Shown in pieces: positions 1 to 64,000 of a stretch of DNA of 64,000 nt; the first letter of the stretch is position 1; each line of letters opens with the position of its first letter. This stretch comes from Thuidium tamariscinum (lineage: Eukaryota > Streptophyta > Bryopsida > Hypnales > Thuidiaceae). The stretch is taken from assembly GCA_947034885.2 (NCBI GenBank), contig OX344751.2, forward strand, positions 42,065,082 through 42,129,081, given 5' to 3'. The notes beneath the pieces were generated by a model. That model was not told the DNA's origin, made no database searches, and saw nothing but the letters and a program-made list of their open reading frames with translations. A program made the position numbers and the translations under genes.

Positions 1-662
1 ACATCCTAGAGGCTAGCAACTTGGGTTCTTGTATAATTATCACGACACGTGATTGGAGTACAATCAAATCTTTTGTAGGCATTGAAGGAAAGTTGGATGT
101 TGATTTGTTGAATGAAAAGGCAGCAACAACACTTTTCACTACCCACCTTTCTTGGAATGTGGCTCCTTTACCACCAGACTTTCAAGACTTATGTAAGAAT
201 GTTGTGAAAGCTTGTAATGGCTTGCCTTTGAGCTTGAAAGTGATGGGTGCATTTCTTTGCAATAAAGAGAGGTTGCGAAGTTGGGAACGAGCATTACAAG
301 TGATGGCAAGAGGAAGGAATTTAGGTGGTGATGAAAAGATTTGGAACACCTTGCAATTAAGCTATGATGGATTGAATGATGGTGTTGAAAAGGGGATGTT
401 TTTGGACATGGCTTGTTTCTTTTGTCGAGATGTATATCCATCAGGCATATCAAAGGAAACAATCTTGTTGATGTGGTCAAAAGATGGCATCTTACCTGTG
501 GATAAATTAAAGAGATTGATTGACATGTCATTGTTGAAGGTCAACAAAGATGGTGTCAATCTTGAAATGCATGATCAACTTCGTGACATGGGACGGAATA
601 TTGCCAAGAATACAAGAATTTGGAGAGCATCAATGATACCAGAAATGGAATTTTCAAGCGAG
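1..662 (+). CDS. NLR immune receptor, 3' part of NB-ARC domain (partial, exon 1 in window)
   Basis: This is the end of a nucleotide-binding LRR receptor exon; the frame is open from base 3, so the gene starts upstream of the window. NB-ARC motifs follow in order: RNBS-B (GSCIIITTRD, from about base 21), the GLPL motif (GLPLSLKVMG, about 222-251), a TIR-class RNBS-D (FLDMACFF, about 400-423) and the MHD motif (MHDQLRDMGR, about 567-596). The RNBS-D form and the LRDMGR extension are typical of TIR-NB-ARC proteins and their bryophyte relatives. I place the exon end at 662 (GAG|GTAGTT) and the next exon at 877 (ATGCAG|GATATT); both are phase 0, and the join gives the usual post-MHD motif (DIEVLEGISL). 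By family these proteins act as cytosolic pathogen sensors. The N-terminal domain type (TIR, kinase or hydrolase) cannot be seen. The downstream LRR is broken, so the gene may be a pseudogene. Confidence 0.85.
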
Positions 663-876
663 GTAGTTTTCTATTAGAACAAGAGATGTTAGAAAAATGC
701 TAAGTTTTTTTCCTTACATTTAAGCGAAGTTGAAAATTATGCAAGTTCATATTCAATTCTTCATCCTAAAATCATGAACTTTGATGTATATTGGATTTTT
801 TGGGAAAGTGTATTGTCTTTTGAAATCTATATATAAAGATGTGATGAAAATCTAAACTAAACTTTTTTGAATGCAG

Positions 877-1785
877 GATATTGAAGTTCTTGAAGGCATT
901 TCTTTGCAAGGAGATGAGAACCATCATTTTCCTAAAATCAAGAAAGACCAAAATATTAATGTTAGAAAACTTCGTGTCTTGATTTTAGTGAATACTTTTG
1001 ACAAACATCAAGCACACATTGATAACTTGAATTTATTACTTCAATTTGCTTCATATTGTTCTAAATTGGAGGCAATAGTAATAGGAAATTCTACAACTTC
1101 AAATAGATTACCACAAACAATTGAAGAAAATGATGCAAGGATTTTGCAAAGTAAAATAGCCAATCTTTGTAGCACTTGTGCAATAGTGAAGATTCTTGAT
1201 CTAGTAGGGCTTGAGTTCCTTGTACAAATTCCAAGAAACTTTGCATCAAACAATATCCTACTAAGACTAAACTTAAGTTTCTGCTCTACCTTCAAAACAT
1301 TGCCAAAGGAAGTGGGAAGTTTTTCTTCCTTGATCACTCTTGATTTGAGACATTGTTTGAGCTTAGAGACATTGCCAAAGGAAGTGGGGAACTTGTCTTC
1401 CTTGACCACTCTTAGTTTGAGTGGTTGCTCAAGCTTGGAGAGATTGGCAAAGGAAGTGGGGAGCTTGTCTTCCTTGACCACTCTTGACTTGAGTCGGTGT
1501 ATACACTTGAAGACATTGCCAAAGGAAGTGGAGAGCTTGTCTTCCTTGACCACTCTTGACTTGAATTATTGTCGAAGCTTGGAGATATTGCCAAAGGAAG
1601 TGGGGAGCTTGTTTTCCTTGACCACTCTTCATTTGGGAAGTTGTTCAAGCTTGGAGACATTGCCAAAGGAAGTAGGGAGCTTGTCTTCCTTGACCACTTT
1701 TGACTTGAGCCGGTGTGAAAGCTTGGAGGCATTGCCAAAGGAAGTGGGGAGCTTGTCTTCCTTGACCACTCTTGACTTGAATTAA
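877..1785 (+). CDS. NLR LRR exon up to the first in-frame stop
   Basis: This exon continues the NB-ARC frame from an acceptor at 871-876. Its first ~140 residues are a pre-LRR spacer with weak leucine repeats. From 1297 it becomes a uniform array of 24-residue LRRs of the form LETLPKEVGSLSSLTTLDLS. TAA at 1783-1785 ends it after seven units. The matching codon in the neighbouring unit (TTGAATTATTGTCG at 1561) is TAT, so the stop is a single T-to-A change. If the gene is expressed, its product would be an NLR with a short LRR; if not, this is the intact part of a pseudogene. The LRR sheet normally senses ligand or holds the NB-ARC inactive. Confidence 0.75.
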   Translation, partial: DIEVLEGISLQGDENHHFPKIKKDQNINVRKLRVLILVNTFDKHQAHIDNLNLLLQFASYCSKLEAIVIGNSTTSNRLPQTIEENDARILQSKIANLCSTCAIVKILDLVGLEFLVQIPRNFASNNILLRLNLSFCSTFKTLPKEVGSFSSLITLDLRHCLSLETLPKEVGNLSSLTTLSLSGCSSLERLAKEVGSLSSLTTLDLSRCIHLKTLPKEVESLSSLTTLDLNYCRSLEILPKEVGSLFSLTTLHLGSCSSLETLPKEVGSLSSLTTFDLSRCESLEALPKEVGSLSSLTTLDLN

Positions 1786-3690
1786 TGTCGAAGCTTGGAG
1801 ACATTGCCAGAGGAAGTGGGGAACTTGTCTTCATTGACCACTCTTGACTTGAGTGCTTGTTATCGCTTAAAGACATTGCCAGAGGAAGTGGGGAGCTTGT
1901 CTTCTTTGACCACTCTTGATTTGAGTCGGTGTGTAAGCTTGAAGACATTGCCAAAGGAAGTGGGTAGCTTGTCTTCCTTGACCACTCTTGACTTGAGTGC
2001 TTGTTATCGCTTAAAGACATTGCCAAAGGAAGTGGGTAGCTTGTCTTCCTTGAGCACTCTTGATTTGAGTGGTTGTTTGAACTTGGAGGCATTGCCAAAG
2101 GAAGTGGGGAGCTTGTCTTCTTTGACCACTCTTGATTTGAGTCGGTGTGTAAGCTTGAAGACATTGCCAAAGGAAGTGGGGAGCTTGTCTTCCTTGACCA
2201 CTCTTAATTTGAGTGGTTGTTCAAGCTTGGAGACATTGCCAAAGGAAGTGGGGAGCTTGTCTTCCTTGACCACTCTTCATTTGAGTGATTGTTCAAGCTT
2301 GGAGATATTGCCAGAGGAAATAGGGAGCTTGTCTTCCTTGATCACTATTCATTTGCATTATTGTTGGAGCCTGAAGACATTGCCAAATGAAGTGGGGAGC
2401 TTGTCTTCCTTAACCACTCTTAATTTGAAAAGTTGTTCAAGCTTGGAGACATTGCCAAAGGAAGTGGGGTGCTTGTCTTCCTTGACCACTCTTAATTTGG
2501 AAAGTTGTTCAAGCTTGGAGACATTGCCAAAGGAAGTGGGGAGTTTGTGTTCCTTGACTACTCTTGATTTGAGTGGTTGTTCAAGCTTGGAGACATTGCC
2601 AAAGGAAGTGGGGAGCTTGTCTTCCTTGACCACTCTTGACTTGATTGTCTGTGAAAGCTTGAAGACATAGCCAAAGGAAGTGGGGAGCTTGTGTTCCTTA
2701 ACCACTCTTGATTTGAGGTTTGATAAGAGCTTGGAGATGTTGCCAAAGGAAGTGGGGAGCATGTATTCCTTGACCACTATTAATTTGAGATGTTGTTCAA
2801 GCTTGGAGACGTTGCCAAAGAAAGTGGGTAGTTTGTCTTCCGTGACCACTCTTGATTTGTATGGTTGTTCAAGCTTGGAGACATTGCCAGAGGAAGTGGG
2901 GAGCTTGTCTTCCTTGACCATTCTTGATTTGAGTCGGTGTGTAAGCTTGAAGACATTGCCAAAGGAAGTGGGGAGCTTGTCTTCCTTGACCACTCTTAAT
3001 TTGAAAGGTTGTTCAACCATGGAATCAATACCAAAGGAAGTGGGGAGCTTGTCTTCCTTGGCAACTCTTGATTTGAGTGATTGTTCAAGCTTGGAGATAT
3101 TGCCAAAGGAAGTGGGGAGTTTGTCTTCCTTGACCACTCTTCATTTGAGTGGTTGTTCAAGCTTGAAGACATTGCCAAAGGAAGTGGGGAGCTTGTCTTC
3201 CTTGACTACTCTTGACTTGAGTGATTGTTCAGGCTTGAAGACATTGCTAGAGGAAGTAGGGAGCTTGTCTTCCTTGACTTCTTTTCAGTTGAGAAGTTGT
3301 TGAAGCTTGGAGACATTGCTAGAGGAAGTGGGGAGCTTCTCTCTCTTGACCACTCTTGCATTGAATGATTGTGAGAACTTGAAGACATTGCCAAAGGAAG
3401 AAGGCAGCTTGTCTTCCTTGACCACTCTTGATTTGAGACGTTCTTCAAGCTTAGAGACGTTGCCAAAGGAAGTGGGTAGTCCGTCTTCCTTGACCACTCT
3501 TGATTTGAGACGATGTTCAAGCTTGTAGACATTACGAAAGGAAGCGGGCAGCTTGTCTTCCTTGACCACTCTCCATTTGTGTGGTTAGTGAAGCTTAAAG
3601 ACATTGCCAAAGGCAGCAGAGAGCTTGTCTTCCTTGATCACTCTTGATTTGAGTGGTTGTTCAAGCTTGGAACCTTACTTAAGGATGTAG
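1297..3690 (+). repeat. 72-bp tandem LRR-coding array, 33 units plus one decayed unit
   Basis: The phrase ACATTGCCAAAGGAAGTGGG and its variants recur exactly every 72 bp: 1297, 1369, 1441, 1513 and so on to 3601. That is 33 units in a row with no insertion or deletion, and a 34th degenerate unit ends at TAG 3688-3690. Each unit encodes one 24-residue LRR. Some multi-unit blocks recur, for example units with RCVSLKTLPKEVGSL near 1931, 2147 and 2939, which points to unequal crossing-over or gene conversion. Because 72 is a multiple of three, several other frames on both strands also stay open here; they are not genes. Confidence 0.95.
1786..3690 (+). pseudogene. NLR LRR region downstream of the first stop, degraded by in-frame stops
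   Basis: The LRR frame continues without a frameshift but is interrupted by TAG 2668-2670, TGA 3301-3303, TAG 3526-3528, TAG 3586-3588, TGA 3589-3591 and TAG 3688-3690. Most differ by one base from the sense codon in sister units (TTG to TAG, TCA to TGA, GAG to TAG). About 26 further LRR units are therefore untranslated unless the stops are read through. Stops cluster toward the 3' end, as expected if an early stop relaxed selection on everything after it. The lack of frameshifts suggests recent loss, or array homogenisation that removes indels. Confidence 0.85.
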
Positions 3691-3778
3691 GGAGTTTGTC
3701 TTCTTTGACCACTTTTTGTTTAAGAGTTTTTATTTAAGTGGTTTTTTAACTATGCACACAATCACACATTCATATTTT

Positions 3779-5256
3779 TTAACCCTAAAGAATGAGTATG
3801 CATTTTTTGGCATTAGAGGAGATTTGGGCCTCTAAGAGATTGTAAGTTTTTACAGTCCAAAAACACAGAAATTGCCACGGGAACGCAATTTTGTAGGAAT
3901 CCTACGTGGTCAAGAGAGTGCCACGTCATTAATTTTTTTGGAACTTTTTTTCATATTTGAGGATCCAAAATATTGATGTATTGATTTGTTGAAATGCTAG
4001 CCTGACAGCGGCTAGCCATTTCCAGACCAATCTCAAGAACAGTCCTAAAACGGCGCGTTGAAACCTTCAAATCCCCTCTAATGCAACATAGAAATTTTGG
4101 GCAAGTACACGTGACTCAAGAATTGCATGTTTTGGGCTGAAATTTTAATGGAAGATGGGGACAAGGAATATCTTTTGTATGCACTAAATTTCATGACATT
4201 TAAAGATATGAGTCAAAAATTCATATGTTCCTTTTTTTTGTAAATGGGTAGTTTAGGCATATTAAAAAAATTCACCTTTTTTTAGAAATAGAAACTTGAA
4301 ATTGGTATTCTAGCATTAAGAAAAATATGAACCTCAGAAAAGACGATAAATTTTGCACCTCCATGATGCAATTACGGAAAAATCTAGAAAGAATAAAAAA
4401 ATTTGAATTTTTGAAGTTTGTAATCTGATTTGGTACTATTGTTGCCATGTCAGCACCATGTTAGACTGGCAATTTTATAATTTTATAATATTTAAAGAAA
4501 ATTAATAATAATTTTTTGATTGTTTTAGATTTGCACCCATAAACTACCAAAAATAAATTATTCACTATCCTTTCTTAGGTTCAAATTTTTCTAATGAGTT
4601 TTATTTATGTGAAAAGCTTTGAATCATTCCATTTTGATTGATGAGTCAAAAGTTATGAGGAGTTTTAGTTAGCAAGCATTTATAGACCCTCTACTCTAAA
4701 ATAAACTTTGAAAGCCTTTATTTTACACAATTATTATATTTTTAGGAAAAAATAAAATAGAATTAACATTTGTTTACTACAACATTGCAAGCATTGGAGA
4801 TTGACATATTCCAATTTCATAATTAAATTCTTAACAATTTTGTATTTTGAATCATTCTCTACTTCTTCCTACTTACTATTATTTCCTATATGTTGTACAA
4901 TTCCTAATGATGTGAATTTTCTTAAAGTATGTAGTCAACTTGTTTAGAAAAAAGAATCCAAAGAAGCACCACTGTTTTGGACATTTTTTCATAGAAATGT
5001 GAGCTTGTGTAATGTAGGTGCACAATTTTTTGTAGGGCCAAAACTAGGATTTCTTTGAATTCAAAAGGTCATATCTTTCAATCTTTGTAGTGGAAACTTC
5101 TGAAATTTTTTCACATATTCTCAAGTCATCATACTACAAGATCCTATGGTTAGATGCATCCAAAAACAAATTGATCAAAAATTGGGTACTTGTACTAAAA
5201 ATGATAGTTTTAGAGTAGTTTTAGTAAAAACATAGTCATTGTCTTTAAGGGGTTAA
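3779..5256 (-). mobile_element. TTAA element, family A (piggyBac-like ends), host of a nested MITE
   Basis: The left end reads TTAACCCTAAAGAATG and the right end, reverse-complemented, TTAACCCCTTAAAGACAATG. The inside aligns in reverse orientation with the elements at 44087-45497 and 58941-60188. There is no reading frame of note. A CATTAGAGG-type MITE (3811-4083) interrupts it about 30 bp from the left end; the intact version of that spot is at about 45455-45470. Without the insert the element is about 1.2 kb. Confidence 0.65.
3811..4083. mobile_element. MITE family M, copy 1 (CATTAGAGGAG inverted ends)
   Basis: The ends are CATTAGAGGAGATTT and AAATCCCCTCTAATG, an inverted repeat with one mismatch. 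The copy shares with 17322-17609 an internal ACGTGG-spacer-GCCACGT hairpin (about 3923-3948). It sits inside a TTAA element, and the undisturbed site in a sister copy confirms both edges. Superfamily is unclear because no clean target duplication is visible. Confidence 0.8.
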
Positions 5257-5819
5257 TTATGGACACACATATATTGTTCAATACAATCATGTATGATTAA
5301 TTAAACTTTTTTTTAAATTATATATTTTTAAATTATGTAAGCATGTGTATTCACAAACCTCAAACCTCAATATAAAAACATAAACCAAACCAAACACCTC
5401 AAGCTACCTCTTTCAAAAGGCAAGTCATTGTCCATTGAATCAACCCAAAGGATCATTGAAAAAAATCCTTACTTTCATAGGTTCACAAATGCCTTATATG
5501 TTACTTTAGAGTATGCCATTGTACTTTGTTCATCTAAACTTCATCACTTTAAAGTGATTGTCCTATTTTGGCCTATCTAAGAGTGAGACCCCATAGGGGA
5601 AGGGGGAGGTTTCTTTGTCACCGCGCCTCCTGATCACGCACTGTCTTGTCATTGCACGGCTCCCATAATCGTGGCTCAAAATGTTTCAAAGGTCAAGATT
5701 ATCACATTTATTGTTGTTGGAAGGCTAGAAGAGGATTTTTAATAGAAGCTATCTTGAGAAAGTTTGTGCAGCTACTTTACTTGTATATATAATTTTTTAT
5801 TTGTTTTTTTCAGAAGCAA
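5257..5819. other. AT-rich stretch without a gene
   Basis: I see no reading frame, RNA gene or clear repeat here. A short GC-richer patch lies at about 5585-5670 and matches nothing else in the window that I noticed. Confidence 0.5.
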
Positions 5820-6012
5820 ACAATTGTCTTTTGATGTTCACATAATACTCAGGTGATACTTAATGATATCTATATCAAAGTTAGGTGATACCTAGGTAAA
5901 ATTTGGCCACTAGTCTTAAAATATAACTACAATCTATTAAAATCATGACTAAAGGTAGATTTCACCCCCCAAATGAAAATTCCTTTACAAAAATAGTCAA
6001 CATCTTTGGATC
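5820..6012 (+). repeat. Dispersed repeat N, copy 1
   Basis: About 190 bp running from CAATTGTCTTTTGATG to GTCAACATCTTTGG recurs in reverse orientation at 11060-11252. It shares the CAATTGTC end, a central block around TAGGTGATACCTAGGTAAAA and the GTCAACATCTTT end. It is non-coding and unclassified. Confidence 0.6.
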
Positions 6013-6354
6013 TATTTTTGGATAGTAAATCATCTTAGAAAATTTACTAAAAAAATTAGGCCACTTGTATGATAGTCATGAGGACCTTTTGTATGAATCT
6101 CGAAGTCATTTAAAGCCAAAACACAAAAGTTATGACCAATTAAGAAATCGACACATAGTATGTGATGCAAAATAGGACATGTATTTCTTGCAATCATCCC
6201 TTATACCAATCCAAAGGACTTGACCTCTGAAAGTATTGAACTTGTTAAGGCCCCTCATTCTTGGTAAAAATTGATACCCACTCACATGGGTCTCATATTT
6301 AGTTCTTGGTGTTGAAATTCTTGGTTAGTCTCACTTTTGCTTGTGATTGAGTGA

Positions 6355-6596
6355 TATACTAGGCAACGTGCCAATATGTGAGCATATGAGCCTTGAATAT
6401 ACACATTAATAGATATCCTACAACCTTGAAGGTACTTATAACATAAACACCTATAATATAGGTGATTATCTACAACATAATTGTACTATCATCATAGGAA
6501 GTTTCTATATCATAAACACTTATACCATAAATGTATAGTTTTCTAGGCTTGTAACTATGCTCACACTTTGAGGCTTACATAATAGCAACCCCTATA
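6355..6596 (+). mobile_element. MITE-like family F, copy 1
   Basis: A 240-bp unit begins ATGTGAGCATATGAGCCTTGA and ends AGGCTTACATAATAGCAA, so the ends carry inverted ATGTGAGC-type motifs. Inside are several palindromic ACCTATAATATAGGT motifs. Further copies are at 10325, 41800 and 52045 (reverse). No coding capacity. Confidence 0.65.
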
Positions 6597-6735
6597 CACA
6601 AGGGAACATCAGGAAAAATGAAACTCCTGGGAAGTTTTCACACCTGGAACTGAATATGAGACCTTGTGACTCGGGCCATGCAAGGGATGCTGCTCCATGG
6701 GATGCCCTCCCAGGCTGCCACTCCTTGCTGAATTA

Positions 6736-7686
6736 GACCATCCCCACTGCAGCTCAGAATTTGATTCAAACCGGGTATTTGGCCGGGTCTGCCAACTATT
6801 TGTACCCTACCCCATACAAAATAAGATTCAAAATATGGTTGGGCGTAGGCAAATTTACTGGGCAGACGGAAAAGTACTAAGTTTTAGCCAGGGGCCGGAA
6901 GGAAGTTTGACTACACTTTTGACCCCAAAATCAAGGTACAGAACCTGCTGACCTTCCAATTTCAATTTTTTTTTTCAAAAATGAAATGTTTACAAGCAAT
7001 TTCATGTACAAAAATGAGACAATTCTTATCTAAAAAAAAGATGAGTTCATAGTCTCTATTATCCCAAACGGATTGGGACACCTCCCTCCACCCCAAGAGG
7101 ATGTAGGGAGCTCCTCTTCTCATGGAAACTCATGCTTCCCTCCATTCACTATGAAGAGTATGTAGGAAGAAGTGAGGATGCAATGGAGCAAGGCTCCTTA
7201 TATCCCCATGGGATGGAGGGAGGTGCTCCAACCCATGTGGGATATATGAATTTCAATTAGTTGGAATTAGGAATTCAAATTTTGAATTATGAAAATTCAA
7301 ATTTTTTTTTTGTTTTTGAAATTCAAAATTTGAATTCCTAATTCCAACTAGTTGGAATTCATATATCCCACATGGGTTGAAGCACCTCCCTCCACCCCAT
7401 GGGGATATAAGTAACCTTGCCCCCTTGCAAATTCAAAATATTTCGAGATCTCTTCTAGGAAAAAGAATGAGACCTCAAAGGTAAAAAAAAATTCAATGTT
7501 TTGGGGTTTAAGTCAAGGCAAAATGAACTGAAAAATTGATTAAAAAAAATTAAAACCTCTTTTAGAGGGTTGCTTCCACGGTTCAGCAGTGGGGCTCTCC
7601 AACTCTGGCGGGGATTGGTCATTATCACCTGCCCTGCAAAGGGCCTGATTTTGGGTCAAATTCTGATCCATGCAGTGGGGATGCTC
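6736..7686. mobile_element. Composite element with GACCATCCCCACTGCA inverted ends
   Basis: The left end (GACCATCCCCACTGCAGCTC, then CAGAATTTGAT) is inverted at the right end, where the reverse complement reads GAGCATCCCCACTGCATGG and then CAGAATTTGAC. This encloses about 950 bp. Both ends are GC-richer than the middle, which holds the long palindrome at 7188-7420. The GAGCAT-CCCACTGC type of end is common among plant MITEs. I see no transposase frame. Confidence 0.5.
7188..7420. repeat. Long palindrome, about 100-bp arms
   Basis: The arms 7188-7288 and 7320-7420 are nearly perfect inverted repeats (GCAAGGCTCCTTATATCCCC against GCAAGGTTACTTATATCCCC), separated by about 31 bp. The phrase CACCTCCCTCCACCCC also occurs outside the palindrome at about 7080. 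It could be a foldback MITE or, if transcribed, a hairpin RNA source. Confidence 0.85.
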
Positions 7687-7940
7687 TTATGTCCTCAGTT
7701 TGCTCCAAACCAAGTTAGGGAAGAAGTGCGGAGATTAGGCCCATTTCAACTGGGCCCTTTCTTCTTATCTCCGGGCCTTCTGCAGTGGGTCCTTGGTTGT
7801 TATCAACAGTCATGTGTGGCATCTGTTTGGATTGAATGTTGTTATAAAAATGGCCTCTTGGGCTCCAATCCCAAAGCAGGATTGCATGATGCATATATGC
7901 CTCCCCCCTGATACCCCCCCCCAAAGGAATTAAGTTAATA

Positions 7941-8163
7941 TAAGGCAGAGGCACCCAATGGCGTGCATGTACCCAATGGCGTGCGTTTCTATAGCGCACA
8001 ATGATTTCAGGCTTTAAATGTAGGTAGGCAGTACATGACTTATTTTTTTGACCTAAAAATATAAGCAGTCTACAGTCCCGCTACATTTCTGTTCTAGAAT
8101 GAATGACTGCTGTAGAAACGCATGCCATTGGGTACAGGCACGTCATTGGGTGCCTTTGTCTTA
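7941..8163. mobile_element. MITE family I, ~55-bp inverted ends
   Basis: The left end TAAGGCAGAGGCACCCAATG is matched by the reverse complement of the right end, TAAGACAAAGGCACCCAATG. Pairing continues through GTACCCAATGGC-TGCGTTTCTA. Total length is 223 bp. Only one copy is present, so the family is unassigned. Confidence 0.8.
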
Positions 8164-8595
8164 CGTTGGTAGACATTTCCAAATTCAGATCCAAATCATT
8201 TCAGTTTTTAAATCCAGATTTTTATTGTTGCAGGGTATGCACAAACTAAACAATTCTCATAATTGAAGACTGCATTTGTTTAAATATTGTTTCTTGTTAC
8301 CTGCATCATTTGGTGTCTTGGTCAGTTGGTCCCCTACTTGGATCACATCTTTATCTTCACCACAGTAAGTTAACCCTATAATGTCCCTGTGGACACTAAG
8401 TATCTGATATGACAGAGAATTCTTGTATGTAAGACAACATTGCAATTGTTCATCTTTGAAATTTTGTGCAAAAAAGGCAAGGTCATGAAGAGTGGTATGA
8501 ATACTTTCGAACTTTATAAAGTAGATGATTCCCACAGTTTCAAAAAGTATGATGTCTATGGAGATCAACTCACTAGTTTGTCCTTACGGTTGCAA
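8164..8595. other. No gene seen
   Basis: The longest open frame (8257-8568, minus) has no recognisable domain and does not look like a coding exon. No repeat structure stands out. Confidence 0.45.
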
Positions 8596-8826
8596 TGAAC
8601 TGGCCCCTTACTCAGCCACACCAAGTCATTGTAGAGGTGCAAGTAAAAATAAAATCCCCCTATTTTGTGCTTGATTAATTTAAGAATCTAGAATACCTCT
8701 ACAACTTCATTCGGGGCCTCTAATTACAAATATGAATTCAGAATTTGTAAAATTTATCATGCATGAAAAATTTAAAAATTCAGCATTTTTAAATTTCCCA
8801 AGTGGCTGAGTGAGGGGGTCAGTTCA
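8596..8826. mobile_element. MITE family H, complete copy
   Basis: The left end TGAACTGGCCCCTTACTCAG and the right end (reverse complement TGAACTGACCCCCTCACTCAG, trimmed) form an inverted repeat of about 26 bp ending in GCCAC. A right-half copy lies at 16455-16650 and a left-half copy at 41633-41775. Confidence 0.8.
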
Positions 8827-8875
8827 CCCTGGGCCATCCTTACAGGGTTCATGATGTGCAGGTTTGCAACAGCTA

Positions 8876-9204
8876 TAGGAGGAGGCTCTTGAATGGAGCG
8901 GGTTCTAAAATCGTGCCCTATCTTAAATGTACAGTACTTGTACATGTTGCATTTTCATAGCCTTCAGCAGTGTACTGACAGTGTACATTTTAACTAGGGC
9001 ACCATTTTAGAGCCCTATGCCCTTTCAACTTCAGAATTTGATAACTAATTCTAGAGAGCTCCAAAAATTATGAAACAACTTGGATTAGATGCTTATTCAA
9101 GCTGTCTTTCAAGGAAAATTTTCTGAAAAATATTTCAAAATGTTTGACCTGCCCAAAATTCTGTTCCAGCCCTTAGATGGTCGGTTTATGGACCTCCTCC
9201 CCTA
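8876..9204 (+). mobile_element. MITE family J, copy 1
   Basis: The element has imperfect inverted ends (TAGGAGGAGGCTC against TAGGGGAGGAGGTC). Next to one end is an internal hairpin built on TGTACAGTACTTGTACA-like sequence. The other half carries GCTCCAAAAATTATGAAACA, shared by all four copies (also 40753, 53901 and 58480). Confidence 0.75.
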
Positions 9205-9598
9205 AATTAGCTTTGAATTCTTCAGATACTGCAATAAGTGAATTCTAAGTTACATGGGGGAGTCTTGGTCATGGGGTGACTCAAATACTGAATTGAAGCT
9301 TCCAAGTTGACCCAAATTCTGCACAAGACTAAAAATGGAAATGGATCTATTGTCAGATGGAATATTTCATAGTTATCTGTTCATCAATAAGAATATTATG
9401 TTACTATTAAAACCCACATGACTATTTTGCGAGAACCTATGCATCATTGCTCTGAATCGTATCTGTCATGGAACATGCCAACATGCCATGGTCTTTGATC
9501 AACCATGGTTGTGGTATTGCATAGGAAAATTCATTCGGGGAGAAATAAGCATGCCAGAGTTTTGCTCAAGAGGAGATGTGAGGCAATTCATCACCTAG
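9205..9598. other. No gene seen
   Basis: AT-rich sequence between elements J and the TTAA element, without a supported feature. Confidence 0.4.
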
Positions 9599-10236
9599 TT
9601 AACCGCTAAATGCCCAAGGTGCCAAAATCTGGTGTTTGCAAGTTAAAGAAAACTTTATCAAGTTGCTATTTTTAGTAGTTTGTAATTTTGAAAAGTTCTT
9701 TTAGAAGTCTAGTTTCAGTGTCAAAAATTTGATGTGGAAAATGAATGATGGTGATTTTTCTATTCAAGATTTGGTGCAAGGGTACCCATTGCAATCTTGA
9801 CTTTTCGTAGTATTGAGAGCTCTTGGAAATGAGCCTCAAATACACTAAATTTTGGAGAAAAAATCACATTGAAAGTTCATTTACAAAAATTGTAGAGTAG
9901 ATTTTGAGAAGCCATAAATTGATTGGAGTTATGCATATTACTAGGCCCTTTAACCTCATATTTTTTTTGGTCACCAACTTTTTAGATTTGAGGATAGAAA
10001 GACTTCACATTGTTTTTGGAGTTTTAACACCCTCATGGTCAAACATTATAATCTTTCACTCCATATGTGATATTGTTTTCTTTTCTTTTCCTATGCAATC
10101 TCTACCATGTCTAGTTTGAATTTGTATAGTTACAATTTTTTTTAAATTAATACAACTTATCACAATGTTGGCATTTTGTTCATTTTAGACCAAATTCCAA
10201 GAAGCTCAAAACAAACCTTAGGCATTCAGGGGTTAA
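9599..10236 (+). mobile_element. TTAA element, family B, copy 1 (638 bp)
   Basis: The left end TTAACCGCTAAATGCCCAAG and the reverse-complemented right end TTAACCCCTGAATGCCTAAG agree at 17 of 20 positions and both start with TTAA. The inside aligns along its length with 36034-36682 in reverse orientation, and its right part with 42930-43200. It has no coding capacity, so it is a non-autonomous element. The TTAA target and CC-starting ends fit the piggyBac pattern. Confidence 0.75.
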
Positions 10237-10324
10237 TGTATTTATGAATGTTAGTTTCCTCAGTGTAGTCAAGAGTGCAAGTTGTTATGAAGTATTCCAA
10301 CCTATTATTACTCTCATCTCCAAT

Positions 10325-10555
10325 GATGCTAGTATGTGAGTATGAAAATGTGAGCATGTAAGCCTTGAGTGTATAAGTAAATATACTACTACAATTGAAG
10401 GTGTTTATAAGATAAACACCTATAATATAGGTATCTATAATATAAATATACTATAATCATAGAAGGTTTCTTTAATAAAGACACTTGTATTGTAGGTGTA
10501 TAGTCTTTTAAGCTCATAGGTTCATACTTCTAGGCTCACATAATAGCAATCCTCC
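10325..10555 (+). mobile_element. MITE-like family F, copy 2
   Basis: Same order of motifs as the copy at 6355: ATGTGAGCATGTAAGCCTTGAG at the start (shortened here), ACCTATAATATAGGT in the middle and GGCTCACATAATAGCAA at the end. Confidence 0.65.
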
Positions 10556-11059
10556 TCTCCTCTCTATTCTATCCTTTGACACCTATAATGTATAATCTAA
10601 AAAATGTACATCATGTGTAAACATGAACAAAATGGAGATCAAGGAAGAAACAATGAAATTGGGATCCTTTAAACAAACCTTCTAAGGCAAGTTCTGACTA
10701 GATTTTTAGGTGTTATCAAAATTGACTTGCTATTTGAGTAAATTCTTAAATGATAAGTAAAACCCCTGAATCTTTGACAAAAAGTCACTTTAAGATTTCT
10801 ATAGAAAGTTTCAAACTATTGGACCTACTTCATTAGTAAAAAATGCTTTCCAAGTATTACATTTAGGCTACAAAGTTAAAGTTCTATTCATTGATCAATT
10901 TTATATGCTTTCAAAAACAACAAAAACTTTAGGCAAGGAACGAAGGCCATGTGTTGCTTCAAAGAGATTATTGATTTCTCTTTGGATTGCCTACCACAAC
11001 ATCAAATGTCATTTAAGGGCAATGTATTTTTCTACAAGTTTTTTTGCCAATTGGCAAAC
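10556..11059. other. No gene seen
   Basis: AT-rich sequence with no supported reading frame or repeat. Confidence 0.4.
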
Positions 11060-11252
11060 CAAAAGATGTTGACTATTTTTTGTAAAGGAAATTTTCATTT
11101 AGAGGGTCAAATCAACTTCTAGTAATGGTTCTATTAAACTATAGTTGTATTTTAAGAGTGGTGGCCATATTTTACCTAGGTATCTCCTAATTTTGATATA
11201 GATATCACCAAGTATCACCCAAGTACTACATGTATATTAAAGAAACAATTGT
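11060..11252 (-). repeat. Dispersed repeat N, copy 2
   Basis: Reverse-orientation partner of 5820-6012. The pair is about 5 kb apart and would form a long inverted pair if transcribed together. Confidence 0.6.
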
Positions 11253-11570
11253 CTCCTCCAAAAAACCCCACCCAAATCCCAACTATTTAATCCTTAAATG
11301 ACATGTTGGTGAATTTAGAATTCATCAATTTTGATACTTTGGGAATCATTGGTTTAAAAAATCTCAACAATACTCAGTGAAAGTCAAACATTGTAAAAGG
11401 TCTTTCTTTTCCACCCGTAATTCCAATGATGAATAATTGCACTTCTATCCTACACAACAAGATTCTCTCTCATTCGTTGACTAAAAAATGGCATTTACGA
11501 ATTAGGAGTGAAGTAGTTGCTCAAACTTCCTCATGATAACTTCTCTCCATGCAAATCCTCCGCCCCTTCC

Positions 11571-11838
11571 AACAACAACAACAACAACAAATGTGAGTAC
11601 CCTGACCTCCTAAACTCGAAACTGAAATTCCTAGAGTTTTGAGGCACGGTCATGGGAGCACTGCAATCACCGGACAGTGCGTGCCCGGGGGGCGCGGCGA
11701 CGAAAAAGCCGACCCCTCCCGGCCTTGCCTTTCTCACCCGCGCCCTCCCTTTTCTGTTAGAATCCCCACACGCGCAGATTCACCACGGCCGCAGTCTACC
11801 CGTCACGCAGACACACGCACACACTCACACACACTGCG
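11571..11838 (+). promoter_or_regulatory. TPI promoter / 5' UTR region with AAC and CA microsatellites
   Basis: GC content rises sharply from about 11640. An AAC run (11571-11591) and a CA-rich run (about 11803-11838) lie within 340 bp upstream of the TPI start codon. No TATA box is obvious, so the start of transcription cannot be fixed; it probably falls between about 11600 and 11850. Confidence 0.4.
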
Positions 11839-11910
11839 TCCCGCTGCGGGTTGGATAGTAATCCGAGGGCGCCAGTTGATCCGCATTGCTGACTGGTTTG
11901 CGTTGCAGCG

Positions 11911-13480
11911 ATGGCGCTGCCTGCCTGCCAAGCTTCCCACGCCATCGCGTCTTCTTCCACTTCCTCCATTGTCAAAGCCAAAGCCAAAGCATCCTCGGGC
12001 ACTGTCGCTGCGCGTCCCCTGTTCTCTGGACTGCGACGTCTGGAGCTCGGACTCTCGTCGAATTTCGAGAATTCGTTCGCTGCTTTGTCGCAGCAATTGC
12101 AGGTGCGTTTAATTGTCATGGACTTGGGGCAGTGGTGGTGATGTTCAGTAAGTCTCATGGTATGGAATTTGGTTGTATAGTAGCTCATTTGAATTACGAG
12201 TCTTGTGATTGTAGAGGGCCGGGGTTTTGCCAGGTAGCTGGTATGATTTGGAGTTTGGGCGATAGAATCTGTCTCTTGAACTGTTATGGTCTCTCTTTCG
12301 GATGATTTGGAGTTTGGACTATAGGAATGGTCCCTCGAACTGTTCTGGTCTCTGTTTCGGACGATTTGGAGTTTGCGTAATAGGATTGGGATCTTGAATC
12401 GATCGTAGCGGTGCCTGTTTCGGATAATTTGAAGTTTGGACAATGAAAATGGTGTCTTGAATCGTAATAGTGTCTGATTCGGATGATCTGGAATTTGGAG
12501 GACTGAAACAGAGGCTTTTAAAAAAAATATTGGATACAGAGAGTATTGTGGATCGGGATATGTGAGGTTGGGTGAATTTTGAATGTTCGTTTTTATGTTG
12601 TTGAATCAGTTGACGTGGGTTGTGGAAAATTGGCATGCGATGAAGAATTGAAAGGGGCTGTGGTGGTGGATTGGGATTGCAGGGGAGTAGCAGGGGCGTG
12701 GTGACGATGGTGGGCACGGGCAAGTTCTTCGTGGGAGGTAACTGGAAGTGCAATGGCACCACCGATTCCATCTCCAAACTGGTATCGGATCTCAACAACG
12801 CCAAGCTCGAAGATGACGTCGACATCATCGTCTCCCCTCCGTTTTTGTACATCAGCCAGGTGATCGGGTCGCTCACGAAGCGCATCGCCGTGGCCGCGCA
12901 GAACTCCTGGGTGGGCAAGGGCGGCGCGTTCACGGGCGAGATCAGCGCGGAGCAGCTGGTGGACGCGGGAGTGTCTTGGGTGATCCAAGGTCACTCGGAG
13001 CGCCGCCACGTGATCGGCGAGACCAATGCCATGATCGGGCAGAAGAGCGCGTACGCGCTGTCCACAGGCCTAGGCGTCATCGCGTGCGTGGGGGAGAAGC
13101 TGGAGGATCGCGAAGCCAATCGCACGACGGCCGTGGTGTTCGAGCAGCTGCAAGCATTCAAGGACGCCGTGGGACAAGACTGGTCGCACATCGTGGTGGC
13201 GTACGAGCCCGTGTGGGCGATCGGCACGGGCAAAGTGGCTTCCCCGCAGCAAGCGCAGGAAGTGCACGCCGCCATTCGGCAATGGCTGAAGGAGAAAGTT
13301 TCCCCAGAAGTTTCTTCCAAGACGCGCATCATCTACGGCGGGTCTGTGAACGGAGCCAACAGCGCGGAGCTCGCGACGCAAGAGGACATCGACGGCTTCC
13401 TCGTGGGCGGCGCTTCGCTGAAGGGAGCGGAATTCGCCACCATTTGCAACGCCGGAACAGCCAAGAAGGTCGCCGCTTGA
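11911..13480 (+). CDS. TPI: Plastid triosephosphate isomerase (two coding exons: 11911-12102 and 12683-13480)
   Basis: The enzyme interconverts dihydroxyacetone phosphate and glyceraldehyde 3-phosphate in the Calvin cycle and triose metabolism. Exon 1 (64 codons) begins GCAGCGATGG and encodes a Ser/Ala/Lys-rich, acid-poor leader typical of a chloroplast transit peptide. The donor is CAATTGCAG|GTGCG and the acceptor GGGATTGCAG|GGGAGT, both phase 0. Exon 2 holds the whole (beta/alpha)8 barrel: GGNWKCNG with the substrate Asn and Lys, IQGHSERRH with the catalytic His, VAYEPVWAIGTGK with the catalytic Glu and loop 6, then YGGSVNGAN and GFLVGGASL for phosphate binding. The protein is 329 residues, usual for a plastid form with its leader. 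All catalytic residues are present. The exons are much GC-richer than their surroundings. Lack of introns in the barrel is unusual, because seed-plant TPI genes have many. Confidence 0.95.
12240..12505 (+). repeat. ~60-bp tandem repeat in TPI intron 1
   Basis: The motif GATTTGGAGTTTGG and its variants occur at about 12246, 12303, 12363, 12426 and 12486, giving five diverged units of 57-63 bp. Units share TCTGTTTCGGAYGATTTGGA-type sequence followed by a CTTGAAYYGT-like block. It fills about half of the 580-bp intron (12103-12682). Confidence 0.85.
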
Positions 13481-13935
13481 GAAAGATGACGCCGACACCG
13501 TCACGTCCGTTGTGGGGTTTTTTCCGAATTGTGTTTCAATCTCTCCCTTGCCTTCTTGACATCCTTTTGATTGCGGCATTATCGAGTCTAGCAGTGAATC
13601 CACTGATCTTCAGCCAACACCATTCTGCGTGTTTTGTCGATCGAATGCTCTTTGAGGAGTTGAGGTGCTGTTGATTCTGTATTGTGCATCACATGAGTTG
13701 CGGGGATTTCTTGCTCTTGTTACAGCAACGGGGCCTGGCAAACTACTTGCATGCTCTGCAATCGGGTTATAACAATGCCTGAGGAGAATTGAGGTTTAGG
13801 CATGAGTGAGCTGGTTTAGAAATTTGTGAGAGATTTGGTTGATATGATCAAGTGTGAGCCGATCTCCGTTTACTATCTCCAATTTTTCTATTGTTTAGAA
13901 TAAAGCTTAGAAGAAAATCTGCAATAAAATGTATG
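13481..13935 (+). terminator. TPI 3' UTR and polyadenylation region
   Basis: After the TGA at 13478-13480 the sequence stays moderately GC-rich to about 13850. It then reaches AATAAA motifs at 13899-13904 and 13923-13928, just before the AT-rich repeat region. The 3' end is inferred from these motifs only. Confidence 0.4.
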
Positions 13936-14509
13936 GTGTGTTTGAAGGAGTTTAACTGGGTTCTCATCCAATTTTGGACTTGGCTGGTAATGCTAAAATC
14001 ATGGTTTCAATGTTTGATTTTGGTTAAAACGTAACCACATGCTGAAAACTAGGGACCAATTAGAATTTATCTATGTAAGTAATGCTAACATTCTAAACAA
14101 TCTCAAATATAGAATGAGAATTCAAATGAAACCTAAAAAATAATTTGGTCTGTGTTTGATGATTGTGGGTTGGAGAGGAGTTTGCAAATAAAAGAAATTA
14201 GGACTTTCCAAACACCTCATTGAACACAATGCGTAAAAAAACCATTCCATCTTTTAATTTAAGCAATAGGTTCATTAGTATCAATTAAGATATTTTAAAT
14301 ATTGATATGGCACTATAAACCATGGCTAGATAAATATTTTTTTGATTTTAAGAACAAGGTTTACTCTTACAAGGCCTTCTATGCTTGACCACTTAATCTA
14401 TGATAACTAATAAGCAATATTTTGTATGAATGTCCTAAAATTGTGACCTTTCTATGCACTTCTTGATGCTCTCATGTCACTTTAAATGTTTTTATATAGA
14501 ACTGCTATA

Positions 14510-14711
14510 GCATCACCAATTGGGTCTAATGTGCTAGTTGATAAGAAAGGATATCAATGTTGGGACCTAGGTTTGATTCCTCATGTCTCCGTATATCCTC
14601 TAAGTCTTCATGGACAACAATACACCAATAGAAGTAGATGTTCAATGATTGCACATTTTGCTTGTATTGATGAATTGTCATCCATGAACATTAGTCCCCA
14701 ATTTTTTTTTA
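14510..14711 (+). mobile_element. tRNA-derived, T-tailed SINE-like unit 1
   Basis: A box-A-like GTGCTAGTTGAT (14531-14542) and a box-B-like GGTTTGATTCC (about 14570-14580) lie at tRNA-like spacing. The unit ends in a run of T (14701-14710). Four copies share the layout (also 15302, 19603 and 22990). T-tailed SINEs are known in plants (the Au family). Confidence 0.6.
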
Positions 14712-15301
14712 TCATTTTAATAGACAAAGAGTCAAAAATAATTCATTTCTACTTTAGACATATTGTTACTATGAATCATGAAATTTCTTTTGGATAATAT
14801 CTTGTGAGAATTTTAAATGTAGGGAAATGCACAAATCAATAAAATTTTGACCATCAATAAATCCATTAAGTATTTTTATTACAATTTTTGCCTTCATATA
14901 CAACTTAGACATTATAAATGCAAGCATCCATATATTCACCGTTTAATATTTTTAGGGCTTGAATTAGTAAACATGCTTAGAATTGATTGAAACTAATTTC
15001 CAATAAAGTTGAAATCTCTAAGAAGATCTCTAAAGTACTCTTGAAGATCCAAGAATATAAGAAGAATTATCCTTGTGTGAGCTATTCAACTTAGGTAATC
15101 TCATCCTTCAAATTTTATATTTCCAAATATACATCTTAATATGGGGAGCAATGTTTACTTTAACACAATGCAACCTTCTATACTTGACCACTCAGTTTAA
15201 AGTAAATCAATGATAAGAAGTCTCTCTTACAAGTCTCCAAAGATGGTGACCTTTCTATACACTTCTTTACACTTATACTTCATAGTAGAATTGTTCCAAT
15301 A

Positions 15302-15495
15302 TCACTAGTTGGGGCTAGTGTGCCAAGTTGATGCAAAAAGATATGAATGTGGGGATACAAGTTCGAGTCCTTATGTCTCCATATATCTAGTTCTTCTAAG
15401 ATTGGGAGCACACCAATAGAAGTAGATGACCAATAATTGCACATCTGCTTGCATTGGTGTATTAACCATCTTTGAACACTAGTCTTTCATTTTTT
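15302..15495 (+). mobile_element. tRNA-derived, T-tailed SINE-like unit 2
   Basis: This copy has the best box B (GTTCGAGTCC, 15361-15370) and the box-A-like TGTGCCAAGTTGATG. It ends in CATTTTTTG. Confidence 0.6.
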
Positions 15496-16279
15496 GAAGA
15501 AAAAGCACTTGAATAATATCATGTAAGTATGAATATTTTTAATGTAGAGTGTATTACAATTCAAGAAAACTTTGACCATCTATAAAACCATTGAAGAATT
15601 TTATTGCAATCTTTATGTCCACACTGTGAACATTGTCATGCAAATATTTATATATTTAATCTCTAGAAAGTTTAGGGCTTGCTTTGTGAACATGCTTTAG
15701 TTGGAGTTGAATGATTTTGACTTTCCATATAGCATAAGTTCTTAAAGCACTCTTAAAGACCCAATAATACTCTTGAATCCTTATGTGAGTCCTACAATTT
15801 AGGCCATCTCATCCTTTGAAAGAACATTCTCCATAGAAACTTGGACCACCTTCAAATTAGAAGGGTCTTTAGTTAGAAGGCCCAATGTTATGTAGTTAGT
15901 AATTTGACATATTTTAATTATAGATTCACTCAAATGGTTAACAATGGTTAAGGAATTGCTCACCATATCATTAGGAATATTTTCTCCATCCTAAAATAAG
16001 TGTCCATAGTTTTGTTGAAAACGTTTAATATTAATTTCATTGATCATGTTATGAAATTCATAAATCTAGAAGGGTCCAAATTTTATTTCTTAAGGATCAA
16101 TCAAGAATATTTCATGTGTTCATTCCAACCTAAATAAATAAAAACGCAAGTGCTTTGCTAAACTTTGCCACCATTTGCAATTACTATCACTTAGTCTTGT
16201 GGTAGGGACTACCACTTTGGGGTGCATTGCATTGTAATATTGCAATGTATCACAATGCACCTAAGAATTTTTTTTAATT

Positions 16280-16460
16280 AAAATTAATTCCCTCCCCTTC
16301 CTCCCTTCTCCAACAGTCCAACCCTACTTGTAATTCTGAGAACTCAAGTAACTTGATAATCAATATGTAACAATTCAAAATCCCGTATCCGTGTTCATAC
16401 CCATATTCACTATTCAATATCCGTAACATATCAAGTATCCATATCTGTATTTGTATCATT
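16280..16460. repeat. Degenerate GTATCCATATTC-type minisatellite
   Basis: Loose repetition of six-base steps (TATCCGTATC, CATATTCAC and similar) precedes a half copy of MITE H. It resembles the arrays at 21068-21292 and 37139-37205. Confidence 0.45.
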
Positions 16461-16650
16461 TCAAAGGTGTAGGTAAAACAAAAGCCCCCTATTTTGGGCT
16501 TGAAAAAATTATGTCTTACCCCTCTCCTAGCTAATTTGGGGTCTCTAATTGCAAATACGAATTCAAAATTTGCAAATTTTATCATGCATGGAAAATTAAA
16601 AATTTCAGGGGTTTTCTAAGTGGCCAAGCGAGGGGTCAGTTCACCCCGAC
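16455..16650. mobile_element. MITE family H, right-half copy
   Basis: It shares TAAAAYAAAAGCCCCCTATTTTG, shortened here, and the terminal GCGAGGGGTCAGTTCACCCC with the complete copy at 8596-8826. The left end is missing. Confidence 0.65.
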
Positions 16651-17000
16651 TGTAATTAGGCAGTGCTTTTATGATTTTTTTAGAATTTAACAAAATTGCT
16701 TCACTGGTCAATTCTTGATAGGCAGTTTTAACAGAATTTTTCTACATACTGAAATGAACATGTAGAAAATTACTGTATGGGGTACTTTTGGGCTAACTTT
16801 TGCAAGTTTGCCACAAGTAGTGAAGCAAATTGGCTAATTTGCATGCGAAAGTTCCTTTGATTGGATTAATTTTGCAAAAAGTTATTCAAAATGGCTAGTT
16901 AAAATCCGTGCAAAAAATTTCCACTGTATTCAAGGGACTTGACAAGTTAATTGATGATTTTTGTGAAGGGAATAGTTAGGTCAATTGTGGACTTCCATGT

Positions 17001-17195
17001 AACATTCAGTAGCATGTTGTGGCTCTGCCTTCTCTCTACAATGAAGGGTGTGGCATATTCTACATCCAATAGCCTCTTCATTCTCCACATGTCCACTTAC
17101 TTTAATAGTTATTGATGAAACACTGTAGGATGTCGAATATTCCACACACCCCACTATTGAGAGAAGGCAGAGCTAGCCAATGTTACTAAATGTTA
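17001..17195. mobile_element. MITE family P, ~65-bp inverted ends
   Basis: AACATTCAGTAGCATG...GGCTCTGCCTTCTCTC at the left pairs with AACATTTAGTAACATT...AGCTCTGCCTTCTCTC read from the right. The element lies in repeat G copy 2. Copy 3 lacks it at the matching place (about 21585), giving an empty site. Confidence 0.8.
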
Positions 17196-17321
17196 TGCAC
17201 TTGTTTGCATTCTAGGTTTGTATATTTGTTGAAAAAAGTTGATGTAGAGTCATGAGATCATTAACAAAGTTGTTTGTGTAGATTCTAAGATTCATTAGCT
17301 AGTGTTGGGCATACACTAAAG

Positions 17322-17609
17322 CATTAGAGGAGTTTTCGGCCTCTTGGAGGGCTGTGAGTTCCCCAGGCTGGGAACTCACCGAAACTGTCCAAAACTGTAC
17401 CGCTGTACCTACGTCGACGTGGCCGAGCGACTGCCACGTCGACTTTCGACAGAAAAATAAAATAAAATAAAATATACTTGGTTTATCATTTTAAGAACTT
17501 AAATTTTTTTTTTAAATTTTAAAAAAAAAATCTGACATCGAGGGCTGGGGGAATGGGGCCGGGAACAGCCCCGAAATGGCCCTCCAGCCCCCCCAAAACT
17601 CCTCTAATG
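17322..17609. mobile_element. MITE family M, copy 2
   Basis: Perfect 15-bp inverted ends, CATTAGAGGAGTTTT and AAAACTCCTCTAATG, enclose 288 bp. An internal ACGTGGC...GCCACGT hairpin lies at about 17418-17440, and the GC-rich end segments flank an A-rich middle. It interrupts repeat G copy 2; the uninterrupted equivalent is at about 21690-21715. Confidence 0.9.
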
Positions 17610-19602
17610 GATTGACATGAAGTAGCTAGGGCAAACATTCTATGAAGAGGGTACAAGATTCAAAACTATACACCAAAATTTTGACCAAATTGATTCTATC
17701 AAAGCCTCAATCATTTGAAAAGTTTCTAAATTGAAATTCTTATTGCACTTTGAATTTTGAGCCCGTATCCATTTCTTTTTGGTTAACTTATGACTATGGA
17801 ATGACTTGAAAGTTTTCACTTTCTCATATTTCTTTATACCACAATATAGATTTTGGTGATGAATTTTTTCAGATTTTATAAGTGAATCTTGTATTTGACA
17901 TGAATTTTTTTCTTTTTTCTTTCAAATTTATAAAACTCTAAATGTTCACTAAAAATGTAAATTTTTTTATGAATTATCTTTAGAAGGATGGAACCTATGA
18001 CCATACTTTCAAAATCACATGTCTTATGTAGGTGAGAGAAAATTTAGATTTTCTTTTGCAAAGATTTGTAAAGGTAAACAATATTTACATAAAATACAAA
18101 ATATTATCTGAAATTTTCACTAAAATTGTGCAATATAGTATAGACAAAATTTTCTTATCTTTTTATAATTAGGCATAAATTAGACTTCTTATCTTCTTAT
18201 CTTTTTATAACTTTGATGACCATAGTTGATTTAGGGGGCGAGCACAATTTTTGAATATAATTTTGACAAAGTGAAATTTTTGTGGCCGCTCTAAGGATGA
18301 AATCTTAGATTGGATCCTATCAATTGGTTCAATAGGGCAGATACTTGAACCAAACAAAAAATGAAAGTGATCCAACGATGCACATGCTTGTAAATAATCT
18401 CCAAAGATTGATATGTTGTAAGCAACCTTTTGTACTGGTGCTACATACGATCTACTACAATTAGGCATAAATTTTAGTAAATGCTCCAAAAATCAATCAA
18501 AAACCTTCCAACTAGTTCTTTCACAGATATAAGTAGTCATCCCTTATATTAAATATATATTTCTTTATGATATTTCACTTATAAAGGCTCATGACATTTA
18601 AGTTTGGATAAGGATAGCTGATGCATTTTTGTATGCACTCTCTTAAATTGGTCTTGTTTGGAGTGTCTGAAGATAATTTATTTGCATTGTTTCCTAGGTT
18701 TTTTGAAATCAAATGTTTTGTGAAAAATAGCAAACAAAAAGTCTCAAAATCAACCAAAAACTAGTCAACCAAGCACTAAAGGGTTAAAATATTAGTTGAC
18801 CATGGTTATAGGCTTGTAATTTTGATTTATTTTGCAAGAAAATGTACGCTTTCTTTGATGATGTTTATGTGTGTTTTCATTCAAGTTTGGATGTGTGCAA
18901 TGAACTAAAGTTGACTCATATTCTAAATGTAAAATTTTGGACAAAGAAAACCAATTGCTTAAAAATAGGGACCAACTAGAATGTATCTATGTAAATGGTG
19001 TTAACATTATGAACAAATACAAAAGTAGAATGAGAATTTAAATAAAATCTGAAATACAATTTGGCATGTATTCAATGATTGTGTAGATCAAAGAATGAGG
19101 GCTACAACCAAAAACCCTAGCATTTTTCAAATAGGAAGCAATTAGAATGTATACAAGTAATTGATGTTAACAATCTAAAGAAGCATAAGAGTATAATAAG
19201 AATTCAAATAAAATCTAAAATATGGTTTAGCATTTGTTCAATGATTGTAGGTCAAAAAACAATTGCAACCAAAACAAAATTCACCACTTTCCAAATACTT
19301 CATTGAATACAATGTATAAAATACTCATTCTATATAGAATGCTCAATCCATTTCAAAGAAGATTATAATAAATTGTGAAATGCCTATGCCATAAACCACC
19401 ATCAAACAAGTATACATCTTCATTTTGAAACAAATGTTTACATTTACAGTGCAACTTTTTGTACATAACCACTCAAGCTATAGTAAATCAATGTTTAGCA
19501 ATCTCCTTTGGAAGTGTCCTATGAGTGTAACCTTTCTATTTATTTCTTCACAGTTCACACCTTCATGTCTCTTTAAATACTTTAAAATAGAATTGTTGTA
19601 AC

Positions 19603-19790
19603 ATCACCAATTGGAGCCAATGTGCTAGTTAATTAAAAAAAAGATATCAACGGGTTTGATTCTTCATGTCTCCATATATCCTTTAGTTTTTCATAAAAGG
19701 TAATCCACCAATAGAAGTAGGTGTTCAATAATTGCACATTTGCTTGCATTGATGGAATTATCTTCTATGAACACTAGTACCTAATTTTTT
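19603..19790 (+). mobile_element. tRNA-derived, T-tailed SINE-like unit 3
   Basis: Box-A-like TGTGCTAGTTAATT and box-B-like GGGTTTGATTCTTC are followed by the same ~120-bp body and a final CTAATTTTTT. Confidence 0.5.
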
Positions 19791-20050
19791 CATAAGAAAA
19801 CATTTGAATAATATCATATCCAAAATGAGTATTTCAAATTTAGAGTGAAACACTAATTTAAAGAAATTGTTTATCTATAAACCTATTAAACATACTTTGA
19901 ACATTGTTTTGCAAGCATCTACATATTCATCTTTTAGATTGTTTGTAGCTTGTTGATTTGAGACCATGCTTAGAATTGAATGATTCCAACTTCCCATGTA
20001 GAATATGTTTATAATGCACTATCTAGCTAATGATGCACATTCCCATTTTT

Positions 20051-21067
20051 TAGGGAAAAAAATTGTAGATAGAATAAACTATTTTTTTCTCTTTCTAAGA
20101 TTCAAAAATCATGTGTCAAATGTAAAACGTTTATAACATTCTTCTACATTTAAAATCATTTAAACTTAATTGGTATATCTATTGAAAAATTATATTCCAT
20201 TTAATTTTGAATCTTCTTTGGATTACCATAAATATACTTTTTTGCATAGAAAGTATATTGCCTAAAATCTTCTACAAGAACATCCATGGAATTATGTATA
20301 TTAAAAAAAAAGTGAATACTTCTTATTTCTTTCATTTTGAATGGTGTAATTGATTACTTTGTTCAAATTCTTGTCATTCAATGAAAGTGTGTATTTTTCT
20401 AAGGAATAGTTTTAGTTGACATTGAAATGACCAAATTCTAAAGATGGAATGAAATGTGGTTGAAAACGCTGACCAATCTTCCAAGGACTTGTTGGATTGA
20501 TAAAAACCCAAACTCTAGAATGTTTAAGGAGACACACTTTGACTTTAGGATGACAATAGAAGCCTCTTTGTTGAAAAAAATCATTTCTTTTTTGTCCAAG
20601 TTTTTTTTTTCTAATCAAGACATGGCATTGTATCGTCTTGTAGTAAGAAAATGATCATCAATGTCTTGTATAATTTTGTATGAACTTGGATGTGTGTAAC
20701 ATGAACCACCTTATAGTGCATGTATATTTTAGTTTCATGCTCATAATTTTGAAGTTGGCTTTAGAAACTATCTTTTTTGATCTTGAGTCCAAATAATGAA
20801 ATGAAGTTCATCTAATCTGGTTTCTTCTATATATTGGAAATTGTAAATTTTGAAATTTAAATTCCTATTGCATTTTGAACTTTCAACCATTATACACATT
20901 ATACACATCATGAAAAGTAGCGTACCACCCAGGTCAATTGATTAGCCCCCCCCCTCTTTCAAAAAATTTACAAGCCATTGATTTTTTTTTTTTTAAAAGC
21001 TTACCTTTGTAATCACTATTGATTTCTCAAAAATTTCCAAGCCATTGATCGTGTAAGATTTAATCTG
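20051..21067. other. No gene seen
   Basis: AT-rich sequence. Short open frames on both strands overlap and have no recognisable content. A C run lies at about 20946-20956. Confidence 0.4.
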
Positions 21068-21292
21068 AATCGTTTAGATATGGATACAAATATGGATACT
21101 CTACATATACTATATGGATTATATGGATACAGTCCATATACAATCCAAATACAAATATAGATACAAATACAAGTATAAATATAGAATACAAATATAAAAT
21201 ATGAATATGAATATGATTACAAATACAGATATGAATACAAACACAAATATAGATACAAATACAAATATGAATACCAATATAGGATCACTTGT
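21068..21292. repeat. ATACAAATATGA-type minisatellite
   Basis: About 225 bp of degenerate 6/12-bp steps (GATACAAATA, AATATGAATA and similar). The minus-strand frame across it is only a Phe/Ile/Val/Tyr/Leu low-complexity artefact. Confidence 0.8.
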
Positions 21293-21448
21293 TCCATAAT
21301 GTTTGTCAATCAATTGGTTTCAAAAAATTACAAGAGGAGAAGGGGGGGAAGGAAATGAAGATTTAAAGATTTAAAATTTGAAATTCTTTGGCCTATAAAA
21401 ACATGCCAAATGTACTAAATCCAAATTTAAATTTTAAATTTTTTAGAA

Positions 21449-21517
21449 TTGGTAGTTATTGCCACTTTTTGGTACATTGTTCACCACAATGTATCAAAAA
21501 GTGGCAGTAACTGCCAA
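21449..21517. repeat. 69-nt short hairpin
   Basis: TTGGTAGTTATTGCCACTTT and 12 further bases pair with the segment ending in AAAGTGGCAGTAACTGCCAA. The stem is 32 bp with about four mismatches and a 5-nt loop (21481-21485). The size and pairing resemble a miRNA precursor or a very short MITE. Confidence 0.8.
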
Positions 21518-22374
21518 TCTACTATCTATACATTTATATATAATAATGGTGAAAATTGTAGAATAGTTAGGTCAATTGTGGGCTTTCAATTGTAAGCATT
21601 CTTGGCTTGTAGTGTATTTGTTGCAACGAGGTCAATGCAATCATCAATATAATTCTTTGTATAGATTCAAAAATTCATTAGTTGACATTAGGCATGCATT
21701 ATAAATTATAATGAAGTAGCTAGGGCAAATATTTTGTGAAGAGGGTATAAGATTCCATACACTAAAATTTTGACCAAATTGATTCTATAAAAATGATGAT
21801 GATTTGAAAAGTTTCTAAATTGAAATTCTTATTGCAATTTGAATTTTCAGTCTATATCCATAATTTTCAAGTTTTAAACCATTAAATGATTTGAAAGTTT
21901 TACTTTTTCCATGTTGCTTTATACCACACTATATATTTTGATGATGAATTTTTCTAGATTTTAAAAATAAATCTTGTATTTGACATGAATTTTTCTCATT
22001 TTTCTTTCAAATTAAAAAAATTTATATATATATATATGTGCTAAAAGTATTGAAAATTTTGTGGCTTTATACTAGAAAAATAGAGCCTATGACCATACTC
22101 TCAAACATCAAAATCCTCAAATCACATAGTATACTACACTAATTTTGTCACAACAAGTGAATGAAATATTTTGTTTTTATATTTAAAAGATAAAATTACA
22201 TGTTTTATTGAAGTCACAAGAAATTTAAATTTTGTTTGCAAACTTTTGTACAAGGAAATAAAATTCATATGAAATATTCAATACAATTGCTCAATAAATG
22301 TGCATTATTGTGTAGACAAAATTCCCTCTTAAAAAAAATTTGAATATTAGTTGACCATGGTTGTAGGTGTGTAT

Positions 22375-22379
22375 TATAT

Positions 22380-22410
<31 letters not shown>

Positions 22411-22430
22411 GTGTGTGTATATATAATGTA
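22375..22430. repeat. (TA)n(TG)n microsatellite
   Basis: A TA run passes into a TG run and back to TA, inside repeat G copy 3. Confidence 0.95.
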
Positions 22431-22989
22431 TAGTGTATTTGATGGATTTAGTATGTGTTGTTATTCAATTTTGGACTTGTGTAGTGAACTAAAGTAAACT
22501 CATGTTCCAAATGTTTTAAATTTTAAGGAGAAGGCAATTAGTTGCTAAAAAATAGGGACCACTCAGAACATATCCAAGTGATGCTCTTATTATAAAGAAG
22601 AACAATAGAGAAGGAGAATTCAATTTAAATCTAAGAAAAATGTGGCATGTATTCAATGACTGTAGGTCAAAGAGGGGTTGAATCCCCCCAAAAAACACTT
22701 TCCAAATACCTCATTGAATACATTGTGTAAAAATCTCATTCCATCTTTCAAGTTGAGAAATATCTTCAATAAGAATAACAAACAAGAATATATTCAATAG
22801 TGAAATTCCAATTAAAAAAAAACATCATTCATTAGACAAGTATACACCTTGATTTTGATAGTAATGTTTACACTTATATGTAACCTTCTATACTTGACCG
22901 TTACCTTGCAAGTATATGATGATTGTTACCTTTTCATATACTTTATGTTGTCAAGTCTCTTAAAATAGTTTTAAACATAACCATTGTAA

Positions 22990-23176
22990 CATCACTAGTT
23001 GGATTCAATGTGCTAGTTGATAGAAAAGGATATCAATGTGGAGACACGGGTTCAATGCTTCATGTCTCCATATTCTTCATAGAAGGTAGCCTCTCAATAG
23101 AAGTAGATGTCTAATAACTATACATTTACTTCCATTGCAAGGTTATGGTCTATGAATACTAGTTCCTAATTTTTTC
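22990..23176 (+). mobile_element. tRNA-derived, T-tailed SINE-like unit 4
   Basis: Box-A-like TGTGCTAGTTGATAG and a decayed box B (GGGTTCAATGCTT) precede the shared body and the final CTAATTTTTT. Confidence 0.5.
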
Positions 23177-23730
23177 AATAAATCCATTAAACATTTTTAT
23201 TGTAATTCAAACATTGAACATTGTAATGGAAGTAATTACTTTGTGGATTGTTTAAGGCTTGCTTTTGAGATCATGCTTGGAGTTGAATGACCTTGACTTC
23301 CCATATAGTATAAGTTCCTAACGTGATCTTGAAGACCAAAGAGTATAAGCAAAGTGATGCTTACATGAGTCACACAATTGGAGATATGTTATCTTTTAAA
23401 AAAAACATTTTCAATTGATAGGTACTTCAACCCTCTTCAAGTTGGAAGAGTCTCTAGCTTTTACAACTAGTCTCTGTTCTACAATTAATAATTTGACATA
23501 CTTTATAAAGTCAAACGCCTTCTAATAGTTTAATATAGCAAATGGTTGAAGTAGTAGTGGAGCATTCCATCCATCTCATAATAAGTGTCCACATTTTTGT
23601 AAAATTTATTTCAAACCAATTTCATTGATCATGTTATAGAAATCAACTATCCAAAGGAATTCAAATTATATGTTACCAAAGTCAATGATCAACATTTCTT
23701 GTATTCATTACATCTAAAATAAAATTGGAC

Positions 23731-24459
23731 ACAAAAACACTTCCATAAGACCTACTCAAGACAACCTTAAAGAAACATGAGATCCTAATAGGGCACTTCT
23801 TTCGAGACAAATAGAGATCTAAAGTAGAACCACCCATAACCAATCACTTAAGGTATTCTAGACATGATTTGGTGTAGTGCAAGGCAAAACAATATTTTCA
23901 AAGGTGCAATGATAAAAATGATGGGGATTGCAAAAACTTTGATAATTTTATCACATGAATTGAAATTACTATGAATTCTGGAAGGCAAAAAGTATGCTAG
24001 ACTTGATGCCAATCTGTAAAGTCTTTTAATTTCAATCACACATATAAACTACTTTTTTACTCATTCCTTCCTACTTTCTTGCACACTCTTCTGGAACATA
24101 TACCATGAACTCATTTAGTCCCAATTTTTAAAAGGAGAAAAAAACACATTCTAGCCTTGGTTGGAAATATCAACAGGTTGGCTATGGGGTGCCGGTAGGT
24201 TATAGGTGATTCTACCTTACACAATTTCATTAACAGATGCTGTACAAAAACTATATATGGTCTATAAGGAAACAAGCTGAAGTTTACATCCTTTCAATGA
24301 TGCCGTCAATCTCAATCAGGCACTTCATTTAATTGTAGCGGGGCAAATTCATACCCCTTAAAATCACTAGTAAAATAAAAATGTGTACGATCTCTAGATA
24401 CTGTCTCTGCACAGATGAAGCTGCTAATGATAAAAAACAAAACAGCTTAAATTCTTCGA
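23731..24459. other. No gene seen
   Basis: AT-rich sequence between repeat G and the 3' side of the nucleotidyltransferase gene. The true transcript end probably lies in or near its right part. Confidence 0.35.
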
Positions 24460-25605
24460 ATTACTTGAAAGCTCTTGCAATACTCCAAAACCATAACATT
24501 ATCACTTGACAAGAGCCATCAGTGTTCGACGAAGAAGAGAAACGGCGTTGTTCAATTCCACTTGAGGAGCGAAGGAACGGAATGGGCTGGAATTTTTCAA
24601 TGTGTAATACACTGGTCAATAATATCTCCAACTTCTTCTCCGAGGCTGCAGCAGTTAAAACGATTAAGAATTTCAGCAAGGCATCGATTCAAAACAGCAG
24701 GATGCTCTTCAATCAAGACAAAAGTTCAGTTTAAAGATCAAGAATGAGATACCAATAGCATTGCAGGACACCAGAGACACAGGAAAGATATACTCAATCT
24801 TTCGTTCCTGCTAAAAAAGTCAATGGAAGAGAAGAAAGCAACTATACCTGTTGCTGCCCACTTCGGTAGCTTCACGCATAAAAGATCCAGTGGGCATCTC
24901 GCCCCAAGTATGTGTACTGCCAAACATTTAGACCTGCAAAGCAAACACACCATCAATCTCACACATATGGTGGTCTGCGTATAAATGCGAGTGGCAAGAA
25001 GTGTATCACAAGCACAATTAGCTATAATTAGTTATGATTAAGCCAGCATGTATATCACAAAAATGTTGTTTTAAGCTTCCACACATACATCAGAAAACCA
25101 AGCACCACCAGCACATCGAACTGGAAGAACAACATTTTCTGCCAGATGAAAGATCATGGAAATATAATTCCATACCAGTATAGGACGAGATGTTTGTGGA
25201 CGTGACTCGATCGCATATGTTCAACGCTCATTATTATCCAGCTTACGTCCTGATATTAGGCATTGGTCCCAGTTTGAAAGTAAGAATCATAGGTATCGAT
25301 AAATTACCCAATTAGTACATCAGGCTTGAATTCACGATATGCCAAAACTAGCACAAAGGAATTCACTGAACTGTATGCACGGCAGCTAGCAGTCGACAGA
25401 AGACAGGAGCCAAAAGCAGCTGCGAGATTGCTAAAATGTAAAAAAACAAACTGAACTAATAAATTACACGTCCTCTTCATTTCATGTCAAGCACGATTAA
25501 TATGATATCGAAAATGTGAAGAAAGAGTTGGCATAAATTACTTGGAGTTCAAGTACTCCCCTAATAAATTCCAACGTGCGAGCAGGCTGTTCCTCAATCA
25601 CACCA
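24460..25605 (-). other. Probable spliced 3' UTR of the nucleotidyltransferase gene
   Basis: Sequence downstream of the stop keeps the gene's mixed composition. A well-bounded non-coding exon lies at 24933-24848 on the minus strand (acceptor TTTGCAG|GTC, donor CAACAG|GTATAG). Another exon-like block follows at about 24460-24780. No frame across them is convincing as protein. The upstream donor was not fixed. Confidence 0.4.
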
Positions 25606-28600
25606 TCACTTGCCAACGAAACTGGGTATAATTTTCTGTAACAAATTGAAGCTGTCTTCCCCTTTGCTCACGTCTGCAGCAGACGCTTCAAATAACTCTT
25701 TCTCTAAAATGGAGACAGCGTCTGCAAAAGCCTGATTCAAAGCAACATACAGTGCATGGGATTAGCTTGTTCAACTTCAAAATACTCACACTTATTCTTG
25801 CAGTCGCAGATAATAAAAGGAAGCATCTGCACCATGTACAGCTTCATGAACAAAAGTCTTAAACTCCAGTACGTAAGTCTGATCAATTCTTGGTCAATTC
25901 CGCAACATTACACACTACTAGCTCTTGCTGCATGAAAATGAAACGTGACTGTTAATAAGTACTTCACATAGCCTGGAGGCCATTGCACAAAGCTTCATAG
26001 ATAATCACACGCTCTCATGCAGCAGAAAACCGTATGCCGATCTGAAGACTTATGAAAGATGGACTAAAATTCCTCGCCTTACCTTCACAATCTGCTGAAT
26101 GCGGAAACAGGTGCTGCCAACGTTATTCTCGTAATCGAACGGATCTTGAATATACAATGGATCAATACTGCATCGAAGAAAAGAGCCTCCGATTAAATAA
26201 ACTCTGGTGTATGTGTACATTGTATCTCTCGTCACCATAGATTGTGGCACAAAAATATCAAGAGTTAGGTCTAGCAGCCAATTCTCTAATGCACTATGTG
26301 TGCAAGCTGTAAACAAATGCAGGCATAAACAACTAAAATTGAGAATAAATCTGCAATTAGGTGCTAAAAATGCACGGGTGCAGTTATGAGAAAAGACCAA
26401 ATAAATACCTGGGGCCACGATCTCGGCTAACATACTTTCCTCCACTCCGAATTTGGACGCACATGCTTCGCGGATCAAACACAGATCTTCAAAAGGTAAT
26501 ATCAAATCAGATATGCATTGTTACAATACGCGATAGAAATACTGTTCAAACTTCTAAAGACATATATATTCTGTTGTGACACCTGAAAATTCTGAACTCT
26601 TATTAAGGAAATAAATAAACGACTGAACCCCATACGCAGTAAAGCTTACCCAAAAAAATGGAGGAAATCCATAAACAAACTTCCAAGGTTCTGTATCAGA
26701 TATGATCGAGCAAGAGTTAGGACAGTTTGATCAGGTGAACTGTACAACCTTATCAGACCTTTTCCTGAGAAAAATTTATGATGAGTGAAATTCAACCAGA
26801 AATTGTTAGAGAAAACAGCGACAATGGCATTGAACGTTGAGAAGTACGCAATGTAGCCTTCGACAAAGAAGCAACCTCGTTTGAAGATGGTCGTCCAAGA
26901 TGTTGTTGGTGTTGGAGGAATCGTGTAATCAGTAAGACCTGACATTGTTAAACACCCCATAAGATTAAGGAAATTCAAAATTTGGATAAAGAGGGCAAAA
27001 TGCCAACCTTGACATCATTATGCACTCATGAGCTTTAAAGGGACTATCACAAGACAGCTTACCAAGTTCAGTATTTCTAGCAAATAAGACTTGCTCTTTT
27101 AACTACCTCCTCGAACACTGTTATTTTTCTCTTTTTACATTCCTAAAGAGAAAGATAAATGATTAGTTACAAGATATCCCTGACAAAAAGAAATAGTAGA
27201 ACTCGTCTTAATCTACATTCGAATGCTTTCACTAGACACTGACATTAATTAGTGAGCTGAAAGCGGTCACAAAAACGATATGATTATAGAGCGTACAAAA
27301 TACAAAGAAGAAATGATAAAGAACTCATAAAAAACAGCTTTATAGAAATGTCTGAAAGAAGTGGATGTGAGTGCTAACCTGGCAGTATGAACTAAGACCG
27401 CCCTTGTCAGCATTGTCCAGGCTTCGGTCTGCAAGGAACTGCTTTAGCACTAACGCCAGGGGTGTCAAAGGAGGAAATTGCCCCATCAACTCCCGAACCT
27501 GGCCGAGACTTTCACTGCGTCAGAAAGACTACATGGTACACAGTAATAGAAAATCTCAATCCTGCATGTGATGTGCTGAAAGACGAGTTACGGATCAGAA
27601 ACATCAACTGTTGCTTGAAGAATGATCGCATACAAAGACCACATATTAAACCCACGTAGCACCAACTCTTAAATCAAGGAGTATAGTGACAAGGTACCAA
27701 TTCGGATGTCCGGAGGCCTGTGTTGGTCGGAGCTTCGAAACTGATATCAAGACGGACTATTTGACGGTCTTTCTCAGAACCCCACGGGCCCTCCTTCCCT
27801 GCAGAGTCACCGGAACCTTGACTAGTCGGTGAACCATCGAGCGCATCGCTGCTTGTACCCATGGGACATGTCTCTTTTACGCTCAAAGAAATGTCACCCA
27901 ACTGGCACTGATGCGGTAAAATGTGAGCCTTTAATCGTATTATTGGCACCTGCAAACATTGCCGCTGATTATACACCCACAGGTGCAGTGAAAGGAACAA
28001 GGGGAATCTGGAGTCTACATTGCTAAAGAAATAATAAAAGACGAAAAGGGAAGAAACAGTCACGTACCATCGTGTGCTCAAAAACTTGAAGGGACTTAAC
28101 CCAATCTTGATCTTCAAGGTTGCGTGCAGCATGCTGTAATCCAAAATCTCCTCTATAAGTATATACAATCCCAAACTAGAATCAAAAGATCATTCTTAAG
28201 GTCACTCATTCTATCAAAAACTTCTTGAAAGATTAGTGCGCTCTCAGAGACGTCGTTGAAGCATAAATACATAAAAGGTTCAATTCACAGGCGGAGGCGA
28301 CACGAACCAGCAGGCAAGTCTCCTTAACCCCATCAATCCGCCCTTCCAGTATTCCAGCTTGTTTGATAGGTTCCCGCGCCTATGCAAGACACATTCATAC
28401 GGCAATATTGCAATTGCATACCATGAAAATGTCAATATCTGAATATGTTAGAACATGATAATATCTGCAAATCTAAACTCCATTTGATCGAGGTGTAAAA
28501 TTCCAGCAATTGAACTCACTGATCTAATGCTTAAAGGTATAACTGTCAAACGCACCTTTCTCACAGGAGGTAAGCTAACAACAAGATCAACGTCGCTAGT

Positions 28601-31600
28601 TGGAAGAGCTAAACCGGTAGCATTTGAACCAAATATCTTTGCCCGCGACCTTGGCCATAAGACTTGCAGGGAGTGCGCCACCTTCTTCACTGCCGTATTG
28701 ATAAAGGGCATTCGCAGTCTCTTCTCTGCAGCAACCTGTAGTGAAAAAAGTATTTCAATCAGGCTGTGATCACTCCATGATTAATGTTGAAGTCATAACT
28801 GATGAGTTGAAAAGTCGTTACAAACTAAATGTATTTTGTAGCTAGCTTTAGAAAAATACTAGCTCAGTTTTAATTCGATAGTCTAGAATGAATCGAGTTC
28901 AATTTGAAAAAACAGCAAATCCCCGAACGAGGCACATACCTGCACGCAGAACGTTTCAATCTCCTTGTGAAGAGCTGTATAGAAAAGCGTAATAGCCAGT
29001 TGGAGAGAAGGATTCTTGTTGTATAATACAGTGCTTTGCATCACCAAGGCTTCATCAGCCTGTACACCCATGAGAACAGCGGCATGATGGTGAGCTCAAA
29101 CGTACACATGCGCCATTTTGCAACGTGCACAATTAAGAATCTTCACTCAGCAGCAGAGCACGAATGAGGCTGTGATCATGGAGGATTCTTCTTTTAAGCA
29201 TGCGGAGAGTATATATAAATCAAGAATGATCACATAAGGCTCAAGCGTAACGACGTGCAGCAGATGGAAGTTCAAATGAAAGAATGATATGTACCATGTG
29301 CTCTTGATCCAAGGTCAATGGGGGCACGGCTACCAAATGTTCCCGGGGCAAAGATCCAGAACTGGGACATATTGGTGGGGTGCTGACTAAAACTCCCCTT
29401 CTTCGTCCATTTCCCACAACCGTGTCTCTATTGACTGCTTGAACGTCAAAGTTGTCCACGTCGTCCTTGTTCCACCAACTCGTAAGACCCCAGTGGCGGG
29501 GGCTGGAGCTCCCAGACCTGGCAGACATCCACCCCTTCCTACGCTTTGGGCCAGCAACTGGCGAAGGTGGAGGTGGAGGTGGAGCATGACGAATCACAGG
29601 GGGAGAGGGTCGCCGTCGTCTCCCCCCGGAAAAGTCTTGCACTCCCCGTGTGATGATGTGAGGACTACGTGCTTCTCGAAGACGAACAGCCTCATTCTTC
29701 ACCATGGACCTAGAGAGACCAGGGTCTCTCACCACCACAATAGGGCGTAACCTCGGCATAAATCCATCGCTCATAATGCCATCCACGACTCCCACTATAT
29801 TACCCACATTCGGCCCAGCTGCTTGAAAGTCGTCGGAAATTGGCCCATAATTCACGGAAAAGTCGCTTCCAGTAGATCTGGTCAAACAGACACGTGGACC
29901 AACTTGGCTGGCCCCTATCTGGTCAAAGGATACTGGAACAGAAGCAGAAGGCTGAGAAGGAGAAGTACTAGACAGATTGGAACTAGTTGACCCTTTGCCT
30001 CTGTATGAACCTGGGAGAGGATGAATACCAACAATATCATCGAGAACAGCACCAAGATCTGCCTCCCTACGCGCCCAAGAGCTATCATCTGAACTCATCG
30101 AACCAGGTCGAGAATATCCCATTCCTGTGTAGTCCGCTGAGTTCCAGTACATAACTCCACCACCAAAGAACTGATTGTAGTCTTCTGCTTTCATGTGCGC
30201 AGCGTCCTCCATTTGTCGTTCTCCTTCTTCTTCCGAAACCACATACCCATCGAAGTCTTCAAAATCGCCTGCATAAGGTTCAAAGATTTCAAGGTCTGTG
30301 TCGTACAGGCGCTCTTCAACTTCAGAATCATCTCCTATCCTTGTTTTTCCGTTTGGAGGTGTCCTTGACGCATATGGAGAGGATGTAAATGGGGAGAGAG
30401 TGACAACTTTAGGCTCATTTGATTCCGAGTACCCAACCACTGGAGTAAGGCTGTACCCATTGTGCACAAATGGGGGCCAATCAAGGCTTCCAGGAGCAGG
30501 GGCAGTGTTGGAGATAGAAACCGAGGAAGCATTGAATCGCTTAGGCCAATCATGAACAACATCAAGGTGGAGTCGTTCTGAAGCTGTCGGACGCACGGTA
30601 TTGCCTGATACCCGAACTTGCGAGTAGCCAGGCCATTCATGAGAATAAAACATAGCAAAGGCAGGAGGATTATGTTGAGATCGAAGTGACCCACCCTTTA
30701 AGTTACGAACTAGGACAGGTTCTTCTGGAAAGAATGTTGGTGTAGGCCGTGAGGTGAACAGCTTTCCTGCGCATCACACGACCTGACAATCAGTGACAAG
30801 ATGTACTATGACAAGACCTACCCTGTTCATTGAGTGATATACATAGGTCAAATGGACGGTTCGTGGTCACAATTTAAAGCTTGCAGCACTGAATAATTCT
30901 AATAACCTAGGTGAACTAAGAATCCACTTATTCATACTGAGGAACGCTGAATACCTGGGGTACAAACCCCTGAGGGCAAGCTTTGTGACCGAAGCCCTGA
31001 CCGCCTGGTATTGGAGTCATGTACTGGCTCTAATACCACTTCAACATCACCTTCAGCAACCCCGCCCTCCTTCTCTTTAATCCCCAGCGCACTTAAGCCA
31101 CTCGATTTAGGGTCATGTTCTGAAGCTTCTCTTTGGGGCCGCAGCAGATCTGGTACTGTCCGTTGAAGAGCCGAGACATTCGGTGTGCCTGAGGTTTTCA
31201 GATTTACAGGAACCTGTACATCAGATGCAACGACATCTATCGTTCCAAAACGAAGTGGTAAAGCCCTATGTTCCATGCTTTGAGAATCAAGACCACATTT
31301 TTCTAAAGTACCCGCTGGCTTGTCAAAGAGAACTTCTGGGTTCTCTCCTACAGTCGAAACTTCTAAGACCTTGGATCCAGCAGTGGGTTCTTCCCCAACT
31401 GGTGACAGTACGTGAGTCTTCACTTCATCCAATTGTCTCGAATGACCGTTTCGATCATGAGGTTTCGAATTCTCTACAGCGTTGAATAAGTCTAAAGTTT
31501 TGGAAGCTGTTGATCCATGCACGTCATCGACAGCATCAGAAACAACTCGATCAACGCTGTCCTTAATCGGTTCTGTAGTATGGTCACAAAGGCCACTGCT

Positions 31601-34284
31601 AATATTGGAGAGTACTTCTACAGGATTATGGACTGGTAGAGTGGTACTCTTACTATTGACATCACCGTCACAGAAACTTGTAACAGGCTTTGAATCAGAA
31701 ATTTCATACTCTTTTCTACGACTACCGTTCATCTCAATCTTATGAGACTGACGTTTATCCTCACCCAGGCGGCCAGTAATATCCACAATTGCTCCTGCGG
31801 GCGTGAGTTTTCCATTCTTGAGTGTCTTTGACTTCCGAATTGGAGATTTCGAGCTCTTAAGGTTTCCCGCACAAAATTTGGGGCTTCCTACAATATCGTT
31901 TGGGACTTTCGCCCTTTGAGACGGCGGGACTGTCCCCTTCACATCCTCATTTTCAATCTGTTCAACCTCCTGTAGAGATACAACATGGCAATGTTATCAT
32001 CGGCGGTGCTTAGCTGTTGTAAGGTGAAGTGATGGATCAAAAGATCAAATAACCATGTGCGAAATCCAAGCAGACCCGAGAATTTCGATTATCGAGTTAT
32101 AAATGATGGCTCAAAATAAAAGATCGAGATAAAGTCAAGAGTTCCGGATTGAGAGAAATATCTACCTCAAGAGATTTGCAATGCAAGTCAGCCAAATCCT
32201 TTTCCTCTTGCGAAATCTTTTGTACTGAGCTTCGTTTTCGCCTCTTTTTCTTATCTTTGCTCCCTTTGCTCTCCCCGACTCTGGCACTATCAGCAGTCAT
32301 TGATTTGGCACATGCTTCTCCTTCAAGAAGTTCCAACTCCACAGCTTCGTTCATTACTCTTGCTAATATATTTCTCGATGTCCTTGCAATTCGATCTGAC
32401 AATGTGTGTACAAATTCCAAATTGCTAAAGAACAAGCCATTCCTGCTTGTCAATGTGTAGCTTGCACCACCAGACAAAACACCCAACTCAGCGACTTCCT
32501 TCAGAGCCGCCAAACCGGCAAGAACAGGCGCCAGAGTTGGAGTGACTGAACAGCGTTGTGGGTTTGATTTATACCGATCGGCCTCAGTGTCCGAGAGACT
32601 GGTCCACTTCACGCTACTTCCTCCATGTTTTATACCCCTTAAGAGCTCAGGAGGTCTCTTTGCAGGTTTGGCACTCCGAGATGCACTTCTTACTGATGAA
32701 ACTGTGTTAATGACCTGCACAGCAAAAGTGAAAGCATAAATACTGGGCGTACAGCATCAAAGATAGCCCCGACTGCGTTCCTCAACGGCGCACAATCATA
32801 TTGAGTCATGTGCAATGAAACCAATGAAGATGATTGCCCCAGGTAAAACGTCACCCTTCAACAACAAGATAATCACATCTAGCACCATTTACCCACCTCA
32901 GATTTGGTTGCGGCCACCAGAGCAGCACGAACAGTTTTATCTTTCACATCGCTACCCACCCTGTCCCACCAGTCGACGCAGCCTCGTTTCCTACCATGTA
33001 AACTCTGAGCTATTGCCGCTGACTCTAGAACATCAATACATCTTCCAGGAATGCGATTTGACCTCAATGATTCATTCGTCTTGCTGCACCACGAGTTTCT
33101 GGAGACCCTTTTACTGCCCATCGCGAAGGTGTAAGATGACCAAATGGATATCTCCAACTTGTTAGCTATAAAAGCTGCAACGCTGTAGTAACCATGGGCC
33201 TGCCACAATCAAATATTGTGAGTCCTGAAAAATAAGACTTGAACACCTAGGGCCAAAAGTGCTGGGATTATAATCAGTATGCAGAGCACAGTGTTCTCAG
33301 CACTTATATACGCAATTTTATTTGACAAAATACTTACTCATAGACGCCAAATCTTACCACGCACGATCCAATCAATGCTCCAGATTAATATGCAAGAAAA
33401 ATTCTGGAAATCTCCACAGAACAAGGGAGGGAACGTAAACAGGCAGGTACCTGTAACCAGGGTGTCTCTTCCCAAGGTGATACCACCAATCCCAAGGGGT
33501 TCTCAAGGAATTCTCCATAAGATATTTCGTCCATAACTTCCAGAAACAAGTCCAAATTCTCAGCCAATCCCCTTGTCACAGTCAGAGAGTCAAGCGTAGG
33601 TTGAGATTCACAACCGATAAGACCTTTCTCCCCATCTTGTGAGCTGAATATTTGAATATTTTTTAAAAGATTCTCTTCAGCTAATTGCTGATTCTTCAGT
33701 CTCGCCAAGAGACCATTTGCTTTCCTGTAACATAATCCTGGAAGACTGATGCTATCTGACAGTGGAACACTTCCATCTGAAAGTTTTAATGTCCCTGCAG
33801 ATTTTATGTCCACCTTCCCGTTGTCCTCCAGGTTACCACCAATGTTCATCTTTGAGACTTTTGAGGCTCGAACGCGTCTGGTATTGGAGTTGGCCCTCCC
33901 TTTCTTATCCTTCCCTTTCAAATGCTTTGAAGGGTGCGATGACACTGATTCCGTATTTGATGGTATGGAAACACTTGAAACTGGAATGTCCGGAAGAATG
34001 ATGAAGTTCCCAGGTCCATTTACACTCAACTTCTGTTGCATTTGTAACAAAAGCGTGACCCACGGCCTATCAAAGATGGTAAGGGCAGCTTGCCTTTGGG
34101 ACGAACTCAGTCCAGAGAACCACTCTATCACCTTCTGCCTAACGGTGTTGCCGTTTTTCGCCCCTGACTTGGAAATTGTTCTTGTATCAACATCAGGAGG
34201 CTTCTTTGCTTTCAGTCGCCCAGCTGAACGATGATAAATGGCCATGTGATCCGTGAGGGCATCAACTGCCTGTTGTGTATCCAT
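25606..34284 (-). CDS. Large nucleotidyltransferase / non-canonical poly(A) polymerase-like protein (16 coding exons)
   Basis: Exons on the minus strand: 34284-33451, 33199-32897, 32714-32166, 31969-30955, 30766-29295, 29059-28940, 28735-28556, 28379-28308, 28133-28068, 27949-27698, 27498-27379, 26938-26876, 26690-26650, 26486-26409, 26167-26083 and 25731-25606. All junctions are GT-AG and phases agree, giving 1,791 residues. The start has an excellent context (CCACCATGG). The catalytic part is C-terminal: GS-x10-DVD at about 1467-1481 (two catalytic Asp), a likely third Asp in VRLDISF near 1605, LALVLKQFLADRSLD, LLITRFLQHQQHLGR, and the substrate-binding motif SIDPLYIQDPFDYENNVG near 1722-1739. 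The N-terminal third has a conserved block (VIEWFSGLSSSQRQA), and residues about 560-1390 are low-complexity. It matches plant PAP/OAS1-type nucleotidyltransferases, as I recall an Arabidopsis group of ~1,300 residues. Likely role: nucleotide addition to RNA 3' ends; the substrate is unknown. Confidence 0.9.
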
Positions 34285-35640
34285 GGTGGAGAGATCTGCG
34301 GTAAAAGATTTCAGAAAAAATCAATACAAGCCCAAGAGCAAATGATTACACAATCATGACATACCAACTAGTCAATCAATCAATACACCAATAGCATATT
34401 CACTAATCTGGTCAAAGGGAAGAGTAGATATCTGGCTTCATTCGGTATTCACTACATTTTCCTAACAGGAGTTTAAAGAGCAAAATTTCAAAAAGAGGTA
34501 CAAATAGCTCACAAAAATGAGAGAATAACTGTAACCTTCTACAATCTGAAGCATGAATCTCGTCGAGCAGAACGTACCTCGAAGAGAGAACTCAGCCATC
34601 AAGGAATACAATTAGTAGCAGGTTCCAATCAATCCCCCATAAAATTTATTTCTGCCTCAACCCTGAGAGTTTGGGCCAAGGGTTGAATAACCACAAACGA
34701 TACTGTTTTCGTGCCTCGCATAAGAACCAATAACAAACCCCAACAATCCGTCTTAGCTGCACAAGTGATTAATGCACATGTCCACTTTTCAAACTCCACA
34801 AAGACCAAAGAATTACATTACGAAAGATATACAAAGGACTCAGCTTCGCTCTTCTGTTCGATCTACATCTTGTCCAAGAATCAGCAAATCCTTTTCAAAT
34901 TACCAGCTATCGCCATTGCCAACCTACAAGTAATACAATCCATCACCTGCGACCGCTTGCTTCAATGAGTAGCGACATTGAATGCTAGGCCTAATCTACA
35001 AAACGCAGAAGTCAGTGCATCCGAAAACCTACACCAAAGTCTCATTTCTGCCAATTTCTCGAAACATTGCAACGAAATCATTGAGCCTTCGATTACATAA
35101 ATTGGCCTACAAACCTGAACCCCGATACGCATTCGATCGTGATCCTAGAATTCATGCCATAAAACAAACATCGATCACGCAAGAAAGTGATTTTAAACCC
35201 TCGCCAATTAAACCCTAATTCCTACCCTCCCTCAATTCCCTCGCCATCGCCTACAATTCCATGATTTCGGAACACAAAACGATTTCGGGAGGTTTCTTAA
35301 ATTGGATGAGTGCGAGAAATGCAACTGTACGTTTCGAAAATGGCTGCAATCAAGAGTCCTAAAAAATCCAATCCCAGGCCATATTGCACCATTTTGTGTC
35401 AAAGAGGAGTCTCCAGAGACAGAATATGCGGAGAGTGCGATGACGTACCTGCGACGAGGGCCATTGCTGTCGTCTACCCTGATTTCGACCATCGCTTGGG
35501 GCTTCGCCAGAGAAAAGTTGTCGAGGTTGACGCAATTGTGCTCCTTTCGCTGCTCAGGCGCTGCAGGTTCGGAGACAGACGAAAGAAAGTGCCACGTAAT
35601 GTAATGACGTGGAGGCTGACTCGGAGGCTCGAGTCTTAAG
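34285..35640 (-). promoter_or_regulatory. 5' UTR exons, introns and promoter-proximal region of the nucleotidyltransferase gene
   Basis: The coding exon is preceded by an acceptor (CCGCAG|ATCTCTCCACC, exon from 34295). An upstream non-coding exon ends at 34578 (CTTCGAG|GTACG), and a first exon ends at 35449 (CGTCGCAG|GTACG), reaching to about 35600. Upstream AUGs are visible, including a three-codon frame (ATGGGGGATTGA, at about 34650) and one opening at 35492. The main AUG is therefore preceded by at least two short frames, which may reduce translation. Confidence 0.55.
35210..35218 (+). promoter_or_regulatory. Telobox (AAACCCTAA)
   Basis: An exact AAACCCTAA, with a second AAACCCT nearby at about 35194, lies in the first intron. 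Teloboxes are common near the start of plant housekeeping and translation-related genes and bind MYB-type telobox proteins. Confidence 0.5.
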
Positions 35641-36033
35641 ACGATTTGATTTTTAAATTACAAGATTGATTCACTACTACAATGAATAAAAAAAGTTGAA
35701 ATAGATGAAAGCTTATTCAAATGAGTGGAAAATTGAGTAATTGGATAAGAATGGATGAAAGTTTTGAAATTCCAAAAGAAAAAATTATTGTATTGAATGT
35801 TACATTTTTCATTGAATGAAGTAAATGTATAAAAATGTCTCTTATTTAAGGTTGGTTGTAATGTTTTATTTACACTATTCATTAGCTTATTTGAGTCTCA
35901 TTATGAATTCAAAATTTCAAAATTTGATGAAGTAGAATTAAATAATAATGCCATGAGTTTTCACTTAAGACAAAAATTTGGAATGTGCAACCAATTCACA
36001 AAATTGGCATGATTAGGAATGAGTAGGAATGAC
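35641..36033. other. Intergenic AT-rich stretch
   Basis: The composition drops abruptly to AT-rich at about 35640, marking the edge of the gene. Nothing else is supported here. Confidence 0.5.
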
Positions 36034-36682
36034 TTAACTCCTAAATGCCTAACATCTTTTTAGAGCTTCTAGAAATTTGCTCTATAATGAACAAAAAGTC
36101 AACTTTATAATGAGTTTTAAAAAAAAAATTGAAATGTAACCATACAAATTCAAACTACATATATTAGAGATCACTTAGGAAAAGAAAACATGACAATATC
36201 ACTTATGAATTGAAAGATTATAATATTTAATCATGAGGGTGTTAAAATTGTGTTAATGATGTGAAGTCTTTTAACCCTCTTTTCAAAAGTCAAATCTAAA
36301 AAGTTGGTGACCAAAAAAATATGAGGTGAAGGGCCTAACATGTATAATCCTAACCATTTTATGGCTTCTCAAAATCTACTCTACAATTTTTTGAGTGAAT
36401 TTCTAATGTGATTTTTTTTCTAAGATCTAGTGTATTTGAGGCTCATTTCCAAGAGCCCTCAATACAAAAGAAAGTCAAGATTGCAATGGGTACCCCTGTA
36501 CAAAATCTTAAATAGAAAAATCATAGTCAATGGTTTTCAATATCGGGTTCTTGATGCTTAAAGTAGATTTTCAAAATAATCCTTAAAAAACATAAACTAC
36601 TACAATTAGCAACTTAATTAGGTTATCTTTAACTTCAAAATTTTCAAAAACTAGGATTTGGTGCCTTAGCAATAGGGATTAA
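36034..36682 (-). mobile_element. TTAA element, family B, copy 2
   Basis: It aligns along its length, reversed, with 9599-10236: the GTACCC-TTGCAATCTTGACTTTC block, the CATTTCCAAGAGC block and GGTGACCAAAAAAATATGAGG, shortened here. Ends are TTAACTCCTAAATGCCTAAC and, reversed, TTAATCCCTATTGCTAAGGC, both bounded by TTAA. Confidence 0.65.
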
Positions 36683-36963
36683 CTTCAATCTTTTTGCATT
36701 TTTGAGCTTGTCATAAATGTGATTAGATTATTATAATCAATAGAGATTAAACTATTACGTAGTATTAGTTAGTTCTTTATATTATCTAAATTGATTTTAC
36801 CGATCATATGGAGTTGGGGGAGCAGTTTGGATTTTATTGTAGATTTACTACACAAAATAATGAAATGAAATTGCCATATAGCAAGAAAAGTTACTTATAT
36901 TATATTTATATATGTACTTATATATTATATTTGTACTCAAATTTATATATTGTACTCATAATG

Positions 36964-37138
36964 GTACAGTGGTCAATTTCATTAAAATGGCGGTATTCCA
37001 ATAAAATGGCACAACATTCTGTTAAAATGGCACATTTTCTTCCTCTACCTTTAGGCCTCTATGTCAAAATGGTACACAAAATATGTCAAAATGGCACTTG
37101 GATAGTGCCATTTTAACGAAATTGACCATTACATGTAC
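36964..37138. mobile_element. MITE family K with repeated AAAATGGC motifs
   Basis: The inverted ends share GTACA and GGTCAATTTC-TTAAAATGGC. The interior repeats AAAATGGCAC-like or AAAATGGTAC-like motifs about six times. Total length is 175 bp. The plus-strand frame over it is not convincing. Confidence 0.75.
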
Positions 37139-37205
37139 ATTGTATTCATATTTGTATTGGTGTATTGTATTTATAATTGTATTGATATATCATATTCATA
37201 TACTA
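37139..37205. repeat. GTATTCATATTTGTATTG-type minisatellite
   Basis: A short degenerate array of TTGTATT and TCATATT steps that abuts MITE K. Confidence 0.6.
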
Positions 37206-37423
37206 AAGTTAATTGTAAAGTGCAATGCAGGATCAAAAGTTGGAGTTTGACAAAAACGTAGAAAAAAAAAATTGGAGTACCCAAAACTAAGGTCATATGG
37301 AATTTGGTGTTGTGGTTTTTTACTACTATTTCTATTAAGGTAGAAGTACCTATTTCTAATAAATTTCCTACATTTTACATGTTGAAATGCTAAAGTTATC
37401 TATTACAAGTACTTCTACATTTG

Positions 37424-37946
37424 TTAACCCTTCATTGCCGAAGCTCCAAACAACTGCTAGAGGTTGTCACAGCATGTAGTTTTGATCCAATCAATTGATT
37501 TCGAAAGACTTCACTTCACCATTGAAATCAATTCATCAACAGTTACTACTTGTGTAAGGTAGGTACACCCAAAAGCGCCCTGTTCCTAAAAGCGCCATCT
37601 ACAGTGTACATACATTTCCAAAATCAGTCATGTTCTTAGACTATAGATGGCGCTTTCAGAAACAAACATTGACTATTAATAACTTTTGCATACGGTATCC
37701 AAATCTTGCATTCTTTGGTGCGTTGGAACATACTTTCACTTGCCAACAAGACTACATAAAAATCCGAACTAATTAATAGTAGGAACTAGGCTCAGTATGA
37801 ATAAGTGGCGCTTTTGGTTGTACCCACCTTAGATCAACTCCGATCATAATTTTTGTGAATGGGTTTCAAACTTACAACATTTGAATGTACTTTCTTCTTC
37901 AAGATTTAGTAGACAGAAACCATCCCCATAGGTGATGAAGGGTTAA
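37424..37946. mobile_element. TTAA element with TTAACCCTTCAT ends (523 bp)
   Basis: The left end TTAACCCTTCATTGCCGAAG and the reversed right end TTAACCCTTCATCACCTATG agree at 16 of 20 positions, with the first 12 identical. A second inverted-end element (37556-37830) is nested inside. Confidence 0.7.
37556..37830. mobile_element. Nested element Q with AAGGTRGGTACAMCCAAAAG ends
   Basis: The ends AAGGTAGGTACACCCAAAAG and, reversed, AAGGTGGGTACAACCAAAAG are inverted repeats continuing into CGCC. Its body (GCGCTTTCAG, TTGGTGC, the GGCAAGT block) is related, in reverse, to the tandem array that starts at 38054. Confidence 0.75.
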
Positions 37947-38053
37947 ACTTTCCTTTGTCTCCCATTCACAAACTCAAGACGAACTCTATTGTATTCATAT
38001 TTATACATGTAAAACGAAAATATCCAAAAAGCGTTAGAAATTGGTACTATCCC

Positions 38054-38866
38054 TAGTTACTATTGTTAGACTATTCAAATTTTCACATAGTTTTGTTGTT
38101 GGCAAGTAAAAGCATGTTTCAATGCACCAAAGAATGCAACATTTGGATACAATATGCAAAAGTTACTAAGGGTCAAAGTTTGTTTCTGAAAGTGTCATTT
38201 ACAATCTACGTACATAACTGATTTTGAAAATGTACATAGGTTGTAGATGGCGCTTTAAGGTCATCTGCACTTTGGGGTGTACCCTCTAACATACACCCAT
38301 TTTTTAAGGGGTGCTGCTATAGTTTTTGCAGGTGCTTAGTTACTATTGTTAGACTATTCAAATTTTCACTTAGTTTTGTTGTTGGCAAGTAAAAGCATGT
38401 TTCAATGCACCAAAGAATGCAACATTTGGATACAATATGCAAAAGTTACTAAGGGTCAACATTTTGAAAATGTACACATGCTGTAGATGGCACTTTAAGG
38501 TCAGCTGCACTTTTGGATGTACCTTCTAACTTACATCCATTTTTGAGGGTATGCTACTATAATTTTGGCAGGTGTTTAGTTACTATTGTTAGACTATTCA
38601 AATTTTCACATAGTTCTGTTGTTGGCAAGTACAAGCATGTTTCAATGCACCAAAGAACACAACATTTGGATACAATATGCAAAAGTTATTAAGGGTCAAA
38701 GTTTGTTTTTGAAAGCGCCATCTCCAGTCTATGTACATAACTGATTTTGAAAATGTACACAAGCTGTAGATGATGCTTTAAGGTGAGCTGCACTTTTGGG
38801 TGTACCCTGTAACATACACCCATTTCCGAGGGGGTGCTGCTATAGTTTTTGCAGGTGCCTTTATTG
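38054..38866 (+). repeat. Three-unit tandem array (283, 240, ~290 bp)
   Basis: The phrase TAGTTACTATTGTTAGACTA recurs at 38054, 38337 and 38577. Units carry TTGTTGTTGGCAAGTA, AATGCACCAAAGAA, TGTAGATGGCGCTTT and the end TACACCCATTTT. The middle unit lacks about 43 bp. The unit is related in reverse to element Q, so a transposon body has been turned into a short satellite. Confidence 0.9.
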
Positions 38867-39119
38867 AGCAGGGATGTTTCAGGGGATGGAACTGTCCAGT
38901 ACAGTATGTCCACAATAGAAACGTGTCCCCAACAGGACAGACCTCCCCATATGGCCGTCCCGGATCCCCACATGGAGGCCCCGGAACAGTGTGTCAAAAT
39001 AAAAATCCCTGTCAACACTCGACACCCAATCCCACGGGAACCGATATCAAAGTTGTTGAGATTCATAACAAAAGGCAGCCCCGGGATCATCAGCAATTCA
39101 GCATGTCTCCATCCGAGCC
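38867..39119. other. GC-richer segment without a recognised gene
   Basis: Several open frames overlap but none has a recognisable domain. It begins exactly where the tandem array ends, so it may be inserted foreign or element DNA. Confidence 0.4.
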
Positions 39120-39425
39120 CTTTTTTAAGCACCATGGGGGCCAGATTGCACCATTTCAAAACAAATGTCTACTTTTTGCTGGGGTCCGCCCTTGGTTCGA
39201 TGTACTTTTTCCCGTTCAATGGTAAATTGTCCATTTGTTTCAAAAAAATAAAAAATAAAAAAATTGTCTACTTTTTGCTAGAAAAAAGTAATCTTTTCTT
39301 GCCAAAGATTTTTCATTTCTGTTCGAAATATGAATGAAATTGTCAAATTTGGATGAAATAGTGTATGAATATGATTGAAAACTACTTTTTTGATCCAAAA
39401 GATGGATGAATGAAGAAATATAACA
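39120..39425 (+). repeat. Direct repeat L, copy 1
   Basis: It shares with 39698-39905 the blocks AGCACCATGGGG-CCAGATTGCACCATTTC, AAAAGTAATCTT and CCAAATTTGGATGAAA-AGTGTATGAATATGA, here shortened. Confidence 0.7.
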
Positions 39426-39697
39426 AAGTTAATCGTAAAGTGGGTGGAATGTTGAACCAAGAGCTAGAGTTTAGAAAAAACATAAGACCAAAATCCAAGG
39501 AGTACCAAAACTGAACTACAAAAAAATTTGGTGCCTGCAATGTTTCTTTTCTACTAAGGTATTCTCAATTACACCTCCCTTACACACTCGTGTTTCAAAC
39601 CCAGGTTTCCTTTATAATTAACTGTAATGCTTCTCCAAATCTAGAGTGATCACCATTTTAGTACTTTCTCAAAAAACTAATAAATGGTGGGTGGTCT

Positions 39698-39905
39698 CCA
39701 ACCCCTTTTTTTCCAGCACCATGGGGCCAGATTGCACCATTTCAAAATAAATGCCTTTTTTTCTCCAAATAAAAGTAATCTTCTTCCGCCAAAAAAATTC
39801 TAGTTCTCTTAAAAACATGGATGAAGTTGCCAAATTTGGATGAAAAAATGTATGAATATGATGAAAAAAGTGTTTATTAAGTCCAAAAGACACATGAATG
39901 TAGAA
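39698..39905 (+). repeat. Direct repeat L, copy 2
   Basis: Same blocks in the same order about 575 bp downstream, somewhat shortened. Confidence 0.7.
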
Positions 39906-40752
39906 ATACAATGCTTCACCAAATTAGAAGTTATTGCCATCTTGGCACTTTCTCAAAAAGTTAAAAAAAGGGCTGGGTTTCCATCCAAAGGTCCGAGAGA
40001 GGGGATTATACTGAGGAGGATACCTGACCTTGGCCCTCACTGGGCCGGCCATTCAACCATTGCAGCTCGACTGCCTTGACGGAAAAACTCGACCATTTGT
40101 CACTCACCACTCACTCAGTGCTTGCGAGCTCTGTCCATCCCCCGCCGGTGCACCCCAGCCCCGCCTTTAAATTAAGCTTTTCAGCATGTGGGGTATTTGG
40201 AAATGCACGGTGGGCAGGGAGGGAAAGGGAGATGGGTAGGTGCTGATAGAGTGGGTGCGAAGACGCTCCGGTCGGGTCGGGTTGGGCGGGGGTCCACGTT
40301 TTTTTTAACTGAAAAAAAAATAACACCGGCTCCGTGGGGGGCGACGGAGCAAACTTCATGATTCCTGTATCATTGCTGCCTCGTATTCCACGGCCCTCCT
40401 ATTTGACACCTGACCTAACTTACCATCCCATCGGGGTTCACCACCCCGCGTTATGTTAGCATGGCTGGTGGACCAAACCACCACACGGGGATGGAAATTC
40501 GGCAGCCTGCCATCGGCCTGCCTTCTGATCGAATTTCAGCTCCCTTGATTTCAGTGGGGTTTTTTTCAGTCAAACTACACAGTGTGCAGTGAATGGAGGA
40601 TGTTCCCTCCAGATTTAAACCACTGTGACTATGCCACATGTAGAGTCTGGCCCCATGAGGCCCAAAAAAAAAGCACTGCTTCATTTTCAAGGTGGTTCAG
40701 GACAGTTAGAGCAGCCCCATAGTGACATACCATAGGTTAATTTACTGCCCTC
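39906..40752. other. GC-richer segment without a recognised gene
   Basis: Mixed GC-rich patches (CCCCGCCGGTGCACCCC, GGTCGGGTCGGGTTGGGCGGG) alternate with A runs. No conserved frame was seen. It could be a decayed element. Confidence 0.35.
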
Positions 40753-41545
40753 TAAGGTAGGAGGCTCAAACTCCAACAGGGCATTGAAAGCAAACAGGAC
40801 TTAGAGGTACATTTTGCTTTTTTTTTATGTATCATATCTATACATTTTAAGAGGTGGTCACTTCTTTTCTTTTCTTTTTGAACAAATGGGGAAATCTCAT
40901 TGCATTAAAAAAAAGAATCAAGATACAAGACCGGCCAAGTCGAGCGGCTGGCCAAAGAAAAGAACCATAAAGCCAAAGAACCAAAAGAAAGAAGAATCAA
41001 AAGCGAGGACTATCTAAACAAACAAAGACTAGGTCCTTTGCTACTCCAGTAAACTTGGTCACCATGTTGCGTGGCTAACACCTCAGAGTGAAGCCATTGT
41101 TTGTCAAAATTCTCCCAAATAGAAGTAGCTTGCTGTGGGCAGGGTTTAGTTGCGCTGGGGGGCTTCAGTTAGGGAGAACGACCAGCATCTAGAAGTGTTC
41201 TCCAAAGAGTTGGAGTGGATGAAGTCCAAAGGCCATTGGATGTGGTTAAACACCTTCAGTTAGTGTTTCTATCAATCCATATCAACTAGAGAGAAGTGCC
41301 ACATAATAGAGACCAAATGGTTTGGAGGTGGTCACTTTTGATGACCACAAATGAACACTTTTTTTCAACTTCAAAAATTTGTAACTAGTTCTACAAAGCT
41401 CCGAAAAATATGAAACAACTTGGATTAGATGTCTATTCCACTTGTATTTCAAGGAAAATTTACTAAAAAATATTTCAAGATGTTTCACCTCCCCAAAATT
41501 CAATTCTAGGCCTTAGATGATCAATTCATGGACCACCTACTTTAA
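40753..41545 (+). mobile_element. MITE family J, copy 2, split by a LINE fragment
   Basis: The ends TAAGGTAGGAGGCTCAAAC and, reversed, TAAAGTAGGTGGTCCATG match the other J copies. A 461-bp insert at 40864-41324 splits it; without the insert it is about 320 bp, like its relatives. Confidence 0.8.
40864..41324 (-). mobile_element. 5'-truncated LINE (L1-type) insertion with 13-bp target duplication
   Basis: The insert is flanked by GAGGTGGTCACTT at 40851-40863 and again at 41325-41337; the uninterrupted sister J copy has this word once (reverse strand, about 58690-58705). Read on the minus strand it ends with CCCCATTTGTTCAAAAAGAA and an A-rich tail, the usual 3' end of plant L1 LINEs. The variable-length target duplication, A-rich tail and 5' truncation are all hallmarks of target-primed reverse transcription. 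Only the 3' end remains; no reverse transcriptase is present. Confidence 0.85.
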
Positions 41546-41632
41546 AGTTCTATATCATTGATATTCTATGTTAGAGAAATGTCCTCCATTGATTTGCTTT
41601 ACTGTATTGTTGTGGCCCTACTCTAAGGTTAG

Positions 41633-41775
41633 GGTAAACTAGCCCCCTTGCTCAACCACACTAAGTCATTCCAGGGATGTAAGTAAAAATAAAAGCCACC
41701 TATTTTGTGTTGAGTTAATTTACCTACTACACCTCTCCTAGCTAATTTGGGACCTTTGATTGCAAATATGAAAAT
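41633..41775. mobile_element. MITE family H, left-half copy
   Basis: GTAAACTAGCCCCCTTGCTC through AAGTAAAAATAAAAGCC matches the left side of 8596-8826. The right half is missing and GAAAATGAAAATG repeats follow. Confidence 0.65.
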
Positions 41776-41799
41776 TGAAGTTGAAAATGAAAATGAAAA

Positions 41800-42040
41800 T
41801 GAACATGTGAGCATGAAAATGTGAGCATGAAAATGTGAGCATGTGAGCCTTGAGTATATATATAGGTAAATATTCTACAATTATTGAAGGTGTTTATAAC
41901 ATAAACACCTATAATATAGATATATATAAAATAAAAATGTATTATAATCATATAAGGTTTCCTTAATATTGACACTTATACTATAGGTGTATAGTCTTCT
42001 AGGCTCATGAGCTTACACTTTAAGGCTCACATAATAGCAA
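41800..42040 (+). mobile_element. MITE-like family F, copy 3
   Basis: It begins with three tandem GAAAATGTGAGCAT units, then AAACACCTATAATATAG, and ends GGCTCACATAATAGCAACC. The start repeats look like local expansion of the terminal motif. Confidence 0.7.
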
Positions 42041-42124
42041 CCTTCATTTGCTTACTACCTATCATTTTGTTTTTTTGCTTGCTTACTTTCCATCCAAAAG
42101 GAGACGTCAACTTATATAAAGGTA

Positions 42125-42149
42125 TAATATATATATATATATATATATA
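42125..42149. repeat. (TA)n microsatellite
   Basis: Uninterrupted TA run of about 25 bp. Confidence 0.95.
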
Positions 42150-42929
42150 CAATTATTTTTTTCTTTTCAAGGGTAATCCATACTCCGTAATTGCCTATGG
42201 TACAACATAGTGACACTTGGATGATTTTGAATGAACAAATAATGGATGAAGAGCTATAAACCTTCATTTATATTAATATAGAGTTCTTTTAGTGTGTATA
42301 GTAAACAGAGGTGGAAATTCTTTTAGTGACCTTTTATGGAAGGAGATGCTAAAAATGGATCATTAAAGATGCCTTTATAGTGTAGGCGTGTTGACTACTT
42401 CCATCTTTTGCTTTTGCTTTGCTTTTGACCATAAATTTTTTTTTCCAATTTGTATTTGAAATATAGTTTACCAAGTTTAGTTTCTCTTCTAAATTCACAA
42501 TTTGAAAAACCCCTAAAATTAAAAAATTTATTGCAATTTGAATTTCATTCAACAAACATTGTCTATAGACATTCAAATTATAGAACGACACTGAAAATTT
42601 ACTTCAAGCAATAATAAAATAGAAAATGCTATACACTTGTTGCAAAATTATGAGATTTTAAAAACTTTTTCCATACTTGATACAAATTTTCTTCACCTCT
42701 TTTTCAAAAGATTAGTATAATTCCAAATTTTCACAAAAAACCTGAATATTTTTTGTCTTATTGAAAATATGTGATTTCATGTTTATAAATTAAAAAATAA
42801 TGTCACTCATATTTTGTTTTACTCAAGCATCCAAAGTATTACATTTGGGTATCAACAAAATTTTGAAGTTAAATTATGGTTAAGCATGTTATTTTTTTTC
42901 AACTCATTTGTTTTTTAGGACTTTAATTC
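42150..42929. other. No gene seen
   Basis: AT-rich sequence without a supported feature. The left end of the family B fragment that follows may lie in it, unrecognised. Confidence 0.35.
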
Positions 42930-43200
42930 TAGATTTTACATGTAAAAATAGGATTGAAAGATTTGAATTTACTTTCAAAATTGAAGCATCTTTAGTTGAT
43001 CAAACATTATAATCTTTCAATTCATAAGTGATAGTTGTGTGTGTTTTTTCTAATGTGATCTATAATATGTCTAGTTTGAATTCATCATGTTACAATTTTT
43101 TTTTAAATTGATAGAACTTAAAAAAACTTTGGGCTTTTGTTAGTTTTGAGTGGAATCCAAGAGTCTCCAAAAAAAAAGGCCTTGGGCATTTAGGGGAAAT
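42930..43200 (+). mobile_element. TTAA element family B, right-part fragment
   Basis: It aligns with about 9990-10236 (AAACATTATAATCTTTCA, ATGTCTAGTTTGAATT, then GGCATTTAGGGG). The terminal TTAA has become AAAT, so this end is no longer intact. Confidence 0.6.
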
Positions 43201-43364
43201 AAAACATACATACAATATATTGCAAAGCAAGGGATGTTTTGATTGACTACATATTCATAGACTCCATTTTCAAAGGGTTGAAGATTTTTCCATTTGTAGA
43301 AGATTACTCACTACTTAGCCATACTTCTAAAGCTCTACTTAGACATGTTGCATGGTTGAACTTA

Positions 43365-43382
43365 TTAACCTTTAAAGGTTAA
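43365..43382. repeat. 18-bp perfect palindrome TTAACCTTTAAAGGTTAA
   Basis: The word is its own reverse complement and looks like two TTAACC-type element ends placed head to head. It may be chance. Confidence 0.5.
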
Positions 43383-43806
43383 ACTTGTCTGAGGGGTGTA
43401 ATTTAGGAGTCAAATTTGAAATTTGAAATATTTTATTTATTTTAAATGTCTTGAAAATTGCCTAAAATGATGTAGTTCCAATAGTCTACTTTTTATTCTT
43501 GTTTAACTTTTTACAAAAGTATTGAAATTGTAATTTTTGTGACATTTTAAAGATAGCATCTTGAAATTGTAAAATACACTACTTTTGAACTTTACCATCA
43601 ATTTTCTCTTAAAGTGAGTTGAAGGAATACATCAACTATACAATGATGTCAATTACAATCATCTCCATTTTTGCTAAATTTTTTCAAATAAATTACTCAA
43701 TAAAATCATATGAATTTCATGTTAATGTTTTTTGTTATATAAAAATGAAGTTAAAATTTTGATATACAATACTACATTAAAGAACACTAGATTTTGAAAA
43801 GTGTCC

Positions 43807-44086
43807 TTAATCCTAAATGCAAAAACTAATTTTTTTGACAACATATTAAATTTGGTCTCTTTACTACAAATGGAGTTTTTATTTATTTTTCTTTGAAATT
43901 TTCGTACGATATGTGTCTAAAAATTAACTTTAAGGCCCAACAATTTTCATAACTTTTGACTACATGAATAAAAAGTTATTGCATAATATGTGACTTTTGT
44001 CGCTTAGTGGGCAACCCGAGCAACTCAAAAATCTTCTTTATAAAACAATTCTTCTTAAAATAAAAATTTGAAACTTATTCTCTAGA
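43807..44086 (-). mobile_element. TTAA element family A, partial older copy
   Basis: It starts TTAATCCTAAATGC and aligns in reverse with 44750-45030 and 45220-45480 (GTTGCCCACTAAGC, GGGCCTTAAAG). It stops exactly at the TTAA where 44087-45497 begins, so the younger element seems to have landed in it. Confidence 0.6.
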
Positions 44087-45497
44087 TTAACCCCTAAAGG
44101 TTTTTGACTATATTTTCAAATTGCTCCAAAATTGTCATTTTTAGAACAATTAGCAAATTTTTGAAAAAGAAACATTTTTGGAATTATATAACCATGGGAT
44201 CTTAGTATACTAGTTTGAAAACATGTAGAAAAAATTTCAGAAATTTCAGCCATGTAAATTGCAAGATATTAGTATTTGAAGTTACAAAAATCCATTTTTT
44301 ACCACTGTAGAAATCCGGGCAACTGTTGTTTAGAAGGTCATAATTTTATGAAAAAATGTCCAAAATGATTGTAATTCTTTAGATTCAGTCTTCAATTTAA
44401 GTTGGCTACATGCTTGAAAATTTTCAAATCATTTGGAATTGTACAACATGTACAAAAGAAATAATAAGTAGAAAGAAGTAGAAGATGATTCAAAATACTA
44501 AATTGTTAACAATTTATTTATAGAATTGAAAAATGCCAATCCCAAGGGTTGTAATATTATAACAAACAATCTACATCCAATATTTTTTTTATTTTTTTTA
44601 AAAAGTATTTAAAATTGAATTAAATAAAAGACTTCAAAGTTTATTTTAGACTAGACATTCTTTAACTTCCTATAAACTACCCACAAACTAAAACTCCTCA
44701 TAACTTTCATCTCATTAATCCAAATGGCATGAGTCAAAGCTTCCCATGTCTATATAAATCTAGAGAACTAGTTTCAAATTTTTATTTTAAAAAAAAGTGA
44801 TTTTTGAAGAAGTTTTTTGAATTGCCTGGGTTGCCCACTAAACAAAGAAAATCACATATCATGCCAATATCTTTTAACCATGTAATCAAAAGTTATGAAA
44901 TATATTGGGCCTTAAAGCTACTCCTTGGGTGCATGTTTTGTGAAAATTTCAAAGGAAAAACAAAACAAAACTCCATCCATAGTGAGTTGTCCAAAATCAC
45001 TATGTTACCAAAAAAAACGGAGTTTTAGTTTGGCTTGTATAGAAATAGAAAGCTTTCAATCATTCCATGTGGATTCATGAAATGGAAGTTATGAGGAGTT
45101 TTAGTTTGTGGGTAGGTATAGAATCTTTGAAAACCACACCAACCCACAAACTAAAAGTCTTCATAACTTTATCTCATTAATAGGGAATTATTGAAAGCTT
45201 TCTATGTCCATACAAGTCTAGAGAATCAATTTCAAATTTTTATTTCTTAAGAAAATATTTTTTGAAGAAGTTTTTTGAGTTGCTCGGATTCCCTGCCAAG
45301 CAACAAAAATCACATATCATGCAATAACTTTTTAACTATGTAGTCAAAATTTATGAAAATTGTTGGGCCTTAAAGCTACTCCTTGGGGCATATTGTTTGA
45401 AAATTTCAAAGAAAAAAAATTAAGAGCTCCATTTGTCATGAGCTACCCAAAATTGCTATGTTGCAAAAAAAATGCAGCTTGGTCCTTTAGGGGTTAA
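44087..45497 (+). mobile_element. TTAA element, family A, best-preserved ends (1,411 bp)
   Basis: The ends are TTAACCCCTAAAGG and CCTTTAGGGGTTAA, a perfect 14-bp inverted repeat beginning with TTAA. The 44655-45036 block is repeated in direct orientation at 45131-45495. The left half aligns with 58941-59500. No protein-coding frame is present, so it would need a transposase in trans. TTAA duplication and CCC-starting ends are the signature of piggyBac-type transposition. Confidence 0.8.
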
Positions 45498-45551
45498 ATA
45501 TAGAGTACTAATGAAATTTGACAAAACAAAGCCATAGAGTGTCATTTAATT

Positions 45552-45790
45552 CTTGAAAGACCTTAATGAGGAGTTGAGGACCAAAAGTGTGTAATGGATG
45601 ACTTCATTGTTGACAGCAAAAACAAATAATGCACCTATTTGTTTCCTGACCAAATAAGAACAAGAAGTGCTTCAATCTTTGAAAGACCTTGATGGACACC
45701 AAAAGTGTCCAATGGATGACTTCATTGTTCATTACAGAAACAAGTAATGCACCTATAAGTTTCCTAATCAAAGCAATTTTGGTGACTACC
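45552..45790 (+). repeat. ~125-bp tandem duplication
   Basis: Two diverged direct copies share TTGAAAGACCTT, ACCAAAAGTGT, AATGGATGACTTCATTGTT and AATGCACCTAT. Confidence 0.75.
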
Positions 45791-46502
45791 TTGGTCTAAG
45801 AATCATGTCCTTCAAGGATTAAAAATCAACCTTTAGTTGGAAGGCTGCAGCCCCCGATGACCAAGGTTCCAATAGTCACCAAAATATACTTACTCTGCAC
45901 CATAAGTCCATTCCTTGTTTCTACATGTAACAATGAAGTCTTCCATCAAACCTTTTAGGTTGGTCTCTTTGCATTGAAATTTCGTTTCATCGGTGTAAAA
46001 AACAACCCCCAAAAACCCCTTCTGGTTGGCAAAGTCTTTTCAGGGTTATCTTACCACACAGGCTCCATGATTTTTTAATTTATTTTTTCCCCCACGAGTT
46101 GACCTAGGGGCCATACTATTGTAGTAATGATAAGTAAGTCATCATCTATGGTATTCCATATTTGCATTTTTTTCTTAAAAGTCAAATTCAAACTGCATTT
46201 CTTAGGAAGATAAGTGCAGTCAACACTCAACAGTCGTAACTTACAGGACTGTACAGAACAGAAATGGCAGTCAGGGAAGAAGAGTGAGAGTTTTAGTACG
46301 GAGTAAGTGAAGTCAGAATTCAACAACTGACCAAAAGCATGCTAAAGGAAATTTATATTCTTAAATAAGCAGAAAAAAATTTCAAAGGCATGTGGGGAAC
46401 TGGTGATCAGCAGTGATGGACTGGTTGGACTTTGGAGCAATCGCTAGACTAGGGGAGGTTTGAGCCTCCAAGTTCCCAAACATTGTGGAAATGTTCACTT
46501 GT
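45791..46502. other. No gene seen
   Basis: Mixed AT-rich sequence with a few GC-richer words; the short minus-strand frames have no recognisable content. Confidence 0.35.
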
Positions 46503-46735
46503 TTAACACCCTTGAACGACGTTGCGGACGTTTGGTGTCTACCGAATGACAAAGAATCTTTCCTTCTAGGATAGAAATGCAACTTTTCATCCTCGGTATT
46601 GGGGGTGGAAAGGGAAGATCTTCTATAGTACTTTGACTTCCAATGCATTTATTTGGCTTTTTCAAAGTAGGTGATGTCACACGGTATCAAAATGCATGGT
46701 TTCCACGGCCACTAGTCTGTCCTTTAAGGGTTTAA
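46503..46735 (+). mobile_element. TTAA element, family C, copy 1 (233 bp)
   Basis: TTAACACCCTTGAACGAC and, reversed, TTAAACCCTTAAAGGACAG form imperfect ends. The inside matches 53397-53595 (TTCATCCTCGG, GGGAAGATCTTCTATAG, CTTTGACTTCCAATG, CACGGCCAC). Confidence 0.6.
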
Positions 46736-46763
46736 AAAAACACCTAAAAAAACAATTAAAAAA

Positions 46764-47084
46764 TGCATTGTGGGAATGCTAGGAATGTTGAGAACATCAA
46801 CAACAATTTGATATGGTCAAGTGATTGTCAGGTGATAATATTGATTACTTAATTTTTTAAATTAATTGTTGAATATTCTAGAAAGAAAATTGAAAGAAAA
46901 TTGATTTAATTCATATTTTGGTTTTTCAATAGATTTTGAATTTTTTTAATGTTTTTTTTAATGTTTTTAATGTTTTTTTAAAATTCAAAAATTTAGATGT
47001 GCAATGGCTAGTTTGCAACATTGGGAACAATTGTAGGGAATGGCCATGAAACAATCTCTCAAAGGCCAAAAACTCTTTAATGGG
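46764..47084. mobile_element. Possible decayed MITE family M copy
   Basis: The right end AAAACTCTTTAATGG resembles the M end AAAACTCCTCTAATG and the interior is similarly A/T-rich, but the left end (GCATTGTGGGAATGC) is poor. Confidence 0.3.
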
Positions 47085-47204
47085 CTAGCTTCTCAAAAGC
47101 ACTCCCTATGAGTTTCTAGCCGTTTTCGAGTAGTGTTGAGTAAGGTAGTATGCTTGTAATTTTTTTCTTCTTTTAATTTTTATTATGTACCAAGATGATG
47201 ATAT

Positions 47205-47380
47205 TAAATGTTACGGTGGTGCTCCTAATTTCAACATTCATCCACATATTATTGGATAGAAAATATCTTATTAGCACATGTCACATATCCATATTTTTGT
47301 TTTCATCCACAATTTGGCAATTTCATACAAGATTTTTTTTAATTTGAAGTTTTTTGGCAATTTCATCCAAAAAAATTCTC
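47205..47380 (+). repeat. Dispersed repeat R, copy 1
   Basis: It shares GTGGTGCTCC, CAACATTCATCCAC and GGCAATTTCAT-type blocks with 58205-58345. Confidence 0.6.
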
Positions 47381-47403
47381 CCTATATTCTGAAGGCTTGG
47401 TAT

Positions 47404-48417
47404 TTAACCCATTATTTTGGTGCAAATTGAAGACAAATTGCCATAAAAAAAACATTGCTTATAAAGCAACTATGTGAGGACCTAAAGTATCTTCACGTAG
47501 TTTCAAAGACAATTCAAAGAAATGCAACTTTTGCATCTAATGTCCAAATTTTTAAGAAAAACTTGTTGGAAAAAATGAACTTATTCTTCTAATTTGGGTC
47601 ATAAATTTTTTGAATCAATCCAAGATATATAGATTTTTTGAAAGCCAATCAAGGTTCACAAGATGAATTTGACTCCATCAAACTGCATTTGATGCTTGCA
47701 ACTTTAGGATCTTGTATCTCCTTCATCTAATGTTTGTTTTCATAAAAAAAATATTGGGTTATGTTCAATTTGAAATCTAGTTATTGTGGTAGAATTCCAT
47801 ATCAATCCAAGTAGTGTTGAATGTTAAGGAGCAATTTAAAGTTCAAAATCCAAACATTTTTGGATTAGAGTGAACTTTGGTAGTTAGTTTCTTTTTCATA
47901 TAGTGTCCTTTTCTAGTAGTTTTAAAAAAAAGTTGCAGACTCTAGTTTAATTTGTGTGAGTAAAATTTCATATCAATCCAAGAAGTTTAGTAGAAGAAGG
48001 TTTAACTTGAGGGTGTATTTCTACAACCTTTTATGCTATTTTCTAACATTTCAAAGTCATGTTGCTAATATAGTAAGTCAAATAAATAATTTTTTTTCCA
48101 CTAATGTGTTTGTATGTTGGTTTTGAAGTTGTGTATAGTTCAATTTCATTTCTCATATGAGTAGGTTTAGAAATCAAACTTCACCTTTTTTTTTTCAAAG
48201 ATAATTTCACCATCCTGACTTTTTCTACACTAAAACATTATAATACTGCAATTTATGTTGTTCATATGACTCCAAAATTGATTCACATCATTTGCAATAT
48301 ATGTAGTATAAGATTGTATGGTTGAGATTTCTATACCTTAGTGACATTTAGATCTATAACACTCCAAAAAAAATGATGTCTTTAAATCCTAAAAGGCCGT
48401 GGGCTTATAGGGGTTAA
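47404..48417. mobile_element. Possible TTAA element with weak ends
   Basis: TTAACCCATTATTTTGG on the left and, reversed, TTAACCCCTATAAGCCC on the right. Only the right end is a strong match and no sister copy was found. Confidence 0.35.
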
Positions 48418-48429
48418 GAGCTCATTGCA

Positions 48430-49803
48430 TTACAAGGGAAATTGCATCCTATTTGATAGAATTCTGTCAACTCTATTGTAGATTAGGAGTACATGTTTTG
48501 GACACTTTTTTGATAGAATTCCGTCAATTCGGTTGTCAATTCAGCTATCAATTTGGACAAAGATACACGTCAACAAGTCTTCCTCTCACTCTTTTTCCAC
48601 CATGGATTTTTTTCTTTGTCACCATGGATTTTTTTCCTACATCACTTATTCCAAAAAACTATTTTTCAAAGATTTAATAAAATAGGTAAAATAATGGCTA
48701 GAAAAATAAAATTAGATGAATTTTTTTCAAATGAATGATAAATTTTTAGATGAAATGATTTTGGATGATTATAATTTTTTTATTTCTTTTTATCAAATTT
48801 CAAGAATGTTGACCAAAACAAATTAAGATCATGGAGTTTATTTATTCACTAAATTGTTTTACTTCATGAATCATTTGTATTTTGTGAAATGAATGGAGAA
48901 GTGAAGCTCTTTATATACACATATGAAGGTAGGAGGTCGAGCAACCTATATGAGATATAACTCAAGTTTTGCATCCCAAAATTCTTTTGACATTTCAAGT
49001 TTCCAATCAAAAGTTATGAAATTTCAAAGAGGTGTTTGGAATTGTTCTTGTTGTATTTTTTGAAATTTCCTCTTTGAAATCCGTCTATAACTTTTGATTG
49101 GAAACTTGAAATGTCAAATGGATTTTTGGACTTGAAACTCGAATTTATATTCTAACTAGTCTTGGTTCAAATGTTTTTGAAAAAAGACATTCTACTATGC
49201 TTAAATGAGGTTTGAAATCTTAATTTTAATACAAAATTTCAGGTTTTTAACTTAACTATGAGCTTTCACAACTTTGAGAATTCATATATCTCATATGGGT
49301 TGCTCGACCTCCTACCTCCGTATGTGTATATAAAGAGCTTCACTTCTCCATTCATTTCACAAAATACAAATGATTCATGAAGTAAAACAATTTAGTGAAT
49401 AAATGAACTCCATGATCTTAATTTGTTTTGGTCAACATTCTTGAAATTTGATAAAAAGAAATTAAAAAATCATAATCATCCAAAATCATTTCATCTAAAA
49501 ATTTATCATTCATTTGAAAAAAATTCATCTAATTTTATTTTTCTAGCCATTATTTTACCTATTTTATTAAATCTTTGAAAAATAGTTTTTTGGAATAAAT
49601 GACGTGGAAAAAAAATCCATGGTGGCAAAGGAGTGAGAAGAAGGCTTGCTGACGTGTATCTTTGACCGAATTGACAGCTGAATTGACAACCAAATTGACG
49701 GAATTCTATCAAAAAAGTGTTCGAAACATGTACTCCCAATCTACAGCAAAGTTGATAGAATTTTGTCAAAATTACTGTCAATAGGACATAGTTTCCCTTA
49801 TAG
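48430..49803. mobile_element. 1.4-kb foldback element with >500-bp inverted arms
   Basis: The arms 48430-48960 and about 49262-49803 are near-identical inverted repeats over more than 500 bp. Shared blocks include GATAGAATTCCGTCAATT, AAATAGGTAAAATAATGGCT and GTAGGAGGTCGAGCAACC. The left arm has an extra ~22-bp duplication around CACCATGGATTTTTTTC. A second hairpin (48976-49032 with 49069-49129) sits inside. The open frames at 48453-48738 (+) and 49506-49781 (-) are the same arm read twice, not genes. Confidence 0.9.
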
Positions 49804-52044
49804 TGGTGGTTCTTCTAGCATTAGTTGTAATTACAATAAGAAGTCTATTACTCCATCCAATGTTATTGATATTACCTATAAGTGGTAGATATTTGACAAA
49901 TTATAATGTTGTTGCCTCTTATGAATATTTATTATTACAATAAGAATGAATTCTAAAAATTGCATTTGGTGATTTTTGGTTGCTTGTTTTAGTAGAAGGT
50001 GTAGCATTGATATTGTATGATTTTTATGTATGATAGATCACATACATTTTAGCATTGTAATTTCAATTAATTTATTATAGGCTGAAAATATTTTATCTTG
50101 AAAAAGAAGAACTTCAATTTTTCTTTAAAATTGCCATAAATTAAAGGCTTATTCATATGAGGTCCTACTTATAATTACTAGTAATTACAAGTGTGATGCC
50201 AAAAGTACATGCTTTAATTAAAGAAAAAGAGGCTTAATAAGGTCTTCAAAACTCTAGGAAGTTTTTTGGCAAGTAGTAGAATAACTTTGCTACATGAATG
50301 GTTATCAAAATTGAAAGTAGGCTTTTCAAGACATTTATCTTTTTTGGAAAATCAATTACTAGAATCACCAATATAAATGCACACTAAAAATGAAAAAGTA
50401 TTTGTGTCTAAATTTTTTGCATGTGGATTTATATAGGTGGATAGGGCTACATATAGCCTTAGTCATTATCATGGGTGAATTTATCAAATTATGTAGAAAT
50501 TGGTAATGTGAACCTTGTGAATCATTATAGATGCAATTTAGAAAAAAAGATAGAGTTTTGAAGATATAAAATCTATTTTATACTAGGTGCTAAGGTCCCA
50601 TGCAATGGTTTGGAGATCATGGTTCTAATGAATTATCAAATAATTTAGGTCTTATAGAAAACAAGAATTAAACAACAAGAGGATATTGACTGTTTTGTAA
50701 TCTACATGGGAGTTCATTTATTCTAGATAAAACAACTTATACACAAAATATGTTTGTAGCAACGGCAACTACAATTGCGATGTCTTCCTCCCTTTGTCTA
50801 ATTTACTTTTACAAATTTTTGGCTTCAATAGTTTCAATCTCTTTTTGAACTTTTATAATTGTCTTGACAATAAAAGGCTATACAATGGACTTGAAAATTG
50901 AAGGATTGTCCTTGAAAGACACATTCTAACCTCTAACCTTAATATCTTATAAATTTACATTAAAACTAATAAAATAAGCATTCATGGTCATCACTCCACT
51001 CATTTATTTTGACCCTCTTTTCTACCATTGTCTCTTAACATTTGTTGAAGACTCCAATAGATAAGAAGGTCATTTGAACTAACTTATAATTTATATGAGG
51101 GTTTAGTTTGACAAGTACAAATAACACCAACTCAATAAACATATAGGCTTGAAGAGCTTGATTTTCTAACAATAGCTTTGTCTGCTAGGGTCTCCTTTCC
51201 ATATACACATGAAAATGTTTGGGGTGTATAAATAAACTATTGAATTTCACAAAGAATTATTTACTACACTCAAGATTCTTTACAAAAAGAGGTTGGAATT
51301 TTTTTGTAAAAAAACAATTCAAGGGCATGCAAATGTTTGAGATTGTTATAGTATGCAATTCATTTTTATCAATTGAAACTTTTATTTGTGTTTGAATTTA
51401 TCCTCTATATATAGAAAAAAGCTCATTTATTAAAAAACAACACTTTTAAATCTCATGTATGGTCAAAAAAAGGCCTTATAATAATAGATGGCTAGATCAA
51501 TAATATATTTGCCTTAATCGAGAGGCTCCTATCTTAAACATTGTTATGAAGAGGACAAGAGTAATACAGCTATAGGATTCTTCTAGTTCTTCTAATTGAA
51601 TAAGAATAAAATAGCATATAGATTTGGAAAGTTATTAAATCACCAAGTAAACAACTCCTTTAAAACTTTGGAAATACTTTTAAATTTATTATATTGAAAA
51701 CTTCAAAATTTGTAAATAGATGTTTACAGTATTTGGAACAATTAGTTGTTATTCAATTCATATAATTATCTAATTTCAATCTAACACCTATAGAACCAAA
51801 GAATCCATTTTGAATGTATGCAATTATTTGTATTTGGAAAATCATCAAAGTTGTATGAAAGTTAATGCATGCATTATTATATTAGATTACAATGCAATCT
51901 AATCCCTTAAGTCTAAGAAGATGCCAACCTCAGTGATATGTATTTGATGAAAAATAATTCAATTATTGAACCAAGAAATGCATCTTTTGTAATCCTCAAC
52001 ATCATTCAAGGTTTAAAATTTGAATGTAGGGTTTGTAATACATG
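49804..52044. other. AT-rich stretch without a recognised feature
   Basis: About 2.2 kb with no open frame of interest and no internal repetition that I could see. It is the longest unexplained stretch in the window. Confidence 0.4.
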
Positions 52045-52230
52045 AGTTTAGGATGATGAACACTTGAGCCTAAAAGTCTCAACACTTATATTATAGGTGT
52101 CTATTATAGAAACCTTCTATAATTATAGGGTACCTATATTATAGATACTTGTATTATAGGTGCTTTTATTACAAGCACCTTGAACTTCTATTATAGGTTG
52201 TAAAGTATTGTATGTTACTAGCAAGTTCAA
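52045..52230 (-). mobile_element. MITE-like family F, copy 4 (reverse, partial)
   Basis: It contains CTTATATTATAGGTGTCTAT, AAACCTTCTATAATTATAGG and repeated TATTATAGGTG words matching the other F copies in reverse. Confidence 0.5.
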
Positions 52231-53396
52231 CTCGTCAACAATGAGTATTTACTTGAAGTCCAAAAGCAAGGCTAGGCAAGATTAACTTAAATTTATGATG
52301 TTTAGACAACCATTCAAAATTGAAGAAGGTATAGACATTTGGAATAGTGTAGATACCTCATTTGATTTTTTAAAGAAGATAAGATGTTATTTGTTTTAAA
52401 AATGTATAGAATATTGAATCGAGATTACTATAAATGTCTAACACAAGTCCTTAGAGAAGAATATTGTGATTTTATTCAATTATTTCCATATCCAAATATT
52501 AGGCAAGGCAAGAGAATAATTTACTTTAAAACTAGCCAAGAATTATTATAAATATTTATTGACAAAGTTTCTAGTGATAAAACAATATCTACTTATACCT
52601 AGGCTTAAAGCTCACGTGCTTACATATCTATGCTTACATGCTAGCATCTTTGAATCTGAATGTACTTTTAAGTTTGATTTACATCAAAAATCGTATAAAA
52701 AACACTTCAAGAAAATCCTATATGATTATTTTTAGTGAAGATGGCATCATCCAACAACAACTTAATTCTTGAAGGAGTCTAGGAAGTCTAATTAGAAAGA
52801 AACCGTTTTGATGAATATATATATTTACTCATATAGAGTTCATATATTCACAAAATTATGAATAATTTATTGTAAAGTCAAATAATAATATTTCAATTGA
52901 AAAAGAAACTGCATATTTTAGATATTCTAGAATATACACATAGGATCTATAAAGGGTCTAATACATGCCAAACTTGGATGGCATATACTTTGGGCCCATC
53001 AAAATATTCTCATGGTAATCAATCTTGGTGTGGCAAGCACTGAGCTTTCAAATCTAAGTCGAATGTGCTTCATTCAACATTCTGCTTGGTGATTGATAAA
53101 TTGACTACTATTAACACACATTTGGTGAACACAATAGTGCAAAATAAGAGTTTTGAAGGATCTTCAAAATTATGTGTTAAACTTTCATTGAATCAAATCA
53201 AACAAGTGTTAGTATGGATGCTCTTACATCAATACTTTACTAAAAACATGGTTCATTTTAAGACTAGAGAAACCATCCCATACCCACATGACTAGTTTAA
53301 CCACTTGTAAATCTTCTTGTGATCATATTTTCACACCAAGTTTTCCCTCGAGCATCGGAATTGTAGTTGTACGTGTATGTTGTTCAAATTTTGTGC
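52231..53396. other. No gene seen
   Basis: AT-rich sequence; the plus-strand frame at 53065-53295 has no recognisable domain. Confidence 0.35.
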
Positions 53397-53595
53397 TTAA
53401 TCCCTAAGCAATGCGCATGCCATATTCTGGTCGATGAAATACAATTATTCATCCTCGGAATTAGGGATAAAAAGGGAAGATCTTCTATAGGGCTTTGACT
53501 TCCAATGAGAGCTTTTGAATTTTTTGGGACCAATGATTCCCACGATATCAAAATTCAGGATTTTCACGGCCACCGACTCATCGTTTAGGGGTTAA
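53397..53595 (+). mobile_element. TTAA element, family C, copy 2 (199 bp)
   Basis: TTAATCCCTAAGCAATGCG and, reversed, TTAACCCCTAAACGATGAG agree at 15 of 19 positions. The body matches 46503-46735. It is the shortest complete TTAA element in the window. Confidence 0.7.
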
Positions 53596-53784
53596 AGCCA
53601 CAAAATACAGTATCCCAAATGTACAGTACAAAAGTCTATCATGGGTTAACAAGTGCTATTGAGAGATAGGTAGAAGCTTATCTCCTTTGGCCTCTTCCAA
53701 GCATACCTGACTGGCCTAAGTTATCCCTGGAATGCCTGGCAACACAAAAACCAAGAAGGAATCCAAATATGTTGATATAAGGTA

Positions 53785-53877
53785 CTCCCTCTGAGTGTCC
53801 CACCAAAAGCTTCCTAATTAGGCTGATTTACAGTCTTTGCAAGAAGAATTTGGGAAGCTTTTACTGGGACAGAGGAG
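53785..53877. mobile_element. Stowaway-like MITE (Tc1/mariner type), 93 bp
   Basis: The ends CTCCCTCTGAGTGTCCCACC and, reversed, CTCCTCTGTCCCAGTAAAAG continue to a shared AAAAGCTTCC. TA flanks both sides. CTCCCTC-GTCCCA ends plus a TA duplication define Stowaway elements of plants. Confidence 0.85.
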
Positions 53878-53900
53878 TATGTGCCATTGCTTACTCCTTC

Positions 53901-54236
53901 TAGGGAGGAGGTCCATAAAGCGTCCATCTAAGGGCTGGGATTGAATTTTGAATCCATCTCAGCCCTTAGATGGATGCTTTATGATTCTTGAACTATTTTT
54001 TAGTAAATTTTCCTTGAAAGACAAGGGGAATTGGTATCTAATCTGAGCTGTTTCATATTTTTTGGAGCTTTGTGGAATTAGTTGAAAATTTTGAAGTCAA
54101 AATGTCATAGGGCTCTAAAACTGCCCACCCTCTCAAATGTACATTGTTTGTACATTCTTGTAAGGATGAAAAGCAATATGTGTTCGTACAAACAATGTAC
54201 ATTTGAGAAGGTGAGCGGTTTTCAAGCCTCCTCCTT
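53901..54236 (-). mobile_element. MITE family J, copy 3
   Basis: TAGGGAGGAGGTCCATAAAG and, reversed, GAAGGAGGAGGCTTGAAAAC bound the copy. The internal hairpin is nearly perfect here: TCTCAAATGTACATTGTTTG pairs with its inverse about 60 bp on. A second small hairpin (about 53926-53972) is built on CATCTAAGGGCTG. Confidence 0.8.
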
Positions 54237-54974
54237 CAATCCTTGAAGGACAAACCTATAACCATTGATTTTGAGCCTTGTTGCTCATTACTTAGTTTGT
54301 TGCCATTTGGAAAATAAATATGTATGAAATTTTTTGTTTTTATCTCTCAAAGACGAAATTACATGTCTTCTTTACTTCACAAAAGTTTTGTATTATTTGA
54401 GGAAAATTGATTTTTTTGAGAATTTTTGAAGAAAAAGTGAAGAAAATCACATGAATTAGAAGATTACTTTAGGAAATTTGAAAATTTCACCATGTGTATA
54501 CATTACAATGACAAACATCATGGAATAAAATCAATTTTTGTGTCAGTCTATACTAGAATATAGTAGACATTGAAAACACATCTAAAGTTCAAACTACAAT
54601 AAAATATTTGATATTACAAATTTTCTAAAATTTCAATTGGAGTAGAAACTAGAATACATGTACTTCATTTTGTTATTTGGGCTCAAGCTCAAAAAATATC
54701 ATTTTTGTGGAGAAATTTCAGATTTAGAGCAAAGAACAACAACATTTCAAATTACACTAAAATAGCAAATTTTTCCATCCATTTTAAAAATTATTTCTCA
54801 ACTACATGAAAACAAACACTTGTTAGTTAGAGTGAAAATTCAATTGGATATTCTATGTATCTCAACATGAAAGGTCAATAAACAAAAGTAGATGAAAAAA
54901 TTGTTTCTAATTACTTTTGAGAATTCTAGACTATTATCCAAATGCTATAAAATGGCACTAGTAAGAGTCAAGGG
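54237..54974. other. No gene seen
   Basis: AT-rich sequence without a supported feature. Confidence 0.4.
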
Positions 54975-56288
54975 TTAACCTTGAAGTGCTCCAACATCCA
55001 ATTTCTAGATGATGTACATATTGAAATTCTTGTTTCTTTCTCATTACATCATGGATGAAAGTCATCCTAATTTTTAGAGATACTTTATAAAGTTGTTGTC
55101 CTATCCAAGGATTGGATTTGGTATCACTAGAATACATATTTTTCTAGATTACAAATGTAGAAGGGTCATTGCAAGAAACACCGTCCAAAAGCGTAGAGTT
55201 TTCACAGTACTCTTTTTTTCCTTTGGGAGGGCTTTAAAATTAGAAAAACAATTTTTAAAAATAATAAAAAAATATGTTTCATGTATATGTCTCTAAGAAG
55301 AAGATACTCTAGAAAGGAAAATCATAGGAAAAATCTTTAAGTAGGAGAACTAGAAAAGTGCAAAATCTCATGAAAATTGATACTTTTACATATTAATTTG
55401 AAAAAAATAGGAAAATCAATTTTTTTTAAAACTAAAAATTGGACATTTTTAAAGAGTTGACTTTGATGAGATTTCATCAAAAGAACAATCTTAGAACTAT
55501 CTTCAATGCTCAAAAATTGTGCGCAACGGAAAAAAATTTGCACTCATATGGAAGACATGAAATAATGTATTTTTAGATTTCATTCAAAAGTTTTAAGTTT
55601 TATACCTATATGTATAGACCATGAAGTTTTGTTTATAAATCATTAAATTTGGGCACTCATAACGTAGTGATTTTTGTAAACTACAAACTGTGACGCTCAA
55701 CGAAAATTATTTTTAAATATAAATTGTTTTTTCTTAATTTTTGAAAAATAAGAGATCTAATAACCTTCAAGTTAGGTATGTTCAATAAAAATTTCATGTT
55801 CATTGGACTTAATCTTCAAAAGTTATAGTAGACAACAAAAAAGTGGTTCTCATTGTGACATGAAATAGGACCGGTGTTTCTTACAATGACCCAGAAGATT
55901 GTCAAGTAGTTGACAAAGCCAAAATTGCATTAACTCTAGTTCAAATGTAGAATTGCAAAAATGAGGTCATAGAATCAAAGAACACAAAAATTTCCAGAAA
56001 ATCACCATTTGAAGAGAACCTCATTTCAAATCCTTTCCAACAAAATGTACTAAAAAATTGACAATATTTTGCTTGTAATTGAATTCAAGTAGAATTTTGA
56101 TTTTTCACTTTCAAAATTTATAGAAAAATATTGGCAATAACAATGGTAAATCTAAATGTATGGATATAATCTAAAATTCAAACTCTAAAACTCTTATTTT
56201 CATCTCAATTCCAAAATATTCTTCCTAGTAGTACTTTATGATGATTTTTCCAAGATTCTAGAGATGAATCTCAACACTTAGGGGTTAA
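54975..56288. mobile_element. Possible TTAA element (1,314 bp)
   Basis: TTAACCTTGAAGTGCTCC and, reversed, TTAACCCCTAAGTGTTGAG are imperfect inverted ends (12 of the first 16 bases agree). No sister copy was found, so the pairing is provisional. Confidence 0.45.
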
Positions 56289-57219
56289 CGTGGACCAACT
56301 TATTATTGCATTGATTTGCAATTTGACTATCATGGGGTGAATCCCAAAAGGGACCATACATATTTTTTCAGAGGTGAGGACTTGTTTCATGAATCAAACC
56401 CATGTAGAATTATAATTTTTTGAAGTTTCCAACTTGAAATTACAAAAGCACCAATAGACTAGGGTCATAAACACCCTAATAACAACCCAAAACCACGTTT
56501 TTATGTACCTACCAGCATTTAAGTATTTACCAATGAATCAATTATTGACACGTTGATATTAATGCATTGATTTTTGTCAAATTTTTGAACAAATTCAGCT
56601 CATTTTTGGAGAGATGTAGATGATGGAATGGATGGAATTGGGACCAAACGTAGGATGATGAGAATGAGTTGGAAATGGAATTAGGTTGGTCCACCTTATA
56701 CTATTGATTTTTAATCCTCGGATAATTATTTTGTTCGATTTTACCTAATTTGGTGTTTAGAATTTTTTAGTAGCCCCCCCCCCCCCCCGAGAAAAAGGGA
56801 TGAATTCTTCAAAATTATTTCCTATAAATACAAGGTTTACCAAAATTGTGGATGAATATTATTAATTTTTTTGAAACATCAAGGGTGACATATGTAAGTG
56901 ACGGACGGATGAGCAAATACATACAATATGTCTAACTAGTGTGCATTCATACCATTGTTTACCAACTTCTACGATTGCCCTTTGGATTCTATAGAGATTG
57001 GAATAATCATTCCCGGAATCCCTTTGGATGGATTTAGTTTATTCTATCCAATACCATAGGCTAGCCGCACAGTGGAACTAATAGCCATGTAGTCAATTGG
57101 TGTCTTGGTTTGAGAACATAGTAGTGAAATTCCCACACAAGGTCAAGAGTGCCAAGTAATGATCACCATGCCCGCATCAATGATGTAATTTCTCAATGGA
57201 CTAAAAAATTGCAACGTGG
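56289..57219. other. No gene seen; contains a C15 run
   Basis: AT-rich sequence with a run of 15 C at 56774-56788 and no supported gene. Confidence 0.5.
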
Positions 57220-58080
57220 GAAAGCTCCAACTTTTGGGGGAGCGAAAAGAAGCCCCCCAATTGGTTAACAATGTTACGTTCCGGGGAGTGTCGCGTTACC
57301 ATTACACACACAAAAAAACCAAAAGAAAACTATTTTTTTAACGCATTTTGACATGTCTCCATGGATTGCGGATCACATGTTGTGCGACGACGGAGCCGCC
57401 ACCACTCCACTGCAGGCATGATCCCACAACACCCCCCCAATTCCCGGCACCAACGGCAACACAGGGCCACTGAACTTATGTCACATTCTGTCACTCGCGC
57501 GGCCACTTTCCGCAGTTGCTCCTCATTTTTCCCCTAAAGGCCGGGAGGAGGGTCTGTAAGGTAAAGAACTCCAAGACTTTTGGCATAGAAATTTGTATAG
57601 AAATTGAGTTTCCTTTCCTTCAAGGAAAGAACTGAAAAAAAGGTTAAAAGACGTCCGCAACATGAATGCTCCTCGCACAACAGACTTCCCATAACTTTCG
57701 GGACTTTGGGGACAAGGGTCCCGTCACCATGGCCAATGGCGGCTCGCACCGTCCGTCCTGTTCAATTCCTTTGGGCTGGCCGGGAAGTTGCCTGCCCTGC
57801 TCACACATAAGTTAGTCAGTGGCCTTTCCATGGACTCCCCAATTTTTATTTTTTTCGGCACGTTCTCCCAAAACAAAACAAAAGATGGAAGGCAAGTTGA
57901 GGGAGGCCCCCAACATGAGTGGCCATAGGAGAACTTACGGGAGTCCGGTCGGGGCACAAGAACGTGGTTGGCCCAACCACGGGCAAAAGGGCCCTGAAAG
58001 CTATACAATTTGACCATGGGGGTTGATTTTATCATTAGCTTTGGCTTCCCAATTTTGTGAGGTCAGACAGTAGTCACCCA
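57220..58080. other. GC-richer segment without a recognised gene
   Basis: An abrupt compositional island with many short overlapping frames (57534-58035) and no recognisable domain. An A/T-homopolymer border follows at about 58130-58200. Confidence 0.4.
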
Positions 58081-58204
58081 CACTTTTGCTACGATAGACC
58101 GATGGAGAAAGGGGGTCGTTGTTGTTTTCAGTTTGTTTTTTTCATTTTTTTTTAAACAAATGAACGAATTCTGTTGCGTTTTTTTCATTTTTGAAGAAGT
58201 GCCA

Positions 58205-58345
58205 TAGTGGCATATAAAATGTTATAGTGGTGCTCCCAAATTGCAACATTCATCCACTTATTGGATGTATAGTATGATTTTCATCCATAATTAGGCAATT
58301 TCATCTAATATTTTTTTAAATTTCAAAGTTGTTTGGCGATTTCGT
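58205..58345 (+). repeat. Dispersed repeat R, copy 2
   Basis: Counterpart of 47205-47380, sharing GTGGTGCTCC and CAACATTCATCCAC. Confidence 0.6.
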
Positions 58346-58479
58346 CCATTTTTTTTGGAAATTTTTATAACCTTTTTTAGCTAGATTTTTTTTCTAGTAC
58401 AATCTGGCACCAAGAAGCCCAAAAGAAAAACACTAGTTGTGTTTACAAAAATTCTGCTAATAACATTCTTCACTAGTTG

Positions 58480-58798
58480 TAAAGTAGGAGGTCCATAAAG
58501 CCACCATCTAAGGGTTGGAACTAAATCTTGGAGAGGTAAAACGTCTTGATGTGTTTTTAGGTAAATCTTCTTCAAAAGACAAGTGAAATAGGCATCTAAC
58601 TCAAGTCGTTTCATATTTTTTGGAGCTTTGTGGACTTAGTTACAAATTTTTGAAGTTGAAAAAAGGTGGTCACTTTGAAGTCATCAAAAGTGACCACCTC
58701 TTGAAATGTGCAAATTTGATATGTTGAAGAAAGCAAAATGTACTTTTGAGTCATGTTTGCTTTTAATGCCTTGTTGGAGTTTGAGCTTCCTTCCTTAG
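58480..58798 (-). mobile_element. MITE family J, copy 4 (keeps the LINE empty site)
   Basis: TAAAGTAGGAGGTCCATAAA and, reversed, CTAAGGAAGGAAGCTCAAAC bound it. It contains an uninterrupted AAGAGGTGGTCACTTTTGATG (shortened, read in reverse), the site where the 40.8-kb copy was hit by a LINE. Confidence 0.8.
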
Positions 58799-58940
58799 TC
58801 TTGTTTCAAACACTTTTCTATGGTCTCAAATTTTTAATGAAAATTTTTAAAAATATTTTTGAAGATAAAAAACACCTTAGTTTTCTTGGAAAATACATTT
58901 CATTCTAATCCATGCACATGAGCGAAAGATGTGCCACTTT

Positions 58941-60188
58941 TTAACCCCTTATATTCCTTTACTATATTTTTACCAAAAACACCCTCCAATTGACAATTTT
59001 AGTTTAAGACCCAAATTTTGGATAAAAAACATTTTAAGACCTATATAACCATAAGATCTTGTAGTACATTGACTTGAAAACATGTGGAAAAAATTTCCAC
59101 CATGTGATTGCAAGATATTAGCATTTGAATTCACAAAAATTCTTCTTTCCGCCCTACAAAAGACTAGGCAACTGCACTTTACAAGCTCACATTTGCATTA
59201 AAAAGTCCCAAATGGAAGTGCTTCTTTAGATTTATTCTTCAAGGCAAGTTCACTACATGCTTGAAAATTTTAGGTCATTCGGAATTATACAACAAGTAGG
59301 AAAAAAATAGTAAAGAGAAAAAAAATAGATAATGATTCAAAATACTAAATTGTTAAGAATTTTGTTATGAAATTGACAAATGCCAATTCCAATGGTTGAA
59401 ATGTTGCAATAAACAATCTACATACTATGATTTTTTTTTCTTCAAGAAAATTGAAAATTGAATAAGACAAAGGATTTAAAAGTCCTTTACTTCAAAATAG
59501 GAAATCTATAACTGCCTACAAACAAAAACACTTCATAACTTTTGACTCAATGATGAAAGTGGAATGATTCAAAGCTTTATATATATATAAAATCAATCCC
59601 AAATTTTTGTTTTTGAAAAAATTGATTTTTTTAATTGCCCAAACTAGCTGTGTACAAATAGAAGTAATATATTAGACCATGACTTTTTACTCAAATTTAA
59701 AAATGTCATGATTTTTAGTGCACATGAAATACATTTGTCATCCCTACCTTCTAATGAATTTGGCATTAGGGGAGATTTGAGGCCAAGGGAGGGCCATTTC
59801 AAGGCTATTTCCTTACCTATTCCTTGTGTTGTCTAGAAACAGTAAATTAGCCTATAATGGCTGAATTTTCAAAAAAAATTAAAAAAAATTATTATATTTT
59901 TCAAAAAATTCAAAAATTGTTAAGAAATCTGAAACTAATTAAAAATTCTTTTCAATTTTTCTATAAAAGAATAATTAATAAATGAATAAAATACTATTTT
60001 TTGATGTTGTAGTCTCTTTTCCATATCATATTGCTAATGTGGCATAGTCCGGAAACTCAAGAGAACTTGCAATCTTCTAATGCCCTTGAATCTCTCATAA
60101 TGGCCCAAAATATAGAAATCTTCAGTTGCATGTACTTGTCCAAAATTGCTATATTTCTAAATTTAGCAAATTAGTCCTTTAGATTTAA
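58941..60188 (+). mobile_element. TTAA element, family A, with nested MITE M
   Basis: The left end is TTAACCCCTTATATTCC and the interior aligns with 44087-44650 (GAAAACATGTGGAAAAAATTT, shortened; GCAAGATATTAG; CTACATGCTTGAAAATTTT). After the nested element at 59763-60102 it resumes with TGTCCAAAATTGCTATATTT and ends in a decayed GTCCTTTAGATTTAA. Confidence 0.6.
59763..60102. mobile_element. MITE family M, copy 3
   Basis: The left end CATTAGGGGAGATTTGAGGCC is clear; the right end (GAATCTCTCATAATG) is diverged. It again lies inside a family A TTAA element, though at a different spot from copy 1. Confidence 0.6.
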
Positions 60189-61732
60189 GCTTTGAATGTA
60201 TTTTGTCTAAAAACAAGAAAGAGTCTACAAAAGCTAGAAACAATATTTTTATTTTTATTTCTCATAGATTATATTTTTGTCTACATAGACAACTCTGATT
60301 CATTCAATGTGAATTAGTGGTGTCAAAGTTACAAAGCTTATTGTTTTGTAAGCAATCATTGCACTTTCTTGAAAAAAAAACATATGGAATTTGCCTTTGA
60401 ACTTAATTCTGACAATTTGTAAGAAAATTAGTATGACAAGGTTGAATTCATTGGTTAGAACAATCTTACTATATATTGGAATTATTGTGTTTCAATACCA
60501 TCTAAAAGCTATCAAAGATTTTGATTTTATAGTGTCTTACACTTGTTTTCATTTAATATTTTTTCCTATAATGAAACCAAGTTTTAAAGAAAATACCAAA
60601 CTATTAAATCAACTTAACTTGTGAACATAAAAAGTAAAAAATGCCAAAATTTTGTAGTGCTAAAGAAGTCTTATAATCTAATCATGCATAATACCAAATG
60701 TTAGTTTTCTTTACTTTAAACTTCAAATATCTTGCAATTCACATTGTCAAACTTTAGGAAATTTCTTTTGTCCATTCTTTTGCTACTAATAGTGTAGCAC
60801 AAGATTCTATGGTTAAATATGCAAAAAAAGATCCCAAATTTTAAATTTATTTTCTCTTTGCAATAGAAATGGCAATTTTGACTCTTTTTTGATGAAAAAA
60901 GCCTTGAGACTTTACAAGTTGATTAGAACAATAATCAAATATTCTTTCAAAAGATAAGGGGACATAATCTTCTTGGTTTTCAAGGGAATGTTATTGAAGA
61001 TTTGTATTGTTTCTAAGTGAAAAATGCATTGAAAATATATAATTGTCACTTTTTTATAAATTCAAAAAACATCATACTTCACATCTCACTTTACATAGAA
61101 GAAGAATATATCCAAATTGTAATATGTGCATTTCTAATATGATTTTGACATATAATACATATGAAAATTACACTAGGGTCTCAATAAGTTCGATAAACAT
61201 ATAAAATAATGGAGCTATTTCTACATAAAATATGCAAATCATTGATTCATTTCTATCTCCTTCCAAGTTCAAGAATAAGCACCTTGCAATGACTTTATTA
61301 ACCATGTAAGGACAAGCTAGTCTTTGTAGAAATTATATTTTTTGAAACCGTGCAAATCATCTACTTAAAAAATTTCAAAAGTATTTATAAGAGACCAAAT
61401 TACTATTAATGACTTCCCCCTTTTGCACCAAATTCCAAGGATGAGCAATTGCAATTTTGACTTATATGCAAAAATTCTTTGTCATTCATCATATAGTTAG
61501 TATCCACATCAGTGTTACAGGGTTAAAGTTTATTGGAGTGATGAAACTATTCACATCCCTAAATACAATGATTATCAAGAAAACACCATTCAATCTAATC
61601 AAATTTGCATCCCAATACTATTCAATCCTAACTAAAATTTAATATTTTTCATTTTTTCATTTTTTCACCAATGAAACATATACATACATACATTTTGAAC
61701 ACATGGAAAAATTCCATTGCAAATGAAAAAAT
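60189..61732. other. No gene seen
   Basis: AT-rich sequence. Parts of 60600-60900 look weakly like family A interior (AAGATTCTATGGTTAAATATGC), reversed. Confidence 0.4.
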
Positions 61733-61890
61733 AAGGTAAATCATCCCATTGCAAACCAAATGGGAGCAAACCCATTGTGGGTCAAATTGTATTGGTGGTG
61801 TACATTTAAAAACTTGAATGTACACCACCACTACAATCGGACCTGCAATGGGTCTGCTCCCATTTATTCTATAATGGGGTAGTTTACCTT
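61733..61890. mobile_element. 158-bp foldback MITE (family S)
   Basis: AAGGTAAATCATCCCATTG...AAATGGGAGCAAACCCATTG pairs with AAGGTAAACTACCCCATTA...AAATGGGAGCAGACCCATTG read from the right. Arms are about 76 bp, meeting at GGTGGTGTACATT, so almost the whole element folds. Confidence 0.85.
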
Positions 61891-62559
61891 AAAGTAGCCA
61901 ACCCATTTCCGATCAACTCCCCATTTCCAATCTATAGGCTGCTTCCTTTTCGTGAAGTTGTGGTGCAATTCTTAAAGCAACTGTGGCACATTAGGATTGG
62001 TTGTAAGGCTCTCATAAATGCAATCAGCCCTTAGTTGATTTTGCAATCAGCCTATGGTCATAAATACTGAGGTCTATATTACCATTATAGATCAAGAAGA
62101 ATCTTCTCCTAAAAAATTCATAGTAATTATGCTTTGTGTAATAAAATTCTAGAAAAATATGCTATTCTTCCAAACTCTATTCCTATACATGGGAAAAAAT
62201 TTGCAATAAAAAAAAACTGCATTCTAACTATGCGTAATTGCTTAAGTGATTGAAAATAGGTTGGTTACCTTATAGAGAACCAAAGGCCGAAGCCTTGGTA
62301 AGAGATGTTTTGATTTTACACTTTTCTAATAACCTAAGGGGACCTACAAGCCAATGAAAGAGGTTTCATTGCATGAGTACTAAAACACAACTAACTCCAA
62401 CCAAATGGGGGGCTATGAATTAAAGAGAGAAAAAAAATATGGTCGGAGCACCAAGGAGCCCCACAAGCTCCATGTTGATGTTTGGACATTCTGAAATACA
62501 GAATGTTTTGCAAAATACAGTATTATTCAATTTAAAATAAAATAAAAAATAAAGTAAAA
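61891..62559. other. No gene seen
   Basis: AT-rich sequence without a supported feature; composition changes at about 62560. Confidence 0.4.
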
Positions 62560-63150
62560 AGTTGCTTCGTACTGGCGCCATTGGGAACCCCTAGACTTTT
62601 CAGTCCCGGGCAGTTCCCCCGTCCCTTGAAAAAGGGGCAGCACGAAAGTCATGCAAGCTGTGGCCACAATATACCGGGGCAGAGGCGCCCCAACCCCAGC
62701 CTGCCAAGTCAAGCTCGCGGGCGCGGTCAACCCGGCCCGTTGTCCCACGCGGGGTCACGGAAGGTGGGTAGGCCGGTAGGCGTGGATGAGTCATGGGGTC
62801 CTCCCCATGATGCCCCCATCCATCCCCATGGACATCCATGGATGCCCATGGGGGCTATCCGTCGGGCTTGCGTGGGCTGAAGGAGACGACGCTCTCGTAG
62901 AGATGACTCCCAGCGCGCGGGCAATTGCTCACGCAGATTCGATGTGCAGATGCGCAAGCGCGTGAGCATTCGATCCCGTAGCAACTCGGCTCCATCCCCA
63001 CTTCCCGATCGGTCCCAGGCTCGTGCCAATTGGTGCTCTGTGCAGGAAGCGGTGCTGTTTCCTGGTCGTCTCTCCCCTTGGCCCCCCTCAGGAGGTATGC
63101 CGGCGCAGTGGTGGCGTTTCGGCAGCTTGGCATAGCCGGATTGTGGTGGT
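62560..63150. other. GC-rich segment without a recognised gene
   Basis: Long overlapping frames exist on both strands because of the base composition. None shows a known domain. A CATCCATGG-type imperfect repeat lies at 62806-62852. It may be promoter DNA of the gene to the right or an element. Confidence 0.35.
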
Positions 63151-64000
63151 AACCCAACCTCCAAGTCCTCCTTGTGTCATTCAAACTCGCGTTTCACGGA
63201 GTTTTGGCGGATGCGGTGTTTTGGCGGAGCTTCTTCCTCGTCGTCAGTTGTCGTCGTTTGGTTAGGTCTTAGGTAAGCAGCGCGTCGGAGTTTCTTTCTA
63301 TTTTGGTCTGTCTAGTGAACAGTGAAGTGCGTCGGTGTCGGTTGTTGCGTTTCATTGCGCGGTTGGATGTGATTGTGATGTTTCTGGCTGGAGTACGATG
63401 TTGTGTGGCCTTTGTGTTGTTAGTGCACTGGCTAATTTGGCGCCATTTGGTTGTGCGAGGTTGTGTGAATTAGTGATTAGTGGTTTGTGAGCTGAAAGTT
63501 TGGATGGTTGCATATGTTGTACGGTTGGGAATGATTAGGAGTGGTCGTGCTGGTGAACAGAGGATGTGAGTGGCGGTTTGCTTACCTTTCGACTTGGATT
63601 GGCAGATGGTGCGAAGTTCTTTTCGAATTTGACGTTCCAGCTTCTTAAGTTGACGACGTGTGCCAGAGCACTAATCCTTTGGGAGGGGAAGTTGAATGCG
63701 CGGAAACAGGGGAAGTGGAAAGTCTTCGCCATCGTGACTTTCGAATCTGGGAACCAGGTACCTTCTCGATTGTGAAGGCGAGGATTGTCGTCCAGGGAAA
63801 AGAAGCTTTGTGCTTCGTTCGTGGATTGCTTCTGCGTGGGGAGCGTATTAGGGTTCAAAAGTCGTTTTTTGAATGCGCAATTTGTGCCTTCGTATCTATG
63901 ATTCGTCTTTATCATCCTTTAGGGCTTGAGTTTTCCAGGACCATCAACGACTCTCATTGAAGGCGAAGGACTTTTAGGGGGCTGTTATGCGCGTTTGTAG
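63151..64000 (+). promoter_or_regulatory. Probable 5' UTR and first intron of a plus-strand gene running off the window
   Basis: Around 63150-63271 the sequence is TCGTCG/CTTC-rich like a 5' UTR and ends at a strong donor (GGTCTTAG|GTAAGC, exon end 63271). Downstream is G/T-rich, intron-like sequence. A second donor-like AACCAG|GTACC lies at 63757-63758 and a telobox-like TTAGGGTT at about 63849-63856. No coding exon can be named. Confidence 0.4.

Follow-up and report, generated by a model that had tools for sequence, protein, structure and literature searches.

TTAA-bounded elements in a moss genome as probable derivatives of several native piggyBac families

The piggyBac superfamily of transposons is best studied in animals. 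Its representatives from Trichoplusia ni (piggyBac, PDB 6x67) and Myotis (piggyBat, 9c0f) are elements of about 2.5 kb with a TTAA target and CCC ends, whose transposases combine a DDE_Tnp_1_7 domain with a DDD triad and a Cys-rich C-terminus; T. ni IFP2 is given as 2,472 bp. Among non-autonomous relatives, the CMITEs of Acropora corals are TTAA elements of about 100 bp with piggyBac-like ends and a shared conserved interior, for which two alleles, one carrying the insertion and one lacking it, have been described (PMC2872659). According to one review, insects, fungi and plants have all yielded piggyBac (PMC10813416), another lists PiggyBac among the MITE superfamilies of angiosperms (PMC10004981), and PiggyBac-labelled repeats in the fern Ceratopteris comprise 1,230 fragments and 122 kb, or 0.00% of the assembly (PMC6890710). 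A 2017 paper on Physcomitrium discusses the insect piggyBac as a tool, reporting its use in rice and describing it as not yet tried in Physcomitrium (PMC5505980). An earlier note on the present DNA had inferred that a piggyBac-like family has expanded in this land plant and has not been described. In the literature searched, no report of a native piggyBac in a bryophyte was found; the class as such is known, and piggyBac in plants is on record (PMC10813416, PMC10004981).

We analyzed a 64-kb window (the whole stretch of DNA under study) together with the 363-Mb moss genome that contains it. Sequence evidence likewise places the host among land plants, most probably mosses, with a moss identity of 88% for TPI. 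The intervals in question are, in our reading, mostly old non-coding, MITE-like deletion derivatives of several native moss piggyBac families, mobilised in trans, and we put the probability of this at about 0.93. Its observed basis consists of the element ends, the TTAA edges, single-TTAA sites at one insertion, the transposase genes and the homology between one full-length element and one non-coding group. The occurrence of a piggyBac-like family in a land plant, as the earlier note had it, is supported. The moss elements share the TTAA target and CCC ends with piggyBac and piggyBat, as well as the transposase domain, triad and Cys-rich C-terminus, but the three full-length families with both ends seen, in a locus pair or a single locus, measure about 5.1-5.6 kb, and the moss transposases carry long N-terminal extensions. 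Compared with the Acropora CMITEs as described in PMC2872659, the moss groups are likewise non-autonomous TTAA elements with piggyBac-like ends, but they are about 200-950 bp long with several unrelated interiors in place of one shared interior, yield thousands of first-look candidates per group and include one group, A1, with a full-length partner located. Where the angiosperm passage lists the superfamily only (PMC10004981), the moss offers transposase-bearing elements, near-identical copies and uninterrupted sites.

The elements and candidates in the window are as follows.

3779-5256, minus strand: group A non-autonomous element, TTAA at both ends, interrupted by unrelated inserts; holds up
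9599-10236, minus strand: group B element, end-to-end match to the L006 element at 76.6%, edges at TTAA; holds up
11286-11476, minus strand: group C copy with one TTAA edge, at 70.6% identity to 46503-46735; missed earlier
36034-36682, plus strand: group B element, end-to-end match to another copy, edges tested genome-wide; holds up
37424-37946, no strand assigned: claimed interval, inverted ends of 12 bp (TTAACCCTTCAT), most of the interior being another element
43006-43196, minus strand: group B fragment, 71.7% over 191 bp; missed earlier
43807-45497, no strand assigned: group A element with a foldback structure and L005 matches, outer host of the inner copy 44087-45015
44087-45015, plus strand: inner copy of group A with an intact TTAA end on the left, other end short of about 25 bp
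46503-46735, plus strand: group C element, 233 bp, 80% to L020:799-1029 (TTAA ends); holds up
47476-48417, plus strand: group E element ending at TTAA on the right, with its left edge near 47476, not 47404
53397-53595, plus strand: group C element, 199 bp, edges tested genome-wide; holds up
54975-56288, plus strand: group D element, 584 bp without its nested element, right TTAA exact in one relative (L041)
58825-60914, no strand assigned: group A1 remains (58825-58936 and 60215-60914), split by the A element 58941-60188; missed earlier
58941-60188, plus strand: group A element, right end degenerate, foreign insert of ~341 bp at 59764-60104; holds up
61294-61487, minus strand: group C copy, 67% to 46503-46735; missed earlier

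All ten intervals originally proposed have TTAA at both ends, but as elements only six hold up, while three need new edges and one is unconfirmed. The group A element at 3779-5256, whose first 33 bp were assigned by eye, matches L013_501 at 4083-4331 (69.5%) and L005_501 at 4514-5256 (75.6%) and contains a foreign TIR insert of ~272 bp (3811-4082) as well as about 250 bp of inserted sequence near 4331-4580. The "perfect 14-bp ends" attributed to a single element at 44087-45497 turned out to be the left end of an inner A copy paired with the right end of an outer one. The inner copy shows 78.8% identity to L013_501 positions 932-25, and the outer element matches L005 at 43812-44087 (926-663), 45039-45126 (658-571) and 45131-45497 (573-932); its left end, TTAATCC at 43807, was read by eye and the position checked. 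The group D element houses an unrelated 730-bp element at 55163-55892, and its left edge at 54975 is a half-tested candidate. For 37424-37946, repetition was found only in an inner element with TA flanks at 37555-37832, and membership of the interval in the family is unconfirmed.

The proposal of at least three body groups sharing little beyond their ends is confirmed: besides A (with A1), B and C, there are two additional groups, D and E. Copies in A, A1, B and E typically have lengths of about 630-950 bp (single copies 627-1470 bp), and C elements measure 199-233 bp. Calling them MITEs suits the small group C, but A, A1, B and E are long for this class: by the usual size of <500 bp given in PMC2872659, only C qualifies, and D (584 bp) also exceeds it. 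"Non-autonomous element" is the safer term.

The defining motif of the earlier note, TTAAYCC, is at chance level in the window, with 29 sites (24.8 expected, the mean of 60 first-order random sequences with a maximum of 41). Longer forms were enriched, with nine sites of TTAACCCC against 2.1 expected and three of TTAACCCYTAAA against 0.07. The window by itself is weak evidence, and the genome-wide data decide. In the host genome, TTAACCCCTAAA has 19,746 sites (9,906 + 9,840) compared to 111 (68 + 43) for the reversed control. A TTAA lies directly 5' of CCCCTAAAGGACCAA in 3,265 of its 3,671 genome copies (controls, 0 + 1 and 0 + 0), an intact TTAA being missing at the other 406. Aligning copies genome-wide, one of the checks that the earlier note had proposed, placed their edges at TTAA: of 43 group-copy alignments, 21 have their homology start on the T of TTAA, and 29 have it stop on the A. 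Copies of groups A, A1, B and C are bounded by TTAA with edges at the motif, and for D and E this applies to the right edge only.

For the group B element at 36034-36682, we scored 40 non-self matches of 4,903 first-look candidates. On the left, 21 of the 40 start at the exact first base and 32 within 3 bp; on the right, 15 stop at the exact last base and 16 within 3 bp, and none of the 40 extends more than 10 bp beyond either edge. Many scored matches of B and E end before the right edge. The right edge of the group C element at 53595 is exact in 18 of 39 main matches and within 3 bp in 33 (2,706 first-look candidates), and on the left five short matches start at 53396-53397. The other group C element, 46503-46735, has one full-length relative, L020, whose alignment begins 5 bp inside the left edge and reaches 2 bp beyond the right one; it also partly matches other C copies. 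In group E, 38 of 39 main matches (5,571 first-look candidates) to the claimed interval 47404-48417 begin no earlier than query position 223 (about 47476), and the remaining one extends across 47404; at 48417, eight of the 39 are exact, ten lie within 1 bp, one ends 10 bp past and 28 fall short.

A search for uninterrupted sites, also among the proposed checks, gave one insertion with clean relatives. At L017, where an A element sits in a B copy, five of seven uninterrupted B copies carry a single TTAA and two carry TTAC; one of the five has a 9-bp gap just ahead of the TTAA. The joined flanks of the element at 58941 (W58941) matched ten places in nine loci, in which the junction is spanned at 59-68% identity with no clean TTAA. 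At L007 and L009, too, relatives span the junction at lower identity with no clean TTAA; L017 alone was used as empty-site evidence. Two further candidates were rejected: at L012 the B copy ends near 1153 and the A element starts at 1546, so that this is not a nested pair, and the 327-bp insert at L049 is without TTAA flanks.

The genome also encodes transposases of the expected kind. A genome-wide HMM search with DDE_Tnp_1_7 (PF13843), the remaining check, identified at least 116 transposase domains, all above the cut-off (116 matches scored of 659 candidates), and gave matches in none of 14 control genomes; all six transposases tested matched PF13843. Open frames at eight loci span 693-1214 codons, stop to stop. 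Residues D310, D399 and D517 are invariant in all seven aligned moss transposases and align with the corresponding positions of the piggyBac and piggyBat chains; we take the catalytic residues of piggyBac to be D268/D346/D447. Equally invariant (7/7) are C615, C618, C635, C641, C646 and H651 of the C-terminal Cys-rich region. The transposases lie inside elements with ends of the same kind as the non-coding groups, which supports assignment to the piggyBac superfamily. All ten copies examined of a 5,096-bp element have TTAA at both ends and together show two variable columns, although they were picked by equal HMM score, a choice that favours identical copies. The near-identity of full-length copies suggests that these elements probably jumped recently, and transposition may be ongoing.

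TTAA is also present at both ends of L043/L044, L045/L046 and L030, and further piggyBac families with TTAACCC ends occur in the genome. Where the earlier note had envisaged a single mobilising transposase, we find several piggyBac families. Their ends loosely agree with the inverted CC(C/T)T of the definition in PMC2872659 (CCCCTAAAC/CCCTGAAAC, CCCTTAAATG, CCCCTCACCG, CCCCTAAATG/CCCCTAAGTT and CCCTTTAAGG). Of 19 transposase 3' flanks, 12 had a TTAA end within 1.9 kb and seven had none; among the 12, five (L060, L061, L062, L066 and L069) read CCCCA, not CCC(C)T. In L001, a 5,035-bp element with A ends, nothing matched the transposase of the ten-copy family at E 1e-5, and its frames were all short.

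A connection between coding and non-coding elements is provided by L030, which measures 5,143 bp, contains an open frame of 774 codons for a transposase and matches the A1 element L010_501 at both the left end (72% over 207 bp) and the right end (76% over 307 bp). The ~930-bp non-coding A1 group is very likely a deletion derivative of an L030-type element. A full-length partner was located for A1 only; group A is distantly related to A1 and has a weak terminal match, and no transposase-bearing partner with shared termini was found for groups B, C, D and E.

That these four groups are without a located partner leaves some room for the view that the ends are merely piggyBac-like and that the mover belongs to another TTAA/TTA superfamily, such as Kolobok, whose elements also create TTAA duplications, or PIF/Harbinger, with its 3-bp TWA target. 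We regard this as very improbable, given that L030, which shares both termini with A1, encodes a piggyBac transposase, that several piggyBac families with TTAACCC ends of the same kind are present, and that the full 4-bp TTAA is kept in five of the seven uninterrupted B copies at L017. A more prosaic possibility is that the intervals arose from chance pairings of TTAA in AT-rich DNA, in line with the chance-level frequency of TTAAYCC in the window and the errors at edge 47404 and in the pairing 44087/45497. The genome-wide edge tests, the end-to-end copies and the motif counts argue against it to the point that it seems even less credible as a general account, and for A, B and C the copy-edge tests rule it out; chance could still account for a minority of intervals, 37424-37946 for instance.

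Since CCCTAAA is also the common plant telomere unit, the ends might be interstitial telomeric repeats or a telomere-related insertion, which we consider the most remote of these readings. The motif sits right after TTAA, and among the first 100 places listed, 17 of 21 pairs of end-motif neighbours no more than 1.6 kb apart face inward, 12 of these 17 with a spacing of 930-952 bp. Other families end in the non-telomeric CCCTGAAACG, CCCTTAAATG and CCCCTCACCG, and no tandem CCCTAAA arrays were seen in the element ends inspected.

Under the preferred reading, that of derivatives of native piggyBac families, a piggyBac transposase encoded elsewhere in the genome would recognise ends of the CCC(C/T)TAAA type, cut the element out at TTAA and reinsert it at another TTAA. 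The elements would often land within one another, giving rise to the nesting seen in the window. The transposases found here may act on these ends, and relatives of the sampled families presumably drive groups A, B, C, D and E.

In a phylogenetic tree, seven moss transposases and 13 environmental sequences form a clade (support 0.999) with no animal sequence inside, and no named plant proteins were among the transposase relatives listed. We lean towards the broader view that a deep piggyBac branch, apart from the sampled animal branches, has long been native to mosses or to some of them; in this species it would still be jumping, with derivatives accounting for around a tenth of the genome. 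Many open, near-identical copies in a plant lineage would show that piggyBac can thrive in a land plant, and the moss families would supply plant-native transposases and ends for study, with A1 and L030 as an example of a non-autonomous group linked by sequence to its full-length partner. By our own count, such elements account for about 13% of the 64-kb window, a figure for one window that compares with the 0.00% of the assembly of Ceratopteris (PMC6890710), likewise a seed-free land plant; a high element load matters for the masking and annotation of this genome.

The earlier note had proposed ten intervals of the window as piggyBac-like MITEs. Each of them starts and ends with TTAA, and six are sound at both ends; some edges were misplaced (for example, 47404 and 44087/45497). 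The groups named here, including A1, a distant relative of A, are non-coding elements with different bodies and common TTAA-type ends.

9599-10236: group B element, both ends sound
36034-36682: group B element, both ends sound
46503-46735: element, both ends sound
53397-53595: group C element, both ends sound
3779-5256: element with insert(s), both ends sound
58941-60188: element with insert(s), within an A1 copy, both ends sound
44087-45497: two nested group A copies
47404-48417: element, right edge reached to within 1 bp in 10 of the 39 main matches, left edge instead near 47476
54975-56288: element containing an unrelated 730-bp element
37424-37946: claimed interval, unconfirmed

Since 44087-45497 consists of two nested copies, the "perfect 14-bp ends" ascribed to it as one element come from different copies. 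By eye, inserts with CATTAGRGGAGATTTGRGG-like ends lie at 3811-4082 and 59764-60104 in two group A elements, each near one end.

The motif TTAAYCC, used to define the family, is not enriched in the window beyond chance (29 sites, 24.8 expected), whereas the longer TTAACCCYTAAA was seen three times versus 0.07 expected, so the evidence had to come from the whole genome (19 contigs, 363.2 Mb). There, TTAACCCCTAAA was counted 9,906 + 9,840 times versus 68 + 43 for the reversed control, and the longer end CCCCTAAAGGACCAA 1,848 + 1,823 times versus 0 + 1; TTAA immediately precedes the latter at 3,265 of 3,671 places (1,646 + 1,619; control 0 + 0). Among the first 100 listed places of TTAACCCCTAAA, 21 neighbour pairs lay at most 1.6 kb apart, of which 17 faced inward, compared to a mean of 5.4 and a maximum of 12 in 1,000 strand shuffles, and 12 of these 17 were spaced 930-952 bp apart. 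Our own addition puts the piggyBac-type elements of the window at about 8.4 kb (13%), fragments and the half-confirmed groups D and E included; when only hits of the strict library search are counted, the figure is 5,766 bp (9%). The window's count of three exact 12-mers is close to what the genome averages over 64 kb (about 3.5), so that a genomic share of around one tenth, extrapolated from this one window, is plausible.

The proposal that copy edges fall at TTAA was borne out in three samples. Sixteen copies on one contig (C1) whose two exact ends are separated by 600-1,100 bp gave 43 pairwise alignments that were 600 bp or longer. Of these, 21 started exactly at the T of TTAA, 14 started outside it by no more than 15 bp, and eight began over 80 bp further in; 29 of the 43 ended exactly at its last A. 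The search with the B element 36034-36682 yielded 4,903 first-look candidates, from which 40 non-self matches were scored; 21 started exactly at the left edge (32 within 3 bp), 15 ended exactly at the other (16 within 3 bp), and none of the 40 overran either edge by more than 10 bp. Many stopped some 15 bp before the right edge, at a point where the terminus of the window copy itself deviates from the usual motif. The C element 53397-53595 had 2,706 first-look candidates, and 39 main matches were listed. Of these, 33 ended no more than 3 bp from its right edge, 18 of them exactly there; their starts lie near 53436, and five additional short matches start at 53396-53397. Empty sites with a single TTAA, also foreseen, were found at one locus of four. 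At L017 a B element is interrupted by an A element. The insertion point is crossed by seven aligned B stretches, of which five have a single TTAA there (L006, L012, L020 and the two window B elements, one with a 9-bp gap just before it); the other two, both in L004, have TTAC. Joining the flanks at L007, at L009 and at the window element 58941-60188 also brought up relatives, without a clean TTAA at the junction.

The assignment to piggyBac proved right, and the presence of transposase-bearing elements in nearly identical copies makes the finding stronger than the earlier note had it. Searching with the piggyBac domain profile (DDE_Tnp_1_7, PF13843), as had been proposed, gave 116 scored matches of 659 candidates. 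Every one of them exceeded the curated cut-off, and 14 control genomes yielded no match; many other matches contain stop codons. Ten loci, chosen for equal profile scores, carry a 5,096-bp element with a 1,023-codon open frame, TTAA on both sides and unrelated flanks, with only two variable columns in 5,096; at an eleventh (L032), the 991 residues compared show 99.9% identity, and the copy at L034 landed at the TTAA that bounds a group A element. At plant-like mutation rates, which we assume, two changes in ten copies would correspond to a rough age of thousands of years, so that recent, perhaps ongoing, transposition is likely. Four further families have two or three similar copies each: those with TTAACCCTTAAATGACCC ends (5.6 kb, 99.6% between copies) and TTAACCCCTCACCGCC ends (5,094 bp, 99.7%), and the TTAACCCCTAAACGCCCGAGG (99.0%) and TTAACCCTTTAAGGACC (97.6%) families, with one end seen. 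When 19 further transposase 3′ flanks were scanned over 1.9 kb, an outward-facing end was found in 12 and an inward-facing one in none, the outward pattern being slightly looser than the inward; seven had no end within that distance. At L018:1501-1930, a relic of a piggyBac transposase C-terminus adjoins a group A element.

A full-length partner was found for A1. The 5,143-bp element at C7:1354927-1360069 has TTAACCCC ends on both sides and contains an open frame of 774 codons that includes the piggyBac domain; a further copy, L054, aligns with it over 1,589 bp at 98.6% identity, up to 4 bp beyond the right end. The left and right ends of the 5,143-bp element match the two ends of the A1 element L010_501 at 72% over 207 bp and 76% over 307 bp, and L009_501 matches at the right end at 65% over 541 bp. 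Since both termini are common to the two, A1 is very likely an internal-deletion derivative of this element; group A matches these termini only partially and at lower identity than A1.

In a search of solved structures with the transposase, only piggyBat (E 1.9e-26) and piggyBac (E 4.2e-24) were returned at E 0.001, and seven moss transposases all share D310, D399, D517 and the C-terminal cysteines. Two protein searches (106 relatives, and the best 120 of 125) listed mostly environmental sequences; the named relatives were animals, with no named plant among those listed, which is weak evidence of absence from other plants since such searches depend on short words in common and annotations often omit transposon proteins. 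A FastTree of 48 sequences, hand-chosen and midpoint-rooted with weak deeper nodes, placed the seven moss proteins with 13 environmental ones and no animal in one clade (support 0.999). Our guess is that these environmental relatives come from mosses.

Several sources count against novelty of the kind: piggyBac is said to have been isolated from insects, fungi and plants (PMC10813416), 122 kb of a fern genome is labelled PiggyBac (PMC6890710), a plant review lists it among plant DNA superfamilies, and it appears among angiosperm MITE superfamilies (PMC10004981). Among the bryophyte papers listed by the literature searches (top 4-20 papers each), whose thin coverage of subscription journals makes them weak evidence of absence, two contain the word: one only as "piggybacking", the other (PMC5505980) in discussing the insect element as a tool not yet tested in Physcomitrium. 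The kind is already known; the host, load and apparent recency look new. Hairpin excision, seamless repair and TTAA targeting, as described for piggyBac in PMC7351741, would be the mechanism that we assume here.

The host is a plant, as the earlier note held. An intronless triosephosphate isomerase frame at 12644-13480, spanning the whole protein, is moss-like: the protein matches three JGI sequences at 89-90% identity and proteins of Ceratodon and Physcomitrium at 88%, versus up to 77% for the named seed-plant sequences listed, similarities that point to a moss. Other repeats were also seen in the window. The 730-bp element at 55163-55892, inside but unrelated to 54975-56288, is flanked on each side by AGAA and has inverted ends of 21 bp (GGGTCATTGCAAGAAACACCG); it gave 7,650 first-look candidates with a query that also included group D sequence, its best copies are 93% identical, and it is a separate, very abundant family. 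A 278-bp TA-flanked element at 37555-37832, with inverted ends AGGTAGGTAC, has copies at L038 (93%) and L019 (84%) and a partial one in L050. A large foldback occupies 48452-49770, its arms 97% complementary over 346 bp. At 1144-3640, a 72-bp unit in 33 register copies in frame encodes leucine-rich repeats (LPKEVGSLSSLTTLDLSGCSSLET) and resembles the LRR portion of a disease-resistance-type plant gene.
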